From assembly GCA_009712185.1 (NCBI GenBank), contig WASQ01000036.1, positions 94,935 through 158,934 on the forward strand: 64,000 nucleotides of DNA, in the 5' to 3' direction. The notes beneath the pieces are model-generated. The model ran no database searches. It had not been told where the DNA came from and was given only the letters and a program-made list of their open reading frames with translations. Below are positions 1 through 64,000 of this stretch, one piece after another (the first letter of the stretch is position 1; each line of letters starts with the position of its first letter). Made by a program: the position numbers and the translations under genes. The DNA comes from Telmatospirillum sp. (GTDB lineage: Bacteria > Pseudomonadota > Alphaproteobacteria > Rhodospirillales > Magnetospirillaceae).

Positions 1-35
1 GCTGACCGCCGGGGCTGGCGGCCCGGGCGGACCGG

Positions 36-737
36 TCAGGCGAGCGGAAGCGTCTCCCACTCCTTCGCGCCCTGATCCTCGGGTGGCGCCACGATCCCGC
101 CGGAAATCACCAGCTTCAACCCGTCCTCGACAGTCATGGGCAGCCGGCGCACGTCGGTGGCCGGCAGAAACAGCAGAAAGCCGGAGGTGGGATTGGGGGT
201 GGTCGGGACGAACACATTGATCAGTTCCTCCCCCGCCTGATCGCGGATCACGCCGGTCGTGCGGCCGGTGATGAAGGCGATGGTCCAGATGCCCCGCCTT
301 GGATATTCGATCAGGGCGACTTCGCGGAAGGCCTGGGATTTCTGGGCCAGAACAGTTTCGAAGATCTGCTTGATCGCCGAATAGAGCCCGCGCAGAACCG
401 GCGTGCGACGCATCACCGCCTCGGTCAGGCGGACCCAGATGCGCCCGACGAAACCGGCGGTGAGCGCGCCCACCAGTGTCAGAAACACCACCACCAGCAA
501 AAGTCCGATACCGGGGATTCCTCTGACGCCCCAGAGTTTCGCGTCGATATCTGCCGGCAGCAGCGGCGTGACCTGACGGTCGACGAAGTCGATGAACATC
601 CAGGCGATGTAGATGGTGATGGAGATCGGCGCGGTCAGAAGAATCCCGGCGAAGAAATAGGCCCTGAGACGGCCGGCCAGCGTGAGCCGGGGTGACGGGG
701 CGTCGGTCCCGGACGCTTTGTTCTTTCGGTCGGACAT
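36..737 (-). CDS. DUF502 family membrane protein
   Basis: 233 aa; two N-terminal TM segments and the DUF502-like pattern ([25 protein letters not shown]...[15 protein letters not shown]...[26 protein letters not shown]). Confidence 0.85.
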
Positions 738-925
738 GGGCGTGGCTTTCTCATGAGGCGGATCGGAGCGGGGTCGGGCGACCAGGCGGACGGATCCGTC
801 CGCGGGTCGTCCGATGGAGCCGGATCTTCATATCATCCCCCTTCCGAAAGAGCGATCCCCCCTTCCGAAAGAGTGAGCTTTGTGAAATCGTTGAGGCGCC
901 CCTCATTCGGATATCCGGTTTTTCC

Positions 926-1420
926 ATGACAGAGTCCCTCCCTCCCCGCCCGGTCATCGGCGTTGGCGCCCTCGGCGGGATAGACGGCCGGTTTCTTTTG
1001 ATCCGGCGCGGTCATCCGCCGCGCCAGGGATGCTGGAGCCTTCCCGGAGGCCGGCAGGAGGCCGGTGAAACCGTGGAACAGGCGGGCCGGCGCGAAATCA
1101 GGGAGGAGACGGGAGTCTCGATCCGGGTCGTCGACGTCCTGGCCGTTGTCGATCTGATGGGGGGAGAGGACGGCGCCGGTTATCACTATACGGTCATCGA
1201 TCTTGAGGCCGAATGGACGGATGGCGAGGCTGTGGCCGGCGACGACGCGGCGGATCTGGTGTGGGCCCATCCCGATCATTTGGAGTCTTTCGGATTGAGC
1301 CCGGCGCTTCTTGCGGTCATTGCCTCCTCGGTGGACCGGCGGCGTGGCGGCCCCGGGGCGCCGACACTTCTGTCGCTCTCGCCGGCCGCGGCATCGGGAT
1401 CTGGTGGCGGCGGGCGATGA
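926..1420 (+). CDS. Nudix hydrolase (start placed at internal Met of the 692..1420 ORF)
   Basis: Nudix box [24 protein letters not shown]. Confidence 0.85.
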
Positions 1421-1517
1421 CGCGGGAAGCCGGGTGTCGGGTCTTTAGCAGGGTTTTTCTGGAACCCGGACACCTGTCTCGCCTATGATATGTTTTTAAC
1501 AGAGCCTTTATTTACCT

Positions 1518-2681
1518 TTGATCATGTGTGTTTCTTCCAACTGCCTTGCGATGATTGAACGGCTTGTCGCCTTCGACACCACCAGTCATCGATCCAACCT
1601 TGACGCCGTCTCCTTCATCCGGGAAACGCTGGAAGGCCTTGGTGCGGTGTGCCGGCTGACCTATGACGACGATCGCCGCAAGGCCAATCTCTATGCGACC
1701 CTGGGTGCGACTGACCGGCCGGGAATTATGCTGTCAGGCCATACCGACGTGGTCCCGGTGGAGGGGCAGACCTGGCAGTCCGATCCTTTCCGGCTGACGA
1801 TGCGAGACGGCGCCTGCTTCGGCCGCGGCGCGGCCGACATGAAATCCTTCATCGGCCTGTGCCTTGGATTGGCCCCCGAATTCATGGCGCGAGGTCTTGA
1901 GACACCGCTGCATTTTTCCTTTTCCTACGATGAGGAGATGGGATGCGTCGGCGTCAGACGGCTGATCGCCGATCTTGCCGGAATGCCGGTGCGTCCCCGG
2001 ATCTGTATCGTCGGCGAACCCACGGGGATGCAGGTGATCGCCGGCCATAAGGGTAAGAAAAGCGTGCATTGCCATGTGCATGGCAAGGAAAGTCACTCCG
2101 CCCTGGCCCAGGGGGTCAATGCCGTCGAGGTCGCGGCCGAGGTGATCACCCATATCCGGTCCCTGCAACGGCGGATCCGGCGGGACGGTCCGTTCGATCA
2201 GTCCTACGAGCCGCCATTTACGACCTTGCACACCGGAAAGGTGTCGGGCGGCCATGCGCTGAACATCGTTCCCCGGGACTGCCTGTTCGATTTCGAGATC
2301 CGCGCCCTGCCCGGCCAGGATTCCAACGCCTTGCTGGACGAGATCCGAACCTTCGCGGCAACCAGTCTTGAGCCGGAGATGAAGTCCAGAGACCCCTCCA
2401 CCGGGATCGACTTCACCGTCATGAACGATACCGCCGGCTTCGATCTGCCGGATGACCACCCTGCGGTTCGTTTCGTGACCGCCCTGACCGGGGCCAATCA
2501 GACCGGGCGCGTCAGTTTCGGGACCGAGGCCGGTCTCTTCAACGAGGCGGGCGTTCCAACGGTCGTCTGCGGCCCGGGCTTTATCGAACAGGCTCACCGT
2601 CCGGACGAGTTTATTTCCCTGGATCAACTGGCTCAGGGCGAGGCGTTCCTGCGCCGCCTGATGGATCAGATCTGCCGCTGA
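1518..2681 (+). CDS. argE: Acetylornithine deacetylase (M20 peptidase family)
   Basis: 387 aa; metal-binding motifs SGHTDVVPVEGQTW, GRGAADMKSF, GEPTGMQVIAGHKGKKS. Confidence 0.85.
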   Translation: MIMCVSSNCLAMIERLVAFDTTSHRSNLDAVSFIRETLEGLGAVCRLTYDDDRRKANLYATLGATDRPGIMLSGHTDVVPVEGQTWQSDPFRLTMRDGACFGRGAADMKSFIGLCLGLAPEFMARGLETPLHFSFSYDEEMGCVGVRRLIADLAGMPVRPRICIVGEPTGMQVIAGHKGKKSVHCHVHGKESHSALAQGVNAVEVAAEVITHIRSLQRRIRRDGPFDQSYEPPFTTLHTGKVSGGHALNIVPRDCLFDFEIRALPGQDSNALLDEIRTFAATSLEPEMKSRDPSTGIDFTVMNDTAGFDLPDDHPAVRFVTALTGANQTGRVSFGTEAGLFNEAGVPTVVCGPGFIEQAHRPDEFISLDQLAQGEAFLRRLMDQICR

Positions 2682-2707
2682 GCGGCCCCGCCGCGGACGC
2701 TTTTTGG

Positions 2708-2743
2708 AAAAAGGCACGATGCCTGACCGCATCGTGCCTTTTT
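2708..2743. terminator. Bidirectional Rho-independent terminator
   Basis: Perfect inverted repeat AAAAAGGCACGATGC-ctgacc-GCATCGTGCCTTTTT between convergent genes. Confidence 0.9.
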
Positions 2744-2762
2744 TAAATAGGTGATTGTCCGG

Positions 2763-2993
2763 TCAGACCTTTTCAACATTGATGTCGTGCAGCCGTTTCC
2801 CGTAATGGTCGTCCCAGTCGGCCCCTTGCGGGATCAGGTTTTCGCAGCGGAAATAGGTGTGATGGTGTTCGAGAAGGCGACTCTGGTTCAACAGCAACCG
2901 ATTGTAGGCATTGAATCCCGCACAGGTGAGCTGAATCCACCCGTTCCAAAGAGCCAATTGAAAAGAAAACAGGGATTCGAGTTGCGGTGTCAT
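2763..2993 (-). CDS. Small conserved-type hypothetical protein (76 aa, phasin-like character)
   Basis: ORF following the terminator; WNGWIQLTCAGFNAYNRLLLNQSRLLEHH. Confidence 0.55.
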   Translation of the reverse strand: MTPQLESLFSFQLALWNGWIQLTCAGFNAYNRLLLNQSRLLEHHHTYFRCENLIPQGADWDDHYGKRLHDINVEKV

Positions 2994-3213
2994 GGCGATC
3001 TCCTCCCTCGTCTGACTGTTTGTTCCGTCTGAAAGATATCGATCGCTTACTTTACCAGATTACCCGGGTCTTCATAGTCGGCTTCTCGCCAAAGGAGCGT
3101 GGCCTTAAGGCCTAATGGGGTCCCCCCGCGCCGCCGCGCTCCGACAGCAAAGATTGTCCGGCAGGGCAAGGAGTGGCAAACTCGGCTCATCGTTCATGGT
3201 GGGTCTTAAGGTC

Positions 3214-3609
3214 ATGGCAAACACAGATCGCAATCGCCTTCGCAAAATCGCGGGGAACCTGTCGGAGGACGAGCGCAAAAGCAAACTGAGCGCCGCCGCC
3301 GATATCCGTCGCGATATCGAAGAGGTTCTGGGAACCGATATCGTGAACCAGGAAAAGCTGGTTGCCCTGGCTGAGGGCATCTGGCTCGCGATTCCGGTCA
3401 CGGCAAGGGCGCGTTTCACGGCCGAGGACTGGCAGCGGGCCATCCATGAGCGGTGCACCGCGGCCCTGGTCAGGGCCGAGCAGAAGCTTGAGGAAAACAA
3501 ATATGACGACAAGATGTTTGCCGCGAAGGTGAAAATTCTGCGTCAGACCTTTGCAGCGCAGGTCGTTCGCGCGATGCAGTCCGTGGCCGATAAATATCGC
3601 CGGGGCTGA
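3214..3609 (+). CDS. Hypothetical helical protein (start uncertain within 3115..3609 ORF)
   Basis: MANTDRNRLRKIAGNLSEDERKSKLSAAADIRRDIEEVLG...; charged helical composition typical of a real protein. Confidence 0.6.
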   Translation: MANTDRNRLRKIAGNLSEDERKSKLSAAADIRRDIEEVLGTDIVNQEKLVALAEGIWLAIPVTARARFTAEDWQRAIHERCTAALVRAEQKLEENKYDDKMFAAKVKILRQTFAAQVVRAMQSVADKYRRG

Positions 3610-3693
3610 CCGATCCTTCCCCCTTTCCCTCCGTTCCCGTCTGTGGCGGGCAACTGGTGCGCGTGGCCTATCAGGCCGGCCGTTGGATGACCG

Positions 3694-4149
3694 ATGCCCG
3701 GGCAGGATGCCGATCTTTCCAAGCTGACGTTCCTGGTGGTCGAGGACCAGGAGCATATCCGTTGCCTGATCGTGCAGTTGCTGGCGCGACTGGAGGTCGG
3801 CCGGGTGCTGGAGGAGGCTGACGGCGGGGCGGCGCTGCGCCTGATGTCGTCGGAGTCCCCGGATTTCATTCTTTGCGACGTCTGGATGGAGCCCGTTGAC
3901 GGTCTCGCCTTCCTGCGCCGCCTGCGGTCCGGCGAGGTCGGCACGGAAAATGCGGCCGTTCCGGTCGTTTTTCTGACCGCGGATTCGGAACAGGGAACCG
4001 TCATGGCCGCGATAGAGGGGGACGTCGACGGTTATCTTGTGAAGCCCGTATCCCTGGCGGATCTGCGAACGAAGATCACCGCCATCCTCGACCGTCGCAG
4101 GTCCGGTCTGCGTCCCAAAGCGGTTCCCCAGCCCCGGCCGGTGTCCTGA
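3694..4149 (+). CDS. Response regulator receiver (CheY-like) protein
   Basis: LTFLVVEDQEHIRCL...DFILCDVWMEPVDGLAFLRRLR...VVFLTADSEQ...GYLVKPVSLADL. Confidence 0.9.
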   Translation: MPGQDADLSKLTFLVVEDQEHIRCLIVQLLARLEVGRVLEEADGGAALRLMSSESPDFILCDVWMEPVDGLAFLRRLRSGEVGTENAAVPVVFLTADSEQGTVMAAIEGDVDGYLVKPVSLADLRTKITAILDRRRSGLRPKAVPQPRPVS

Positions 4150-4671
4150 CCGGTCATAGTGGTCCTCGCCGACCGGAACAGATCCTCATCAATCAGTTTT
4201 CCGGTGAAATGCCCCCGGAATTCCGTCGGCAGCAGGTTTTACCACCAGCCTGTGCGGATCGGAACCGATCAGCATAGACAGTCGGCCCTGAGGCAAGTTT
4301 CTCCGAAACTTTTGCGCCCCCGCCCGCTATTCACTCGCCGGTCCGGGGTGGGCCGGCCAACCGGCGATGAGTCATCCGCAGCGCCGGTTGGTATAAATTG
4401 CCACCTGAGAGTGATATATAATTACTCATTTGAATAAAAAATAGAAAATACAAAAAATTTTACGTAAAAACGGAAAAATTATCCGTCGAAAAGAGTCAAA
4501 GAGACGATTTTCGGGAAGGGAATTTTTACAATCGATGGTTTTTCTGATAGCGTTTTTAGTCACTTCTGCATGACGTCCGGTTGTGAGGGCATTGCGTGTT
4601 ATAGATCAATTCTGATCGATATTTTTCTATCGGACGTTACGAAAAACGAATGATTCGGTGGATGGTGACTC

Positions 4672-6012
4672 GTGAAAATAATAACCGCTCTATTGACATT
4701 AATGTTGTGCGGATGTGCCACAACATTTCCCCCGTCTGTGGTCGATCTTCAAAAGCCGGTTTCGATTCAACCGACTGAAGGAATAGTCCTGATCGGAATG
4801 GGGATCGAGGATGTTGATCGTGATGCCAAATTGAACGGCAGCTTTATCCCGATCAACGCGGTCTCAGGAACTCCGGTCAGAAATATGGAATATCCCATTG
4901 CTTTATATAACAGAGATATTCGTCGCAATGCGGAAAACGGTAAGTGGCCGGCTTATTTTGCCTATCATCTTCCTGCGGGAACCTATGCTCTGGGATGGAT
5001 GTCCAATTGGGAATCCGGAGACGATCATCGATTTTTCATGATCACACAGTTTCCTGGCAGCCTCCGTTCGGAAGATAAGGTGGGCCAGATCGATCATCAC
5101 ATGTCGATGACCGGGAAAGCGCAGCCCAATACTCCGACATTTACCGTCCAGGCGGGTCAGGTCAGCTATGTCGGCGACTTATTGTTCGACGTCACCGATC
5201 CATCGAAATTGCGCTGGTCCTTCGGGTTGAGCGAAAAAAGCGCGAAGGAGTCTTTGCTCAAATCCGGACTTCAGGACCGGATGGTGACGAAACCGATGAC
5301 GCGCTTCGACAACGCACCGGCCACCGGAAAGGATGGCGTCGATGCGGTGCCACCCCCTAAGGAGTTGCCAAAGCAGGAGTCCATTACGTCTACCAATCAT
5401 GCCGATAATCTTCAGCTCGGTGATGGTAATGCCGTCGTTATCATCGGTTTTCGCTTTCCGGCGCTTGTGCAGGATGAAGCCTTCGTCAGATCCGTTCATG
5501 GTGGATTTATTGCGATAGATCCGAATACGGGGAAAAGAATAAGCAGAAAAATAATTGAAATATGGGTATCCTGCGCATCTTTATCGTCCGCAAACGAGTG
5601 TGATAAATATCAATACAAGGTCTACGTAATTCCCCCAGGAACCTATGCGTTGTCCTGGCTTTTGAGGACATCTCCGGGATTTTTAAACAGAAGCGATAAT
5701 AGAGGTGTCTGGCAGTTCGATCGAAATTCCGATCTTGTTTTCAATATGTCGACTTATGGGGCTGGCGTCTATGTCAGTAATTCCAAGGTGTCGGACTCAA
5801 CGGTTGTAAATCTTGGATCTCCAACATTTTCGGTAAATGCCAATGAGGCTGTTTATGTTGGCAATATCAATGCGGATGTCTGGAAACACGAACTGATATT
5901 GACCCACAATGAGGAGGATGCAAGGAAAGCCTTGTTCACTGCCCCCTATGCTCCCGATATGGTCTACCGGCAAATGATGCCCTTTATACCGCCGGGTGCC
6001 CCGAAGCAATAA
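4672..6012 (+). CDS. Putative lipoprotein with two tandem homologous domains
   Basis: Lipobox LMLCGCATT; internal repeats (YHLPAGTYALGWM / YVIPPGTYALSWL; TPTFTVQAGQVSYVGDLLFDV / SPTFSVNANEAVYVGNINADV). Confidence 0.8.
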   Translation: MKIITALLTLMLCGCATTFPPSVVDLQKPVSIQPTEGIVLIGMGIEDVDRDAKLNGSFIPINAVSGTPVRNMEYPIALYNRDIRRNAENGKWPAYFAYHLPAGTYALGWMSNWESGDDHRFFMITQFPGSLRSEDKVGQIDHHMSMTGKAQPNTPTFTVQAGQVSYVGDLLFDVTDPSKLRWSFGLSEKSAKESLLKSGLQDRMVTKPMTRFDNAPATGKDGVDAVPPPKELPKQESITSTNHADNLQLGDGNAVVIIGFRFPALVQDEAFVRSVHGGFIAIDPNTGKRISRKIIEIWVSCASLSSANECDKYQYKVYVIPPGTYALSWLLRTSPGFLNRSDNRGVWQFDRNSDLVFNMSTYGAGVYVSNSKVSDSTVVNLGSPTFSVNANEAVYVGNINADVWKHELILTHNEEDARKALFTAPYAPDMVYRQMMPFIPPGAPKQ

Positions 6013-6047
6013 CCGGTCGATAAAGGGGAGCGCGCCGCTTGCCGCGT

Positions 6048-6079
6048 CCCGTTCAAGCGCCGTCTGGCGCTTGAACGGG
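6048..6079. terminator. Strong hairpin between convergent genes
   Basis: CCCGTTCAAGCGCC-gtct-GGCGCTTGAACGGG, 14-bp perfect stem. Confidence 0.7.
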
Positions 6080-6099
6080 CCTGCCAGCGCGCCGGGGCG

Positions 6100-6867
6100 T
6101 CACCGCTGCATCAGCGCGAACACGCCCCACCCCAGATAGTCCCGCGTGTAGGTGGCGTAGCGTCCGGGCTCCGTGGTCAATTTGGTCCGGACTTCGTCCG
6201 CGAAGTCGTCATCGGGATTGGCGTCAAGCCAGCGACGCATGGTCAACCATTTTGCCGCCTCATATCGGTCCCAGCCGTCCTGGTCCGCCAGAACCATTTC
6301 AACGACATCACAGCCAAGGCGACCAAAAGACGCGATCAGGTCCGGCAGGACGAAAAAATCGGAGCCCGCGCCGGCAAGACACCCCCTGGCACCCTCTTCC
6401 GTCGGGGGACGTTGCCGCCAGTAGGGTTCGCCGATGAGGATGATTCCGCCGTCTCGCAGGCTCCGCGCCAGAAGCCCGAGCGTGCCGGCGACTCCGCCGC
6501 CGATCCAGGTGGCGCCAACACAGGCGGCCACGTCGACCATCTCTTCGGAAACATAGCCGGCGGCATCGCCATGGATAAAGGTGACACGGTCTGCGACGCC
6601 GAGCTCGGCTGCGCGGATCTTCGCCTGCTCGGTGAACAACCGGCTCATGTCGACGCCCGTACCGACGATGCCGTGGTCGCGGGCCCAGGTACACAGCATC
6701 TCTCCCGAACCACTGCCAAGGTCTAGTACCCGGGCCCGCGGCTCCAGCCGCAGCGCCGCGCCGAGAGTGGCGAGCTTTTCAGGGGTGATCGGATTATGGA
6801 TGCGGTGGGCGCTTTCCGTGATCGTAAAGATCCGTGGGATATCCAAAGCGGAAGACCTTTTTGGCAA
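6100..6867 (-). CDS. SAM-dependent class I methyltransferase
   Basis: ARVLDLGSGSGEMLCTWA motif I, GTGVDMS, DVAACVGATWIGGG; 255 aa. Confidence 0.8.
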   Translation of the reverse strand: MPKRSSALDIPRIFTITESAHRIHNPITPEKLATLGAALRLEPRARVLDLGSGSGEMLCTWARDHGIVGTGVDMSRLFTEQAKIRAAELGVADRVTFIHGDAAGYVSEEMVDVAACVGATWIGGGVAGTLGLLARSLRDGGIILIGEPYWRQRPPTEEGARGCLAGAGSDFFVLPDLIASFGRLGCDVVEMVLADQDGWDRYEAAKWLTMRRWLDANPDDDFADEVRTKLTTEPGRYATYTRDYLGWGVFALMQR

Positions 6868-7140
6868 ATTGGCGGGACGCGGTCATACGACGCCGGGGAA
6901 AGCCGGCGTCCGAAGCCGGAGGATGGAGACGACGACCGAGTGGAGTCTGGAAGAATACCCCCCGTGGCCAGGTCGCGCCACCGTGTCGCATCGGTGGCCC
7001 GGACGGTTCGAAGAAACCCGGCTCAAGGGCTTGCGGCGACGGGGCGGCCCTGGAGCGATCCGCCGGATGGTGGGCCTGAGAAGCGCGGATATGCTGCTCA
7101 TTTCCAGCCCGACGGGACCGCATTTCGCAGTGGAGGCTCT

Positions 7141-7893
7141 CTATCTCTGTTCTGACGGCCCCAATCGTTCCGGCCCCCGTCGTTCCGATCCCTGCGGTTT
7201 CCTGGTCGTCTCGGCTTCTTCTTGCGAGGCTGCAAGGCCGGCCAGCACGAAACGGTGAAGGTGTCCGACCATAAAGTCGACGTCCGTGGGTCTTGCCGCA
7301 ACATTGGGAAACAGGTGCGAGAAGACTCCGCGATCGGCGATCAGCATCATGACGCAAGGCGCGACCGTGGTGACGATGCCCCGGGTGACAGCCGGATGGG
7401 ATTCGGGAAGCGACATCAGTTCGGCCACGATCTGACGGACATGGCCGATCTTTGGCATGACCTCGCGCACCCGGAGTGTCTCGAACATGGGGGTCGGCAT
7501 CACGATTTCGCGCCCCAGGATTCGAAACGCCCCGGACGACGCCGTCGTCCCCATGGCGGCGCGCACGAACAGTTCGATGCCCGATCTCAATTTTTCGGGA
7601 GCGGCCATCCGCGAGGACGCAAGGGCGGACAATGAGTCTTCCGTCACCAGATGCCGGTGCGCCTCGATCAGAACCGCCAGATACAAATCCTCCATGCCCC
7701 CGAAATGGTAATTGATCGCCGCCGGGTTGACGGAGGCCCGGTCACAGATCGCCCGGCCGGTGGCGCGATCGAAACCGTATTCCGCGAAAACAGATCTGGC
7801 GGCCTCCAGAAGAAGTGTTCTGGTGCTTCCATCATCTGCCGAATGGGCGCGAGGTTTCCGCCGATAAGGCCTAAAAGTAGGGGAATTATCCAT
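7141..7893 (-). CDS. pltZ: TetR-family regulator, PltZ-like, divergent from exporter operon
   Basis: TRTLLLEAARSVFAEYGFDRATGRAICDRASVNPAAINYHFGGMEDLYLAVL HTH; neighbours a plt-type exporter. Confidence 0.75.
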   Translation of the reverse strand: MDNSPTFRPYRRKPRAHSADDGSTRTLLLEAARSVFAEYGFDRATGRAICDRASVNPAAINYHFGGMEDLYLAVLIEAHRHLVTEDSLSALASSRMAAPEKLRSGIELFVRAAMGTTASSGAFRILGREIVMPTPMFETLRVREVMPKIGHVRQIVAELMSLPESHPAVTRGIVTTVAPCVMMLIADRGVFSHLFPNVAARPTDVDFMVGHLHRFVLAGLAASQEEAETTRKPQGSERRGPERLGPSEQR

Positions 7894-7923
7894 AGTTGTT
7901 ATACTAACGGTTCTGTCTGTTCA

Positions 7924-7961
7924 GTCAAATTCAAAATGCAAATTTCAAATTCACATTTGAC
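7924..7961. promoter_or_regulatory. Candidate TetR operator in the divergent promoter
   Basis: Inverted repeat GTCAAAT-N24-ATTTGAC between divergent TetR and HlyD genes. Confidence 0.5.
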
Positions 7962-7993
7962 ATTAAAATGAGTTGGGTCTAATCTCAACCATC

Positions 7994-9019
7994 ATGAAAC
8001 GCGCTATCCCAATGATCCTGATCCCCACCCTGGCTGCGTTGGCTGGCGGCTATTGGTGGCAATCCCAACGGGCCGAAAAGCCGGCCGATTTCGCGCTTTA
8101 TGGCAATATCGATCTGCGTCAGGTCTCTCTCGCGTTCAATGGTGATGCCCGGATTGTCACGCTCTCCGTCCAGGAGGGCGATCACGTTCATCCAGGACAG
8201 GTTCTGGGCAACCTCGATGCGGATCGCCTGACGCACCAGCTTGCCGAGGCGACAGCACAATTGGAGGCACAACGTCAACTTGTCCTCAGGGCGCATAACG
8301 GCAGCCGGCCCGAGGAAATCGCTCAAGCCAGGGCCTCGGTCGCGGCCTCTGAGGCCGATGCGGCCTATGCCCGCAACCAGTTGGACAGACTTCAAAAGGT
8401 GGCCTCCACGTCAAGTGGGGAAGCGGTCAGCCGCCAGGACCTCGACAACGCCAAGTCCGCCCTCGACGCCGCCAATGCCAGGCTTGAGAACGCGCGCAAA
8501 GCTCTTGAACTCGCAGTCCTGGGACCGCGCAAGGAGGATGTCGCGCAGGCCGAGGCCCTGCAAAAGGCGGCTGAGGCGAAGGTGGCCTATTTGCGTCGTC
8601 TCCTGGCCGACACCACCCTGATTGCGCCCGCCAATGCGGTCGTGCGCAATCGCCTTCTGGAGCCGGGCGACATGGCGTCGCCCGAAAAACCGGTTTATTC
8701 ACTCGCCATCGTCGATCCGAAATGGGTCCGGGCGTTCGTTTCCGAAACCGACCTGGGCCGGCTTCGCCCCGGCATGGCCGCGAAAGTCTCCGCCGACAGT
8801 TTTCCCGGCCGCCAGTTCGACGGATGGATCGGGTTCATATCGCCGGTGGCCGAGTTCACTCCGAAATCCGTCCAGACGGAAGAATTGCGGCCAAGTCTGG
8901 CTTATGAGGTGCGGGTCTTCGTCAAGGATCAGAATGACGAATTGAGGCTCGGCATGCCCGCGACCGTGCGGCTGGTCCCGGCCGGCGGAGACCAGCAACA
9001 TCCGGCGTCGTCATCATGA
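7994..9019 (+). CDS. HlyD/membrane-fusion subunit of plt-type ABC exporter
   Basis: N-terminal TM, GNIDLRQVSLAFNGDARI...EGDHVHPGQVLGNLD...PANAVVRNRLLEPGDMASPEKPVYSL; operon context. Confidence 0.85.
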   Translation: MKRAIPMILIPTLAALAGGYWWQSQRAEKPADFALYGNIDLRQVSLAFNGDARIVTLSVQEGDHVHPGQVLGNLDADRLTHQLAEATAQLEAQRQLVLRAHNGSRPEEIAQARASVAASEADAAYARNQLDRLQKVASTSSGEAVSRQDLDNAKSALDAANARLENARKALELAVLGPRKEDVAQAEALQKAAEAKVAYLRRLLADTTLIAPANAVVRNRLLEPGDMASPEKPVYSLAIVDPKWVRAFVSETDLGRLRPGMAAKVSADSFPGRQFDGWIGFISPVAEFTPKSVQTEELRPSLAYEVRVFVKDQNDELRLGMPATVRLVPAGGDQQHPASSS

Positions 9020-10818
9020 TCGCCGGCGGGGCGGATAAAACCGCCGCGCCGCCGAAAGTGGTGTCGATCAGGGGTGTCGGCAAGACCTTCCGGCGGGGCG
9101 GCGCGCGGATCAGGGCGTTGGACAACGTGTCGCTCGACGCCGACGCCGGCAGTCTGGTCGCCCTGGTCGGCCCCGATGGTGCCGGCAAGACGACGCTGCT
9201 CCGGATGATCGCGGGGTTGGTATCGATCGACACCGGCAGCGTCGCGGTGCTCGGTTTCGACGCAGCGCGCGATCCGCAGTCCATTCAGTCGCGGATCGGA
9301 TACATGCCCCAGCGGTTCGGCCTCTACGAGGACCTCAGCGTTCAGGAGAACATGGACCTCTACGCCGACCTCAATGGCGTGACGGCGGCGGAACGCAGGG
9401 AGAGGTATCCGCGCCTGATGGAGATGACCGATCTTGGACGTTTCCTCGATCGTCCGGCCGGAAAACTGTCCGGAGGCATGAAACAGAAGCTTGGCCTGGC
9501 CTGTACATTGGTGCGCCCCCCCAGACTGTTGCTTCTCGATGAGCCGACGGTGGGCGTCGACCCCCTCTCCCGCCGGGAATTGTGGGAGATCATTCTTCAT
9601 CTGGTTCGCGACGACAAGCTGACCGCCATCGTCAGCACCGCGGCCCTTGACGAAGCCGAGCGTTGTGACCGTGCGCTTTTGATGCATCTGGGCAAGGTGC
9701 TGTCGGAAGGCAGTCCCGAAGCGATTGCCGGCCGCGCGGAAGGCCGCGTCTTCCTGGCCGATCCCGGCCCGGACGAACCGGCCCGGCGCCTTCAGTCCCG
9801 CTTGCTCGATGACGATGCGGTTCTGGACGCTGTCCCGGAAGGCGGACAGGTTCATCTTGTCATGCGCCAGGGCTGCGGTCCTGCGGCCGTGGGGCTGTCG
9901 CCGGAGCCGGCCCTCCCCCGTTTCGAAGACGGCTTCATGACCCTGTTGCATGAGGCCGGCGCGGGTGGCCATGCGGCCGGCGGCGCGATGACCCTGGCCC
10001 GGCCGCCGGAGAAAGGGGCGGATGATGTGGCGATCGAGGTCAGCGATCTCGTCAAGACATTCGGCGATTTTGTCGCGGTCGACCATGTCAGTTTCCGGGT
10101 TCGCAGGGGGGAGATCTTCGGGTTGCTGGGGCCGAACGGCGCTGGCAAAACGACGACCTTCCGGATGTTGTGCGGTCTTCTGGCCGCCAGCGGCGGGACT
10201 TTGCGCGTGGCGGGAGAGGATCTCAGGGTCGCCGGCGCGTCAGCACGCCAGAAGGTGGGATATGTCGCGCAAAAATTCGCGCTCTATTCCCAGCTTTCGG
10301 TCCGGGAAAATCTGGATTTCTACGCCAGTGCCTACGGCCTCAGCGGACGCGCACGGCGTGACAGAATTGAATGGGCGATGACCCAGTTCGAATTGACGGA
10401 GCTGGCCCGGGTTGTCAGCGGTCAGCTTCCGGGTGGTTTCAAGCAGCGCCTGTCCATGGCGGCGGCCTTGATGCACGGGCCGGAAATCCTGTTCCTCGAT
10501 GAACCGACCAGTGGTGCCGATCCGTTGGCCCGCCGCGAGTTCTGGCGGCGGATCACCGCCCTGTCGGATCAGGGCGTGACGGTCATCGTCACCACCCATT
10601 TCATGGAAGAGGCCGAATACTGCGACCATGCCGTCATTCAGGATGCCGGCCGCATTCTCGCCAAAGGGACGCCGGCGGAAATCCGTGCGCGGGCCAGGGC
10701 GCAACCGGGCGGGCGGCCAACCATGGAGGACGCCTTCATTGCCATTGTCGAAGAAGCCCGCGCCAGGCCCCACGAAAAGCCGGTTGACAAATCCGGGGTC
10801 AGGGGAGGTCCATCATGA
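9016..10818 (+). CDS. Fused dual-NBD ABC transporter ATPase (YbhF-like)
   Basis: Two Walker A motifs (GPDGAGKTTLL, GPNGAGKTTTF), LSGGMKQK and LPGGFKQR signatures, LLLLDEPTVGVDP and EILFLDEPTSGADP. Confidence 0.9.
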   Translation: MIAGGADKTAAPPKVVSIRGVGKTFRRGGARIRALDNVSLDADAGSLVALVGPDGAGKTTLLRMIAGLVSIDTGSVAVLGFDAARDPQSIQSRIGYMPQRFGLYEDLSVQENMDLYADLNGVTAAERRERYPRLMEMTDLGRFLDRPAGKLSGGMKQKLGLACTLVRPPRLLLLDEPTVGVDPLSRRELWEIILHLVRDDKLTAIVSTAALDEAERCDRALLMHLGKVLSEGSPEAIAGRAEGRVFLADPGPDEPARRLQSRLLDDDAVLDAVPEGGQVHLVMRQGCGPAAVGLSPEPALPRFEDGFMTLLHEAGAGGHAAGGAMTLARPPEKGADDVAIEVSDLVKTFGDFVAVDHVSFRVRRGEIFGLLGPNGAGKTTTFRMLCGLLAASGGTLRVAGEDLRVAGASARQKVGYVAQKFALYSQLSVRENLDFYASAYGLSGRARRDRIEWAMTQFELTELARVVSGQLPGGFKQRLSMAAALMHGPEILFLDEPTSGADPLARREFWRRITALSDQGVTVIVTTHFMEEAEYCDHAVIQDAGRILAKGTPAEIRARARAQPGGRPTMEDAFIAIVEEARARPHEKPVDKSGVRGGPS

Positions 10819-12065
10819 CGGCTGCCGACGATACCGGTTCCCCCCGCGCGCGCATGCGCCGGGTTGCCGCGCTGGTGCGTAAGGAAAGCCGGCAGATTCG
10901 CAGGGATCCCAGCAGCATCACGATCGGCGTGTTGTTGCCGGTCCTGCTGATTCTTCTGTTCGGTTACGGACTGTCGCTGGATGTGAAGGATGTTCCGGTC
11001 GCGGTGGTCCTGGAGGATACCTCTCCCGCCGCCCTGGAACTGGCCGCGGGTTTCCGCCTGTCGCCCTACTTCAAGTCGGTCGAAGGCGTCAGCATGGCTG
11101 ACGCCCATGAGGCGATGCTGCAACGGAAAGTGGATGCGGTGATCCGGATCCGCGAGGATTTTTCCCGCAAACTGACCAACGGCGGTGCGACGGTCGAAGT
11201 CCTGCTGCACGGTATCGACGCCAACCGCGCCCGCATTATCCAGGGCTATGCCGAGGGCGCCATTCAGATGTTCAACGCCCGTTACACCGATCATGAACGG
11301 TCGGCGGCCGGCCGTCGGGGGGCGCCGCCCCCGGGGGGGGGAGGGCGGAGGGGGGGGTGCGGCGCCGCCCGTTACACCGATCATGACCGGGCGGCGGCCG
11401 GTCGTCTGGCGGCGCCGCCGCCGGTGGATGCACGTCTCAGGAAGTGGTTCAACGAGGCCGATGACAGCCATTATTTCCTCGTTCCCGGCCTGATCGTGCT
11501 GGTGATGACGCTGATCGGCGCAATTCTGACCGCTCTGGTGATGGCCAGGGAATGGGAACAGGGCACTCTCGAAGCCCTGTTCGTGTCGCCTGTCCGGGTT
11601 CCGGAGATCCTGCTCGGCAAAACAATCCCCTACTTCGGTCTGGGCCTGATCGGACTGGTGCTCTGCATTCTGTCGTCCAGCATTCTGTTCCATGTTCCCT
11701 TCCGGGGATCGGTACTGGTGCTTTGCGGCGCCTCGATGCTCTATCTGCTGGTGTCGCTGGGGCTTGGCCTGCTGATTTCCTCCGCGGTGAAAAACCAGTT
11801 TCTGGCAAGCCAGTTCGCAGTTCTTCTGACCTTTCTGCCTGCCCTGATGCTGTCGGGGTTCCTGTTCGATCTGCGGAGCATTCCCGCCGTCGTGCGCGCC
11901 ATTACCCATGTGGTTCCCGCCCGCTATTACGTCGAACTCCTTCAGACGATCTTTCTCGCCGGCGACGTCTGGCCGGTCATTCTGCCCGATATCGCAATCC
12001 TCACCGGGATCATGCTGTTGCTGCTGGCGCTTGCCCGCAAGGCGACCCGGAAAAGAGTGGGGTAA
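10815..12065 (+). CDS. ABC-2 type permease (contains in-frame 30-aa tandem duplication)
   Basis: RKESRQIRRDPSSITIGVLLPVLLILLFGYGLSLDVK...EWEQGTLEALFVSPVRVPEILLGK. Confidence 0.9.
   Translation: MTAADDTGSPRARMRRVAALVRKESRQIRRDPSSITIGVLLPVLLILLFGYGLSLDVKDVPVAVVLEDTSPAALELAAGFRLSPYFKSVEGVSMADAHEAMLQRKVDAVIRIREDFSRKLTNGGATVEVLLHGIDANRARIIQGYAEGAIQMFNARYTDHERSAAGRRGAPPPGGGGRRGGCGAARYTDHDRAAAGRLAAPPPVDARLRKWFNEADDSHYFLVPGLIVLVMTLIGAILTALVMAREWEQGTLEALFVSPVRVPEILLGKTIPYFGLGLIGLVLCILSSSILFHVPFRGSVLVLCGASMLYLLVSLGLGLLISSAVKNQFLASQFAVLLTFLPALMLSGFLFDLRSIPAVVRAITHVVPARYYVELLQTIFLAGDVWPVILPDIAILTGIMLLLLALARKATRKRVG
11279..11428 (+). repeat. Imperfect 90-bp-offset tandem duplication with G9 and G8 tracts inside the permease gene
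   Basis: cgttacaccgatcatga at 11280 and again at 11370; intervening gggggg cgccgcccccggggggggg agggcgga gggggggg. Confidence 0.8.
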
Positions 12066-12068
12066 ACC

Positions 12069-13187
12069 ATGCTTGCCTCCCTGTTACGCATTCTGGCTCT
12101 GACCCGCAAGGAGCTGCTGGCGGTTCTCAAGGAGAAACGCAGCCGGGTTAGCCTGTTCGCCCCGCCGATCGTTCAGTGTCTGTTGTTCGGCTATGCGGCG
12201 ACCTATGACATTTCCTACGTGCCCTATGCCGTCATCGACCGGGATCACAGCGCCGCGTCGCGGGAATTCCTGGCGCGGCTCGATGGATCCGGCGTCTTTG
12301 AGCGCATTGCCGAGCCGGCGCGGATCGACGATCTGAAGACGGCGATCGATACCCGGAAAGTGCTGGTCGCGATCATCATCGACGGCGACTTCGAACGCCG
12401 CCTCTCGCTGGGAGAGCCGGCGGCCGTTCAGGTCATCGCCGATTCGCGCAATTCCAACACGGCCGGAACCGCGTCGCGCTACGTCAACGAAATCGTCGCC
12501 GGATTCGGGGAAACTTGGGCTGCGGGCCACGGAGCCCGGCCACGGCCGGTCCGATCGGAGGTGCACGCCTGGTACAATCCCAATTTTGAAAGTCGCTGGC
12601 AGTTCATTCCGGGAATGATCGCCACGCTGACCATGTTGCAGACACTGTTGCTGACATCGATGTCGGTGGCGCGTGAGCGCGAACAGGGCACGTTCGACCA
12701 GCTTCTGGTGACGCCCTTCAGACCGCTGGAGATCATGGCCGGAAAGGCGATCCCCCCGATTCTGATCGGCATCGTTCAGGCGACCCTGGTGATGCTGGTC
12801 GGCCGCTTCTGGTTCAATGTGCCGTTCTCCGGTTCGGTCATGACGCTTTACACCGGTCTGGGTCTGTTCCTTCTGGCCTCCATCGGGATCGGCCTTCTGG
12901 TGTCGTCCCTGGTGTCCACCATGCAGCAGGCCATGTTATTCACGTTCGTCCTGCTGATGCCGTTCGTCCTGTTGTCCGGCCTGACCACCCCGATCGCCAA
13001 TATGCCCTACGCGCTGCAACAACTGACGTTCGGCAATCCCCTGCGCTACGCCGTCGAAATCGTCCAGCGGATCTTTCTGGAAGGCGTCGGTCTCGACCGC
13101 CTGCTGCCGGATCTCTGGCCGCTCGCGGTCATGGGGGTGCTGTCGCTTGCGGCGGCGTCGTGGCTGTTCCGTCATCGCTTCGAATAG
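12069..13187 (+). CDS. ABC-2 type permease (second exporter permease)
   Basis: LTRKELLAVLKEKRSRVSLFAPPIVQCLLFGYAATYDISYVPYAV...REREQGTFDQLLVTPFRPLEIMAGK. Confidence 0.9.
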   Translation: MLASLLRILALTRKELLAVLKEKRSRVSLFAPPIVQCLLFGYAATYDISYVPYAVIDRDHSAASREFLARLDGSGVFERIAEPARIDDLKTAIDTRKVLVAIIIDGDFERRLSLGEPAAVQVIADSRNSNTAGTASRYVNEIVAGFGETWAAGHGARPRPVRSEVHAWYNPNFESRWQFIPGMIATLTMLQTLLLTSMSVAREREQGTFDQLLVTPFRPLEIMAGKAIPPILIGIVQATLVMLVGRFWFNVPFSGSVMTLYTGLGLFLLASIGIGLLVSSLVSTMQQAMLFTFVLLMPFVLLSGLTTPIANMPYALQQLTFGNPLRYAVEIVQRIFLEGVGLDRLLPDLWPLAVMGVLSLAAASWLFRHRFE

Positions 13188-13202
13188 AGGAAGGACCCGA
13201 TC

Positions 13203-14711
13203 ATGTCCGGATTGCGCACGTTCCATCTCGCCGGTCTCGGCCTTGGCGTCCTTCTTGCCGGTTGCCAGGTCGGTCCGGACTTCCAGAGCCCGGACGCAAA
13301 GGCGCCTGATGTCTGGCGGGTCGGACCGCCCGCCGCCACGGATATCAAAAGCCATGTCGTTTCCGACACTATCGATGCCTCCTGGTGGGGCGCCTTCGGC
13401 GATCCGCTGCTGAACGACCTCGAACAGCGGGCCGGGCAGTCCAATCTTTCGATCGCCGCATCGGCCCAGCGGATCGTTCAAAGCCGGGCCATCCGCGCCG
13501 TCGCCGGTGCCGATGCCGTGCCTTCGCTCGACGCCAATGCCTCTTATGAGCGGCAGCGCCTCAGCGCCAACGGCCAACTGGCTTCGATCGCCAAAGGAAG
13601 CGGCCGGTCGATCAGAAGCGGCGATATCTGGCAGTTCGGCTTCGACGCTTCGTGGGAGTTGGATCTTTGGGGCCGCGTGGCCCGGAACATAGAGGCGTCG
13701 GACGCCTCACTGGAAGCCTCGCTCCAGGATCACCGTGATGTGGTGCTGGCGGTCAGGGCCGAGATCGCCCGCAATTACGTCGACCTGCGTCGCATCCAGG
13801 CCACCCTTGCCCTTAACCGCGAACTTGCGGGGACGGCCTCCCACATCCTGAAACTGGTTGCAAACCGTTCGACCGGCGGTACCGCGACCGGGATCGATGT
13901 CGCCAACGCCCGCTCTCTTCTCGAACGGATCGATGCCGACAATCCACGGCTGGAGCAGGAGCAGGAGCAGGCAATCAATGCCATCGATCTGCTGCTGGGA
14001 GAGCAGCCGGGGACCCTGCGTCCCACGCTGATTGAGACCGGGCCTGTTCCGCCGGTGCCGTCCCAGGTGCCGATCGGGCTTCCGTCCGATCTGGCCCGCC
14101 GGCGGCCCGACATCCGGCGCGCAGAGGCGCAATTGCATGCCGCCACGGCGGAAATCGGCGTCGCGGAAGGAGCTTTCTATCCCCGCATCACCTTGTCCGG
14201 CGATGCTTCCTTGCAGGCCATGCAGTTCCGTGATCTCGGCAACTGGTCGTCGCGCCAGTTCGGGATCGGTCCCGGCGTGTCTCTTCCGATTTTCCAGGGG
14301 GGCCGGCTCACGGGAAATCTCGAATTCAGCAAGGCTCGGGAAAGAGAGGCCGCCATCGCCTATCACGCCGCTGTTCTCGACGCCTGGAGAGAGGTGGATG
14401 ACAAATTGGCCGCCTATCACGGCGAACAGCAGCGCAACGCCCGGCTGGCCCGGACGGTGGAGGCCGACCGGCGCGCCCTGTCCCTTGCCCATGACCGGTT
14501 CGACGGAGGGGTGGCGGATTTCGTCTCCGTCCTGGAAGCCCGTCGGACGATGCTGAGCAGCCAACAGGCCCTGGTCGAGAGCCAGGGCACCCTGGCGACC
14601 GATCTGATCGGCTTATACAAGGCCCTGGGCGGAGGATGGGACGACACCGTGGTCACAGTCCTGGAGGAAAAACTGTCTCAGGTCACCGGCTCTTCTGGCA
14701 AGAATCCGTAA
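13203..14711 (+). CDS. Outer membrane efflux lipoprotein (NodT/TolC family)
   Basis: Lipobox LLAGCQVGPDFQSPD; WWGAFGDPLLNDLEQRA...LARRRPDIRRAEAQLHAATAEIGVAEGAFYPRITLSG. Confidence 0.9.
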   Translation: MSGLRTFHLAGLGLGVLLAGCQVGPDFQSPDAKAPDVWRVGPPAATDIKSHVVSDTIDASWWGAFGDPLLNDLEQRAGQSNLSIAASAQRIVQSRAIRAVAGADAVPSLDANASYERQRLSANGQLASIAKGSGRSIRSGDIWQFGFDASWELDLWGRVARNIEASDASLEASLQDHRDVVLAVRAEIARNYVDLRRIQATLALNRELAGTASHILKLVANRSTGGTATGIDVANARSLLERIDADNPRLEQEQEQAINAIDLLLGEQPGTLRPTLIETGPVPPVPSQVPIGLPSDLARRRPDIRRAEAQLHAATAEIGVAEGAFYPRITLSGDASLQAMQFRDLGNWSSRQFGIGPGVSLPIFQGGRLTGNLEFSKAREREAAIAYHAAVLDAWREVDDKLAAYHGEQQRNARLARTVEADRRALSLAHDRFDGGVADFVSVLEARRTMLSSQQALVESQGTLATDLIGLYKALGGGWDDTVVTVLEEKLSQVTGSSGKNP

Positions 14712-14730
14712 GCAGAGCTCCCGGGCGAAT

Positions 14731-14755
14731 GGCGGAACGTCCCCCACGTTCCGCC
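14731..14755. terminator. Hairpin in convergent intergenic region
   Basis: GGCGGAACGT-ccccc-ACGTTCCGCC. Confidence 0.5.
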
Positions 14756-14787
14756 GGTCGGGATACCGATGCCCGGTCGAGCGCGTT

Positions 14788-14832
14788 GACATCAGGGGAC
14801 GCACATCCCCGTCCCCGGCGTCCCCTGGTGTC
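14788..14832. terminator. Second hairpin in convergent intergenic region
   Basis: GACATCAGGGGACGC ... GCGTCCCCTGGTGTC, 15-bp stem with one G:T. Confidence 0.5.
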
Positions 14833-14931
14833 ACGCTGATTCCCCTGTCGAAGGCAGGACAGGAAGGCTGGCGGCGCGTCCCGCAACCAGGTCCCGAGCC
14901 TCCTCCTCCTTGGCCCGCCGGCTGGACGCGC

Positions 14932-15768
14932 CTAACGCGCCTCCGCCTCCGTTTGCCGCGACGCCGGACGCGCGAGAACGGACCGGATGGCAGCATGAAC
15001 CGGACCGGCCGCGTCGGTGAGAAAAAAGTGACCGCCGTCGAACAGCCGTTCGGTGACCCCGGAACTGCCGTAGCGGCGCCACTGGCTCACATCCTCCGGC
15101 GGCGCCAGGGGATCGTCGCGGCCGCCCAGGCAAAGGATCGGACGGGCGATCGGAGGTCCTCCATCCCGGGGCCGCGACCGGACCAGGGCAATGTCCGCCT
15201 GGATCACCGGCAGCATCATGTCCATCAGATCGGGTTCCTCTAGAATGATGCGCGGGGTGCCGCCCATGGCTGCCAGGGTCCGGATCGCGTCCTCCCGGTC
15301 CATCTGATGGAGGGGCGGAACGCGATGCGGCACATGGGGGGGCGCCATGCCGGAAAGGACGAGATGGCGGGGAAGCGTTACCCCCGTCTCCTGGAAGCGG
15401 CGCGCCACCTCATAGGCCAGGAGGGCGCCCATGCTGTGCCCGAAGAAGACCACGGGCGCCCCCTCCATAACCGGCGCCAGGGCGCGGGCCAGGGCCGGAA
15501 CCGCGTGTGCCATGTCGCGCCAGGGTGTCTCTTCCCGACGCCCTTCCCGACCGGGCAACTGGACCGCGCACAGTTCGGCGATGTCGCCCAGGGGCGACAG
15601 CCACTGGTGGACGGCGGCGGCTCCTCCGCCGGCATAGGGGAAGGCCACGAGGCGCGGCCTTCCCGGTGCCGGACGGCGATAGGGCAGCCAGGTTGCGAGC
15701 GCGGCCATGACGGATACGGCCCCGCTCGCCTCCACCTGTCCAGCGCCGATCTGGAAAGAGCCGGTCAT
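14932..15768 (-). CDS. pltG: Type II thioesterase (PltG-like)
   Basis: LVAFPYAGGGAAAVHQWL, VQLPGREGRREE, VFFGHSMGALLAYEVARRF, FDGGHFFLTD; position at operon end. Confidence 0.8.
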   Translation of the reverse strand: MTGSFQIGAGQVEASGAVSVMAALATWLPYRRPAPGRPRLVAFPYAGGGAAAVHQWLSPLGDIAELCAVQLPGREGRREETPWRDMAHAVPALARALAPVMEGAPVVFFGHSMGALLAYEVARRFQETGVTLPRHLVLSGMAPPHVPHRVPPLHQMDREDAIRTLAAMGGTPRIILEEPDLMDMMLPVIQADIALVRSRPRDGGPPIARPILCLGGRDDPLAPPEDVSQWRRYGSSGVTERLFDGGHFFLTDAAGPVHAAIRSVLARPASRQTEAEAR

Positions 15769-15769
15769 G

Positions 15770-17284
15770 TCATCCCTCCCCGACCAGATCGGTGGCCAGC
15801 GCCTCAAGAGCGAAGCGATCGGTTTTGCCGTTCCGGTTCAACGGCAGGCGGTCCAGAAACCGTACCGCGTCAACGATCATGGATCGCGGCAGCCGCTCCG
15901 CGCAGTGACGCTTGATGTCGAGCAATGTCGGTGGCCGGTCTCCGGCCGGGACGAGAAAGGCCCAGAGCGCGCTGTCCATCCCCGAACCGACCGCGATCAC
16001 GGCCGCCTCGCGAATGCCCGGGTGGTCCAGAAGGGCTGCCTCGACTTCGCCCCGCTCAATCCGGAACCCGCGAACCTTCAGCATGTCATCGCGTCGCCCG
16101 ATGTAGACATAGTCGCCTCCCGGCAGTTGCCGCACGACGTCGCCGGTCCGGTAGGGGGCGCCGCCCTGGGGATCCCGTCCGAAATAGCCCAGCATCACCG
16201 TCGGGCCCTCCACGACCAGTTCCCCCTCTTCCCCCTCGCCGCAGATCGTCCCCTCGGCGTTGACGGCGTACACGCGGTCGCCCGACACGGCGCTGCCGAT
16301 CGGAACGGGGAGCAGGCGGTCCGGTTCGATCGTCCCGACCTCATAGGCGGTGCAGACATTGGTTTCGGTCGGACCGTAAAGGTTGGCCATGCGGACCGCC
16401 GGCCACGCCTCCCGGAGGTCGCGGAGATGCTTGATGGGAAAGGGTTCGCCCGCGAACAGAAGGACTCTGAGGTCACCCGGCCCGGCCTCCAGCAGCGCGC
16501 CCTGACGCATCATCATGATCAGGACGGACGGGACGGAATACCAGACGGTGATTTTGCGCTCGTGCAGGAAATCGACCAGCGATGACGGTGAGAATGAGGT
16601 TCCCTCGGGGACGATATGGACCGACGCGCCCGTGAGAAAGGCGCAATAAAGATCGAGAACCGACAGATCGAAATGAAACGGCGCGTGATTGGAAAGGCGG
16701 TCACGATCCGTCATGGCAAAGGCGACGGCCGCCCATTCCACAAAAGCCATGGCGTTGCGATGGCTGATCGAAACGCCTTTCGGAACGCCGGTGGAGCCGG
16801 AGGTGTAAAGAATGTAGGCAAGATCATCGAGATCGCGCTCGACAGGCGCGAGACCAGCCGGGCGATCGGTCGGGCGGCGCCAGAACTGCGGATGGTCCTC
16901 GTCGTCGAGGACGATCAGGGCCAGCCGGTCCAATCCGTTCGCGGCAAGACCGTCCGCGCGTTGGGCGGTCGTGACGATGGCGGTTGCCCGCGAATCTGTG
17001 GCGATCTTGGCGAGGCGGCTGTGCGGACTCATCGGGTCGACCGGGACGTAAACCGCGCCGATCCTCAATGCCGCCTGCATGGCCGCGACAACCACGGTCG
17101 ACTTTTCCGCCCACAACAGGATCCGGTCGCCGATCCCGACCCCGTCGGCGACCAGCAGGGCCGCCAGCAGATCGGCGTCCGCGTCAAGGTCCGCATAGGT
17201 CCGTCGACCGTCGGGGCCTTCCACCGCCACGGCGGACGGGCGGGTCCGTGCCTGCTCCGCCACCAGATGATGCAGCGCCTTCAT
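15770..17284 (-). CDS. pltF: L-prolyl-AMP ligase / adenylation enzyme (PltF-like)
   Basis: A-domain core motifs LAYILYTSGSTGVPKGVSISH, NLYGPTETNVCTAY, YRTGDVVR, GRRDDMLKVRGFRIERGEVE, NRNGKTDR; neighbours PltE/PltL-like genes. Confidence 0.85.
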   Translation of the reverse strand: MKALHHLVAEQARTRPSAVAVEGPDGRRTYADLDADADLLAALLVADGVGIGDRILLWAEKSTVVVAAMQAALRIGAVYVPVDPMSPHSRLAKIATDSRATAIVTTAQRADGLAANGLDRLALIVLDDEDHPQFWRRPTDRPAGLAPVERDLDDLAYILYTSGSTGVPKGVSISHRNAMAFVEWAAVAFAMTDRDRLSNHAPFHFDLSVLDLYCAFLTGASVHIVPEGTSFSPSSLVDFLHERKITVWYSVPSVLIMMMRQGALLEAGPGDLRVLLFAGEPFPIKHLRDLREAWPAVRMANLYGPTETNVCTAYEVGTIEPDRLLPVPIGSAVSGDRVYAVNAEGTICGEGEEGELVVEGPTVMLGYFGRDPQGGAPYRTGDVVRQLPGGDYVYIGRRDDMLKVRGFRIERGEVEAALLDHPGIREAAVIAVGSGMDSALWAFLVPAGDRPPTLLDIKRHCAERLPRSMIVDAVRFLDRLPLNRNGKTDRFALEALATDLVGEG

Positions 17285-18420
17285 AGCCCCAACTCCCTGG
17301 CGACGATTTCACGCTGCATTTCCGACGTACCGGAGAAAATCACCGACCCCAGGGAATCCCGCAGCATCAGCTCGATCCCAGACTCCTCGAGGCAACCCCA
17401 GCCGCCGAAGATCCGGACAGCGTCGATGCTGGATTGCACGGCACCCTCGCTGACCGCCAGTTTCGAAAGTGCGATGTCGATCTGACCGTCGTCGCCCCGA
17501 TCCATCCCCCAGCAGGCGCGGTAGAGCAGGAGCCGCGCCGATTCGAGTCGCAGTTTCATTTCGGTGATCCTGTGAGAGACCGCCTGGTAGCTGCCGATCG
17601 GCTTACCGAACTGGCGGCGATCGCGGGCATGGCTCACCACACGGTCGATCTGGCGTTCCATCATGCCGAGAAAGGCGGCGAACAGGCAGCTCCGTTCCCA
17701 GCCCATCGAGCGCTGGAAGATCTGACGCCCCTGCCCCTCTTCGCCCATCCGGTTGGCTTCGGGAACCAGGCAGCCCTCGAACCGGATGCCGCTGGCCGGG
17801 CAACTGGCAAGGCCCGTCTTGATCAAAGGCTCCGTGGTCGTCAGCCCGCCGTTCGCGGTTTCGACCACAAAGCCCGTTACACCCAGCGACCCGAAGGACG
17901 GCTCCGTTGTCGCGTAGGTCACGATCACGTCGGCCACAGGCGCGTTGCCGGCGAAGCTTTTGAAGCCGTCGATGCGGTAATATCCGTCGCCGGTCGGCAC
18001 CGCGACGGTCTTCAACGCCGCGGAATCGGATCCCGCGTCGGGCTCCGTAATGGCGTTCGATCCGATCCATTGGCCGGAGGCCAACCTGGGCAGAACCCTC
18101 CGTTTTACCTCGCCGCCGGCGAATTCCACGATCGGCATGACGCAGGCGAAAAGATGGGCGCAGGTGGCGAACACCAGTCCCATGTCCGGGCAATGGCGGC
18201 CGAAAGCCTGCATCGCGACCGCGCTGGAGAGGGCGCCGTAGCCGCCGCCGCCATAGACGGTCGGCACCGAAAGGCCCAGGAGCCCCGCCTTGCCGCAGCT
18301 TTCCCATTGCTCGCGGGTAAAGTAGCGCGTGCCCTTCGGTCGTTCGGGAAGACCGGTCTCGCAGAAACGGGCGATCGACTTGGAGAGCTGTTTCTGCTCG
18401 TCATCCAGTTCGAAGTTCAT
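17281..18420 (-). CDS. pltE: Acyl-CoA dehydrogenase family prolyl-S-PCP dehydrogenase (PltE-like)
   Basis: MNFELDDEQKQLSKSIARFCE..., ITEPDAGSDSAALKT, IFGGWGCLEESGIELMLRDSLGSVIFSGTSEMQREIVARELGL; ATGA overlap with pltF-like gene. Confidence 0.85.
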   Translation of the reverse strand: MNFELDDEQKQLSKSIARFCETGLPERPKGTRYFTREQWESCGKAGLLGLSVPTVYGGGGYGALSSAVAMQAFGRHCPDMGLVFATCAHLFACVMPIVEFAGGEVKRRVLPRLASGQWIGSNAITEPDAGSDSAALKTVAVPTGDGYYRIDGFKSFAGNAPVADVIVTYATTEPSFGSLGVTGFVVETANGGLTTTEPLIKTGLASCPASGIRFEGCLVPEANRMGEEGQGRQIFQRSMGWERSCLFAAFLGMMERQIDRVVSHARDRRQFGKPIGSYQAVSHRITEMKLRLESARLLLYRACWGMDRGDDGQIDIALSKLAVSEGAVQSSIDAVRIFGGWGCLEESGIELMLRDSLGSVIFSGTSEMQREIVARELGL

Positions 18421-18421
18421 A

Positions 18422-20149
18422 TCAGAGACCTTTCCGGGACAGGGGTTGCTCATCAAGCGCCTGAGCCACCGGGCCGGACGCCAGTTTGCGGAACGAGCGA
18501 TAGAAAATCAGCCGTCCAACCCCATCGGGGGCCTGCGTGAGGCTCCACCACAGCGCCTTGAGCTTGCGGGCCGGCGTCAAGTGGTAGATCCGCGCTTTCG
18601 GATCGGCAAAATCGAAGATGGGCGGAAGCGATGTGACGGCGGCCAGCGCATCGAACACCCTTTGCGCCGCCGTGACCGGAGGCAGACGTCCGTCATCGAC
18701 CGCGGACAGGCTGTCCAGAGTTTGGTCCAGCAACCGTTTGTAGCCTTCGTAGACCGGCATCCAGAATCCGTCCTCAACCGGACGATCCAGGCTTTCGAGG
18801 ACCGTCTGATCGCGGCTTTTGACAAAGGCGTCGTGGACCTTGCGGGTCGTCACCGTGCAGGCGATCGACTGCATCAGCCAGACCCGGGCGAAAGCGTTCC
18901 ACAGGTCGGGGTGACGCATTGCGATCTGGGCGCCGGCCGCGATCCGGTCGGCCAACAACTGGACGCCCTCCTGGATTCGTCCGAAGTCGCGCAGTTCCTT
19001 CTTCTGATAGTCGCCGGTCCGGGCCGCGGCGATCAGGCGGTGGCCCAGGGCATGGACCAGTTCGACAGTGTTGGAGAGCTTGCGCGAGAACAGCAGATCG
19101 TTGCCGCCGGCCGATTCGTCGAACAGCAGATAACGTCCGCCCAGCGCGTCCTTGCAGGAATATTGCGCCGGCGCCTCCACATCCCACTCCCGAACCCGGC
19201 GTGCACCGCCAAGGTGCGGGTTTAATGATGGGAAGCGGTCGATCAATCCGGCGAGGAGGTCGTCGCCGGACCGGGCCGCTTCGGCGGGATCGGTGACGGA
19301 GATCACCACGGAGCACAGCGGATTGGTCGAATTTTTGTGATTGTCGAAGGGAATGATGCCGATCCAGCCGCCATCGAAAACGTGATGCAGAGTCCCGTCG
19401 TGCCACCGGCCCGGCAGCCGATGATGGACGCAATGGTCATAAGGCGTGACATCGACCATGTGGGTGGTGAAGGTGACCGACCGGGCGCGACGGTTTCCCG
19501 GCTCCAGCCTTAGTCCGAATTTGGCGGCCAGAGGAGAGGAACGACCGCAATCGTCGACGACATAGTCGGCCGACAGGGCCTCGCCATAGCCGTCCTGGAT
19601 GGTGGCGCCGTTCCGTCCGACCTCCATGGCGCCGTTGCGCGACCATGGCCGGTAGACCGCTCCGCGACGGATCGCGGCATGGAGCAGATAAGCGTCGATG
19701 TCCTGGCGGAACAGATGGTTTTCGCCATGTTCCGACGGCACGTTGAACTGCAGGATCCGCGTCGGGTCCTGGGTTTTCCCTTTTTCATGATAGAGAAATC
19801 CCAGGTTCCGCTTTACACCCGATGAGGGCATGACATGGCGCGCGATCAGACCGGATCGCGCGATATTTCTGATTTCCGGCATGTCATAGCGATCGGCGAT
19901 CAGTTCCAGGATCATCGACGTATAGGGAATCGTGGCTTCGCCCGACTGGTATCGGGGATGGGGATCGTCGTCGAGAATGACGACCCTGACACCGTGACGG
20001 GCCAGTATTCCGGCCAGCAGAATGCCTCCCAGCCTGGTTCCCAGGATGGCGATATCGAAATGATCCGGTTTCGCAGCCGGACCCGGCGATTTTTCCGGTT
20101 CGCTCATGGTCTTGTTCTCCCGGTTGAGTGGCCCTGCGGTATCCACCAC
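18422..20149 (-). CDS. Degenerate flavin-dependent halogenase-like protein (PltD-like)
   Basis: Homologous in reading to the adjacent 546-aa halogenase (HPRYQSGEATIPYTS, LFRQDIDAYLL, GTLHHVFDGGW) but with GTRLGG and WIGIIP in place of GxGxxG and WxWxIP; likely start at 20107. Confidence 0.75.
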   Translation of the reverse strand: MVDTAGPLNRENKTMSEPEKSPGPAAKPDHFDIAILGTRLGGILLAGILARHGVRVVILDDDPHPRYQSGEATIPYTSMILELIADRYDMPEIRNIARSGLIARHVMPSSGVKRNLGFLYHEKGKTQDPTRILQFNVPSEHGENHLFRQDIDAYLLHAAIRRGAVYRPWSRNGAMEVGRNGATIQDGYGEALSADYVVDDCGRSSPLAAKFGLRLEPGNRRARSVTFTTHMVDVTPYDHCVHHRLPGRWHDGTLHHVFDGGWIGIIPFDNHKNSTNPLCSVVISVTDPAEAARSGDDLLAGLIDRFPSLNPHLGGARRVREWDVEAPAQYSCKDALGGRYLLFDESAGGNDLLFSRKLSNTVELVHALGHRLIAAARTGDYQKKELRDFGRIQEGVQLLADRIAAGAQIAMRHPDLWNAFARVWLMQSIACTVTTRKVHDAFVKSRDQTVLESLDRPVEDGFWMPVYEGYKRLLDQTLDSLSAVDDGRLPPVTAAQRVFDALAAVTSLPPIFDFADPKARIYHLTPARKLKALWWSLTQAPDGVGRLIFYRSFRKLASGPVAQALDEQPLSRKGL

Positions 20150-20240
20150 GAAGGACTATTAATATTTATCAATGACTTATATTATTTTCTTTTCGAGGCA
20201 TCTGAGCCCTGCGCAAAGGCCCCGAAGGGTCCCGGAGCGG

Positions 20241-21881
20241 TCATCCGACGCCCAGCAGGCGTCGGGCAGCGAACCCGCGCAGCGCCTTGCGGACCATGGC
20301 TCCCACTTCGACATCGGCCCTGGTTTTGGACCAGATCATGGTCTTCAACATCCTGGGCGGTGTCGGGTGGAAGAACCGGACCGAGGGATCGGTCAGTCCG
20401 AAAGCGGGAGGCACGATGGTGCTTTGCGACAGGCGCTGGAAGGTAAGCCGGGCCGCCTCCTCCACATCGAGGGACCCCTTTTCCACCAGTTCGCAATCGG
20501 CGACCAGACTGTCCAGCAGATCGTCATAAGCGCTGCTGGTGGGAATGGCGGCTCCATAATGGGGGCCCAGCTCCATGGCGTCGAAAACCTTGACATCGCC
20601 GGTTTTCTGGTAAGCCTTCAGGACATTCTGCGCCTGGAAGGCCCCCAGGAAGGCGCCCAGCGCCCAGACGCGGACCGCCGCGTTCCAGAGCCGGTAGTCG
20701 CGGAAGCCGACGAAGGCCGCATAAACCACCCGGTCGTGCCGTCGAACCATGGACAGAGCCACCTTCTCCACCGGCAGGAAGCGTTCGCGGCTGAAATCGT
20801 TGTCCTTGCAGGCGGAGATCAGCCGTCCGGCCAGCAGATTGATGGTGTTCATGGTGATCGCGAGGCCCTGGGAATAAAGGGCGTCGACGAAGCCGGCGGC
20901 ATGGGCGGTCAGGCAGATGCGGTCAAGCACCATCGCCGACGACGAATATTGGATCCTGCCCGACGATACCCACGGGCGGACGGTGCGCGCGTTCGCAAAC
21001 TGACGCTTCATGTCGGGATAGCGATCGACAATGGCCCGGAATTCCCGTTCCGGATTTCCCTCCCATTTCGGGTAGCGCCGGGGATCGAGGAGGAAGCCCA
21101 CGCTGACGAGACTGTTGCGGGCCAACGGATGATTATCGAAAGGAATAACCCACATCCAGCCGCCATCGAACAGATGGTGCAATGTTCCCTGGCTCCACCG
21201 GCGGGGAGCGCCGGCCCGGCGCGAGGGGTCGACGCAGTCCTCGAACGGTGGCACGCCGGTCATGTGGGTGAACAGGCCGCGCGACTGATGCTTGAGAGAG
21301 CACGGTTCCTCGCGCAGGCCGTATTTTTTCGCGACGGGCGACGCATATCCGCTGGCGTCGGCGAGATAGCGACCCCGGAATGCCCCTTTCGTGGTTTCCA
21401 GCGTGACCCCGGCGTCGTCCTGGTGGACGTCGGTGACGCGGACCCCCTGGAAGCTGTCGCACCCATAGCGGATCGCCACGGTCAGCATGTAGGCGTCGAC
21501 GTCCTGACGGAACAGGTGATGTTCGACATCAAGAAGTTTCGGAATGACCACCTGATTGGTTTCCTCGGGCCTGACCGGCTCGCCCGGACGGTGATAAACG
21601 AATCCGAAATTTGTCTTGATGCCGTTGCTGGCCGATACCTTGCGATCCATCAGGGAAAAGCTGGTGAGATTGCGCAGTTCGGGCAGGTCATAGCGCCCGG
21701 CCAGCAGCCGCAACAGCGCACTGGTATAGGGAATGGTCGATTCTCCGATCGCCATACGCGGATGGGTTCCGCCGTCGATCAAAGCGACGCTGACACCGTG
21801 GCGGGCCAGGATAGCCCCCAGAATGGTACCCGCGATGCCGGATCCCAGGATCAGAACGTCATAGGTCCGCCGTTGTTCCAT
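20241..21881 (-). CDS. Flavin-dependent halogenase (PltD/PltM-type)
   Basis: YDVLILGSGIAGTILGAILARHG; GIKTNFGFVYH; DGGWMWVIPFDNH (WxWxIP). Confidence 0.8.
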   Translation of the reverse strand: MEQRRTYDVLILGSGIAGTILGAILARHGVSVALIDGGTHPRMAIGESTIPYTSALLRLLAGRYDLPELRNLTSFSLMDRKVSASNGIKTNFGFVYHRPGEPVRPEETNQVVIPKLLDVEHHLFRQDVDAYMLTVAIRYGCDSFQGVRVTDVHQDDAGVTLETTKGAFRGRYLADASGYASPVAKKYGLREEPCSLKHQSRGLFTHMTGVPPFEDCVDPSRRAGAPRRWSQGTLHHLFDGGWMWVIPFDNHPLARNSLVSVGFLLDPRRYPKWEGNPEREFRAIVDRYPDMKRQFANARTVRPWVSSGRIQYSSSAMVLDRICLTAHAAGFVDALYSQGLAITMNTINLLAGRLISACKDNDFSRERFLPVEKVALSMVRRHDRVVYAAFVGFRDYRLWNAAVRVWALGAFLGAFQAQNVLKAYQKTGDVKVFDAMELGPHYGAAIPTSSAYDDLLDSLVADCELVEKGSLDVEEAARLTFQRLSQSTIVPPAFGLTDPSVRFFHPTPPRMLKTMIWSKTRADVEVGAMVRKALRGFAARRLLGVG

Positions 21882-21966
21882 GGTGTTCTCCTCGAAAGCC
21901 GCGCCGGTCGGGGCGCCGTTGGGTTATGACGGGAGGGACCGGACACCGGCCCCGTCCCGCAGGGGG

Positions 21967-24900
21967 TCACTGCGCCGCGACCAGATCGGCCGCTCCATGC
22001 TGTTCGGTGATTGCCGCCACCAGGAAATCCGGCCATTGCAGACCGGGGCAGTTGATGAAGTCGCGCGCCTTGATTTCGAGACGGAGGTCTTTGCGGCAGC
22101 GCGAGACCATCTCCATGACCAGCAGCGAATTGAGGCCGAAGTCCATCAGGCTGCCGCCGTCCTCCAGCTTGGCCTTGATCTTTCCAACGTCCACGCCAAG
22201 GAGATTGGCGTACTGTTCCCATACATAGCCGTCGATGATCCGGAGAAGGTCGTCCGGACCTGCGCCCTCCAGGCGGGAGAGGATATCCGAACCGGTGTAG
22301 GGCTCGGGCCCGACCTTGGACCTGACCGCGATCGCCTCCAGAAGCGGGCGCGGGCCGCGGGCTTCCAGGAGCGGCTTGAACCGGTGCCAGTCGGCCCCGG
22401 CGACGACCATCTGGGTTTCTTTCCCGGCCAGGAGGCGCATCAGGGCTCCGATGTTGCGTTCCGACGCCATCCGCTTCAGGCCGACCGACTTCAGGAATTT
22501 CAGAACCTCTTCGTCGAACAGGTGGCTGCCCCCCGCCCACAAGCCCCAGTTGACCACGAGCGCCGGCAGTCCCAGGGCGCGGCGATGGTGAGCCAGACTG
22601 TCCAGGAACTGGTTGGCCGCGGCATAGCTCGCCACATGCTGGGATCCCCAGACGCAGGCGATCGTGGAAAACAGGGCGAAGATGTCGAGATCGAGGTCGC
22701 GGGTCCGTTCGTGCAACAGCCAGGCGCCCTCCACCTTGGGGCGCATGACCTCGGCGAAGGTGGCCGCGTCGGCAACGATCAGATCCTGCGGCTTCGACAA
22801 CCCCGCCGCATGGAAGATGCCTTTCAGTCCACCGGAAGATGCGGACAGAGTGCCGATCACACCGTCCATATCCGTGGCGGAGCAGACGTCGGCTGCGAAA
22901 TAGCGGATTTCCGCCCCCGACTGCCTCAGTTTATGCACCGCCTGGACCTTGCTGTCGGTCTCCGATCCCGGTCCCTCGGCGAGCGCGCTGCGACCGGTGA
23001 TGGCAATGTGAGACGCCCCCGCATCGATCAGCCAGCGCGCGATGGACAGGCCAATTCCGCCCAATCCACCGGTAATCAGATACCAGCCGGAGGCCGACGG
23101 GCGGATCGGGCGGGACGGAAGGCGCGCCGGATCCCACCGATTGAGCCGCTGCACATAACGCCTGCCATCCCGGAAGGCGACGAGGTCCTCGATGTCCGGA
23201 CGCAGGACCTCGTCAACCAGCGCAAGATGACTGTCGGGATCACCCGGATCGAGATCGACGAGGCCGCCCCAGATCTCCGCATGTTCCAGTGCGATCGCCT
23301 TGCCCAGTCCCCAAAGCGGCGCCGCCGTCACCTGGAGCGGCCGCGCGGCCGGGCCGGCGGGTTGCGCCCCCTCGGTCGCGATCCAGAGACGGACGGACGG
23401 TGGTGTCGGCAGGGACGCCAGCGCCTGGACAATGGCGACCGCCGGTTCGGTTCCCGACGACCGTCCCTCGGCCAGGGCGGCCATGGTCGTTGCGCCCGCT
23501 GCCGCCAGATCGAGACCCGGAAGAAAGAACAGGTGCGTCGGCTGATCTCCGTCGGGGGCATAGGCTTCCGCCAGCGCCGCCGCGATATCGGCCGGATCGG
23601 CCGACGGAGCGCCATCATCCGTGTCAACGCCGGGCCAGATCCGGGCTTTCCAGCCCCTTGCGGTCAATGTATCGGCAAGGGCGCGGGCGATACCTCGCCG
23701 GTCGGGGTAGATCAGTGCCCGGCCGGGACGGTCCGCCGGATCGGCTTTTCGGGGCCGTTCCTCCCAGTCGAGGCTGTAAAAGATGTCGGGCAGCGGCAGT
23801 TCGTCGGCCAGACGCAGAACAGATGGCGGTTCCGTGAGCGCTATTCCCTCCAGCGCCAGAGCCGGTTGCCCCTGACGATCGTAAAGCGTGGCGCCACAAG
23901 CGGGAATCTCTCCCCACCGCCATGGCTGCCCCCGGACAACAACCTGACGGATCGCCGGCATCGGGGACCGGCCGGCCAGGGCGGCAACGCGCGAGAGCGT
24001 CACCGTCTGGGGCGGTGCCAGCGCGGCGGACAGCGCGATATCGAGTGCCGCTGCGGCCGGTACCGGATCCGCGAACTCGACCAGGGTGTCGGTTCCGTTG
24101 CGCCGGATGGCACCGATGCCGAGGCCCGTCAGTGTGTCTGGCACCTCCTGGGATTCCTGATCGCTGACGGTGGGCAACGGGTCCGCCACGACGGTCAGAC
24201 CGGGGACCAGTCGGGCGTCCAGAACCGCCTGCCATCCCTCTCCCGTCCGCGCGCCGGCCCGGCTGAGGGCATGGCTGCGCAATCGCCAGCCGCCCTCATC
24301 GAGGGTGGTCAGAACGGTGTGCAGGGAAAGCTCGTCGTCGCGGTTGAGGGCAAGGACCGGCGCCACGCTGTCGATCGTGATCCCTATTCCGGTTTCGGAA
24401 ATTGCCGCGGCGGCGGCCGTTGGCAGCAGACCCAGTGCGTAGCCCGGCAGGACGACCAGCCCGTCCTCCTCGCGGCCGCCCAGCGCCAGAAGATCGTCGG
24501 CGTCGAGGGTGGTCGTGAAAACCGGATCGGGAGCCTCGACCCGCCGGCCGGGAAGCACGGGACCGGCCTCCCCTCCGTCATGATCCGAGAACCCGGCGCC
24601 CGACCGTTTGGGCAGATCGAACCAGAAGCGGTCATGCTGGAAGGCGTAGGTTGGAATGGCGATTCTCTGGGCGCCATCGCCGTCGTGGATGCGGGCCCAA
24701 TCGAGATCGATCCCCGCCACGAACAGTTTCGCGGCGGCCATGCGGATATCCCGGCATCCCGGATCCTCCCTGGTCTGCGAGGCGATGACCGTTTTACCGG
24801 CGATCGCTTCATGGCGGCCGACCATGGGCAACAGGACCGAATCGGCCCCCACCTCCAGGAAGACCTCGATCCCCGATTCGATCAGGGTGGCGACGCCATC

Positions 24901-27378
24901 GTTGAACCGTACCGCCTGGCGGGTATGGCGGCACCAGTAGTCGGGATCGCCCAGGCTGTCGGCCGTGTGAAAGCGCCCGGTGACGCTGGCCACGATGGGC
25001 AGGCGGGGCTGGCGGAATGTCAGAGAGGCCACCACCTCGCGGAATGCTCCCAGCATCGGCTCGGTCGTCCGGGTATGGAAAGCGTGCGAGATCGCCAGAT
25101 ACTTGACCCTGACGCCACGGCTGGAGAACGCCTCGGAGACCGCCGTCACTTCTCCGTCGTCACCGGCGATCACGATGTCCTCGGGGCTGTTGACCGCCGC
25201 AATTTCGACACTGGAGGCGTCCAGATCCCGGATCTGCTCCAGAACCTCCGTCTCCGAGGCGTTGATGGCGAACATCTTGCCGCCGGCGGGAAGCAGCGCC
25301 TGTGCCAGCCGCCCTCTTGCCTCGACCAGACGGATGGCGTCGGCAAGGTCCAGCGCGTCGGCGAAGCATGCCGCCGCCACTTCGCCGAAACTGTGGCCCA
25401 ACAAGGCCGCCGGACGGACGTCCCAATGGCGCCACAGCTCCGAGAGGCCGTATTCGACCGCGAAAATCGCGGGCTGGGTGTAGTGGGTCTGGGCGAGCTG
25501 CGCCTCGGCCTCGCGTCCCTCCGCAAAGATCAGATCGCGAAGCGACCGTCCGATCATCGGATCAAGAATATCGGCGCATCTGTCGAGCGCGGCACGGAAG
25601 ACGGGCTCCGTGGCGTAAAGCTCGCGCCCCATACCGGCATATTGCGATCCCTGGCCGGGAAACAGCAGTGCCAGAGGAGGCGTCACGCCAGGCTTCACAA
25701 TCCCCTCGACCGCATTGGCGGGAAGTTTCCGGGCGGCGTAGGAGGCCAGTTGCGCCCGCAAGCTGTCCGGACGATCGGTCACCGCGGCGAACCGATGCTC
25801 CAAACGGGCCCGCCCGGTATTCGCGGTCAGGCAGATGTCAGCCAGCGGAATATCCGGGTTTTCAGCGATGAAGCGTTCGTAGCGCCCCGCGATCTGGCGG
25901 CGGGGGGCCTCTCCCCGGCCCGAAATGGTGATGACCTGCCAGGGTCTGGCAACCGTCGCGGCGGGCCGCGGTCGTGGCGGGGCCTCGCCGACCACCGCAT
26001 GGGCGTTGGTGCCGGTGACACCGAAGGAATTGATCCCGGCGAACCGGGGCTTTTCCCCGGCCGGCCAGGGTGTCACCGCGGTCGGCACGTCGATGGTGAA
26101 ACTGTCCCACTCGATCTTGGGATTGCGCCGCGTCAGATTGATGTGCGGGGGGACTTCGCCATGCTGGAGTGACAGAACCAGCTTGGTAAGGCCGGCGGCC
26201 CCGGCAACCGGTTCCAGATGACCGATATTGGTTTTGACCGATCCGACCAGCAGGGGCCGATCCCGGCCGGAACCGGTGCCGACCACGGTGTCCAGGGCCT
26301 TGAGCTCGATCGGATCGCCAAGATCTGTGCCGGTACCGTGAGCCTCGACATAGTCGATCTGGTCCGGGGACACCCGACCATCGGCCAGCGCCCGGGTGAT
26401 GACATCCTGCTGGGCGTAGATGTTGGGGACCGTGATCCCGCTGCTGGGACCGTCGTGATTGATGGCGGTCCCCTGAATGACCGCCAGGATCGGATCCTGA
26501 TCGCGGATCGCGTCCGCCAGACGCTTCAGGGTCAGGACCACGCACCCCTCCCCCCGTCCGTAGCCATTGGCGCCGGCATCGAAGGCCTTGCAGCGGCCAT
26601 CCGGTGAGACCGCCCGCAGTTTGCTGACGAGAATGAAACCGTAGGGGGATAAAATCAGACTGACGCCTCCGGCGAGGGCGAGATCGCTTTCGCCCTCACG
26701 CAGGCTCCGGCACGCCTGGTGAATGGCCACCAGCGACGAGGAGCAGGAGGTGTCGATCAGGGCTGCCGGACCGTGGGTCCCCAGGGTGTAGGCGATGCGA
26801 CCCGGAATAAAACTGATTTCGCCGAAGAACTGATAGGCATCGACGGTCGCCGGATCGCAAAATTGCTGGCGCAGTCGCACATAGTCATTCGTGCTGGCGC
26901 CCATGAAGACTCCAAGACGGCTTCCTTTCAGGCTGTCGGGGGCGATGGCCGCGTTTTCCAGCGCCTCCCACGCCGTCTCCAGCGCGATGCGTTGTTGCGG
27001 ATCCATGCCGGCGGCTTCCCGCGGGGAAAGGCCGAACAGTCCGGGATCGAACAGATCCGGATCGTCGATGAACCCGCCCCGCATGACATAGGCCTTGCCG
27101 GGCTTGTCGGGGTCCGGATCGAAATAATCGGTACCGTAAAGGCGGTCGCGCGGCATGTCGGTGATCGCATCCCCACCGGTGCGCAAAAGTCTCCAGAACC
27201 GCTTCGGGTTGTCGGCGCCGCCGGGAAGCCGGCATCCGATTCCCAGCACGGCAATCGGCTGGTGTTTGTCGCCTGTCTCGATTCTGGCCTTCAGCTGGCG
27301 GATGGTGTCGACCGCCCGGGCAAGCCCGCGCCGCAATTCCTCCGTCGCCGAGGCTGTTTCCTGGGCATTTCCGTTCAT
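21967..27378 (-). CDS. pltC: Type I PKS, KS-AT-(DH-like)-KR-ACP (PltC-like)
   Basis: KS DTSCSSSLVAIH / EAHGTGTDLGDPIE / KTNIGHLEPVAG; AT GHSFGEVAA and SHAFH (malonyl type); KR TGGLGGIGLSIA and SYAAANQFLD; ACP LMDFGLNSLLVMEM. Confidence 0.9.
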   Translation of the reverse strand: MNGNAQETASATEELRRGLARAVDTIRQLKARIETGDKHQPIAVLGIGCRLPGGADNPKRFWRLLRTGGDAITDMPRDRLYGTDYFDPDPDKPGKAYVMRGGFIDDPDLFDPGLFGLSPREAAGMDPQQRIALETAWEALENAAIAPDSLKGSRLGVFMGASTNDYVRLRQQFCDPATVDAYQFFGEISFIPGRIAYTLGTHGPAALIDTSCSSSLVAIHQACRSLREGESDLALAGGVSLILSPYGFILVSKLRAVSPDGRCKAFDAGANGYGRGEGCVVLTLKRLADAIRDQDPILAVIQGTAINHDGPSSGITVPNIYAQQDVITRALADGRVSPDQIDYVEAHGTGTDLGDPIELKALDTVVGTGSGRDRPLLVGSVKTNIGHLEPVAGAAGLTKLVLSLQHGEVPPHINLTRRNPKIEWDSFTIDVPTAVTPWPAGEKPRFAGINSFGVTGTNAHAVVGEAPPRPRPAATVARPWQVITISGRGEAPRRQIAGRYERFIAENPDIPLADICLTANTGRARLEHRFAAVTDRPDSLRAQLASYAARKLPANAVEGIVKPGVTPPLALLFPGQGSQYAGMGRELYATEPVFRAALDRCADILDPMIGRSLRDLIFAEGREAEAQLAQTHYTQPAIFAVEYGLSELWRHWDVRPAALLGHSFGEVAAACFADALDLADAIRLVEARGRLAQALLPAGGKMFAINASETEVLEQIRDLDASSVEIAAVNSPEDIVIAGDDGEVTAVSEAFSSRGVRVKYLAISHAFHTRTTEPMLGAFREVVASLTFRQPRLPIVASVTGRFHTADSLGDPDYWCRHTRQAVRFNDGVATLIESGIEVFLEVGADSVLLPMVGRHEAIAGKTVIASQTREDPGCRDIRMAAAKLFVAGIDLDWARIHDGDGAQRIAIPTYAFQHDRFWFDLPKRSGAGFSDHDGGEAGPVLPGRRVEAPDPVFTTTLDADDLLALGGREEDGLVVLPGYALGLLPTAAAAAISETGIGITIDSVAPVLALNRDDELSLHTVLTTLDEGGWRLRSHALSRAGARTGEGWQAVLDARLVPGLTVVADPLPTVSDQESQEVPDTLTGLGIGAIRRNGTDTLVEFADPVPAAAALDIALSAALAPPQTVTLSRVAALAGRSPMPAIRQVVVRGQPWRWGEIPACGATLYDRQGQPALALEGIALTEPPSVLRLADELPLPDIFYSLDWEERPRKADPADRPGRALIYPDRRGIARALADTLTARGWKARIWPGVDTDDGAPSADPADIAAALAEAYAPDGDQPTHLFFLPGLDLAAAGATTMAALAEGRSSGTEPAVAIVQALASLPTPPSVRLWIATEGAQPAGPAARPLQVTAAPLWGLGKAIALEHAEIWGGLVDLDPGDPDSHLALVDEVLRPDIEDLVAFRDGRRYVQRLNRWDPARLPSRPIRPSASGWYLITGGLGGIGLSIARWLIDAGASHIAITGRSALAEGPGSETDSKVQAVHKLRQSGAEIRYFAADVCSATDMDGVIGTLSASSGGLKGIFHAAGLSKPQDLIVADAATFAEVMRPKVEGAWLLHERTRDLDLDIFALFSTIACVWGSQHVASYAAANQFLDSLAHHRRALGLPALVVNWGLWAGGSHLFDEEVLKFLKSVGLKRMASERNIGALMRLLAGKETQMVVAGADWHRFKPLLEARGPRPLLEAIAVRSKVGPEPYTGSDILSRLEGAGPDDLLRIIDGYVWEQYANLLGVDVGKIKAKLEDGGSLMDFGLNSLLVMEMVSRCRKDLRLEIKARDFINCPGLQWPDFLVAAITEQHGAADLVAAQ

Positions 27379-27408
27379 TGCGTCCTCCTGTTCTTCGGCG
27401 CGCCAGGC

Positions 27409-30400
27409 TCAGACCCCGACCCCGTCCAGGTCCTGGAGTTCCCGGCTCAATGCATCCAATAATTGATCGTCCGTCATGTCGCCGGCCGTTCCGGCGTTCC
27501 GGTCCTGGTCTTGAACCGGCCGTTCCACGATCCGGCTTCCCGCGGTGGGGCCGGCATCCGTCGTGAAGGTGAAGCCGTCCTCGATCAACGCCGTCACCAC
27601 GGCCTCGATCGATGTCCGTTCGAAGGCGAAGGTGCTGGGCAGCGACAATCCACTCAGCCGTTCCAACCGGGATCGCAGGTCCACGGCCATCATTGAGGTC
27701 ATCCCCATGTCGAAGAATCCCCGCCGAACGTCGAGTTCGTCCGGCGCGTCGTAACCGAAGACGTCGGCGATCACCTTGCGGACATGGTTCATCAGGCGGT
27801 GGCGGCGCAGCTCAGGGCTTAAGGCCTCGAGTTCCCGGCGCAGGCTTCCCTCGCCGGTGCCACCGTCCGGCCGTTGCCCCACCTGATCGAGAACCGGCCA
27901 GGGAAGGACGGCCTGATAGAGCGGCCTTAAGACGGCCCAGTCGACGGCTGCGATCCCGGCGCGTGCGGGCCCGTTCCAGACCAGCCGGTCGAGGCAGGCC
28001 AGGGCGGTCTCATCCTTCAGCGGGTCGAGGCCGCTCTGGCGCATCAGGCGCAGGTCGTCAGGCCGGTTGCGAACAGCGCGGTCCCACTGTGTCCAGGCGA
28101 TGGACACCGAAGGACGGCCGGATCCACGGCGGGTCTCGGCCAGGGCATCGGCGAAGGCATCCACGGCGGCGGCACGCCCCATGCCCATACCGCCCCACAG
28201 CGCGGCGGCACTGCCGAAGGTTGCGAAAAGGCGGATGGGATCGGATCGCGTCAGGCGGTGCAAAGCCACGACAACGCCCGCACGGCGCTTCAGCGTCTCC
28301 GCCATGGCCGTTTCGGACATCGACGCCAGAGGTGTCATGGTCCAGTCATGCCCACCGTGAATGACGCCGACGATGGGCCCTCCCGCCCTGAGACGGGCGA
28401 TTTCACCCGCCAGCGCCTCCCGATCATCAGGACTGATCTCAAGTCTTTCGATCAGAGGACCGCCCGCATCCGCGCTGGCAACAGACGGATCCCCCCCGAG
28501 CAGCGCGACCCGTCCGACGCCGGTCCCGGCCAGCCATTGCAGGATCGGCGGGGCAAGGTCCGGCGCCGCATCATGAAGGATGACACACCCGTCCTTCGGC
28601 AGGGTGTCGTGGCGCGGCGGCGGGGCAACCTGTTCCACCACCTGGGCCGCCCGAAGGGTGCCGTCGCGTAACAAAAGATGATCATGTGGCAGGTCGGCAG
28701 CCAGCAGATCGGCCAGAAGCCGAAGATTGCGGCCATCGCTCAGATCGATGTCGGCGACGCCACGCCACCAGGCCGGATGTTCAAGACCGAAGCAGCGGAC
28801 AAGCCCCCAGATCGATGCCGCCGCCGGCCGGCTGGCCGGACCATCCGCCTCAACGGCCTGTTCGGTCAGAAACAGGATCGGCTTCCCGCTGTCGCGGATG
28901 GCCGACGCCGCGCGGGACAGAGCCAGAATATCGGCGATCCGCGGCAACAGTCCGCCGGTCGGATCATCGGGCAGCCCGTCGGGCAGGCCGAGGCCGGCGG
29001 CGTGCAGGACGCCCTGGCATCTGGGATCCATGGCCTGTTCGCGCAGGAGACGTTGCAGACGCCGATCGGCTGCCGGGTCCCAATGGCCGTCCGGCGTTCC
29101 CTGCGACCGTTCTTCCGCCACGGTCCGGATCATGACGCCCCGGGTCGCCGCGGCCGCCACCAGCGGTCGTGCGAGGTCCTCGCGGTCACCGATCAACAGC
29201 CAGAATCCCGCTGGTGTCGCCGGTGGGACCGGCTGGTCCAGGTCCCACCATGCCAGGGTATAAGTCCGCGCCTCCGGTCCCGCGGCGTCCGTGCCCGTGC
29301 CGGTAATCGTGCCGGTAATCGTCTCCGTAGTGGTGTCCGCGCATGAGGGACTGCCGGCATGCGCGGACAGACCGGACAGGACCAACAGGATCGTCCCGTC
29401 GCCGGCCTCGACGGCCAGAGTGCCGTCCCGCCGGTGGCGAACCGCGAGGGCGCCATCGGGGACGCCATTCCCGACGGTCAGGCCGGAGCAGACGCCCCCA
29501 TTCCGGTTGAAATCGGCGGCCAGCAGATCCACCGAGGCTTCGATGAGAGCGATCCGCCGTTCCCGCGCCGTCAGGCCGTCGGGAATGGCGATGGTGCCGT
29601 CATGGTGGCCGGGATCCCCTGGATGGTCGTGATCCCTCTGCTCGCCGAAGTCCCGGGGCGTCACGGCGTCCACCTGAGCGATCAGGCAGGGCTGCCATCC
29701 GCTGTCCGGAAGGCTGCGGTCAATACGGATCGCGACCGGCCGATCGTCCTTCAGCTCCAGACGCAGATGCAGCGCGAGCCGGTCGGTCAGGCCGATATCC
29801 GGTCCGGGAGAAATCCACAGCTCCAGCATCTGCCGCTGCAATGTTCCGCAAGCTTTTGCCATCGCGGCAAGGGCCAGTTCGGCCAGCGCCGCCGGTCGCA
29901 ACCGACGGCCGGTTCCCGAGAGGCTGAACAACTGGGAATCATCGCCGCAGGGTCCGGTCCAGCCGATACCGTCGCCATCCGTCAGCGGCGGCTCCCGCAG
30001 GAGAGGGCATGACCGGCCGGTGTCCCGCGATTCTCCGGTCCCGGCGACCAATACCGGGGTTGCCGGGGCGATCCAATAGGATTGCGGTTCCCACGGATTG
30101 GTGGGGAGATCCGCAACCGGGCCCGGCAGGGGCCAAAGCTCGCGCCAGTCCACCTCCATTCCGGCGAGAAAGCGGCCCACCAGGGCGGCCGTCCGCCCCG
30201 TCCTGCCGTTTTCGGGTATCGGGCGACCGTCCAGCCAATTCTCCAGCGCTGCCGCCAGGTCATCCGGACGGGATCCCCAGACAGCCAGCCGTTGAGGGAG
30301 CTGGGCGCGCCCTCTTGCCGCGGTCCGGCAGACCGCGCCGGCATCCGGCTGCGTCTCGCGCAGCCATCGGGCGATTTGAAGCGCGTGAGTTCTAAGGGCC

Positions 30401-33400
30401 GTCGGAGTCCTGGCCGACAACACCAGAGGCAGATCGGCCCCGGCCGTCTCAGGAAAGGACGCTGCGGACAAGGACGACGAAGCGGCGCCGTCATCATGTC
30501 CCGCGATCACCACATGAACATTGGTCCCGGTGAATCCGAATGCGCTGATTCCGGCCAGGCGTTCCGCCGGCTGCCCGGCCCAGGGTTCGACGGTCGTCGG
30601 GACGCGAACCTTGAGCGCGGTCCAGTCCACGCGGCGATTGGGCGTTTCGAAAGCCGGATGGGGTGGCAGAACGCCTTTCTGGACACAGAGGCAGGCCTTG
30701 ATGAAAGCGGCGATGCCGGCCGCGGCTTCCAGATGGCCGATATTGCTTTTCAGGGCGCCGATCCGCAGGGGATTGCGCGGATCTCGTCCCGTTCCATAAA
30801 CCGCGTCCATGGCCTGGATTTCGATCGGATCCCCGAGCACGGTGCCAGTGCCATGCGACTCGACATAGCCGATCTCGGCCGGTTTGCGGTTGGCGGCGGC
30901 AAGGCTGTCGCGGATCAGAGCCTGCTGCGCCGGTCCGTTGGGAACGGTCAGGCCGGCGCTGGGGCCGTCATGATTGACGGCCGATCCCAGGATGGTGGCG
31001 ATGATCCGATCCCCGTCGGCAATCGCCCGTGCCAGAGGTTTCAGCACAACGACGCCGCAGCCTTCGCCCCGCCCGTAACCGTCCGCACTGTCATCGAATG
31101 TTTTGCACCGTCCGTCGGGGGCCAGAGCCCCCGCATCGCCCATGGATCGGAAAATAGCGGGGGATGCGATCACATTGACGCCGCCTGCCATCGCGAGATC
31201 GCATTCGCCCTTGAGGAGGGACTGGCAGGCCAGGTGAATGGCCGTCAAGGAGGAGGAGCATGCGGTGTCCACCGTCAGGCTGGGGCCCTGAAGCCCGAGA
31301 CTGTGGGAAAGGCGGCCGGAGACCGCCGAAAAGGAGGTCCCTGTTCCCCAGTAGGCATCGATCCGGCCGGGATCGGCCGCGATCCGGAGATCATAGTCGT
31401 GTGAGTTGACGCCGGCGAAAACCCCCGTTCGGCTGCCCTGAAGCCGGTCGGGGGCGATGCCCGCGCGTTCCAGCGCCTCCCAGGCGACGGTCAGAAACAG
31501 ACGCTGCTGCGGGTCGAGCCGGAGCGCCTCCTTCGGTGAAATCTGGAAAAAGTCCGCGTCGAAAGCCCCCGGATCGTCGAGGAAACCGGCATGGTCCGGG
31601 AAGCGCCCGTTTCCCGCCTCCGGGTAGTCCGCATCCGCCCAACGTCCACCCGGGATGGAGCGAACCGCGATCCGACCCTGCTCAAGAAGGGACCAGAAGG
31701 CGTCCGGGGTGTCGGCCTCCGGAAAACGGCAGCCAATGCCGATCACAGCCACGACAGGGTCGGGCGCCAAGGTGTCCCGGCGCCCGTCGGCGCCCGTTGC
31801 AACCGTGACCGGAGGGGATTCGGCCCCCTGTTCCGGGGTTGAAAGAGCCAGTTTTTCCGCGATGAACGCCGCCAGCCGATGCACCGTCGGGAAATCGAAC
31901 CCGATCGTGGCCGGCAGGCCGCAGCCGAACCGGGCCTGGAGAGCCTGCCGCAATTCCACCAGCATGATGGAGGTCAGGCCCAGTTCAAAAAAGCCGCGTC
32001 CCCTGTCCACCGGCATCGCCTCGTCGAGGCCGAGAAGGTCCCGCAGCACCGTGTCGATCGCCGCTTCGATGGCGTCGACCGTGACAGGTGCCGCAGCCGG
32101 CCTGGCCGGTCCATCCCGCATGGGCGCGGGGCGCGGGGTGCCGGCCGTGGGGGTTATGCCGCCAGCCTCCGCAAGAACCCGGCCGGTGCGGTCAAGGATC
32201 CGCACCTCGGCGACGAGTTGCGACAGGTCCATCGCGGCGGGCGCGCGGTCCGGCGCGTCGAACCAGAAACGGCGATGCTGCCAGGGATAGGACGGCAGGC
32301 CGGTCAGCCGGCCGGCCGGATGGACGGCATTCCAGTCGATGTGTGCGCCGCCGGCATGAAGACCCGCCAGGGCGGCGGCAACCGTTTCCAACCCCGCCCT
32401 CCCCCTGACCAGGGCGCTGGCGACATGGCCGTTCAGGGCCTTTTCCTGCAGGCATTGCGTGACCGGTGGCGCCAGAACCGCATGGGGACCGATTTCCAGG
32501 AACAGCCGGTGGCCTTTGGCCGTCAGCCGGTCGATCGCGTCGCGGAAGCGGACGGGCTGGCGGATGTTGTCGGCCCAATAGGCGGCGTCGCCAACAGGCG
32601 TGCCGTCCGGACCGTGGCAACTCGATATCCAGGAAATCTCCGCCCCGGAGGGGGAAAGTCCCTTCAGGCGTTCGATCAGGGGCGCCCGATAGGGCTCCAT
32701 CTGGCGGCTGTGAAAGGCGTAGGCACCGGGAAGCAGCAACGCGAAAACGGTCTGGCGGGTCAGGTCGGCCGCCAGGGCCGTGAGAGTCTCCTCCGGTCCG
32801 GCAAGAACCACCGAGGCCGGACTGTTGAACGCCGCGACATCAAGGTCGGGATAGCGGGACAGCACCTCGGCAAGGGCGTCTCCCGCCAGGGCGGTGGCGA
32901 GCATCCGCCCGCTGCCGGCGCTGTCGCGCATCACATCCGCGCGGTGGAAGATCACTCTGACGCCGGTCTCGAGGTCCAGCACGCCCGCGCACCAGGCCGC
33001 CGCGACCTCGCCCATCGAGTGGCCGACGACCGCCGCCGGTGTGACGCCCCAGGCGCGGAACCGCTCTGTCAGCGCGGCCTGGAGGGCGAAGATGACCGGT
33101 TGGGCGATTTCGGTCCGGGACAGGCGGGAACTGTCGGCAGGGCGGCGTAATTCCTCCTCGATCCGCCAGTCGGTCAGCTTGGCCATTTCCGCGTCGCATC
33201 GACGGATGGTGGCCGCGAAGACCGGATCCTGGTCCAGAAGGTCGACAGCAACACCCGCCCATTGCGCCCCCTGCCCGGTAAAAACGAACACGGGGCGCAG
33301 TTCCTCGTCATCGTCCGGGGTTTCCGCTGCCCTCGGCGCGGCCTCGGCGATTTTCCGCAGATCCGCGGCAAGCGAGGCGCTATCGCGGCCGATCGCGACG

Positions 33401-34929
33401 GCGCGATAGGACCAGTGGTCCCGTCGGCAGGCCGCAGTATGCAAAATGTCGGGAAGATCCTCCGCTGGCGCCGATTCGATCCGGTCGGCATAGCGAAGGG
33501 CCTGGGCGCGCAGTGCCTCGACGGATCGCGCCGAGACAGGAACCATGGCCGGCCAGGGTGTCCGCGCCGGCAACAGTCCGGCCTGCTCGCCGGAAGGGGG
33601 GGGCGCCGACGCCGGGGGCGCGGACAGGATCACGTGAACATTGGTGCCGCTGAGGCCGAACGCGCTGATTCCGGCCATCCGGACTGACACGCGGTCGGGC
33701 GCGCGGTCAGGCCAGGGGCGCAGTTCGCGGGTCACGGCGATGGGCGCCTTGTCCCAATCGATGGCGGGCGTCTGCCGGTGCAGATGGATCTGCGGCGGGA
33801 TTTCGCCATGGCGTATCGCGGCAACGAGCTTGATCAGTCCCGCCACTCCGGCTGCGGCGTCCATATGGCCGAAATTGGCCTTCAGCGACCCCACCAGCAG
33901 TTTCTCGTCACGTCCCCGGAAGACCTGGCACAACGCATCCAGTTCGATGGGATCGCCAAGCGGCGTGCCGGTTCCGTGCGCCTCGACATAATCGATGTCG
34001 CGGGGCTGCACATGAGCCGCGGCCAGGGCGGCGCGGATGACGGCAACCTGCGCATTTCCGTTGGGGACAGTCTGGCCGGCGCTGGCGCCGTCGTGATTGA
34101 CGGCGGATCCCCGAATGACGGCACGGATTTCATCGCCATCGGCCAGCGCATCGCAGAGACGCTTCAGAACGACAATGCCGCAGCCCTCTCCGCGAACGAT
34201 GCCATCGGCCCCGGCGTCAAAAACATGGCAGCGGCCGGTTGGCGAGATGGCCCGGACCTGGCTCATGAAGACGGTCAGATCGGGGGCGAGCATCAGATTG
34301 ACGCCGCCGGCCAGGGCAAGATCGGACTCGCGCGCCGCCAGAGACCGGCAGGCCAGATGAAGTGCCACCAGCGACGAGGAGCAGGCCGTCGAGACGGTCA
34401 GTGCCGGGCCGTGTGCCCCCAGATGGTAGGACAGACGTCCGGCGCCAAAGCTGAATTCCTTACCCGTCGCATAATAGGGGTTGATGCCGTCGACGCCGGC
34501 TTGACGGGAATGCAGCGCCAGATAGTCCATGCTCAACATACCGGTGAAGACGCCGGTTCTGCTGCCGCGAAGGCTCTGGACCGGAAGGCCCGCGTCCGCG
34601 AGGCTTTCCCAGGCCACTTCGAGAAGCAGCCGCTGTTGCGGATCCAGTTCCTTCGCTTCGCTTGGAGAGAAGCCGAAGAAGGCGGCGTCAAAGCCGTCGA
34701 TGCGGTCCAGAAAAGCGCCTTCCCGGCAATAGGTCGTCCCGGGACGGCCGGCTTCGGCATCATAAATGGCGTCCGCGTCCCAGCGGTCGGCGGGAACTGC
34801 GCCGACCGCGTCAACACCGTCGCGCAGGAGCCGCCACAGATCCTCTCCCGTCCCCGCTCCCTTTGGGAAACGGCATCCGGTGCCGATGATGGCGATCGGT
34901 TCGTATGGCAGGGGCAGGCTCGCATCCAT
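27409..34929 (-). CDS. pltB: Type I PKS, KS-AT-ACP-KS-(degenerate DH/KR-like)-ACP (PltB-like)
   Basis: KS1 STACSSSLVALH, AT GHSMGEVAA with YAFH, ACP FFELGLTSIMLVEL; KS2 DTACSSSLTAIH / ESHGTGTVLGDPIE; second ACP FFDMGMTSMMAVDL. Confidence 0.9.
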   Translation of the reverse strand: MDASLPLPYEPIAIIGTGCRFPKGAGTGEDLWRLLRDGVDAVGAVPADRWDADAIYDAEAGRPGTTYCREGAFLDRIDGFDAAFFGFSPSEAKELDPQQRLLLEVAWESLADAGLPVQSLRGSRTGVFTGMLSMDYLALHSRQAGVDGINPYYATGKEFSFGAGRLSYHLGAHGPALTVSTACSSSLVALHLACRSLAARESDLALAGGVNLMLAPDLTVFMSQVRAISPTGRCHVFDAGADGIVRGEGCGIVVLKRLCDALADGDEIRAVIRGSAVNHDGASAGQTVPNGNAQVAVIRAALAAAHVQPRDIDYVEAHGTGTPLGDPIELDALCQVFRGRDEKLLVGSLKANFGHMDAAAGVAGLIKLVAAIRHGEIPPQIHLHRQTPAIDWDKAPIAVTRELRPWPDRAPDRVSVRMAGISAFGLSGTNVHVILSAPPASAPPPSGEQAGLLPARTPWPAMVPVSARSVEALRAQALRYADRIESAPAEDLPDILHTAACRRDHWSYRAVAIGRDSASLAADLRKIAEAAPRAAETPDDDEELRPVFVFTGQGAQWAGVAVDLLDQDPVFAATIRRCDAEMAKLTDWRIEEELRRPADSSRLSRTEIAQPVIFALQAALTERFRAWGVTPAAVVGHSMGEVAAAWCAGVLDLETGVRVIFHRADVMRDSAGSGRMLATALAGDALAEVLSRYPDLDVAAFNSPASVVLAGPEETLTALAADLTRQTVFALLLPGAYAFHSRQMEPYRAPLIERLKGLSPSGAEISWISSCHGPDGTPVGDAAYWADNIRQPVRFRDAIDRLTAKGHRLFLEIGPHAVLAPPVTQCLQEKALNGHVASALVRGRAGLETVAAALAGLHAGGAHIDWNAVHPAGRLTGLPSYPWQHRRFWFDAPDRAPAAMDLSQLVAEVRILDRTGRVLAEAGGITPTAGTPRPAPMRDGPARPAAAPVTVDAIEAAIDTVLRDLLGLDEAMPVDRGRGFFELGLTSIMLVELRQALQARFGCGLPATIGFDFPTVHRLAAFIAEKLALSTPEQGAESPPVTVATGADGRRDTLAPDPVVAVIGIGCRFPEADTPDAFWSLLEQGRIAVRSIPGGRWADADYPEAGNGRFPDHAGFLDDPGAFDADFFQISPKEALRLDPQQRLFLTVAWEALERAGIAPDRLQGSRTGVFAGVNSHDYDLRIAADPGRIDAYWGTGTSFSAVSGRLSHSLGLQGPSLTVDTACSSSLTAIHLACQSLLKGECDLAMAGGVNVIASPAIFRSMGDAGALAPDGRCKTFDDSADGYGRGEGCGVVVLKPLARAIADGDRIIATILGSAVNHDGPSAGLTVPNGPAQQALIRDSLAAANRKPAEIGYVESHGTGTVLGDPIEIQAMDAVYGTGRDPRNPLRIGALKSNIGHLEAAAGIAAFIKACLCVQKGVLPPHPAFETPNRRVDWTALKVRVPTTVEPWAGQPAERLAGISAFGFTGTNVHVVIAGHDDGAASSSLSAASFPETAGADLPLVLSARTPTALRTHALQIARWLRETQPDAGAVCRTAARGRAQLPQRLAVWGSRPDDLAAALENWLDGRPIPENGRTGRTAALVGRFLAGMEVDWRELWPLPGPVADLPTNPWEPQSYWIAPATPVLVAGTGESRDTGRSCPLLREPPLTDGDGIGWTGPCGDDSQLFSLSGTGRRLRPAALAELALAAMAKACGTLQRQMLELWISPGPDIGLTDRLALHLRLELKDDRPVAIRIDRSLPDSGWQPCLIAQVDAVTPRDFGEQRDHDHPGDPGHHDGTIAIPDGLTARERRIALIEASVDLLAADFNRNGGVCSGLTVGNGVPDGALAVRHRRDGTLAVEAGDGTILLVLSGLSAHAGSPSCADTTTETITGTITGTGTDAAGPEARTYTLAWWDLDQPVPPATPAGFWLLIGDREDLARPLVAAAATRGVMIRTVAEERSQGTPDGHWDPAADRRLQRLLREQAMDPRCQGVLHAAGLGLPDGLPDDPTGGLLPRIADILALSRAASAIRDSGKPILFLTEQAVEADGPASRPAAASIWGLVRCFGLEHPAWWRGVADIDLSDGRNLRLLADLLAADLPHDHLLLRDGTLRAAQVVEQVAPPPRHDTLPKDGCVILHDAAPDLAPPILQWLAGTGVGRVALLGGDPSVASADAGGPLIERLEISPDDREALAGEIARLRAGGPIVGVIHGGHDWTMTPLASMSETAMAETLKRRAGVVVALHRLTRSDPIRLFATFGSAAALWGGMGMGRAAAVDAFADALAETRRGSGRPSVSIAWTQWDRAVRNRPDDLRLMRQSGLDPLKDETALACLDRLVWNGPARAGIAAVDWAVLRPLYQAVLPWPVLDQVGQRPDGGTGEGSLRRELEALSPELRRHRLMNHVRKVIADVFGYDAPDELDVRRGFFDMGMTSMMAVDLRSRLERLSGLSLPSTFAFERTSIEAVVTALIEDGFTFTTDAGPTAGSRIVERPVQDQDRNAGTAGDMTDDQLLDALSRELQDLDGVGV

Positions 34930-34983
34930 GGCGGTTCTCCGCTGGTTCTTGACGGTGCCTTAGAGGGAACGGTCCGGTCCGGC

Positions 34984-36333
34984 TCAGGCCACCGGCTCGG
35001 GTGCCTTGACGGTCATGTCGCCCAGATAGCGATGCCACAGATGATCGGGATCGCTCTCAACCGCCGTGACGATCTCGCGCATCCGGTCCAAGACCTCGAA
35101 GCGCTCTGCGCGGTAAACATCGCCTTGAAGAAGCTGCAAAATATCAAGGCGATAGCGGGGATCCTGAACAAACGCAGTGAACAGGATGTTGAGGCGGTAA
35201 TAGAGCGTGATGAATTCGTACCAGTTCTTGACGCCGTTGCGGATCATCTCCTTGTAGTGAGAGAAGCGTTCGGCGCGGAAATCGTTGGCCTTGACCGCCG
35301 GTACGATATCCATGCTGGCGATTCTGGCGCTGTTCAACGCGACGCTGACGCCACTTGAGAAAATGGGGTCGACGAAGCGGGCGGCGTCGCCGATCAGCAC
35401 GAAGCCGTCGCCGCAAACTTCCTTCATGCTGTAGCTGTAGTCGGCCTCGGACTTCAGTGGGCGGAGTTGCTTCGACGCTTTGAGGGCATCATGGATATTG
35501 GGGCGGGTCTTCAGCGTCTCCCAGAAGAACTCTTCCAGCGATGACTTGGAATTGACGTAGTTCTTTTTCTGAGTGACGACGCCGATGCTGGTGATGGTAT
35601 CGGTAATGGGAATCTGCCAGACCCAGGTGTTTGTCACCGGCAGGAAGTGAATGAAAATGTAGTCCAGTTTCTTCGGGTTTTCGGTTGCGGCCCGGCGGTC
35701 GTAACCGTCAAACCAGGTATGGATGGCGAACTGATTGAAAACCGGATCGGTTTCGCGCAGGTCGAACTGCCGTCCCAGCATGGTGTGGCGGCCACTGGCA
35801 TCCACGACCATCTTCGTCTTCAGCTCAACGGTCTGGTTGCCCAGCTTGACATGCAGCCGGACGTCTCCCGGAGCCTTGATGTCCACATTGCGAACCGTTA
35901 CGCCCTGATAGGCCTGCGCGCCCAGCTCAACGGCATGTTCGAGGAGGATCCGGTCGAATTTGCCGCGATCGACATGGAAGGTATAATCCCGGTCCACGCC
36001 GGTCTGGGACCGTTCGTTGAACATGATCTCGGCGGACCGGAAATCATGGTCCAGTCCCTGGAATCCCATTTTGTCGACCGGCCCGGATTCTGCCGAGGTC
36101 CAGGCGGCGCCGAACTTTCTGGGAAATCCAGCGGCCTCGATTTTTTCCATTGCTCCGATTTCAAGCAGCACCGGTGTGGTGGCCGGGACCAGCGATTCGC
36201 CCACATGGGCCCTTTCGAAAATTTCCCGCTCGAAAATGGCGCAGCTCACCCCCGCCTTGGCGAGGTAGGACGCCATGGTGGATCCGGCCGGTCCGCCGCC
36301 GATGATGCCGACATCAAAATCATAGTCAGTCAT
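34984..36333 (-). CDS. pltA: FADH2-dependent pyrrolyl-S-PCP halogenase (PltA-like)
   Basis: FDVGIIGGGPAGSTMASYLAKAG; FPRKFGAAW; NTWVWQIPITDTI (WxWxIP); located between PCP and PKS genes. Confidence 0.9.
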   Translation of the reverse strand: MTDYDFDVGIIGGGPAGSTMASYLAKAGVSCAIFEREIFERAHVGESLVPATTPVLLEIGAMEKIEAAGFPRKFGAAWTSAESGPVDKMGFQGLDHDFRSAEIMFNERSQTGVDRDYTFHVDRGKFDRILLEHAVELGAQAYQGVTVRNVDIKAPGDVRLHVKLGNQTVELKTKMVVDASGRHTMLGRQFDLRETDPVFNQFAIHTWFDGYDRRAATENPKKLDYIFIHFLPVTNTWVWQIPITDTITSIGVVTQKKNYVNSKSSLEEFFWETLKTRPNIHDALKASKQLRPLKSEADYSYSMKEVCGDGFVLIGDAARFVDPIFSSGVSVALNSARIASMDIVPAVKANDFRAERFSHYKEMIRNGVKNWYEFITLYYRLNILFTAFVQDPRYRLDILQLLQGDVYRAERFEVLDRMREIVTAVESDPDHLWHRYLGDMTVKAPEPVA

Positions 36334-36499
36334 GATGCAATCTCCGGTTGTATTTTGGCGTGCAACCCTTCCACTCGCTCCGGCTTGGTCCGGCCGGGAA
36401 GGTCACCGCGCCCTGGTCAGGAACAGACAACGGGATTCAGGCGGATGGTCGTTGAGGCCATTCGTCAGAGTCTCGTTTCGGGATGGTTCGGAGTGGGGC

Positions 36500-36751
36500 C
36501 TACGCTTGCAACGAACGGACAAGGGCGACAATCGAGGAAAGATCCTTGAAGTGCTTTCCTGTAATCGCCGAGGGTGGAATCGTAATTCCAACCTCTTCAC
36601 GGACAAAAACCATCAGCTTGGCAATGTTCATTGAATTGAGCACGCCCCATTCCAGCAACGGAGTATCGGGCTTCAGATCTGAATTTGCCGACTGAAGCAG
36701 GTCATTGACGATGTAGGTCTGAATTTTGTTTTGCAGGATTTCAGTTTCCAT
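36500..36751 (-). CDS. pltL: Discrete peptidyl carrier protein (PltL-like)
   Basis: 83 aa; LLEWGVLNSMNIAKLMVFVREEVGITIP with phosphopantetheine Ser; operon head. Confidence 0.85.
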   Translation of the reverse strand: METEILQNKIQTYIVNDLLQSANSDLKPDTPLLEWGVLNSMNIAKLMVFVREEVGITIPPSAITGKHFKDLSSIVALVRSLQA

Positions 36752-37056
36752 GATGAATACCCTTTCACGAAGTCTGTTGTCGTCAGCCGTTTACCGATGG
36801 CGCTCCGTACCGGACCTTTTTCAGGTCCGTTTCACGCCCGGATCCCGGCTCCTCCCCGCCGGTTGGTCCGCGGCGGGAAAGGTTGGCGTCCCCTTCCCTG
36901 GTCATCGGCTTTGGTTTCGATGGCCTGAAGGGAAATGCGAATGAAAACGGATTTAATTCACTGTTTTGTAATGTAATTTTTTATATGAACCTAAAAACGA
37001 TCTGGAAATAGAAGTTTTAAAATTTACAACACCACTCTACCGTTAATAACCACTTT

Positions 37057-37093
37057 GTCAAATTAGAATTTAAAATTAGTATTTAAAATTGAC
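37057..37093. promoter_or_regulatory. Candidate TetR operator upstream of second TetR gene
   Basis: GTCAAATT...AATTGAC quasi-palindrome, same half-site as 7924..7961. Confidence 0.4.
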
Positions 37094-37114
37094 TGCCAGG
37101 ACAAAAGCGATAGT

Positions 37115-37816
37115 ATGAAGGGCATGTCGACCAAATCCCTTCCTTCTCAACCGCTTCGCCGTCACCGCCGTTCCCGCGCGATGGACGAAGGCGGCACCCG
37201 GACCCTTCTCCTGGAGGCGGCCGGAACGGTTTTCGCGGAATGCGGTTTCGACCGCGCCACCGGGCGGGCCATCTGTGACCGGGCCTCGGTGAACCCGGCC
37301 GCGATCAACTACCATTTCGGCGGAATGGAGGAACTTTATCTCGCCGTTCTGATAGAGGCGCACCAACGGCTGGTGACCGAGGAAACGCTGTCGGAAGTGG
37401 CCGCAGCCGCCTTTCCTCCGACCGACAAGCTGCGCATCGTGATCAGTTATTTCGTGCGAGCCGCCTTCGGCGCCGGGGACAACGCATGGGCGTTCCGGGT
37501 CCTCGGCCGGGAGATCATCATGCCGACCCCGATGTTCGAGGCATTGCGCGTGCGCGAGATCATGCCGAAGATCGGACATGTCCGTCAGATCGTCGCCCAG
37601 CTCATGGAGCTCCCCGAGGACCATCCCGCGGTGACGCGTAGCTTTGTCAGCACGATGGCCCCCTGCATGATGATGCTGATTGCCGATCATGAGATTTTCG
37701 GGAATCTGTTTCCCCGGATCGCGGGGGGAGCCGGAGACGGGCTGGATCCGCTGATCGATCACCTCCTGCGGTTCGCACTTGCCGGTCTGGAGGTCGCGAA
37801 ACGGGCGGCGATGTGA
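37115..37816 (+). CDS. TetR-family regulator, close paralogue of the 7141..7893 protein
   Basis: TRTLLLEAAGTVFAECGFDRATGRAICDRASVNPAAINYHFGGMEELYLAVLIEAHQRLVTEETLS; near-identical HTH to the first. Confidence 0.85.
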   Translation: MKGMSTKSLPSQPLRRHRRSRAMDEGGTRTLLLEAAGTVFAECGFDRATGRAICDRASVNPAAINYHFGGMEELYLAVLIEAHQRLVTEETLSEVAAAAFPPTDKLRIVISYFVRAAFGAGDNAWAFRVLGREIIMPTPMFEALRVREIMPKIGHVRQIVAQLMELPEDHPAVTRSFVSTMAPCMMMLIADHEIFGNLFPRIAGGAGDGLDPLIDHLLRFALAGLEVAKRAAM

Positions 37817-37914
37817 CCGCTGCCTCCGGTCCCGGCCCGGTTTCTCCGGTGGCTCTTGCGGGGTGATCAAGGGGTTTCCGCCCGGAATGCGGAAGCGGAC
37901 GGTTTTGAGGAGCA

Positions 37915-39168
37915 TCATGCGTCCTCCGGAATGGATTTACCGTACCCCTTGACCAGCAGCATCCGGGTCAGCGGCATGGCGAGCGCCGTGGTGACCAGGG
38001 CCATCGCGATCAGCACGGAAAACATGGCATTTGAGATCAATCCGGCGGCCAGGAAGATGGACAGGACGGCCAGTTCCATCATCCCCTTGGCCTGCATAAC
38101 CGCGCCAAGGGCCAGGCTGTCGCGCCAGGACATCCCGATCCGCCGGGCCGGGAGGGTCGTTCCGGCAAATTTTCCGGCAATCGCGGCGACCGTCGTGACG
38201 ACGAAGATATCCCCGAACCCCGGTGCCGAAAAATCAAGAGAGACCTTGAGGCCGACGGAAATGAAAAAGAAGGGGGTCAGCAGCAACACGGTGACATGCT
38301 CGATCCGGTCCAGAACCGCCGCGCGGACGTGATCCGGCAAGATTGCGCCGGCGACGAAAGCACCCAGCAGGTAGTGCAATCCAAGGAATTCGGTGGCACC
38401 GGCCGAAGCCAGTGCAAAGGCCACGACGCCGACCAGAATGCCATTGCGGCTGGTCTCGTCGTCGCGGTCGGGAAACAGGCGCCGCAACAGCGGTCGCGCG
38501 CCGCAGAACATCGTTACAAGGTAGAGCGCGCCGAACAGCAGAATGACGAGCGGGGAGTTGCTGGCTCCCTCACGACTGCCGGTTCCGGCCAGGGCGCCGC
38601 TGACCAGCAGCCAAAGCACGGCATCGTTGATCGCGGCCAACCCGAGACTCCACTGACCGACGGGGAGGCGGATCAGATCAAGTTCCCGGAGAATGGCCCC
38701 CAGGACAGGCAAGGCGGTGACGCTTAACGCCACAGCCGTGCAGAGAACAAAGCGCGCCTGCCCTCCCCCGCCTTGCGCGGCGAGCGGATGAACCTCGCAG
38801 ATCCACAGAGCCGCCGCGGTCCCGAAGCAGAAAGGCACGAGAACGCTGCACACCCCGATCAGTGCAAGTCCGCTGTGAGCTCCCCGGTAATGTCCGAGAT
38901 CGAGATGCAGTCCGGTGATCAGGGCGAAAAAGAAAATCGAGAACGACGACAGATGCGCGATCTGATCCCGGATCGGAGTGGGAAGCAGATGTTCCTGAAG
39001 TTCGGGGAGGACGAAACCCAGGCCGGAAGGGCCCAGGATAATTCCCAGCAGGATCTGGACGACAGCGCAGGGGATGGCGCTCTTCAACCGGCCCAGATGC
39101 CAGATCGCATAAGGCAGAACCACGATGCAGAACAGATTGAAGAGGGACAAAAGATCATGCGACATCAA
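37915..39168 (-). CDS. Cation:proton antiporter (CPA2/KefB-like)
   Basis: Multi-TM; LLGIILGPSGLGFVLPEL, TGLHLDLGHYRG, FFFISVGLKVSLD, AKGMMELAVLSIFLAAG. Confidence 0.85.
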   Translation of the reverse strand: MMSHDLLSLFNLFCIVVLPYAIWHLGRLKSAIPCAVVQILLGIILGPSGLGFVLPELQEHLLPTPIRDQIAHLSSFSIFFFALITGLHLDLGHYRGAHSGLALIGVCSVLVPFCFGTAAALWICEVHPLAAQGGGGQARFVLCTAVALSVTALPVLGAILRELDLIRLPVGQWSLGLAAINDAVLWLLVSGALAGTGSREGASNSPLVILLFGALYLVTMFCGARPLLRRLFPDRDDETSRNGILVGVVAFALASAGATEFLGLHYLLGAFVAGAILPDHVRAAVLDRIEHVTVLLLTPFFFISVGLKVSLDFSAPGFGDIFVVTTVAAIAGKFAGTTLPARRIGMSWRDSLALGAVMQAKGMMELAVLSIFLAAGLISNAMFSVLIAMALVTTALAMPLTRMLLVKGYGKSIPEDA

Positions 39169-39390
39169 TGAACCTCATCTCAATCGGGGGTGCCGGTCGG
39201 AAGATCTGCCCGAACTTAGTCTGTTCGGGATCGGCGTTTGATATCAGGCTGTCTCTTGCATCGGTCGTTCCTGAAAAAGCTTGATTCAGGCCACAAATAG
39301 CGCGATTTGCCGTTTACCAGGGGGAACCGCGAGGACCCTGGAGCCACGGGATAACCTGTATGGCGGTATATATTGCCGGTTGCAAACGAG

Positions 39391-39406
39391 TCAAATTTAA
39401 ATTTGA
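39391..39406. promoter_or_regulatory. Perfect 16-bp palindrome TCAAATTTAAATTTGA
   Basis: Self-complementary sequence read directly; shares TCAAAT half-site with the TetR-proximal repeats. Confidence 0.5.
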
Positions 39407-39691
39407 AATACAACTTTTATTCATAGCGGGGCGACATCGTTATGACCGCGCACATATGCCCTAGGTCCCGACAGGTCGCAGGGGATGGGAGCAGCGGTCC
39501 AATGGTCCTAGGCCCATTGCCGGAAACCGGAGAAAATTGCGAAAGGGAACGGGGGATGTCTGATCGCGTTCCAAATGAAAAATGCCGCATATTTTTAGCG
39601 GCTTATCCGGCCGGCTCCGGCTGATCCAGGGCTGGTGGATCCTCCCTCACGAACCTGTTGACCGCCCCGTTGATGTTTCCACCATGTTCTC

Positions 39692-39913
39692 ATGGTGTGC
39701 CGATGGAAACATGGTCGCCCGCTATCCCGAGCCGGTTTCGTCAAGGTGGACGAAACGGAAATTGCATACCGCGCCAAGGACGATCCGGTGGACGGTGGGC
39801 AAGGCCGCGGCCATACCGGCAAGTTGCTGGTGACAGGGGCCATGAGCTTTCCGACGACGGGCACACCCCCGCTCTGTCCGTATCCGTCACGCTTCATGTC
39901 AGGACTTTATTGA
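39692..39913 (+). pseudogene. Possible fragment of a DDE transposase (IS1595/ISXO2-like)
   Basis: VKVDETEIAYRAKDDPVDGGQGRGHTGKLLVTGA resembles the catalytic-domain start of IS1595-type transposases; frame broken on both sides. Confidence 0.4.
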
Positions 39914-41009
39914 CTTACATGCGTGAAGGGATGCCGTTAGTCCTTCCCTTTGAGGGTGAGCACGGGGCATATGACGAAGCAACTCTGGCTGTTTCCGATC
40001 CTTTGCACCGGGCTTTTTGGGTGCGGCACGTCCATCTATTCCGACCCGATCGGCCCAGGCGAATTCAGCATTAGGGGAATTTCTCCCGGTGGCATGTGAG
40101 GCGAATTCGTCGACACAACGCCATCGTCAGAGGCGGCGAAGGAGGAAGCAGAAAATCGCTGCCCCGCCGGGTATGACAAGACGGACGAGATGTCAGGGGC
40201 TTTCTTTGAAGGCAAATTCATCGAGTGGCGCATCCGATGCCGCGTCCAATATCTGGGCCACATTCACTAGCTAAGAAGCGGTCTGAGCCTCATCTGACTT
40301 GGAGCGCTCCATTTTGAAATACCAGAACCAAGGAGATAAACCACTATTTACATAATAAAAAAGATTGAAATTTATCTATGTTATGATGAAAAATATTCTT
40401 AATTTAATATTAATATTATAAAATTTCCAAAAAATGTATGATTAAATTGTATCAAGCTATTTTTTGTCAACAATATTATAATATTTATGTATAATTGTCC
40501 GATGGCCGTTCGTAAAAATTCTCATAATATCGTGATGTTTCGGGCTGGACCGGTCTTTCAGTTCTGAATTGGTCTGTTGCCGTCCTGGTTTGTATTCTCG
40601 ATTGAGGGTTCTATGTCCGGTATCGCACCTTGGGCGCCGTAACGCGGTGTTCGGACGCGGGGCGGCTGTCCTTTTTTCCGGTCGGACGATCGAAGTGGGT
40701 CCCCGTTCCCAGCCTGCGATGCCCGTTCTACCCAGAGTTCCAGAAACCGGTTTTCCAAGAGTTCCAGGCCTATAACCCCAGGTCGAATAGTGTTTGTTCC
40801 GCAAGGAATGGCGCCGGGACAGGCTTCATCCGGCCTAATCCAACCCAAAGAAGTTGGCGTACTTACGCTAAACCATCTATGGGATGGAATTGCGCCCATA
40901 GGTAGATATTGCCTAGTAGAAAAAGTATTGTGCGTAACCAATTTTAAAGACTTTCGGCGTCATGATGCGCCTCAGTTGATCGTAATATGAGCCCAGAACG
41001 GGGGGTCGT

Positions 41010-41834
41010 ATGCCAGTTATCTCGACGAATAACGCAGCTAACTCTGCGTTGAATTATCTGAATCAGAACTCCTCGCACGAGACCAATCTCCTGTCCAAAC
41101 TGGCATCGGGATCACGGATCGTGCAGGCGTCGGACGACGCTGCCGGACTTGCCATCGGCACGCAGTTGACCGCCAGCGCCGTGGTCTATGAGCAGGATCA
41201 GACCAACGTGCAACAGGGCACGGCCATCCTGCAGTCGACCGACGGTGCCCTGGCGCAGATCAGCAATGTGCTGCAGCGCATGATGGCGCTGGCGACCGAG
41301 GCCGCGTCCGGTCAGGTCACCAACAGCCAGCGCAGCCAGGACATCAATACGGAATACACGCAGCTCAAGAGCGAGATCACCAGCATCGTCGGCAGCACGA
41401 CTTATGCCGGTCAGACCCTGTTGTCAGGCTCGTTCCTGTCCAATGTGAAGTTCCTGGTCGGCACCCTGTCCACCAACTTCATCACCATTTCGGTGGCCTC
41501 CATCTCCGTGAGCACCCTGCTGGGGACATCCTCCACGGTCAGCACGGCCGCCACCGCGCTTACTGCGATCAACAAGATCAATTCGGCCATCAATACGGTG
41601 ACCCAGAGCCGCGCCAAGATCGGCGCCTACGAATCGCAGTTCAGTTTCAGCAGCCAGGATATCTCCACCAACATCCAGAACATCACCTCGGCCGCCTCGG
41701 TGATCATGGATGCCGACGTTGCGCAGGTGAAGTCGACCCTGTCGGCCACGGACGTGAAGACCCAGGCATCGGTCGCCGCCTTGACGCAGGCATCCCAGTT
41801 GCCACAGGAACTGCTCCGGCTGCTGCAGTCGTAA
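41010..41834 (+). CDS. Flagellin (short, 274 aa)
   Basis: NSALNYLNQNSSHETNLLSKLASGSRIVQASDDAAGLAIGTQ and C-terminal DADVAQVKSTLSATDVKTQASVAALTQASQLPQELLRLLQS. Confidence 0.9.
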   Translation: MPVISTNNAANSALNYLNQNSSHETNLLSKLASGSRIVQASDDAAGLAIGTQLTASAVVYEQDQTNVQQGTAILQSTDGALAQISNVLQRMMALATEAASGQVTNSQRSQDINTEYTQLKSEITSIVGSTTYAGQTLLSGSFLSNVKFLVGTLSTNFITISVASISVSTLLGTSSTVSTAATALTAINKINSAINTVTQSRAKIGAYESQFSFSSQDISTNIQNITSAASVIMDADVAQVKSTLSATDVKTQASVAALTQASQLPQELLRLLQS

Positions 41835-41883
41835 CGGGGCGGGTCGGCCTTCCCCCCCCCGCCGACCGCCTGAGCCATTTCAG

Positions 41884-41914
41884 CGGCCCGTCCCTCGACG
41901 GGCCGTCTTTCTTT
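41884..41914 (+). terminator. Rho-independent terminator downstream of flagellin
   Basis: CGGCCCGTC-cctc-GACGGGCCG followed by TCTTTCTTTT. Confidence 0.85.
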
Positions 41915-42006
41915 TACCAACTGGTATGAAATCGTTTACCGCCGGGCGTCCGGCCGGATGAGGGATGCGCTGACCGGCTCCGATCTGCACGGGTTAACGC
42001 GCGCCC

Positions 42007-42762
42007 CTAAAAAAGTCCCCGGCCATCCCATAGCAGCTTGAGGCCGACAGCGATCAACAGCACATAGATCAGGGTGAAAAAGCGTTCGGCCGGAACCTTG
42101 CGGACAAGAATGACGCCGGCCCAGGTCGACGCAATGGCCAGGGGAAAGAGGGCGAATGACGTCATCAGGCTGCCACGGTCAAGCTGGCCCAGAGCAATGA
42201 AAAAGGGAAGCTTGACCCAGTTCATGATGGCGAAGAACAGGATACCGGTGCCGACAAACAGCTCCTTCGGCAGTCGCTGGGGGATCACATAAACCTGAAA
42301 CGGAGGGGCGCCGGCGTTGGCGATCATGCTGGTAAATCCCGATATCCCGCCCCACAGCAAACCGGCGGGAATGCCGGCGCGTACCGCCGTGCGCCCCCCT
42401 CCCCGGCGTTCGATCAGAAGCCGGCGTCCGCCGAACGTGACAGAGATCACCCCGACGGCAAAGGCGATGGCGGCATCCGAGACCCTGGCCGCGAACACAT
42501 ATCCCAAAACGATTCCGATTATCGCCCCGGGCAAGAGAATCGCCATGTTCCGGCGATCCCATTCCCGACGGTAGACCCAGACACCGACGGCATCCTGGAC
42601 GATCAGGATGGGGAGAATGATGGACGCGCCATGGATCGGCGGAATCACCAAGGCCAAAAGCGGCATGGAGAGCATGCCAAATCCGGTAAATCCGCCTTTT
42701 GACAGTCCTAACAGGATCACCGCCGGAACGGCGACAGCATAAAACATCGGATCGGAAATCAT
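42007..42762 (-). CDS. TauE/SafE family sulfite exporter-like permease
   Basis: AVPAVILLGLSKGGFTGFGMLSMPLLALVIPPIHGASIILPILIVQDAVGVWVYRREWD. Confidence 0.85.
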   Translation of the reverse strand: MISDPMFYAVAVPAVILLGLSKGGFTGFGMLSMPLLALVIPPIHGASIILPILIVQDAVGVWVYRREWDRRNMAILLPGAIIGIVLGYVFAARVSDAAIAFAVGVISVTFGGRRLLIERRGGGRTAVRAGIPAGLLWGGISGFTSMIANAGAPPFQVYVIPQRLPKELFVGTGILFFAIMNWVKLPFFIALGQLDRGSLMTSFALFPLAIASTWAGVILVRKVPAERFFTLIYVLLIAVGLKLLWDGRGLF

Positions 42763-42782
42763 GGGGTGGTCCCTGAAAGGTC

Positions 42783-45164
42783 TTAGGAAACCTCAACCGG
42801 AATGGAATCCCGGATAAACCGGACAAGTTCATCGGCAGGCAGCGGACGTGCGAAAAGAAAGCCTTGAGCCTGTTTACAGTTTTCATGGCGGAGGAAACGC
42901 AACTGTCGGATATCTTCCACGCCTTCGGCCACGGTTTCGAGGCCGAAACTGCGTGCGAGCTGGATGATCGCGCGAACGATGGCCGCGTCCTCCGTGTCCA
43001 TATGCAGATTGCGCACGAAGGACTGGTCGATTTTCAATTTGTCGACGTGGAAACGTTTCAGATAGGCGAGATTGGCATATCCGGTCCCGAAATCGTCAAT
43101 GGTGAATCTCACCCCCCTGGCGCGCAGCTTCTCGACCGTTGACATGACGGCCTGGGCATTCTCGATCAGCATGGTTTCGGTCAGTTCCAGCTCCAGCCGG
43201 TCCGGTGTCAGGCCCGCGGCATCAAGAGCATCGAGAACCGTCTCCTCCAGATTGCCGCGGCGAAACTGCATCGCGGACAGATTGACGGTCATCGAAATCT
43301 GTGGAAGACCTGCGACCTGCCAGCTTTTTGCCTGCAAACAGGCCTCCCGCAGGACCCACGCGCCCATGGGCACGATCAGACCGGTGTTTTCCGCCACCGG
43401 GATGAAGGTGGACGGTCCGACCAGACCATGCCCGGGGCGGCGCCAGCGGACCAGGGCCTCGACGCCGACCAGCCCGCCTGTCCCAAGGTCGATCTGCGGC
43501 TGGTAATGCAGCTCGAATTCATGGCGATCGAGAGCGTGACGCAGGGCAGAGCGGAGGCCGAACTGAACGACGGTTTCGATGTTCATCTGCTCCGAAAAGA
43601 AGCGATGCGCATTCCGGCCCGATTCCTTGGCGTGGTACATGGCCGTGTCGGCCTTCTTCAACAGCTCCTCGAAGCCCATGCCGTCATCGGGGCTCACCGC
43701 AATCCCGATCGATGCCGAGATAAAGATCTCGTGACCCTCCACCATCACCGGGCGAGACAGGGATTCCAGGATTTTTTCCGCCACGGCAATGATCGCCTGG
43801 CTGTCCCGGACCTCGGATAGAACCACCAGGAATTCATCCCCGCCATGGCGGCTGACACTGTCGGTGTCGCGCACAGAGGTGAGCAGACGTCCGGCGACTT
43901 CCCGCAGAACACTGTCGCCGGCCGAATGTCCGAGCGAATCGTTGACGGCCTTGAAATGATCCAGATCGACGAACAGCAGAGCCGTCTTGGTGCGCGAACG
44001 CGTGGCGCGCGCCACCGATTGCAGCAGCCGGTCCTCCACCAGAAGCCGGTTGGGCAGCCCTGTCAGAAGATCGTGATGCGCGAGAAATTCGATGTGCGCC
44101 GCTGTGCGCCGCCGCTCGGTGATATCGACGATCACGCCCACCAATCCCAGGGGCTCGCCCTCTCCCCCCGTCAGTTGTCGTCCGCTGAGATGCCCCCAGA
44201 ACTCGCTGCCGTCGGCCCTGACATACCGGCGTTCCGTACTGATGACCGGCGTCCGTCCGTGGATCAGGGACAGCATATGATCGCGGCTGACGGCCCGTTC
44301 GGAAACATGCACCAGTTCGGGGTAGTCAATGCCCGCCAGGGCGTCCGGCGAGCGGCCGAACATGTCCGCCATGCTCCGGTTAGCCTGGGTGATCACGCCG
44401 TCGAGATTGACAAAAAAGATCGCGGCATGGGTGGTGTCGAAGATAAGGCGCAACTCGGCTTCCCGCCCCCGCAGCTCCGAGGTTCGGGCGACCACTGTCC
44501 GGCTCAAGGTCTCGGCGACGGCCTCACCATCCAGGGACAGGACCGAAATGGCAAGCGCGATATCCGCACCAGCCCAGAGAAGATAATAGGAGGCCTGCCA
44601 GAAAACGCTGGTCGTCAAATAGGCGTCCTGTTGCGTGTAGTAAAGCGCGGCGACGGTCCTGGCCAGCAGCATGGCGCCGCAGCACCAGGCGATGATCTCG
44701 AGAATCGCCAGTCCCCGCGACGGATGCCCTCGCCTCGTTCGCCTGATGGCAAACGCCGCGTCGAGGTAGATCGGGACCCGCAGGGCCGCGATGAAGGAGA
44801 TCCGTTCATTCAGACTGTAATCAAATTGGAAAAAGGAGATGTAACAGGATATCAGCAGGAGAATAGCCGCGACATAAAGCGGGACAGGCGGCTGGCGGCC
44901 GCTCAGCCGGCAGCAGCCAAGGTGCAGCCCGATCGCGGAATGCAGCATCAGAAGATTTCCGACCACCGTCGCCCCGGGCTGGCGGTCGACAGCCCCCATC
45001 AGGGCGATGATCTGGCCGCGGCCGGCGCAACCGGCAGCCGCCGCGAACAGCCAGGAACGCCCCCGGCTTCCGTCGGACGGGCCGTGACTGGCAATGATGA
45101 GCGCACTGGTCAGCGATGCAACCGCCGCGGAGAACGCCAATGTGCCGATATCGATCCGGAGCAT
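42783..45164 (-). CDS. Membrane PAS-GGDEF-EAL protein (c-di-GMP turnover)
   Basis: N-terminal TM segments, PAS, SRHGGDEFLVVL, VGVEALVRWRRP, DDFGTGYANLAYLKRF. Confidence 0.95.
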   Translation of the reverse strand: MLRIDIGTLAFSAAVASLTSALIIASHGPSDGSRGRSWLFAAAAGCAGRGQIIALMGAVDRQPGATVVGNLLMLHSAIGLHLGCCRLSGRQPPVPLYVAAILLLISCYISFFQFDYSLNERISFIAALRVPIYLDAAFAIRRTRRGHPSRGLAILEIIAWCCGAMLLARTVAALYYTQQDAYLTTSVFWQASYYLLWAGADIALAISVLSLDGEAVAETLSRTVVARTSELRGREAELRLIFDTTHAAIFFVNLDGVITQANRSMADMFGRSPDALAGIDYPELVHVSERAVSRDHMLSLIHGRTPVISTERRYVRADGSEFWGHLSGRQLTGGEGEPLGLVGVIVDITERRRTAAHIEFLAHHDLLTGLPNRLLVEDRLLQSVARATRSRTKTALLFVDLDHFKAVNDSLGHSAGDSVLREVAGRLLTSVRDTDSVSRHGGDEFLVVLSEVRDSQAIIAVAEKILESLSRPVMVEGHEIFISASIGIAVSPDDGMGFEELLKKADTAMYHAKESGRNAHRFFSEQMNIETVVQFGLRSALRHALDRHEFELHYQPQIDLGTGGLVGVEALVRWRRPGHGLVGPSTFIPVAENTGLIVPMGAWVLREACLQAKSWQVAGLPQISMTVNLSAMQFRRGNLEETVLDALDAAGLTPDRLELELTETMLIENAQAVMSTVEKLRARGVRFTIDDFGTGYANLAYLKRFHVDKLKIDQSFVRNLHMDTEDAAIVRAIIQLARSFGLETVAEGVEDIRQLRFLRHENCKQAQGFLFARPLPADELVRFIRDSIPVEVS

Positions 45165-45431
45165 GTCACCTTGCAGGGAGGGGAGTTCCCGGAAAAGCCT
45201 GGGGGGCGCTCCCGCCTTCCTTCTGGACTGTGCCGATTTCTATTATGAATACAACAAATTTCTTTTAGAGATGTTTGTTATCTACTGCATCTGTCGGGCG
45301 TTCTTCGATCAGATTGTGCCGCCAATTGCAACATTTGTAACATGGTTTCCGTGCCTCCAAAAAACGACGTCCGATCCCGGCCCTCGCCGATCGGAACCGA
45401 TCCGGTCCCGCCCGGCGAGGGACAAAAAGAT

Positions 45432-45471
45432 CCTCTTGCACTGACTCATCTGAATGAGTCAGTGCAAGAGG
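45432..45471 (-). terminator. 18-bp perfect hairpin with downstream T-run on the minus strand
   Basis: CCTCTTGCACTGACTCAT-ctga-ATGAGTCAGTGCAAGAGG; minus strand continues ATCTTTTTG. Confidence 0.6.
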
Positions 45472-45586
45472 CGAAGTTTCTCCGATTGCATCTTGTGCCG
45501 ACAGCCTATCCCGGGTGGCGTGAAGCGGTATATGATGATTGAATAGCAACAAAGCAATTTACCCTAAGGTTGACCACGGAGCGGCC

Positions 45587-45937
45587 ATGGCGTTCGATCG
45601 CGACATCTCCGACGTGAAGAATTGGATGAACATGTTCCGGTGGATGGTCAAGCTGATCCGGGACGACTACGGGATCGCCGAGGAAAAATTGACACGCCAT
45701 GCCCATATCGAGACTGACATCGGTCTCGGATTGGAGCAGACGGAGGAGGTTCTGGAGATCGTTTCGTCCTCCTTTTCTATCCGCTTCCCCCCAGGGACTC
45801 TCGATGAACTCGTCAAGTTCGAGGAAATGTGCATGCTGGCGGCCTGGCTGCACGGACTCTACAAACAGCCGGAATTTCTGGGGGCGGATTATGTCGAGAA
45901 AGCGATGGCTTTGAACCCGCGCGCTCAGAAGGATTGA
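45587..45937 (+). CDS. DUF1493 family protein (acyl-carrier-like)
   Basis: LIRDDYGIAEEKLTRHAHIETDIGLGLEQTEEVLEIVSSSFSIRF. Confidence 0.65.
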   Translation: MAFDRDISDVKNWMNMFRWMVKLIRDDYGIAEEKLTRHAHIETDIGLGLEQTEEVLEIVSSSFSIRFPPGTLDELVKFEEMCMLAAWLHGLYKQPEFLGADYVEKAMALNPRAQKD

Positions 45938-45967
45938 ATATCCGGAAGGGCCGCCGGCTCCCCGGTC

Positions 45968-46264
45968 TCAGCGCAGGTAGGTCGACACCAGGGCGCTGAG
46001 ACGGTCGTGAACTTTTTCATAGCAGGTCGCGCGGGCATTGACGTCCGGCAGAGCCTTGCAATTTGCCCATTCTTTTTCCGTGTCGGCGTAGGCGGTTTGC
46101 GCCTTGCCCTTAAGTTGCGCTATTCCAGCCTGACCGGCGGGAGAGGCCGCGATCGTCTTCAGCTTTTCGACCAGATCCTGAGGCTGTTGCTGGGCTGTGG
46201 ACGGGCTGCTCGTGGCGAGGGCAGCGAGGACAGGGGCCAGAATAAGGCCTGAAGAGATGCGCAT
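45968..46264 (-). CDS. Secreted hypothetical protein
   Basis: Signal peptide MRISSGLILAPVLAALATSSPSTAQ; two Cys in mature region. Confidence 0.65.
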   Translation of the reverse strand: MRISSGLILAPVLAALATSSPSTAQQQPQDLVEKLKTIAASPAGQAGIAQLKGKAQTAYADTEKEWANCKALPDVNARATCYEKVHDRLSALVSTYLR

Positions 46265-46289
46265 AACGTCACTCCGTGCTTGAGCGGTC

Positions 46290-46511
46290 TCAGCGGCCCG
46301 ACGCCAAAGCAAGCGCCTGGGCGAGATTGAGAAGCTGATCGGTGGACAAAAGCTTGCCGTCGACCTGATGGGCGCGGCCGGCGGCATAGACCTGATGGCC
46401 GAGCCGCCGCAAGAGACGCACCGCCTCGAACACAGTCTGCTCCTCGGCCCGCGAACGGCGATGCCGTTGCCTGGGGGTCTCGAACAGAGCCAATTGGTTG
46501 TCGTCCCTCAT
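46290..46511 (-). CDS. Small hypothetical protein
   Basis: 73 aa; MRDDNQLALFETPRQRHRRSRAEEQTVFEAVRLLRRLGHQVYAAGR. Confidence 0.5.
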   Translation of the reverse strand: MRDDNQLALFETPRQRHRRSRAEEQTVFEAVRLLRRLGHQVYAAGRAHQVDGKLLSTDQLLNLAQALALASGR

Positions 46512-46985
46512 GCTGTGCTGACGTTCCCTGCATCAAATCTGGCTGCCATCCGGTGATCCGGAGCCGGGATAGTGATACCCCATGATGGCAGAATTGAGAA
46601 GCAAAGGCAGGATGCAACTCAGGGCAATCGTCTTCCTCCGGCTTCTCCGATTCTCGGAATGCCCTCGGGCTGCGGGACGGGCGGAAATCCCGGACATGGG
46701 TGCTTTGCACTCGGACCTTGTATGGTAGCATGGTATTCTAAGGCGGGGCCGTGAGTGGGCATAACGTGAGCGAAAATGTTGTGGGGGGTATAAGGGATCG
46801 CACCGGTTTTCCGGTCCCGCACGAACGACGGCCACCCCTCGTCCCCCAGCCAGGAAAAGGATTCCCACCTTTCATTTCATCAAAAGCGGGATGCCGACGA
46901 TTTCCCTGAAAAACAGATCCATACTGTTGCCTGTGTCTCGCCCGGCATTGCTTTTTTTGACCAAAACATTGTGGAGGAAACACTG

Positions 46986-47960
46986 ATGCACTGTACTCGT
47001 AAAATTCTCTTGTCGACGCTGGCAGGCGCGCTCTTTGTCGCGGCCCATGCCCAGGCGCGTGAGTTCCGGTCATCCGACGTTCAGCCGGAGGATTACCCGA
47101 CCGTCCAGGCGCAGAAGTTCATGAGCGACGAGCTCGGCAAGCTGTCCAACGGGAAATATTCGATCAAGGTGTTCCACAGCGGCCAGTTGGGCAGCGAGAA
47201 GGACACGATCGAGCAGGTCAAGCTGGGCGCCATCGATTTCCTGCGGGTGAACACCGGGGCACTGAACACTGTTTGCAAGGCGACGGTCGTTCCCGTGATG
47301 CCCTTCGTGTTCAAGAGCAAGGAGCATATGCGCGCCGTTCTCGACGGCCCGATCGGCGAGGACATCCTGAAGGACTGTGAGAAGGAAGGCCTGATCGGGC
47401 TTGCCTATTACGATTCCGGATCGCGCTCCTTCTATACGAAGAAGCCGATCAATTCGCTGGCCGACCTCAAGGGGATGAAGATCCGCGTCCAGCAGACGGA
47501 TGTGTGGGTGGCGATGATGAAGGCGCTGGGCGCCAATGCCACGCCGATGCCCTATGGCGAAATTTTCACCGGCCTCAAGACAGGCCTGATCGACGGCGCC
47601 GAGAACAACTGGCCGAGCTATGAATCCTCGCACCACTATGAGGTGGCGAAGTATTTCAGCCTGACGGAGCATTCGATGGCCCCCGAGGTCCTGCTGATGT
47701 CGAAGCGGATCTGGGACAAGCTGACGCCGGAAGACCAGCAGATGATCCGCAAGGCCGCCAAGGACTCCGTCCCCTACATGCGCAAGCTGTGGGACGAGAA
47801 GGAAATGGCCGCCCGCGCCACGGTGGAGAAGGCCGGCGTTCAGGTGATCACCCCGAACAAGGCCGAGTTCCAGGCCGCGATGAAGCCGGTCTATGACCAG
47901 TTCATCAACAACGATCCCGCCCTGAAGTCACTCCTGGAACGCATCCAGGCCACCAACTGA
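46986..47960 (+). CDS. TRAP transporter solute-binding protein (DctP family)
   Basis: Signal peptide; KMKIRVQQTDVWVAMMKALGANATPMPYGEIFTGLKTGLIDGAENNWPSY-type DctP core. Confidence 0.9.
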   Translation: MHCTRKILLSTLAGALFVAAHAQAREFRSSDVQPEDYPTVQAQKFMSDELGKLSNGKYSIKVFHSGQLGSEKDTIEQVKLGAIDFLRVNTGALNTVCKATVVPVMPFVFKSKEHMRAVLDGPIGEDILKDCEKEGLIGLAYYDSGSRSFYTKKPINSLADLKGMKIRVQQTDVWVAMMKALGANATPMPYGEIFTGLKTGLIDGAENNWPSYESSHHYEVAKYFSLTEHSMAPEVLLMSKRIWDKLTPEDQQMIRKAAKDSVPYMRKLWDEKEMAARATVEKAGVQVITPNKAEFQAAMKPVYDQFINNDPALKSLLERIQATN

Positions 47961-48005
47961 CACCAGCCTGCGCTGATCGGTACACGGTCAGCGCAGCCCT
48001 CACGC

Positions 48006-48048
48006 AAAGGGGCTTCGGGCGTCCCATCCGACATCCGAAGCCCCTTTT
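48006..48048 (+). terminator. Rho-independent terminator after dctP
   Basis: AAAGGGGCTTCGG ... CCGAAGCCCCTTTT. Confidence 0.85.
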
Positions 48049-48151
48049 GGCAGAGTGGTGCGGTGTGCGCCGGTCCGGTTGGAATCGCTTCGGCCGGGAT
48101 GAAGCGGGAGGCAAGCCCGGAAGACACCGGCCAACAAAGAGAGCGGTCAAC

Positions 48152-48185
48152 AAAAAACCCCGGAGGGCCGGCCTCCAGGGTTTTT
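48152..48185 (-). terminator. Terminator for tRNA-Lys transcript
   Basis: AAAAACCCTGGAGGC-cggc-CCTCCGGGGTTTTTT read on minus strand. Confidence 0.75.
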
Positions 48186-48190
48186 GAAAA

Positions 48191-48266
48191 TGGTGATCCG
48201 GGCGGGACTCGAACCCGCGACCATTCGATTAAAAGTCGAATGCTCTACCAACTGAGCTACCGGATC
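48191..48266 (-). tRNA. tRNA-Lys (TTT), CCA encoded
   Basis: GATCCGGTAGCTCAGTTGGTAGAGCATTCGACTTTTAATCGAATGGTCGCGGGTTCGAGTCCCGCCCGGATCACCA; cloverleaf and TTT anticodon. Confidence 0.97.
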
Positions 48267-48381
48267 GACCTTCTGAAGCGCGTGCCCTCTCACGAGGTTA
48301 AAAACCAGTGTCTCCACCGACTTAGCATCACGCTCCCGGCTTTGGGGCGCCCAACATAGGGATGTCCGGGCGCCGGGTCAA

Positions 48382-48945
48382 TCATTCCTTTACGTCGGCG
48401 GCCACCTTCATCCAAACGATCCGATCCGGGTTGGTGACGGTGCCGTTATCGCTGGAGTCGCCCTTCTTGATCTGGTCGACAAACTCCATTCCATCGATGA
48501 CACGGCCCCAGATCGTGTATTTGCCGTCCAGCGACGGAGAGGGCGCGAAACAGATGAAAAACTGGCTGTCTCCGCTATTGGGATCCGCCGCACGGGCCAT
48601 CGACACGGTGCCCCGCACATGCTTTTCCGACGAGAACTCCGCCTGGATGTGGAATCCGGAACCACCCCGCCCGGTTCCCTGCGGGTCGCCACCCTGAGCC
48701 ATGAACCCGGCGATCACCCGGTGGAAGGGCGTGCCGTCATAGAATCCCTTGCGGGTCAGTTCTTTGATGCGGGCGACGTGCCGGGGCGCCAGATCAGGGC
48801 GCATTTCAATGATGACGCGGCCCGTCTTGAGCTGCATCACCAGGGTGTTTTCGGGATCCTTGATGGTGGCGGGCGCCGCCATGGCCGTCGAGGCGCCTGC
48901 CAGGGTAAGGCACAGGCAGACAAACAGGGACTTGAGCCAATTCAT
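48382..48945 (-). CDS. Cyclophilin-type peptidyl-prolyl isomerase with signal peptide
   Basis: GFYDGTPFHRVIAGFMAQGGDPQGTGRGGSGFHIQAEF. Confidence 0.9.
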   Translation of the reverse strand: MNWLKSLFVCLCLTLAGASTAMAAPATIKDPENTLVMQLKTGRVIIEMRPDLAPRHVARIKELTRKGFYDGTPFHRVIAGFMAQGGDPQGTGRGGSGFHIQAEFSSEKHVRGTVSMARAADPNSGDSQFFICFAPSPSLDGKYTIWGRVIDGMEFVDQIKKGDSSDNGTVTNPDRIVWMKVAADVKE

Positions 48946-48949
48946 CGCA

Positions 48950-49450
48950 TTATTCCTCGACGTCCGCCGCGACCTGCATCCGCACGATATGGTCCGGATC
49001 CTTCACCATGCCGTTCGAGAAGGAATCGCCTTTCTTGATGTTGTCGACGAATTCCATGCCTTCGATCACCTGCCCCCAGATGCTGTACTGGCCGTCAAGG
49101 CTCCGGGCCGGCTCGAACATGATAAAGAACTGGCTGTCAGCGCTGTTCGGATTGGCGGCACGGGCCATCGAGCAGGTGCCCCGCACATGCTTTTCGCGGG
49201 AGAACTCCGCCTTCAGCTTCTCGCCGCTGCCCCCGGTGCCGGTGCCGGTCGGATCGCCGCCCTGGGCCATGAAGCCCTCGATCACGCGATGAAAAACGAC
49301 GCCGTCATAGAACCCCGACCGCGCCAGTTCCTTGATTCGGGCCACATGATTGGGCGCCAGGTCCGGGCGCAAGGCGATGACCACGCGCCCGTCCTTCAGG
49401 TCGAGGTAAAGGGTATTTTCGCGGTCAATCGCCGAAGTGTTTTCTGCCAT
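48950..49450 (-). CDS. Cyclophilin-type peptidyl-prolyl isomerase, cytoplasmic
   Basis: GFYDGVVFHRVIEGFMAQGGDPTGTGTGGSGEKLKAEF. Confidence 0.9.
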   Translation of the reverse strand: MAENTSAIDRENTLYLDLKDGRVVIALRPDLAPNHVARIKELARSGFYDGVVFHRVIEGFMAQGGDPTGTGTGGSGEKLKAEFSREKHVRGTCSMARAANPNSADSQFFIMFEPARSLDGQYSIWGQVIEGMEFVDNIKKGDSFSNGMVKDPDHIVRMQVAADVEE

Positions 49451-49474
49451 GCTCTCTTGCTCCTGGAAATGGGC

Positions 49475-49999
49475 TTATTCGCCGTCGCCCGCGGTTTGCC
49501 CGCCCCATCGCCGACCGAGTTCCCTGAGGACACAGGGCGACACGAACGGCGAAATATCGCCGCCCAGCCGACCGATCTCCTTGACGAAGCGCGACGAGAT
49601 GAACTGGCAGCGCTCCGAGGCCATCAGGAACACGGTCTCGATATCGGGATTGAGATGGGCATTCATCCCGGCCATCTGGAATTCATATTCAAAATCTGAA
49701 ACGGCACGCAACCCGCGAATGATGACATTGGCGCCCGATGTTTCGGCGAAATGCATCAGCAGGCTGTCGAAAGGGCGCACATCAATGCTGACACCGTCGC
49801 GGAGCGTCATCCCGCCGATCGCCTCGCGGGCCATGTCGACCCGTTCGTCGACGGAGAACAGCGGGCCTTTGCCCGCATTCCCCGCCACGGCGACGATCAG
49901 ACGGTCGACAAGGAAACTCGCCCGCTGAATGATGTCCTGATGTCCATTGGTGATCGGGTCGAACGTCCCCGGATACACCCCCACGCGTTCAACGGTCAT
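49475..49999 (-). CDS. coaD: Phosphopantetheine adenylyltransferase
   Basis: VGVYPGTFDPITNGHQDIIQRA; VIIRGLRAVSDFEYEFQMAGMN. Confidence 0.95.
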   Translation of the reverse strand: MTVERVGVYPGTFDPITNGHQDIIQRASFLVDRLIVAVAGNAGKGPLFSVDERVDMAREAIGGMTLRDGVSIDVRPFDSLLMHFAETSGANVIIRGLRAVSDFEYEFQMAGMNAHLNPDIETVFLMASERCQFISSRFVKEIGRLGGDISPFVSPCVLRELGRRWGGQTAGDGE

Positions 50000-50019
50000 C
50001 TCTCCCCTCCCTGACCGCT

Positions 50020-52740
50020 TCAGTCCTCGACGGGACTCTGGGAGTCGCCATCGCCGGGAACCGCGCGCGACGCGTCCCCGTTCTCGTCCTCCCCGTCCTC
50101 CCCGTCGTCCCCGTTGTCACCATTGCCACTCCCGGCGACGTCCTCACCCAGGCGTGCCACCGATACGACGCTTTCGTTTTCCGCCGTCCGCAACAGCATC
50201 ACGCCCTGGGTCTTGCGCCCGGCGATACGGACCCCGTCGACGGGGATGCGGATCAGCTTGCCGCCGTCGGTCACCAGCATGACCTCATCGGACTGAAGGA
50301 CCGGGAAAGATGCCATGACCGGCCCGGTCTTCTCCGTCATCTCCATATTGGCGATGCCGCTGCCGCCGCGTCCGGTAATCCGGTATTCGTAGGCGGACGT
50401 CCGCTTGCCGAACCCGTTCTGGCTGACGGACAGGATATGCTGTTCCTGCGCCGCCAGACGCTCCTGATCCTCCGCCGGCAGTTCGCCGCGCAGATAGGCG
50501 TCGCGCGTTTCGCTGTCGAACTCGACATGGACCAGCGTCGACATGCTGATCAGCGTATCCCCTTCGTCGAGACGGATGCCCCGGACACCGGTCGAATCAC
50601 GTCCTTTGAAGACGCGCACGTCGGTGACCGGGAAACGGATGCATTTCCCGTTATGCGACGCCAGCAGAATGTCGTGATCCTCGGTGCAGGTCTGCACGGA
50701 AATCAGCCTGTCGCCGTCGTCCAGCTTCATGGCGATCTTGCCGTTGGCGCGGATATCGGTGAAATCGGACAGAAGGTTGCGACGCACATAGCCGGACGCT
50801 GTGGCGAACATCACATGCAGATCGCCCCAACTGCTTTCATCCTCGGGCAACGGCAGAACCGTGGAAATGGTCTCGTCCTGGTTCAATGGCAACAGATTGA
50901 CCATCGCCTTTCCGCGTGCCTGCGGATTGCCGAGCGGCAGCCGGTACACCTTCATTTTATAGGCAATGCCGGTCGAGGAGAAAAACACGATGGGGGTGTG
51001 CGTGTTGGCCACGAACACCTGCGTGACGAAGTCCTCCTCCTTGATGCTCATCCCGGAACGGCCCTTGCCGCCACGCCTCTGCGTCCGGTATTCGGACAGA
51101 GGGACACGCTTGATGTAGCCGGTGTTGGTCACCGTTACCACCATGTCCTCGCGGGCGATCAGGTCCTCGATATCGGCTTCGAACTCGTTTTCCTCGATCG
51201 TGGTGCGCCGTTCCGTGGCGAACTGCACCTTCATCTCGACCAGTTCGTTGCGCAGGATTTCATAAAGACGCTCACGCGAACTCAGGATGTGAAGATACTC
51301 GCGGATCTGGTCCCCGATCTCCATCAACTCGCTGTGGATCTTCTCCCGCTCAAGGCCGGTCAGGCGGTGCAGGCGGAGGTCCAGAATGGCCTTGGCCTGC
51401 TGTTCCGACAACTGATAGTGGCCCTCGACGACACCATGTCCGGGTTCATCGATCAGGGCGATCAGCGGCTCGACGTCGGCCGCCGGCCAGTTGCGCGCCA
51501 TCAACTGTTCACGGGCGGCATTGGGGTCCGGAGCCGCGCGGATCAGCTGGATCACCGGATCCAGATTGGCGACCGCTATCGCCAGACCGACCAACACATG
51601 CGCCCGGTCGCGGGCCTTGCCCAGCTCGAAGATGGTCCGCCGGGTGATCACCTCCTCGCGGAAGGCGACAAAGGCGACGATGATGTCCTTCAAAGGCATC
51701 ATCTGCGGGCGTCCGCCGTTCAGTGCCAGCATATTGACACCAAAGGTGCTTTGCAGCGGCGTATAGCGGTAGAGCTGGTTCAGCACCACATCGGGAACCG
51801 CATCGCGCTTGATCTCGATGACGACACGCACGCCATCGCGGTCCGATTCGTCGCGGAGATCGGAAATGCCCTCGATACGCTTGTCGCGCACCAGTTCGGC
51901 CATCTGCTCGATCATCCGGGCCTTGTTCACCTGATAAGGTATCTCGGTGACAATGATCGCCGTACGGTCCTTGCGGATCTCTTCGAAATGGGTCCGTCCC
52001 CGCAGGATGATGGAGCCGCGTCCGGTGGTGAAGGCCGACCGGATGCCGGACCGCCCGAGGATGACGCCGCCGGTCGGAAAATCCGGAGCCGGCACATAGT
52101 CCATCATTTCCTCGACAGTGATGTCGGGGTTATCGATATAGGCGCAGCAGGCGTCGATCACCTCGCCCAGGTTATGCGGCGGAATATTGGTCGCCATGCC
52201 GACAGCGATGCCGCCGGCGCCATTCACCAGCAGATTGGGGAACCGGGCGGGCAGAACCGTTGGTTCCTGCGTCGTATCGTCGTAGTTCGACTGGAAATTG
52301 ACCGTTTCCTTGTCGATGTCGTCCAGCAGACTGGCCGCGGCACGGGCCAGACGCGCTTCGGTGTAACGCATGGCGGCCGGTGGATCGCCATCCATGGAGC
52401 CGAAATTTCCCTGGCCGTCGATCAACTCGAGGCGCATGGAGAAGTCCTGGGCCATGCGGACCATGGCGTCATAGATCGCCGAGTCGCCATGGGGGTGGTA
52501 TTTACCCATGACGTCGCCGACGATGCGGGCGGATTTGCGGAACGGCTTGTTGAAGTCGTAACCGCTTTCTTTCATCGAAAAGAGAATGCGCCGGTGCACC
52601 GGCTTCAGCCCGTCTCGAACATCGGGAAGAGCGCGGGCGACGATCACGCTCATCGCGTAATCGAGGTACGACCGCCTCATCTCCTCTTCGATGGTCACCG
52701 GGGTGATGTCAAATGGCAACGGTGTCGGGGACGTGGTCAA
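50020..52740 (-). CDS. gyrA: DNA gyrase subunit A
   Basis: [55 protein letters not shown]; acidic C-terminal tail. Confidence 0.97.
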
Positions 52741-53159
52741 AGCATCTGTCTCGAATGTTGGGGGATGACCGGCATCAAGCGTCGGCGGCCGTCAATCGCG
52801 GCCATAGGGATAGCGTTTTTCGGGGCGGCAAAGTAGCAGATATCGCATAGGCGAACAAGACGGCTGGCTTGCCCGCGAAACCATAGGCATCTTGAACGGT
52901 CCTGCGCCGGCGACCGGAGGGATCCGATGACCGGGGCATGTCGATCGCAAGAGTGTCTCCAACAAACGTCAGGAGAGCCTACCGCCCCCCACCCCTGACA
53001 AATGGTCAGATCTTCCGGTCTTTGACGGTTTTGCTTGTAATCCGCTCGGGAAGACACCAGAGTAAGTCCATCATTCTGCCCTGGGAAGCTACGCTACTCG
53101 TCCGGCACTTGATGCGTTGCACGACGACGTGCGGCGCGACTCATCACTTGGAGACTCAA

Positions 53160-53369
53160 ATGCCGAACGGCACTGTCAAATGGTTCAATGGTACTAAGGG
53201 TTACGGCTTTATCACCCCCGAGAACGGCGGCGCGGATGTGTTTGTGCACATCTCCGCGGTTGAGCGCGCTGGCCTGAAGGGGCTGAGCGACGGCCAGCGG
53301 GTTTCGTTCGACGAGGAAATCGACCCCCGCAAGGGCAAGAGCGCGGCCGTGAACATCAAGGCCCTCTGA
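53160..53369 (+). CDS. Cold-shock domain protein
   Basis: [69 protein letters not shown]. Confidence 0.97.
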
Positions 53370-53547
53370 CCCTTTCGACCCCCGTTTCCGCAGGAAGGAA
53401 CGCCTGCGGCGCCCGCCGGCGGAAACGGGTTCCGAAGTGACCGAAAACAATCAGACCTGACCGCCCTGCCCTCACCGGCGGGGTTTATTTTTTCCGGTAC
53501 CGTCCTGGAAAACTCGGCCGGAGAGGCAGGCCATCACGATCCGCCCC

Positions 53548-53582
53548 CCTCTCCTCTCTCCTCTCTCCTCTCTCCTCTCTCC
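53548..53582. repeat. Heptanucleotide tandem repeat (CTCTCCT)n, about 5 copies
   Basis: cctctcctctctcctctctcctctctcctctctcc read directly. Confidence 0.85.
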
Positions 53583-53724
53583 GCTGCTCCTCGCACGTGA
53601 TCCTCTCCTTGCCCGCGGATCGAAAGTTCGCCGGATCCCGGGGTCGTCAATCCGGTTGACGCAGCCCGAAAAATGCCTGTTTTTCGAGGTTTCTTGTGAT
53701 TTTCATCATACGCCGGAAGGATCC

Positions 53725-54762
53725 ATGACCATATCCGCGCCCATTCCCGACCTCCGCTACTGCGCCTCGATCGATCCCCGGCTCGCGGCCTTTATCGACG
53801 CCCTGCCCAAGGCGGAATTGCATCTCCATATCGATGGCGCTCTTCCCTGGGACCAGATGCGCAGGATCGACCCGTCCCTGCCGGAACGCCCGCACGTTTG
53901 GGATCCGGATTACCGCTTTCCGTCTTTCGAAGCCTTTCTGCGGCTTTGCGATCAGTATTGTGTCCCGTGGCTGACCTCGCTTGATCGCTGTGCGAGCAGC
54001 GTCGAGGCGATGGTTCGGACCTGTGCCGCGCAAAATGTGCGCTATGTCGAGACCAGCATCGACCTCGGCGCGGCGATGCGGATGGGGGCGCCGGCGGACG
54101 TCATGGCGGCAATGCGCGACGGGGCCTCCCGGGTCCCAGGCGTGACGACGCGTCTGTTCATGGGTATCAGCCGTGACGCCCTGTCCCGACTGGGTCCCGC
54201 TGTCCTCGGGGTTCTGGACATTCCGGATCTGGACGGCATCGATCTGCATGGCGTCGAGCCGATGCCTATAGAGCCATGGATCGAAGACCTCTGGGCCCGG
54301 GCCCGGAGGCAGGGGAAGGCGACGAAGGCCCATGCCGGCGAGTTCGGTCCCGCGGCATCGGTCCGGGAGGTCGTCGAGAAACTCCACGTCACACGCGTCG
54401 AACATGGCGCGCGTTCGATCGAAGACCCCGAGGTCGTAGAACTGCTGCGTGACCGAAAGGTCATCCTCGATATGTGCCCGATCAGCAATCTCAAACTTCA
54501 GGTGGTGCCGTCGCTCTCCCGCCATCCGATCGCCGCGCTCCATCGCGCCGGTGTCATCTGCACCCTTAATACCGACGATCCGCTCGATTTCGGCTCTACC
54601 CTGCGGGAGGAATATGCCCTGCTGGTGACAGAGATGGGGCTGGAGCGCAAGGATCTGATCGCGATTGCCGCCAACGGTTTTCATGCGGCTTTGCTTTCGG
54701 ACAGCGAAAAATCGCATCTGATCGGGGAGGTCGAACGCGTGGGCGCATCGATGCTGGCATGA
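53725..54762 (+). CDS. add: Adenosine deaminase family protein
   Basis: LPKAELHLHIDGAL; KAHAGEF; RVEHGARSIED; LDMCPISNLKLQVV; LNTDDPLDFG. Confidence 0.85.
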   Translation: MTISAPIPDLRYCASIDPRLAAFIDALPKAELHLHIDGALPWDQMRRIDPSLPERPHVWDPDYRFPSFEAFLRLCDQYCVPWLTSLDRCASSVEAMVRTCAAQNVRYVETSIDLGAAMRMGAPADVMAAMRDGASRVPGVTTRLFMGISRDALSRLGPAVLGVLDIPDLDGIDLHGVEPMPIEPWIEDLWARARRQGKATKAHAGEFGPAASVREVVEKLHVTRVEHGARSIEDPEVVELLRDRKVILDMCPISNLKLQVVPSLSRHPIAALHRAGVICTLNTDDPLDFGSTLREEYALLVTEMGLERKDLIAIAANGFHAALLSDSEKSHLIGEVERVGASMLA

Positions 54763-54832
54763 CGGCATCGCCCGGCCGGGATGAGATGACACCTCCATCA
54801 CGGCCGGGGGACCGGGACCGTCCCGCTTCACC

Positions 54833-55483
54833 TCAGGTGGTTGCCGCGGTACGCAGGGCGTCGATGTCCCCTTCCGCAATGGCTTTAAGGTGCCGCGTTA
54901 TCCGTTCTGCCGGCCAGTCCCACCAGGCGATTCCTTCCAGCTCGGCAATGACGGAGTCCGGGAAACGAAACCGGATCACTGTCGCCGGGTTGCCCCCGAC
55001 GATCGCATAGGCCGGAACGTCGGAAACCACGACAGAGCGGGCGGCGATGATGGCGCCATTGCCGACCGTGACTCCTGGCATAATGAGGCTGTCATATCCA
55101 ATCCAGACATCGTTGCCGACCCGCGTGTCCCCCTTGAACGGCAGATCGGCCGGGGTCGGCGTGACGTCGTCCCAGCCGCGGCCGAAAATCTGGAACGGAT
55201 AGGTGGAAATTCCGGACATCCGGTGATTGGCGCCATTCATGATGAACCGCACACCACGGGCCAGAGCGCAGAACTTGCCAATGATCAGGCGATCGCCGAT
55301 GAATGGAAAATGATATAGAACATTGCGCTCAAAATCTTCTGAGTTGTCGGGATCATCATAATATGTGTAATCACCGACAATAATATTTCTATTTTTTATT
55401 GTGTTTTTTATGAAACAGATTTGAGGAAAACCATCCATTGGATGTTTTTCTGTTGGATCTGGACCATACATACCGGCTCCCAA
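54833..55483 (-). CDS. CatB/Vat-like hexapeptide-repeat O-acetyltransferase
   Basis: YTYYDDPDNSEDFERNVLYHFPFIGDRLIIGKFCALARGVRFIMNGANHRMSGISTYPFQIFG...VGNDVWIGYDSLIMPGVTVGNGAIIAARSVVVSDVPAYAIVGGNPA. Confidence 0.9.
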   Translation of the reverse strand: MGAGMYGPDPTEKHPMDGFPQICFIKNTIKNRNIIVGDYTYYDDPDNSEDFERNVLYHFPFIGDRLIIGKFCALARGVRFIMNGANHRMSGISTYPFQIFGRGWDDVTPTPADLPFKGDTRVGNDVWIGYDSLIMPGVTVGNGAIIAARSVVVSDVPAYAIVGGNPATVIRFRFPDSVIAELEGIAWWDWPAERITRHLKAIAEGDIDALRTAATT

Positions 55484-55744
55484 TCAAGTTTTTAGTATTA
55501 GAAACCAACCTGCCAAAATGGATGCCAACCACATCACCTTTGGCAGGTTACCATATCCGCCCCTCCTATTCCGCTGTCACGCGATGTCCCTCCGGGCCCG
55601 GGAGCCTCATTGGTACTTCGAAGCCGTGGCAATTTGATCGCAGGTTATACATATATATAATGTGTTATAACTGAATTTCATATTTCACTTGTGTTGTTAT
55701 GCGTGAGGATCCATCTTCTCGATGTAAAAAATTTCGGAGTTTCC

Positions 55745-57145
55745 ATGAGCACTCTTCCTGTCGCGCCTACGGCCGGAGTCCGCGGTGCAAGCCGCCTTCT
55801 GGACCTGGTCGGCCATACCCCCCTGGTGGAACTGACCCGTTTCGATACCGGAAAATGCCGCCTGTTCGTGAAGCTGGAGAATCAGAACCCCGGCGGTTCG
55901 ATCAAGGACCGGCCGGCGCTGTCGATGATTACAGCCTTCGAACGGGATGGCCGGCTGAAGCCGGGCGGCACCCTGGTCGAGGCCACTGCGGGCAATACGG
56001 GGCTGGGCCTGGCACTGGTCGCCGCGCTGAAGGGCTATCGTCTGATCCTGGTCATCCCGGACAAGATGAGTCGAGAAAAAGTCTTTCACCTGAAGGCGAT
56101 GGGTGCCGATGTGGTGATGACGCGCTCGGATGTCGGCAAAGGCCATCCGGAGTACTACCAGGATCTGGCGGCGAAGATCGCGTCGGAAACCCCGGGCGCG
56201 GTTTTTGTCAACCAGTTCGGCAATCCCGCCAATCCGGAGGCTCACGAGACCACGACCGCGCCGGAAATCTGGGACCAGATGGACCATGACGTCGATGCGG
56301 TTGTCTGCGGCGTCGGTTCGTCAGGCACCCTGACCGGGATCAACAATTTCTTCCGCCGGGTCTCTGCCAAGACCGAGATCGTGCTCGCCGACCCGGCTGG
56401 ATCGATCCTGGCCGACGTGATCGCGGGACACGCTCCCGGCGTCGCCGGGAGCTGGCTGGTCGAGGGCATCGGTGAGGATTTTGTTCCACCGATCGCCAAC
56501 CTGGAGGGCGTTCGCAGCGCCTATTCGATCACCGATCGGGAAAGCTTTGAAGTGGCGCGGGATCTTCTGCGCAAAGAGGGCATCCTTGCCGGATCGTCGA
56601 GTGGCACCCTGGTTGCCGCCGCCTTGCGTTACTGCCGCGATCAGACGGAGCCCAAAAGGGTCGTCACTCTGATCTGCGACAGCGGCAATAAATATCTGTC
56701 GAAGATGTTCAACGACTATTGGATGGCCGATCAGGGGTTCATCGAAAAACCCCGTCATGGAGATCTGCGGGACCTGATATCGCGCCGCCATGACGAGGGC
56801 GCGGCCGTCACCGTGGGCCCGGACGACAGCCTGACGACCGCTTATGCCCGAATGAAGCTTTATGACATCTCCCAGCTTCCCGTGCTGGAAGGGGAGCGTG
56901 TCGTGGGAATCCTGGATGAATCGGACGTCCTGTTCGCGGTGCTCAATGACCATGAACGGTTCACGGATCCGGTCCGCAGTGCCATGACCGCCAGAATCGA
57001 AACCATCGCGGTGACCGCGCCGATGGGCGAGCTGGTCCCCGTATTCGACAAGGGGCATGTCGCGATCGTCACCGATCATGGCCGCTTCCTTGGTCTCATC
57101 ACCCGCATCGATCTCCTCAACCACTTGCGCCTCAAGGTCGACTGA
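55745..57145 (+). CDS. Cystathionine beta-synthase (PLP domain plus CBS pair)
   Basis: LENQNPGGSIKDRPALSMI; VEATAGNTGLGLALVAALKGY; EGILAGSSSGTLVAAAL; C-terminal CBS domains. Confidence 0.9.
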   Translation: MSTLPVAPTAGVRGASRLLDLVGHTPLVELTRFDTGKCRLFVKLENQNPGGSIKDRPALSMITAFERDGRLKPGGTLVEATAGNTGLGLALVAALKGYRLILVIPDKMSREKVFHLKAMGADVVMTRSDVGKGHPEYYQDLAAKIASETPGAVFVNQFGNPANPEAHETTTAPEIWDQMDHDVDAVVCGVGSSGTLTGINNFFRRVSAKTEIVLADPAGSILADVIAGHAPGVAGSWLVEGIGEDFVPPIANLEGVRSAYSITDRESFEVARDLLRKEGILAGSSSGTLVAAALRYCRDQTEPKRVVTLICDSGNKYLSKMFNDYWMADQGFIEKPRHGDLRDLISRRHDEGAAVTVGPDDSLTTAYARMKLYDISQLPVLEGERVVGILDESDVLFAVLNDHERFTDPVRSAMTARIETIAVTAPMGELVPVFDKGHVAIVTDHGRFLGLITRIDLLNHLRLKVD

Positions 57146-57146
57146 C

Positions 57147-58331
57147 ATGACGAAAACGACCGGAAAGTCCGATGGCGGAAACCTGGGTTTCTCCACCCGC
57201 GCCATTCATGGGCGGCAAAGCCACGATGCCACGACCGGCGCCGTGATTCCGCCGATCTATGCCACCTCCACCTTCGCCCAAAGCGCCCCGGGCCAGCATA
57301 CCGGCTGGGAATATGCCCGGAGCCAGAATCCAACGCGCGCGGCCTTCGAAGCCGGGCTGGCCGAGGTGGAGGGCGGTGCCGCCGGCTTCGCCTTTGCCTC
57401 GGGACTGGCCGCCGAGGCCGCCGTTCTCGATCTGCTGGAGCATGGCAGCCACATCGTCGCGTCCGACGATCTCTACGGCGGGACCTGGCGTCTCTTTCAC
57501 CGGGTCAGGGCCAATTCGGCCAATCTTGCCGTCACCCACGTGGATTTCAGCGACCTCGACGCCGTCGAGGCCGCGATCACGCCCCGGACCGCGCTGCTGT
57601 GGGTGGAGACCCCCTCCAATCCCCTGCTGAAACTGGCTGATCTCGGCGGACTGGCGGCCCTGGGACGCAAGCACAACATCCTGACGGTGGCGGATAACAC
57701 CTTTGCCTCTCCGGCGGTTCAACGGCCGCTGGAGCACGGGTTCGATCTCGTGGTCCATTCGGTGACCAAATACATCGGAGGCCATTCGGACATTATCGGA
57801 GGCGCGATTGTGGTCGGCCGGGATGCCGACCTCCAGAACCGGATTGCATTCCTGCAAAATGCCACGGGCGGCATTCTCGATCCCTTCTCCAGTTTCCTCG
57901 CCCACCGCGGACTGCGCACCCTCCCCCTGCGCGTCGAACGCCATGCCGCGAATGCGGCGCGGCTGGCCGCGTGGCTGGAAGGACAGGCTTCCGTCGAGCG
58001 GGTCCTGTACCCGGGACTGGCGAGCCACCCCCAGCATGATCTGGCACGCCGCCAGATGGCGAATGGCGGCGGCATGGTCTCGGCCTTCCTGAAGGGGTCG
58101 GGAGAGCAGACCGCGAAAGCGCTGTCCCGGCTGAAATTGTTCACACTGGGCGAAAGCCTGGGGGGCGTCGAAAGCCTGGCGGGCCATCCCTATACCATGA
58201 GCCACGGGTCCCTGCCCGAGGAACGGCGCCAGGCCCTGGGGATCACCCCCAGCCTGATTCGCCTCTCCGCGGGGATCGAGGATGTGGAGGATCTGATCAG
58301 CGACCTTGACCAGGCGCTTGCGGCGATTTAA
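57147..58331 (+). CDS. Cystathionine gamma-lyase/synthase family PLP enzyme
   Basis: WEYARSQNPTRAAFEAGLAEVEGG; VHSVTKYIGGHSDIIGGAIV; MSHGSLPEERRQALGITPSLIRLSAGIED. Confidence 0.9.
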   Translation: MTKTTGKSDGGNLGFSTRAIHGRQSHDATTGAVIPPIYATSTFAQSAPGQHTGWEYARSQNPTRAAFEAGLAEVEGGAAGFAFASGLAAEAAVLDLLEHGSHIVASDDLYGGTWRLFHRVRANSANLAVTHVDFSDLDAVEAAITPRTALLWVETPSNPLLKLADLGGLAALGRKHNILTVADNTFASPAVQRPLEHGFDLVVHSVTKYIGGHSDIIGGAIVVGRDADLQNRIAFLQNATGGILDPFSSFLAHRGLRTLPLRVERHAANAARLAAWLEGQASVERVLYPGLASHPQHDLARRQMANGGGMVSAFLKGSGEQTAKALSRLKLFTLGESLGGVESLAGHPYTMSHGSLPEERRQALGITPSLIRLSAGIEDVEDLISDLDQALAAI

Positions 58332-58426
58332 AGCCGGATATCCGACCGTCGGCCGGTTTTTCCGGCCACCCTCGGGCCGACCCCCGACGGTGGCCGGAAA
58401 GTTCTTTTACGACAATACCTTGGCTT

Positions 58427-59503
58427 ATGAGCCTGACGGAAAACCTGATGATTGAAATCGACGGCCTGGTCAAAACCTTTACCTCAGCCGGCGGCCCCTC
58501 AACGGTGCTGAAGAACGTTTCCCTGACGATCGACGAAGGCGAAATTTTCGGGATCATCGGCCGTTCGGGGGCCGGGAAAAGCACCCTGGTTCGCTGCATC
58601 AACCTGCTGGAGCGCCCGACGGCGGGCCGCGTGATGGTGGGGGGCAAGGAGGTTTCCGCCCTGTCCGGTGCCGATCTGCGGGCGGCGCGACGCGGCATTG
58701 GCATGATCTTCCAGCATTTTAACCTGCTGTCTTCACGCACGGTCTATGACAATGCCGCCATGCCGCTGGAACTGGCGGGCATGAGCAAGGCGGAAATCCG
58801 CCGCGAAGTGTTGCCCCTTCTCGATCTGGTGGGGCTTTCGGACAAGCTTGGCTATTACCCGGCGGAACTTTCCGGAGGCCAGAAGCAACGGGTCGGCATC
58901 GCCCGCGCCCTGGCGTCGAAACCGAAGGTCCTGCTGTGCGACGAGGCCACCTCGGCGCTCGATCCCGAAACGACACAATCGATCCTCGCGCTGCTGCGCG
59001 ACATCAATCATTCATTGAATCTGACCATCGTTCTGATCACCCATGAAATGCCGGTAATCAAGGCGATCTGCGATCGTGTCGCCGTTCTCGACCATGGAGA
59101 AATTGTCGAACAGGGACCGGTGTTCGACGTGTTCACCTCTCCCCGCGCCGAAGTGACCCGCAGTTTCGTGCGCGATGTCATCGACCGGCCGTTGCCATCC
59201 CACCTCGCGGAACGTCTGAAGCAGGACGCGCCGGTCGACAGTAACGTCGTGCTCAGGATCATTTTCACCGGTCCATCGGCGGAAACCCCGGTGATTGCGG
59301 ATGTGATCCGCCATTACGAGGTCATGTTCAACATCCTCCAGGCCAACGTCGAATACATTCAGGCCGAACCCTACGGCAACATCGTCGTCGAAGCCATCGG
59401 CGCCCCCCAGGCGGTCCAGGAAGCCATCGACTACATCCGCTCCAAAGATCTTCGCGTGGAGGTACTCGGCCATGTCGCCGATACTCGTCGGGCTGTTGCT
59501 TAA
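58427..59503 (+). CDS. metN: Methionine ABC transporter ATP-binding protein
   Basis: GRSGAGKSTLVRCINLLERPTAGRV; LSGGQKQRVGIARALASKPKVLLCDEATSALDP; C-terminal NIL-type domain. Confidence 0.93.
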   Translation: MSLTENLMIEIDGLVKTFTSAGGPSTVLKNVSLTIDEGEIFGIIGRSGAGKSTLVRCINLLERPTAGRVMVGGKEVSALSGADLRAARRGIGMIFQHFNLLSSRTVYDNAAMPLELAGMSKAEIRREVLPLLDLVGLSDKLGYYPAELSGGQKQRVGIARALASKPKVLLCDEATSALDPETTQSILALLRDINHSLNLTIVLITHEMPVIKAICDRVAVLDHGEIVEQGPVFDVFTSPRAEVTRSFVRDVIDRPLPSHLAERLKQDAPVDSNVVLRIIFTGPSAETPVIADVIRHYEVMFNILQANVEYIQAEPYGNIVVEAIGAPQAVQEAIDYIRSKDLRVEVLGHVADTRRAVA

Positions 59504-60143
59504 CGGCCTTCAGGAAACATGTTTCATGGTGGCCGTCTCGGCCGCCCTGGCTTCGATCGCCGGCGTGCCGCTGGGTGTCATTCTGGTCGTGACCGACCGG
59601 GGGCATATTCTCGAAAATCTTCCGGTCAACCGCGTCCTCGGGGCGATCGTCAACGCGACACGGTCCACTCCGTTCATCATTCTGATGATCGCGATCATTC
59701 CACTGACGCGCCTGATCATCGGAACCTCCATCGGGACCGAGGCCGCCACCGTGCCGCTGACCATCGCCGCCGCGCCTTTCGTCGCCCGTCTGGCGGAGGC
59801 GTCATTGCGTGAGGTCGACCCGGGCCTGATCGAGGCAGCCCAGGCCATGGGCGCCACGCCGATGCAGATCATCCTGAAATTCCTCTTGCCCGAAGCCCGT
59901 CCGGGCATCATCGCCGGAATCACCATCACGGTGGTCAGCCTGATCGGCTATTCCGCGATGGCCGGTGCTGTCGGTGGCGGAGGGCTGGGTGATCTTGGAA
60001 TCCGGTACGGCTATCAGCGCTTCCAGCCCGATGTAATGCTCGCCGTCGTCGTCGTGCTCATCATTCTGGTTCAGGCGGTGCAGAGCCTTGGCGACTGGAT
60101 CGCCCGGCGCCTCAACAAACGGCTGATCCGCAGCAAATCCTGA
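59472..60143 (+). CDS. metI: Methionine ABC transporter permease
   Basis: NATRSTPFIILMIAIIPLTRLIIGTSIGTEAATVPLTIAAAPFVARLAEASLREVDPGLIEAAQAMGATPMQI. Confidence 0.93.
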   Translation: MSPILVGLLLNGLQETCFMVAVSAALASIAGVPLGVILVVTDRGHILENLPVNRVLGAIVNATRSTPFIILMIAIIPLTRLIIGTSIGTEAATVPLTIAAAPFVARLAEASLREVDPGLIEAAQAMGATPMQIILKFLLPEARPGIIAGITITVVSLIGYSAMAGAVGGGGLGDLGIRYGYQRFQPDVMLAVVVVLIILVQAVQSLGDWIARRLNKRLIRSKS

Positions 60144-60289
60144 CCCCCATCCGGACGATGGAGGGTGAACGGCCCCGCCATATCGGACGCTGCCCGCCGG
60201 GGCGGGCGCGTCCGGGGACCGTTTTTCCCCGAGTCTCTTCATGATTTGAAACGCCCATATTTTGCATATCGGCGTATGTCGGTCGGCCG

Positions 60290-60700
60290 TCAGGACAGTC
60301 GCGCGTCCCGCCCTGCAAGACGTCCCCCGGCCAACGTCTCCAGGGCCTCGACATAGGCCTCCATCCCCGACTTGCGCAGCGGAACGAAGGGCTTGTCGTA
60401 ACGCCGGCACAGCGTCTTGACCTTGCTTTGCGCGGCGTGGCTCACGCATTTCACCGGGAACAGGACGGCATCGGCCCGGCCGAACAGATTGGCGAGCTTA
60501 TCCATGCTCTGCTCCGTCCCGCCATCGTGGTGAACGAAGGAACCATTGTACTCCTCCACCATGCGCCGCAGGTGCGAGACATGCTGGTGGCGGCCTCCGA
60601 CCACCAGGATGCACCGTCCACAGAGGTCGAGTTTCGGGCAGCCCCCGTCCGCGGCCGCGCGAGCCTTTGACCGTTTGCCGTCCTTGCTCGCTGACGCCAT
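60290..60700 (-). CDS. DUF2325 domain protein
   Basis: ILVVGGRHQHVSHLRRMVEEYNGSFVHHDGGTEQSMDKLANLFGRADAVLFPVKCVSHAAQSKVKTLCRRYDKPFVPLRKSG. Confidence 0.85.
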   Translation of the reverse strand: MASASKDGKRSKARAAADGGCPKLDLCGRCILVVGGRHQHVSHLRRMVEEYNGSFVHHDGGTEQSMDKLANLFGRADAVLFPVKCVSHAAQSKVKTLCRRYDKPFVPLRKSGMEAYVEALETLAGGRLAGRDARLS

Positions 60701-60959
60701 GTGTCACCTCCCGGCTTGAGACGCAGGTCCCGCGCCGCGCGGATCCTGCCGACCCCTATTATTCGATAAAAATAGTATGCTGTGTCAAATTGAATGTGAT
60801 TTATTACCATATAACATATTTATATAGGTATATCTGGGCGATCCTCCTCCCCGGCCGTTGCCGGCCGCGTCCTGATCGACGCCATTTTTTTGTCACGACC
60901 TGCGGTTAGAACTGGCAGATCAATCGAAAAGGAGGTGCCGCCGAGGCGGCGCGGATCCC

Positions 60960-61526
60960 ATGACACCCAGGATGAACGCGGCGGGCTCCAGCATCATGAT
61001 TTTGGTGCTGCTGTCGGGATGTGCGGCGACCCCGACGGGTCCGACCGTGCAAGCCATGCCACCGCAGAACAAGCCCTTTGAGCTTTTTGCCGGCGAGGAG
61101 GCCTATTGCCGCCAGTATGCCTCACAGCAGGTCGCGGGCCAGGCCGACAATGCCAATGGCCGGGCGGTCGGGGCCATGCTGCTGACCTCGGCCCTCGGGG
61201 CCGGAATCGGCGCCGCCGCCGGCGGCGGCCGGGGGGCCGGAATCGGTGCCGCCGCCGGCGCCCGGGGCGGGGGGGCCATCGGCAGCGGCAATTCGCATTC
61301 CGACCAGCATGGGATTCAGTATCAGTACAATACGTCCTATAGCCAATGCATGGTCGCAAAAGGCAACCAGCTTGTTCCGCCGCCGACCCCGGTGGTGGTG
61401 GCGCCGCCGGTGGTCTATGCGCCGGTCTATGCCCCGCCACCCGCCGTGGTCTATGCGCCGCCGCCGGTGGTCTATTCCCCTCCGGCTGTTTATGCGCCCC
61501 CTCCCCCTTACGCACCGCCGCCCTGA
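60960..61526 (+). CDS. Glycine-zipper lipoprotein with proline-rich C-terminal repeats
   Basis: Lipobox LLSGCAATP; GAGIGAAAGGGRGAGIGAAAGARGGG; (VYAPPP)n. Confidence 0.75.
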   Translation: MTPRMNAAGSSIMILVLLSGCAATPTGPTVQAMPPQNKPFELFAGEEAYCRQYASQQVAGQADNANGRAVGAMLLTSALGAGIGAAAGGGRGAGIGAAAGARGGGAIGSGNSHSDQHGIQYQYNTSYSQCMVAKGNQLVPPPTPVVVAPPVVYAPVYAPPPAVVYAPPPVVYSPPAVYAPPPPYAPPP

Positions 61527-61626
61527 TGGCCGGACGTGGTAGGGATAATGACCATAAATGTATATGGTTAATGCTCTGTTTCTACGTCAGGATGATTTTT
61601 CCTGATACACAACCGGGAGACAGACA

Positions 61627-62952
61627 ATGCCTTACCGACATCATCCGCCGTCCGGGTCAACTCTGATGTCAGGCCGGCGGTTGCGCCTTCTTGGGCGGGC
61701 GCTTCTAGCATCCGGGATTGCGCTGGTGACCGCGGCGGGCGCCGCTTCCGCCGACCCCGACATCGTGCCGCGGGGGGCGTCCCGTCCGGCATCGGGACAG
61801 GGTACCATCCGGACGCCGGGATCCGGGCTCGCGCAGGCCGCTGATGCCGGCGTCCGGATGAGGACCCATGTGAGCCGGTTCCTGCCCTTGCAACAGCTCA
61901 ATCCGCGCAGCGCTCCGGCGGCCGGGTATTATTTCGAGACGCCGGCCTCTCTCGCGTGCCTTTACGGTCTTGTGGCCCCGACGTCGGGTTGCATTCCCGG
62001 GCAGGTGTCGTCGCTGGCAAGCGGCGGCACCAAGGTCATCGCGGTGGTGGACGCCTACGATCATCCCAACATCGCATCCGATCTGGCGGCCTATGACGCG
62101 CAGTTTCACCTTCCTGCCGCCAATCTCCAGGTCGTTTACGCCGCCGGCCGCCGGCCGGCAACCGACTCCTCCGGCGGGTGGGAACTCGAAGAGGCGCTGG
62201 ACGTCGAAATGGTTCACGCCCTGGCTCCGTCCGCAAAGATCATCCTGGTCGAAGCCGCCTCCAGCTCCACCAGCGATCTGCTCAAGGCCGTCGATACGGC
62301 CAGTTCCCTCGTCGCCGCGGCCGGAGGCGGGCAAATTGTCATGAGCTGGGGCGGGGACGAATTTTCCGGAGAAACCTCCCTCGACTCCCACTTCGCGACC
62401 CAGAATGTGGTTTATCTGGCGGCCTCCGGCGACAGCCCGGGTGTGAACTGGCCGGCCGCATCGGCGAATGTCGTCGCGGTTGGCGGGACCACGGTGTCGC
62501 GCCATCCGACGACTGGCGTTTTGATCAGTGAAGCCGCCTGGAGCAACGGTGGCGGCGGTCCATCCGTTTATGTCGGGCGTCCAGCCTTCCAGAACGCCCA
62601 GGCGTCGTTGGTCGGAAGCACGCGCTCCACGCCCGATGTTGCGGCGGTGGCTGATCCCAACACGGGGGTGTGGGTTTACGATTCCTTCCCGATGGACGGC
62701 ACCGCGCCGGGATGGACCGTCGTCGGCGGGACCAGCGCCGCAACCCCTGTGACCGCCGCCATCATCAATTCGTCCGGAACCTTCCGGACGTCATCGGCGA
62801 CCCAACTGGACACGATCTATGGTGCCGCCGGATCGGCCTCGTTCAAGACGATTTCACGCGGACTTTGCGGACCTTATGGGGGGTACAGCCCCGGCACGGT
62901 CTGGAGCCCGTGCGTCGGAGTCGGAAGCCCGGCGTCGCGCGCGGGATTTTAG
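61627..62952 (+). CDS. Secreted S53 (sedolisin-type) peptidase
   Basis: WELEEALDVEMVHALAPSAKIILVEA (catalytic E/D), MSWGGDEFSGE, VVGGTSAATPVTAAIIN (catalytic S). Confidence 0.85.
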   Translation: MPYRHHPPSGSTLMSGRRLRLLGRALLASGIALVTAAGAASADPDIVPRGASRPASGQGTIRTPGSGLAQAADAGVRMRTHVSRFLPLQQLNPRSAPAAGYYFETPASLACLYGLVAPTSGCIPGQVSSLASGGTKVIAVVDAYDHPNIASDLAAYDAQFHLPAANLQVVYAAGRRPATDSSGGWELEEALDVEMVHALAPSAKIILVEAASSSTSDLLKAVDTASSLVAAAGGGQIVMSWGGDEFSGETSLDSHFATQNVVYLAASGDSPGVNWPAASANVVAVGGTTVSRHPTTGVLISEAAWSNGGGGPSVYVGRPAFQNAQASLVGSTRSTPDVAAVADPNTGVWVYDSFPMDGTAPGWTVVGGTSAATPVTAAIINSSGTFRTSSATQLDTIYGAAGSASFKTISRGLCGPYGGYSPGTVWSPCVGVGSPASRAGF

Positions 62953-63146
62953 ACCCGAAGCCGAGGCCGGCGGGGCGGAGCCCGGGAATCCCAGGGGGGG
63001 GAGCGGCGCCCCCCTGAGACTTCCGGGGCTTGGGGGGAAAGGTCAGTCGCGTTCCCCCGATTGACCGGCGGAATGCACCTGAATGCTGGACAGTTTGCCC
63101 CATTCGGGCCAGAGTGAACCGTTCATTGGATTCGAGGGTTGAGACC

Positions 63147-63779
63147 ATGACCTCCAGCAGCGCCGTATCGCCGTCGCCGCTTGTTTTCCGCAGCACCCTG
63201 ACGGCCTCGATTCTCCGTGGCGGGGCGAAACAGACCGCGTCCGCCCTCCCCGCTGATGGCAATCAGCTTTCCGCCAGCATTTCAACGGCCGTGCTGGGTA
63301 TCGGGACAACAGGAAACGGAACCACGGGTTCAGGAACTGGTGGTTCTCCCCTTTTGCAATCGGGATTGAGCGCCGAAGGGTTCCGGGGGGCCCTGTCCTC
63401 GGCATTACTGGGCGGCAGCACGGCCGGCAACACGATTGCCGAACTGGCATCCCTGGGGGCCACCCTGAATGCGATGGCACGGACAGCACAGACCGCGCTG
63501 TCCGCCACCAGCACGACGCAACGCGCCCAGGCTCTGACAGGTTACAAGACGCTGCTGTCGTCCCTCGACGCCTCTTCGGCCACCATCAATGGCGCCGGCG
63601 CCAATAGCGCCAGCCTGCATTTGCCAACCCCGGGCAAATGGGACGACAAGGATCTGGCGAAAGGGTCCGTTGCCATCGGGACCGACATGGCGGCCGCGGT
63701 GCGGGCCTATTCCGTCATTCAACAAACCATTCACTCGGTTGGTCCGACCCTGATTTCGTCGATGGTTCTCGGCGTCTGA
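63147..63779 (+). CDS. Hypothetical Ser/Thr/Ala-rich protein
   Basis: 209 aa ORF immediately upstream of the pseudopilin-like gene. Confidence 0.55.
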   Translation: MTSSSAVSPSPLVFRSTLTASILRGGAKQTASALPADGNQLSASISTAVLGIGTTGNGTTGSGTGGSPLLQSGLSAEGFRGALSSALLGGSTAGNTIAELASLGATLNAMARTAQTALSATSTTQRAQALTGYKTLLSSLDASSATINGAGANSASLHLPTPGKWDDKDLAKGSVAIGTDMAAAVRAYSVIQQTIHSVGPTLISSMVLGV

Positions 63780-63788
63780 CCGGCGGCC

Positions 63789-64000
63789 ATGGCCGGCAAC
63801 ACGGCCCCCGAATCGGGGTTCACGCTGATCGAAGTGCTGGTCGTGCTCGCCATTTTGGGGCTGGCACTGGCACTTCTCATCTCCCACGGCGGCGCCGGGC
63901 AGGCGACATTGACGCTGCGCGGCGCCGCGACCGGGCTTGCCGCCGGTCTGCGCGAGGCCCGTTCACTGGCAGTGGCGGGGGATCGTCCGGTGGCGCTGAG
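63789..64000 (+). CDS. Type II secretion GspH-type pseudopilin (truncated at window end)
   Basis: Prepilin motif SGFTLIEVLVVLAILGLALALL after short leader; continues as LRGAATGLAAGLREARSLAVAGDRPVAL. Confidence 0.85.
   Translation, partial: MAGNTAPESGFTLIEVLVVLAILGLALALLISHGGAGQATLTLRGAATGLAAGLREARSLAVAGDRPVAL

Follow-up and report, generated by a model that had tools for sequence, protein, structure and literature searches.

A pyoluteorin-type gene cluster with an added halogenase and a putatively rewired control circuit in an alphaproteobacterium

The locus considered here lies within a 64-kb stretch of Telmatospirillum DNA, which we call the window and whose positions are used throughout. 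Gene calls reproduced a minus-strand series that an earlier note had described from the letters alone, namely a carrier protein, a halogenase, two PKSs, two halogenase-like proteins, a dehydrogenase, an adenylation enzyme, and a thioesterase, with overlaps or short gaps between neighbors. All eight genes of the Pseudomonas set pltLABCDEFG have orthologs in this series, with protein identities of 43%–77%. These are a peptidyl carrier protein (pltL-like, 36500–36751; 54%), a pyrrolyl-S-PCP halogenase (pltA-like, 34984–36333; 77%), a bimodular PKS (pltB-like, 27409–34929; 43% overall and 67% over KS1), a second PKS (pltC-like, 21967–27378; 52%), pltD (18422–20149; 54%), a prolyl-PCP dehydrogenase (pltE-like, 17281–18456; 67%), an L-proline adenylation enzyme (pltF-like, 15770–17284; 58%), and a thioesterase carrying a GHSMG motif (pltG-like, 14932–15807; 46%). 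The pltE-like and pltF-like genes overlap by 4 bp (17281–17284). Order and strand are as in Pseudomonas, and the lone interruption is an additional gene on the same strand, here termed X (20241–21881), which sits between pltC and pltD to give the arrangement pltLABC-X-DEFG. Reference values derive from two plt clusters (genomes G1024 and G972) of a genus taken as Pseudomonas from its CrcZ RNA, in which plt was present in 2 of 399 genomes.

The resemblance of this series to plt is not a chance outcome, given the matches of PltA to the P. protegens enzyme (PDB 5dbj; 815 bits), of PltF to 6o6e (606 bits), and of PltL to 2n5h (85 bits). For the pltE-like protein, the top NCBIfam models were the PigA and RedW-type prolyl-PCP dehydrogenases, with scores under their cut-offs. 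None of the three refuting outcomes named in the earlier note was obtained, these being a PltF pocket unsuited to proline, core enzymes placed with a different pyrrole pathway, and a Pseudomonas host. In trees covering PltA, PltE, PltF, and PltD, the local proteins formed clades with Pseudomonas plt rather than with another pyrrole pathway (support 97/99, 99/98, 100/99, and 100/100, respectively; ultrafast bootstrap 97%–100%). Pyrrolomycin-type actinobacterial and cyanobacterial homologs fell outside these clades, and no grouping of the local core enzymes with the pyrrolomycin-type proteins was seen. The proline-pocket motifs of PltF, when inspected, were the same as those of Pseudomonas PltF; the positions of the pocket code follow the GrsA scheme.

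The two PKSs also retain the Pseudomonas architecture. PltB reads KS-AT-ACP-KS-(degenerate KR)-ACP and PltC reads KS-AT-KR-ACP. Both here and in Pseudomonas, PltB contains a single AT, its KR has lost the catalytic residues, and the KR of PltC is intact. Met222 is present in KS1 of PltB, a residue described in one report as the selector for the dihalogenated pyrrole (PMC12670696), and the first KS domains of actinobacterial clusters carry it too. Met222, the single AT and dead KR of PltB, the intact KR of PltC, and the PltF pocket together lead us to expect the skeleton of pyoluteorin, with the proviso that PltB is only 43% identical to its counterpart and the PKS output may therefore be altered. 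Another possible product is a phenol of the monodeoxypyoluteorin or pyrrolomycin type instead of a resorcinol. Makers of the two ring types cannot be told apart by their KR motifs, since actinobacterial pyrrolomycin-type clusters likewise pair an intact PltC KR with a degenerate PltB KR, and both X and an antiporter near the cluster resemble genes of those clusters. We nonetheless consider a phenol product decidedly unlikely because PltA, PltE, PltF, and PltD are strongly supported sisters of the Pseudomonas plt proteins and the architecture of PltB and PltC is the same as in Pseudomonas.

The two halogenase-like proteins named in the earlier note are both present, and their roles can now be told apart. 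Pseudomonas PltD is 54% identical to the 575-amino-acid protein and 34% identical to the 546-amino-acid protein, so the latter was rejected as PltD; the former is its ortholog (clade 100/100), and the latter, X, is extra and has no ortholog in Pseudomonas plt. The GxGxxG and WxWxI motifs are missing from PltD here and in Pseudomonas, and both are kept in X; the degenerate local PltD lacks WxWxIP. Similarly, PltD-like proteins of actinobacterial clusters lack WxWxI, and most also lack GxGxxG. According to the same report, PltD is an aromatizing dehydratase, and phenol-clade halogenases chlorinate the polyketide ring in pyrrolomycin-type clusters (PMC12670696).

X is a motif-intact flavin halogenase of the phenol, or CtcP, type. 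Its nearest Streptomyces relatives are 53% identical, and its match to tetracycline 7-halogenase (514 bits) is stronger than that to PltM (341 bits). In the tree, X forms a long branch with an unresolved sister among actinobacterial phenol-type halogenases, and PltM forms a separate long branch. By these comparisons, X appears nearest to the phenol halogenases of actinobacterial pyrrolomycin-type clusters, and not to PltM. A search of the host's own genome with X returned X and PltD alone. A contig scan with X, using patterns that require exact peptide matches, found no Pseudomonas locus, and its top matches were from Streptomyces.

Plain pyoluteorin could be made if X were silent, or if X, as a counterpart of PltM, chlorinated a small signal of the phloroglucinol type in place of the product. 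X and PltM belong to the same broad flavin halogenase class, have intact motifs, and share 36%–37% identity, and PltM is the halogenase of a regulatory signal in Pseudomonas (PMC8305169). However, PltM lies outside the biosynthetic operon in Pseudomonas whereas X lies inside it here, X is closer to halogenases of actinobacterial clusters than to the separately branching PltM, and PltR, the receptor of the signal, is not encoded at the locus. Plain pyoluteorin therefore seems an unlikely product. X could instead join two pyoluteorin units, as Mpy10 and Mpy11, halogenase-like flavoenzymes, homocouple pyrroles in marinopyrrole synthesis (PMC12942903). We regard such a dimer as very improbable, because there is a single X here as opposed to two enzymes for marinopyrrole and because X keeps both halogenase motifs. 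Chlorination of the polyketide ring by X is the reading that we carry forward.

Downstream of the biosynthetic genes, gene calls found the convergent plus-strand operon (7973–14711) and the tetR gene (7141–7893) that the earlier note had listed. The operon encodes a PltIJKNOP-like exporter composed of an HlyD-type adaptor (7973–9019; 49% identity to Pseudomonas; NCBIfam HlyD), a double ABC ATPase (9016–10818; 56%), ABC-2 permease 1 (10815–12065; 48%), ABC-2 permease 2 (12069–13187; 51%), and a NodT-family outer-membrane factor (13203–14711; 37%; TIGR01845), for an overall range of 37%–56%. Permease 1 contains an in-frame 90-bp tandem duplication (11276–11455) with long G/C runs in one copy, which is possibly an assembly or sequencing error. 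Relative to Pseudomonas, the exporter/tetR block is inverted.

The tetR gene of this block, tetR2 (minus strand), diverges from the exporter and encodes a PltZ-like repressor (CecR_C/DUF1956) that is 37% identical to Pseudomonas PltZ. A second PltZ-like gene, tetR1 (37115–37816, plus strand; the DUF1956 protein 7e1l is its closest match of solved structure), diverges from pltL. The two proteins are 64% identical to one another and 34%–37% identical to PltZ, and their genes stand at the two cluster ends as an inverted repeat. Gene calls revealed neither pltR, a LysR gene, nor pltM at the locus, and tetR1 occupies the place where pltR would be.

PltZ is a product-binding repressor with the published motif TNNAATTNNAATTNNA (PMC8305169). 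This motif occurs exactly at 2 sites in the 64 kb (0.02 expected), one in the pltL/tetR1 promoter (37058–37073) and the other upstream of a CPA2 antiporter gene (39391–39406). The first is paired with a site carrying 1 mismatch (37071–37086), so that the pair spans 37058–37086, and two further near-matches with 1 mismatch each lie between tetR2 and the HlyD gene (7925–7940 and 7945–7960). Allowing up to 1 mismatch gave 8 matches against 0.6 expected, with 6 of the 8 in three cluster promoters; shuffles preserving local composition gave p = 0.0005, 0.006, and 0.001 for the individual promoters. When a 40-kb Pseudomonas plt region was scanned as a control, operator matches were found at the pltI/pltZ promoter only, and PltZ binding at the pltL promoter was not seen in Pseudomonas (PMC8305169). 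With exporter orthologs and putative operators both present, PltZ-type repression of the exporter may operate here as well. More broadly, we infer that three units, the exporter, the biosynthetic operon, and the antiporter, may be under direct product-sensing control.

The second tetR gene belongs to the locus, and so, judged by its upstream operator, does the CPA2 cation:proton antiporter gene (37915–39168, minus strand), a proposed regulon member and self-protection gene. Homologs occur near actinobacterial pyrrole clusters. They were present in most pyrrole clusters examined, frequently adjoining pltE, and in 22 of the 78 loci fetched for X (28%–41% identity), a raw count for a large protein family. 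In these 22 loci (L061–L077, L032, L036, L038, L058, L086, and others), the CPA2 homolog and a gene for a phenol-type flavin halogenase are separated by no more than about 10 kb, and some of the loci are from Nocardia and have no plt genes. The host genome has a second related antiporter copy, split over the edges of contigs C138 and C22, where no biosynthetic context was found. Pyrrolomycins are proposed protonophores (PMC12942903), and we put forward the hypothesis that the antiporter protects the producer against its product.

The proposal that the host is an alphaproteobacterium and not Pseudomonas held up. The gyrA gene on the contig that carries the cluster (50020–52740, minus strand) is closer to that of Azospirillum (70% identity) than to those of Rhizobiales (63%) or E. 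coli (54%), and it reaches 88%–91% identity with three genomes of the same genus; no 16S gene was found in the host's own assembly. Homology to the same-genus genome G151 runs up to 4055 on the left and resumes from 40990 on the right. These flanks are only 686 bp apart in G151, and the cluster thus sits on a genomic island of ~37 kb (4056–40989). Contamination or mis-binning was rejected as an origin for the locus, at the level of assembly evidence, because both flanks are syntenic with G151. Recent transfer from Pseudomonas was also rejected, as identities are just 43%–77%. Within the island, a methyltransferase gene (6100–6867) was discarded as a tailoring candidate, for its orthologs are found at other places in sibling genomes (79% identity on contig C58 of G151 and 76% on contig C70 of G106). 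A second variable region is possibly present at 42783–48300, by a tRNA-Lys gene; this segment includes a GGDEF/EAL protein gene (42783–45164) and its neighbors, and its conserved flanks are ~2.7 kb apart in G151. Many more type I PKS genes lie on contigs C23, C64, C76, C114, and C142 of the host, whose genome seems to hold numerous biosynthetic clusters.

No PltA relatives beyond the host's own genome were found in samples of 398 genomes of the phylum (E ≤ 1e-80) and 385 of the class, or in 350 sampled genomes of the Pseudomonas class, a sample without a positive control. A search with X found no other plt loci in 317 sampled genomes of the order. A literature search, with most subscription journals outside its reach, returned no report of a plt locus in Alphaproteobacteria. 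Elsewhere, on the Brasilonema plasmid pBOCT1 (L144, 16814–41320), an NRPS/PKS line is adjoined by genes for a pyrrole starter, namely a dehydrogenase, an adenylation enzyme, a carrier, and a PltA-like protein (60%).

Two known systems provide the closest comparisons. With plt of P. protegens and relatives, the locus shares the pltLABC and pltDEFG orthologs with their order and orientation, a PltIJKNOP-like exporter, a PltZ-like TetR protein and operator, a degenerate PltD, and Met222 in KS1. Unlike Pseudomonas plt, it has X between pltC and pltD, a second PltZ-like gene, operators at the pltL promoter, an inverted exporter/tetR block, and a linked antiporter; it lacks pltR and pltM and resides in an alphaproteobacterium. 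With the pyrrolomycin-type actinobacterial clusters (relatives of pyr, mcs, and mpy; L012–L023 and L049), it has in common homologs of PltL, PltA, PltB, PltC, PltE, and PltF, a degenerate PltD-like protein, at least one intact phenol halogenase of the X group, and often a nearby CPA2 homolog. Those clusters differ in their lower identity (62%–67% for PltA, 53%–55% for PltE, and 50%–53% for PltF) and gene order, they usually have at least two X-type halogenases where this locus has one, and no PltIJKNOP-like exporter or PltZ-like repressor was matched in them.

The earlier view that a host other than Pseudomonas carries a complete and colinear locus of the plt type therefore stands, but the locus is not simply plt. 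Judged from its sequence, it is a complete, strongly diverged plt-type biosynthetic set with an added halogenase and an apparently rewired control circuit. The extra halogenase, the missing pltR and pltM, the duplicated repressors, and the inverted exporter together make an analogue likelier than pyoluteorin itself, and the product is most likely a compound with the pyoluteorin skeleton and additional ring chlorination. As a whole, the evidence is best explained by a plt-type pathway to an X-chlorinated pyoluteorin analogue that is self-induced via two PltZ-like repressors, a reading to which we assign a probability of roughly 0.6.

The enzyme identities, motifs, and operator sequences described above allow the following scheme, whose catalytic steps are carried over from Pseudomonas work. 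L-proline would be loaded onto PltL by PltF, and prolyl-PltL would be oxidized to the pyrrole by PltE and then dichlorinated by PltA. The dihalogenated pyrrole would be the only substrate taken by KS1 of PltB. Three malonates would be added by PltB and PltC, with a single ketoreduction by PltC. The dead halogenase PltD would drive aromatization to the resorcinol, with PltG helping release, and X would then chlorinate the electron-rich phenolic ring to give a ring-chlorinated pyoluteorin analogue. The two PltZ-like repressors would occupy the operators of three units, namely the exporter, the biosynthetic operon, and the antiporter, and product binding would free all three. The product would thus switch on its own biosynthesis, with no need for PltR or PltM.

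This locus is the only plt locus outside Pseudomonas that was found in the sampled sequences or the literature searched. Strongly diverged yet colinear, it forms a bridge between pyoluteorin and the family of chlorinated pyrrolomycins. More tentatively, it is possible that the pathway is a pyoluteorin/pyrrolomycin intermediate, in which synthesis of a new ring-chlorinated pyoluteorin, its export, and antiporter-based self-protection against a protonophore-like product would all be gated by twin product-sensing repressors, with one-component autoinduction replacing PltR and PltM. The presence of antiporters by many phenol-halogenase loci hints at a general form of self-protection among makers of protonophore antibiotics. 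From the locus, we would expect a new chlorinated analogue, and a simpler autoinduction circuit is suggested. The compound made by this bacterium is probably related to a well-known biocontrol agent but bears more chlorine.
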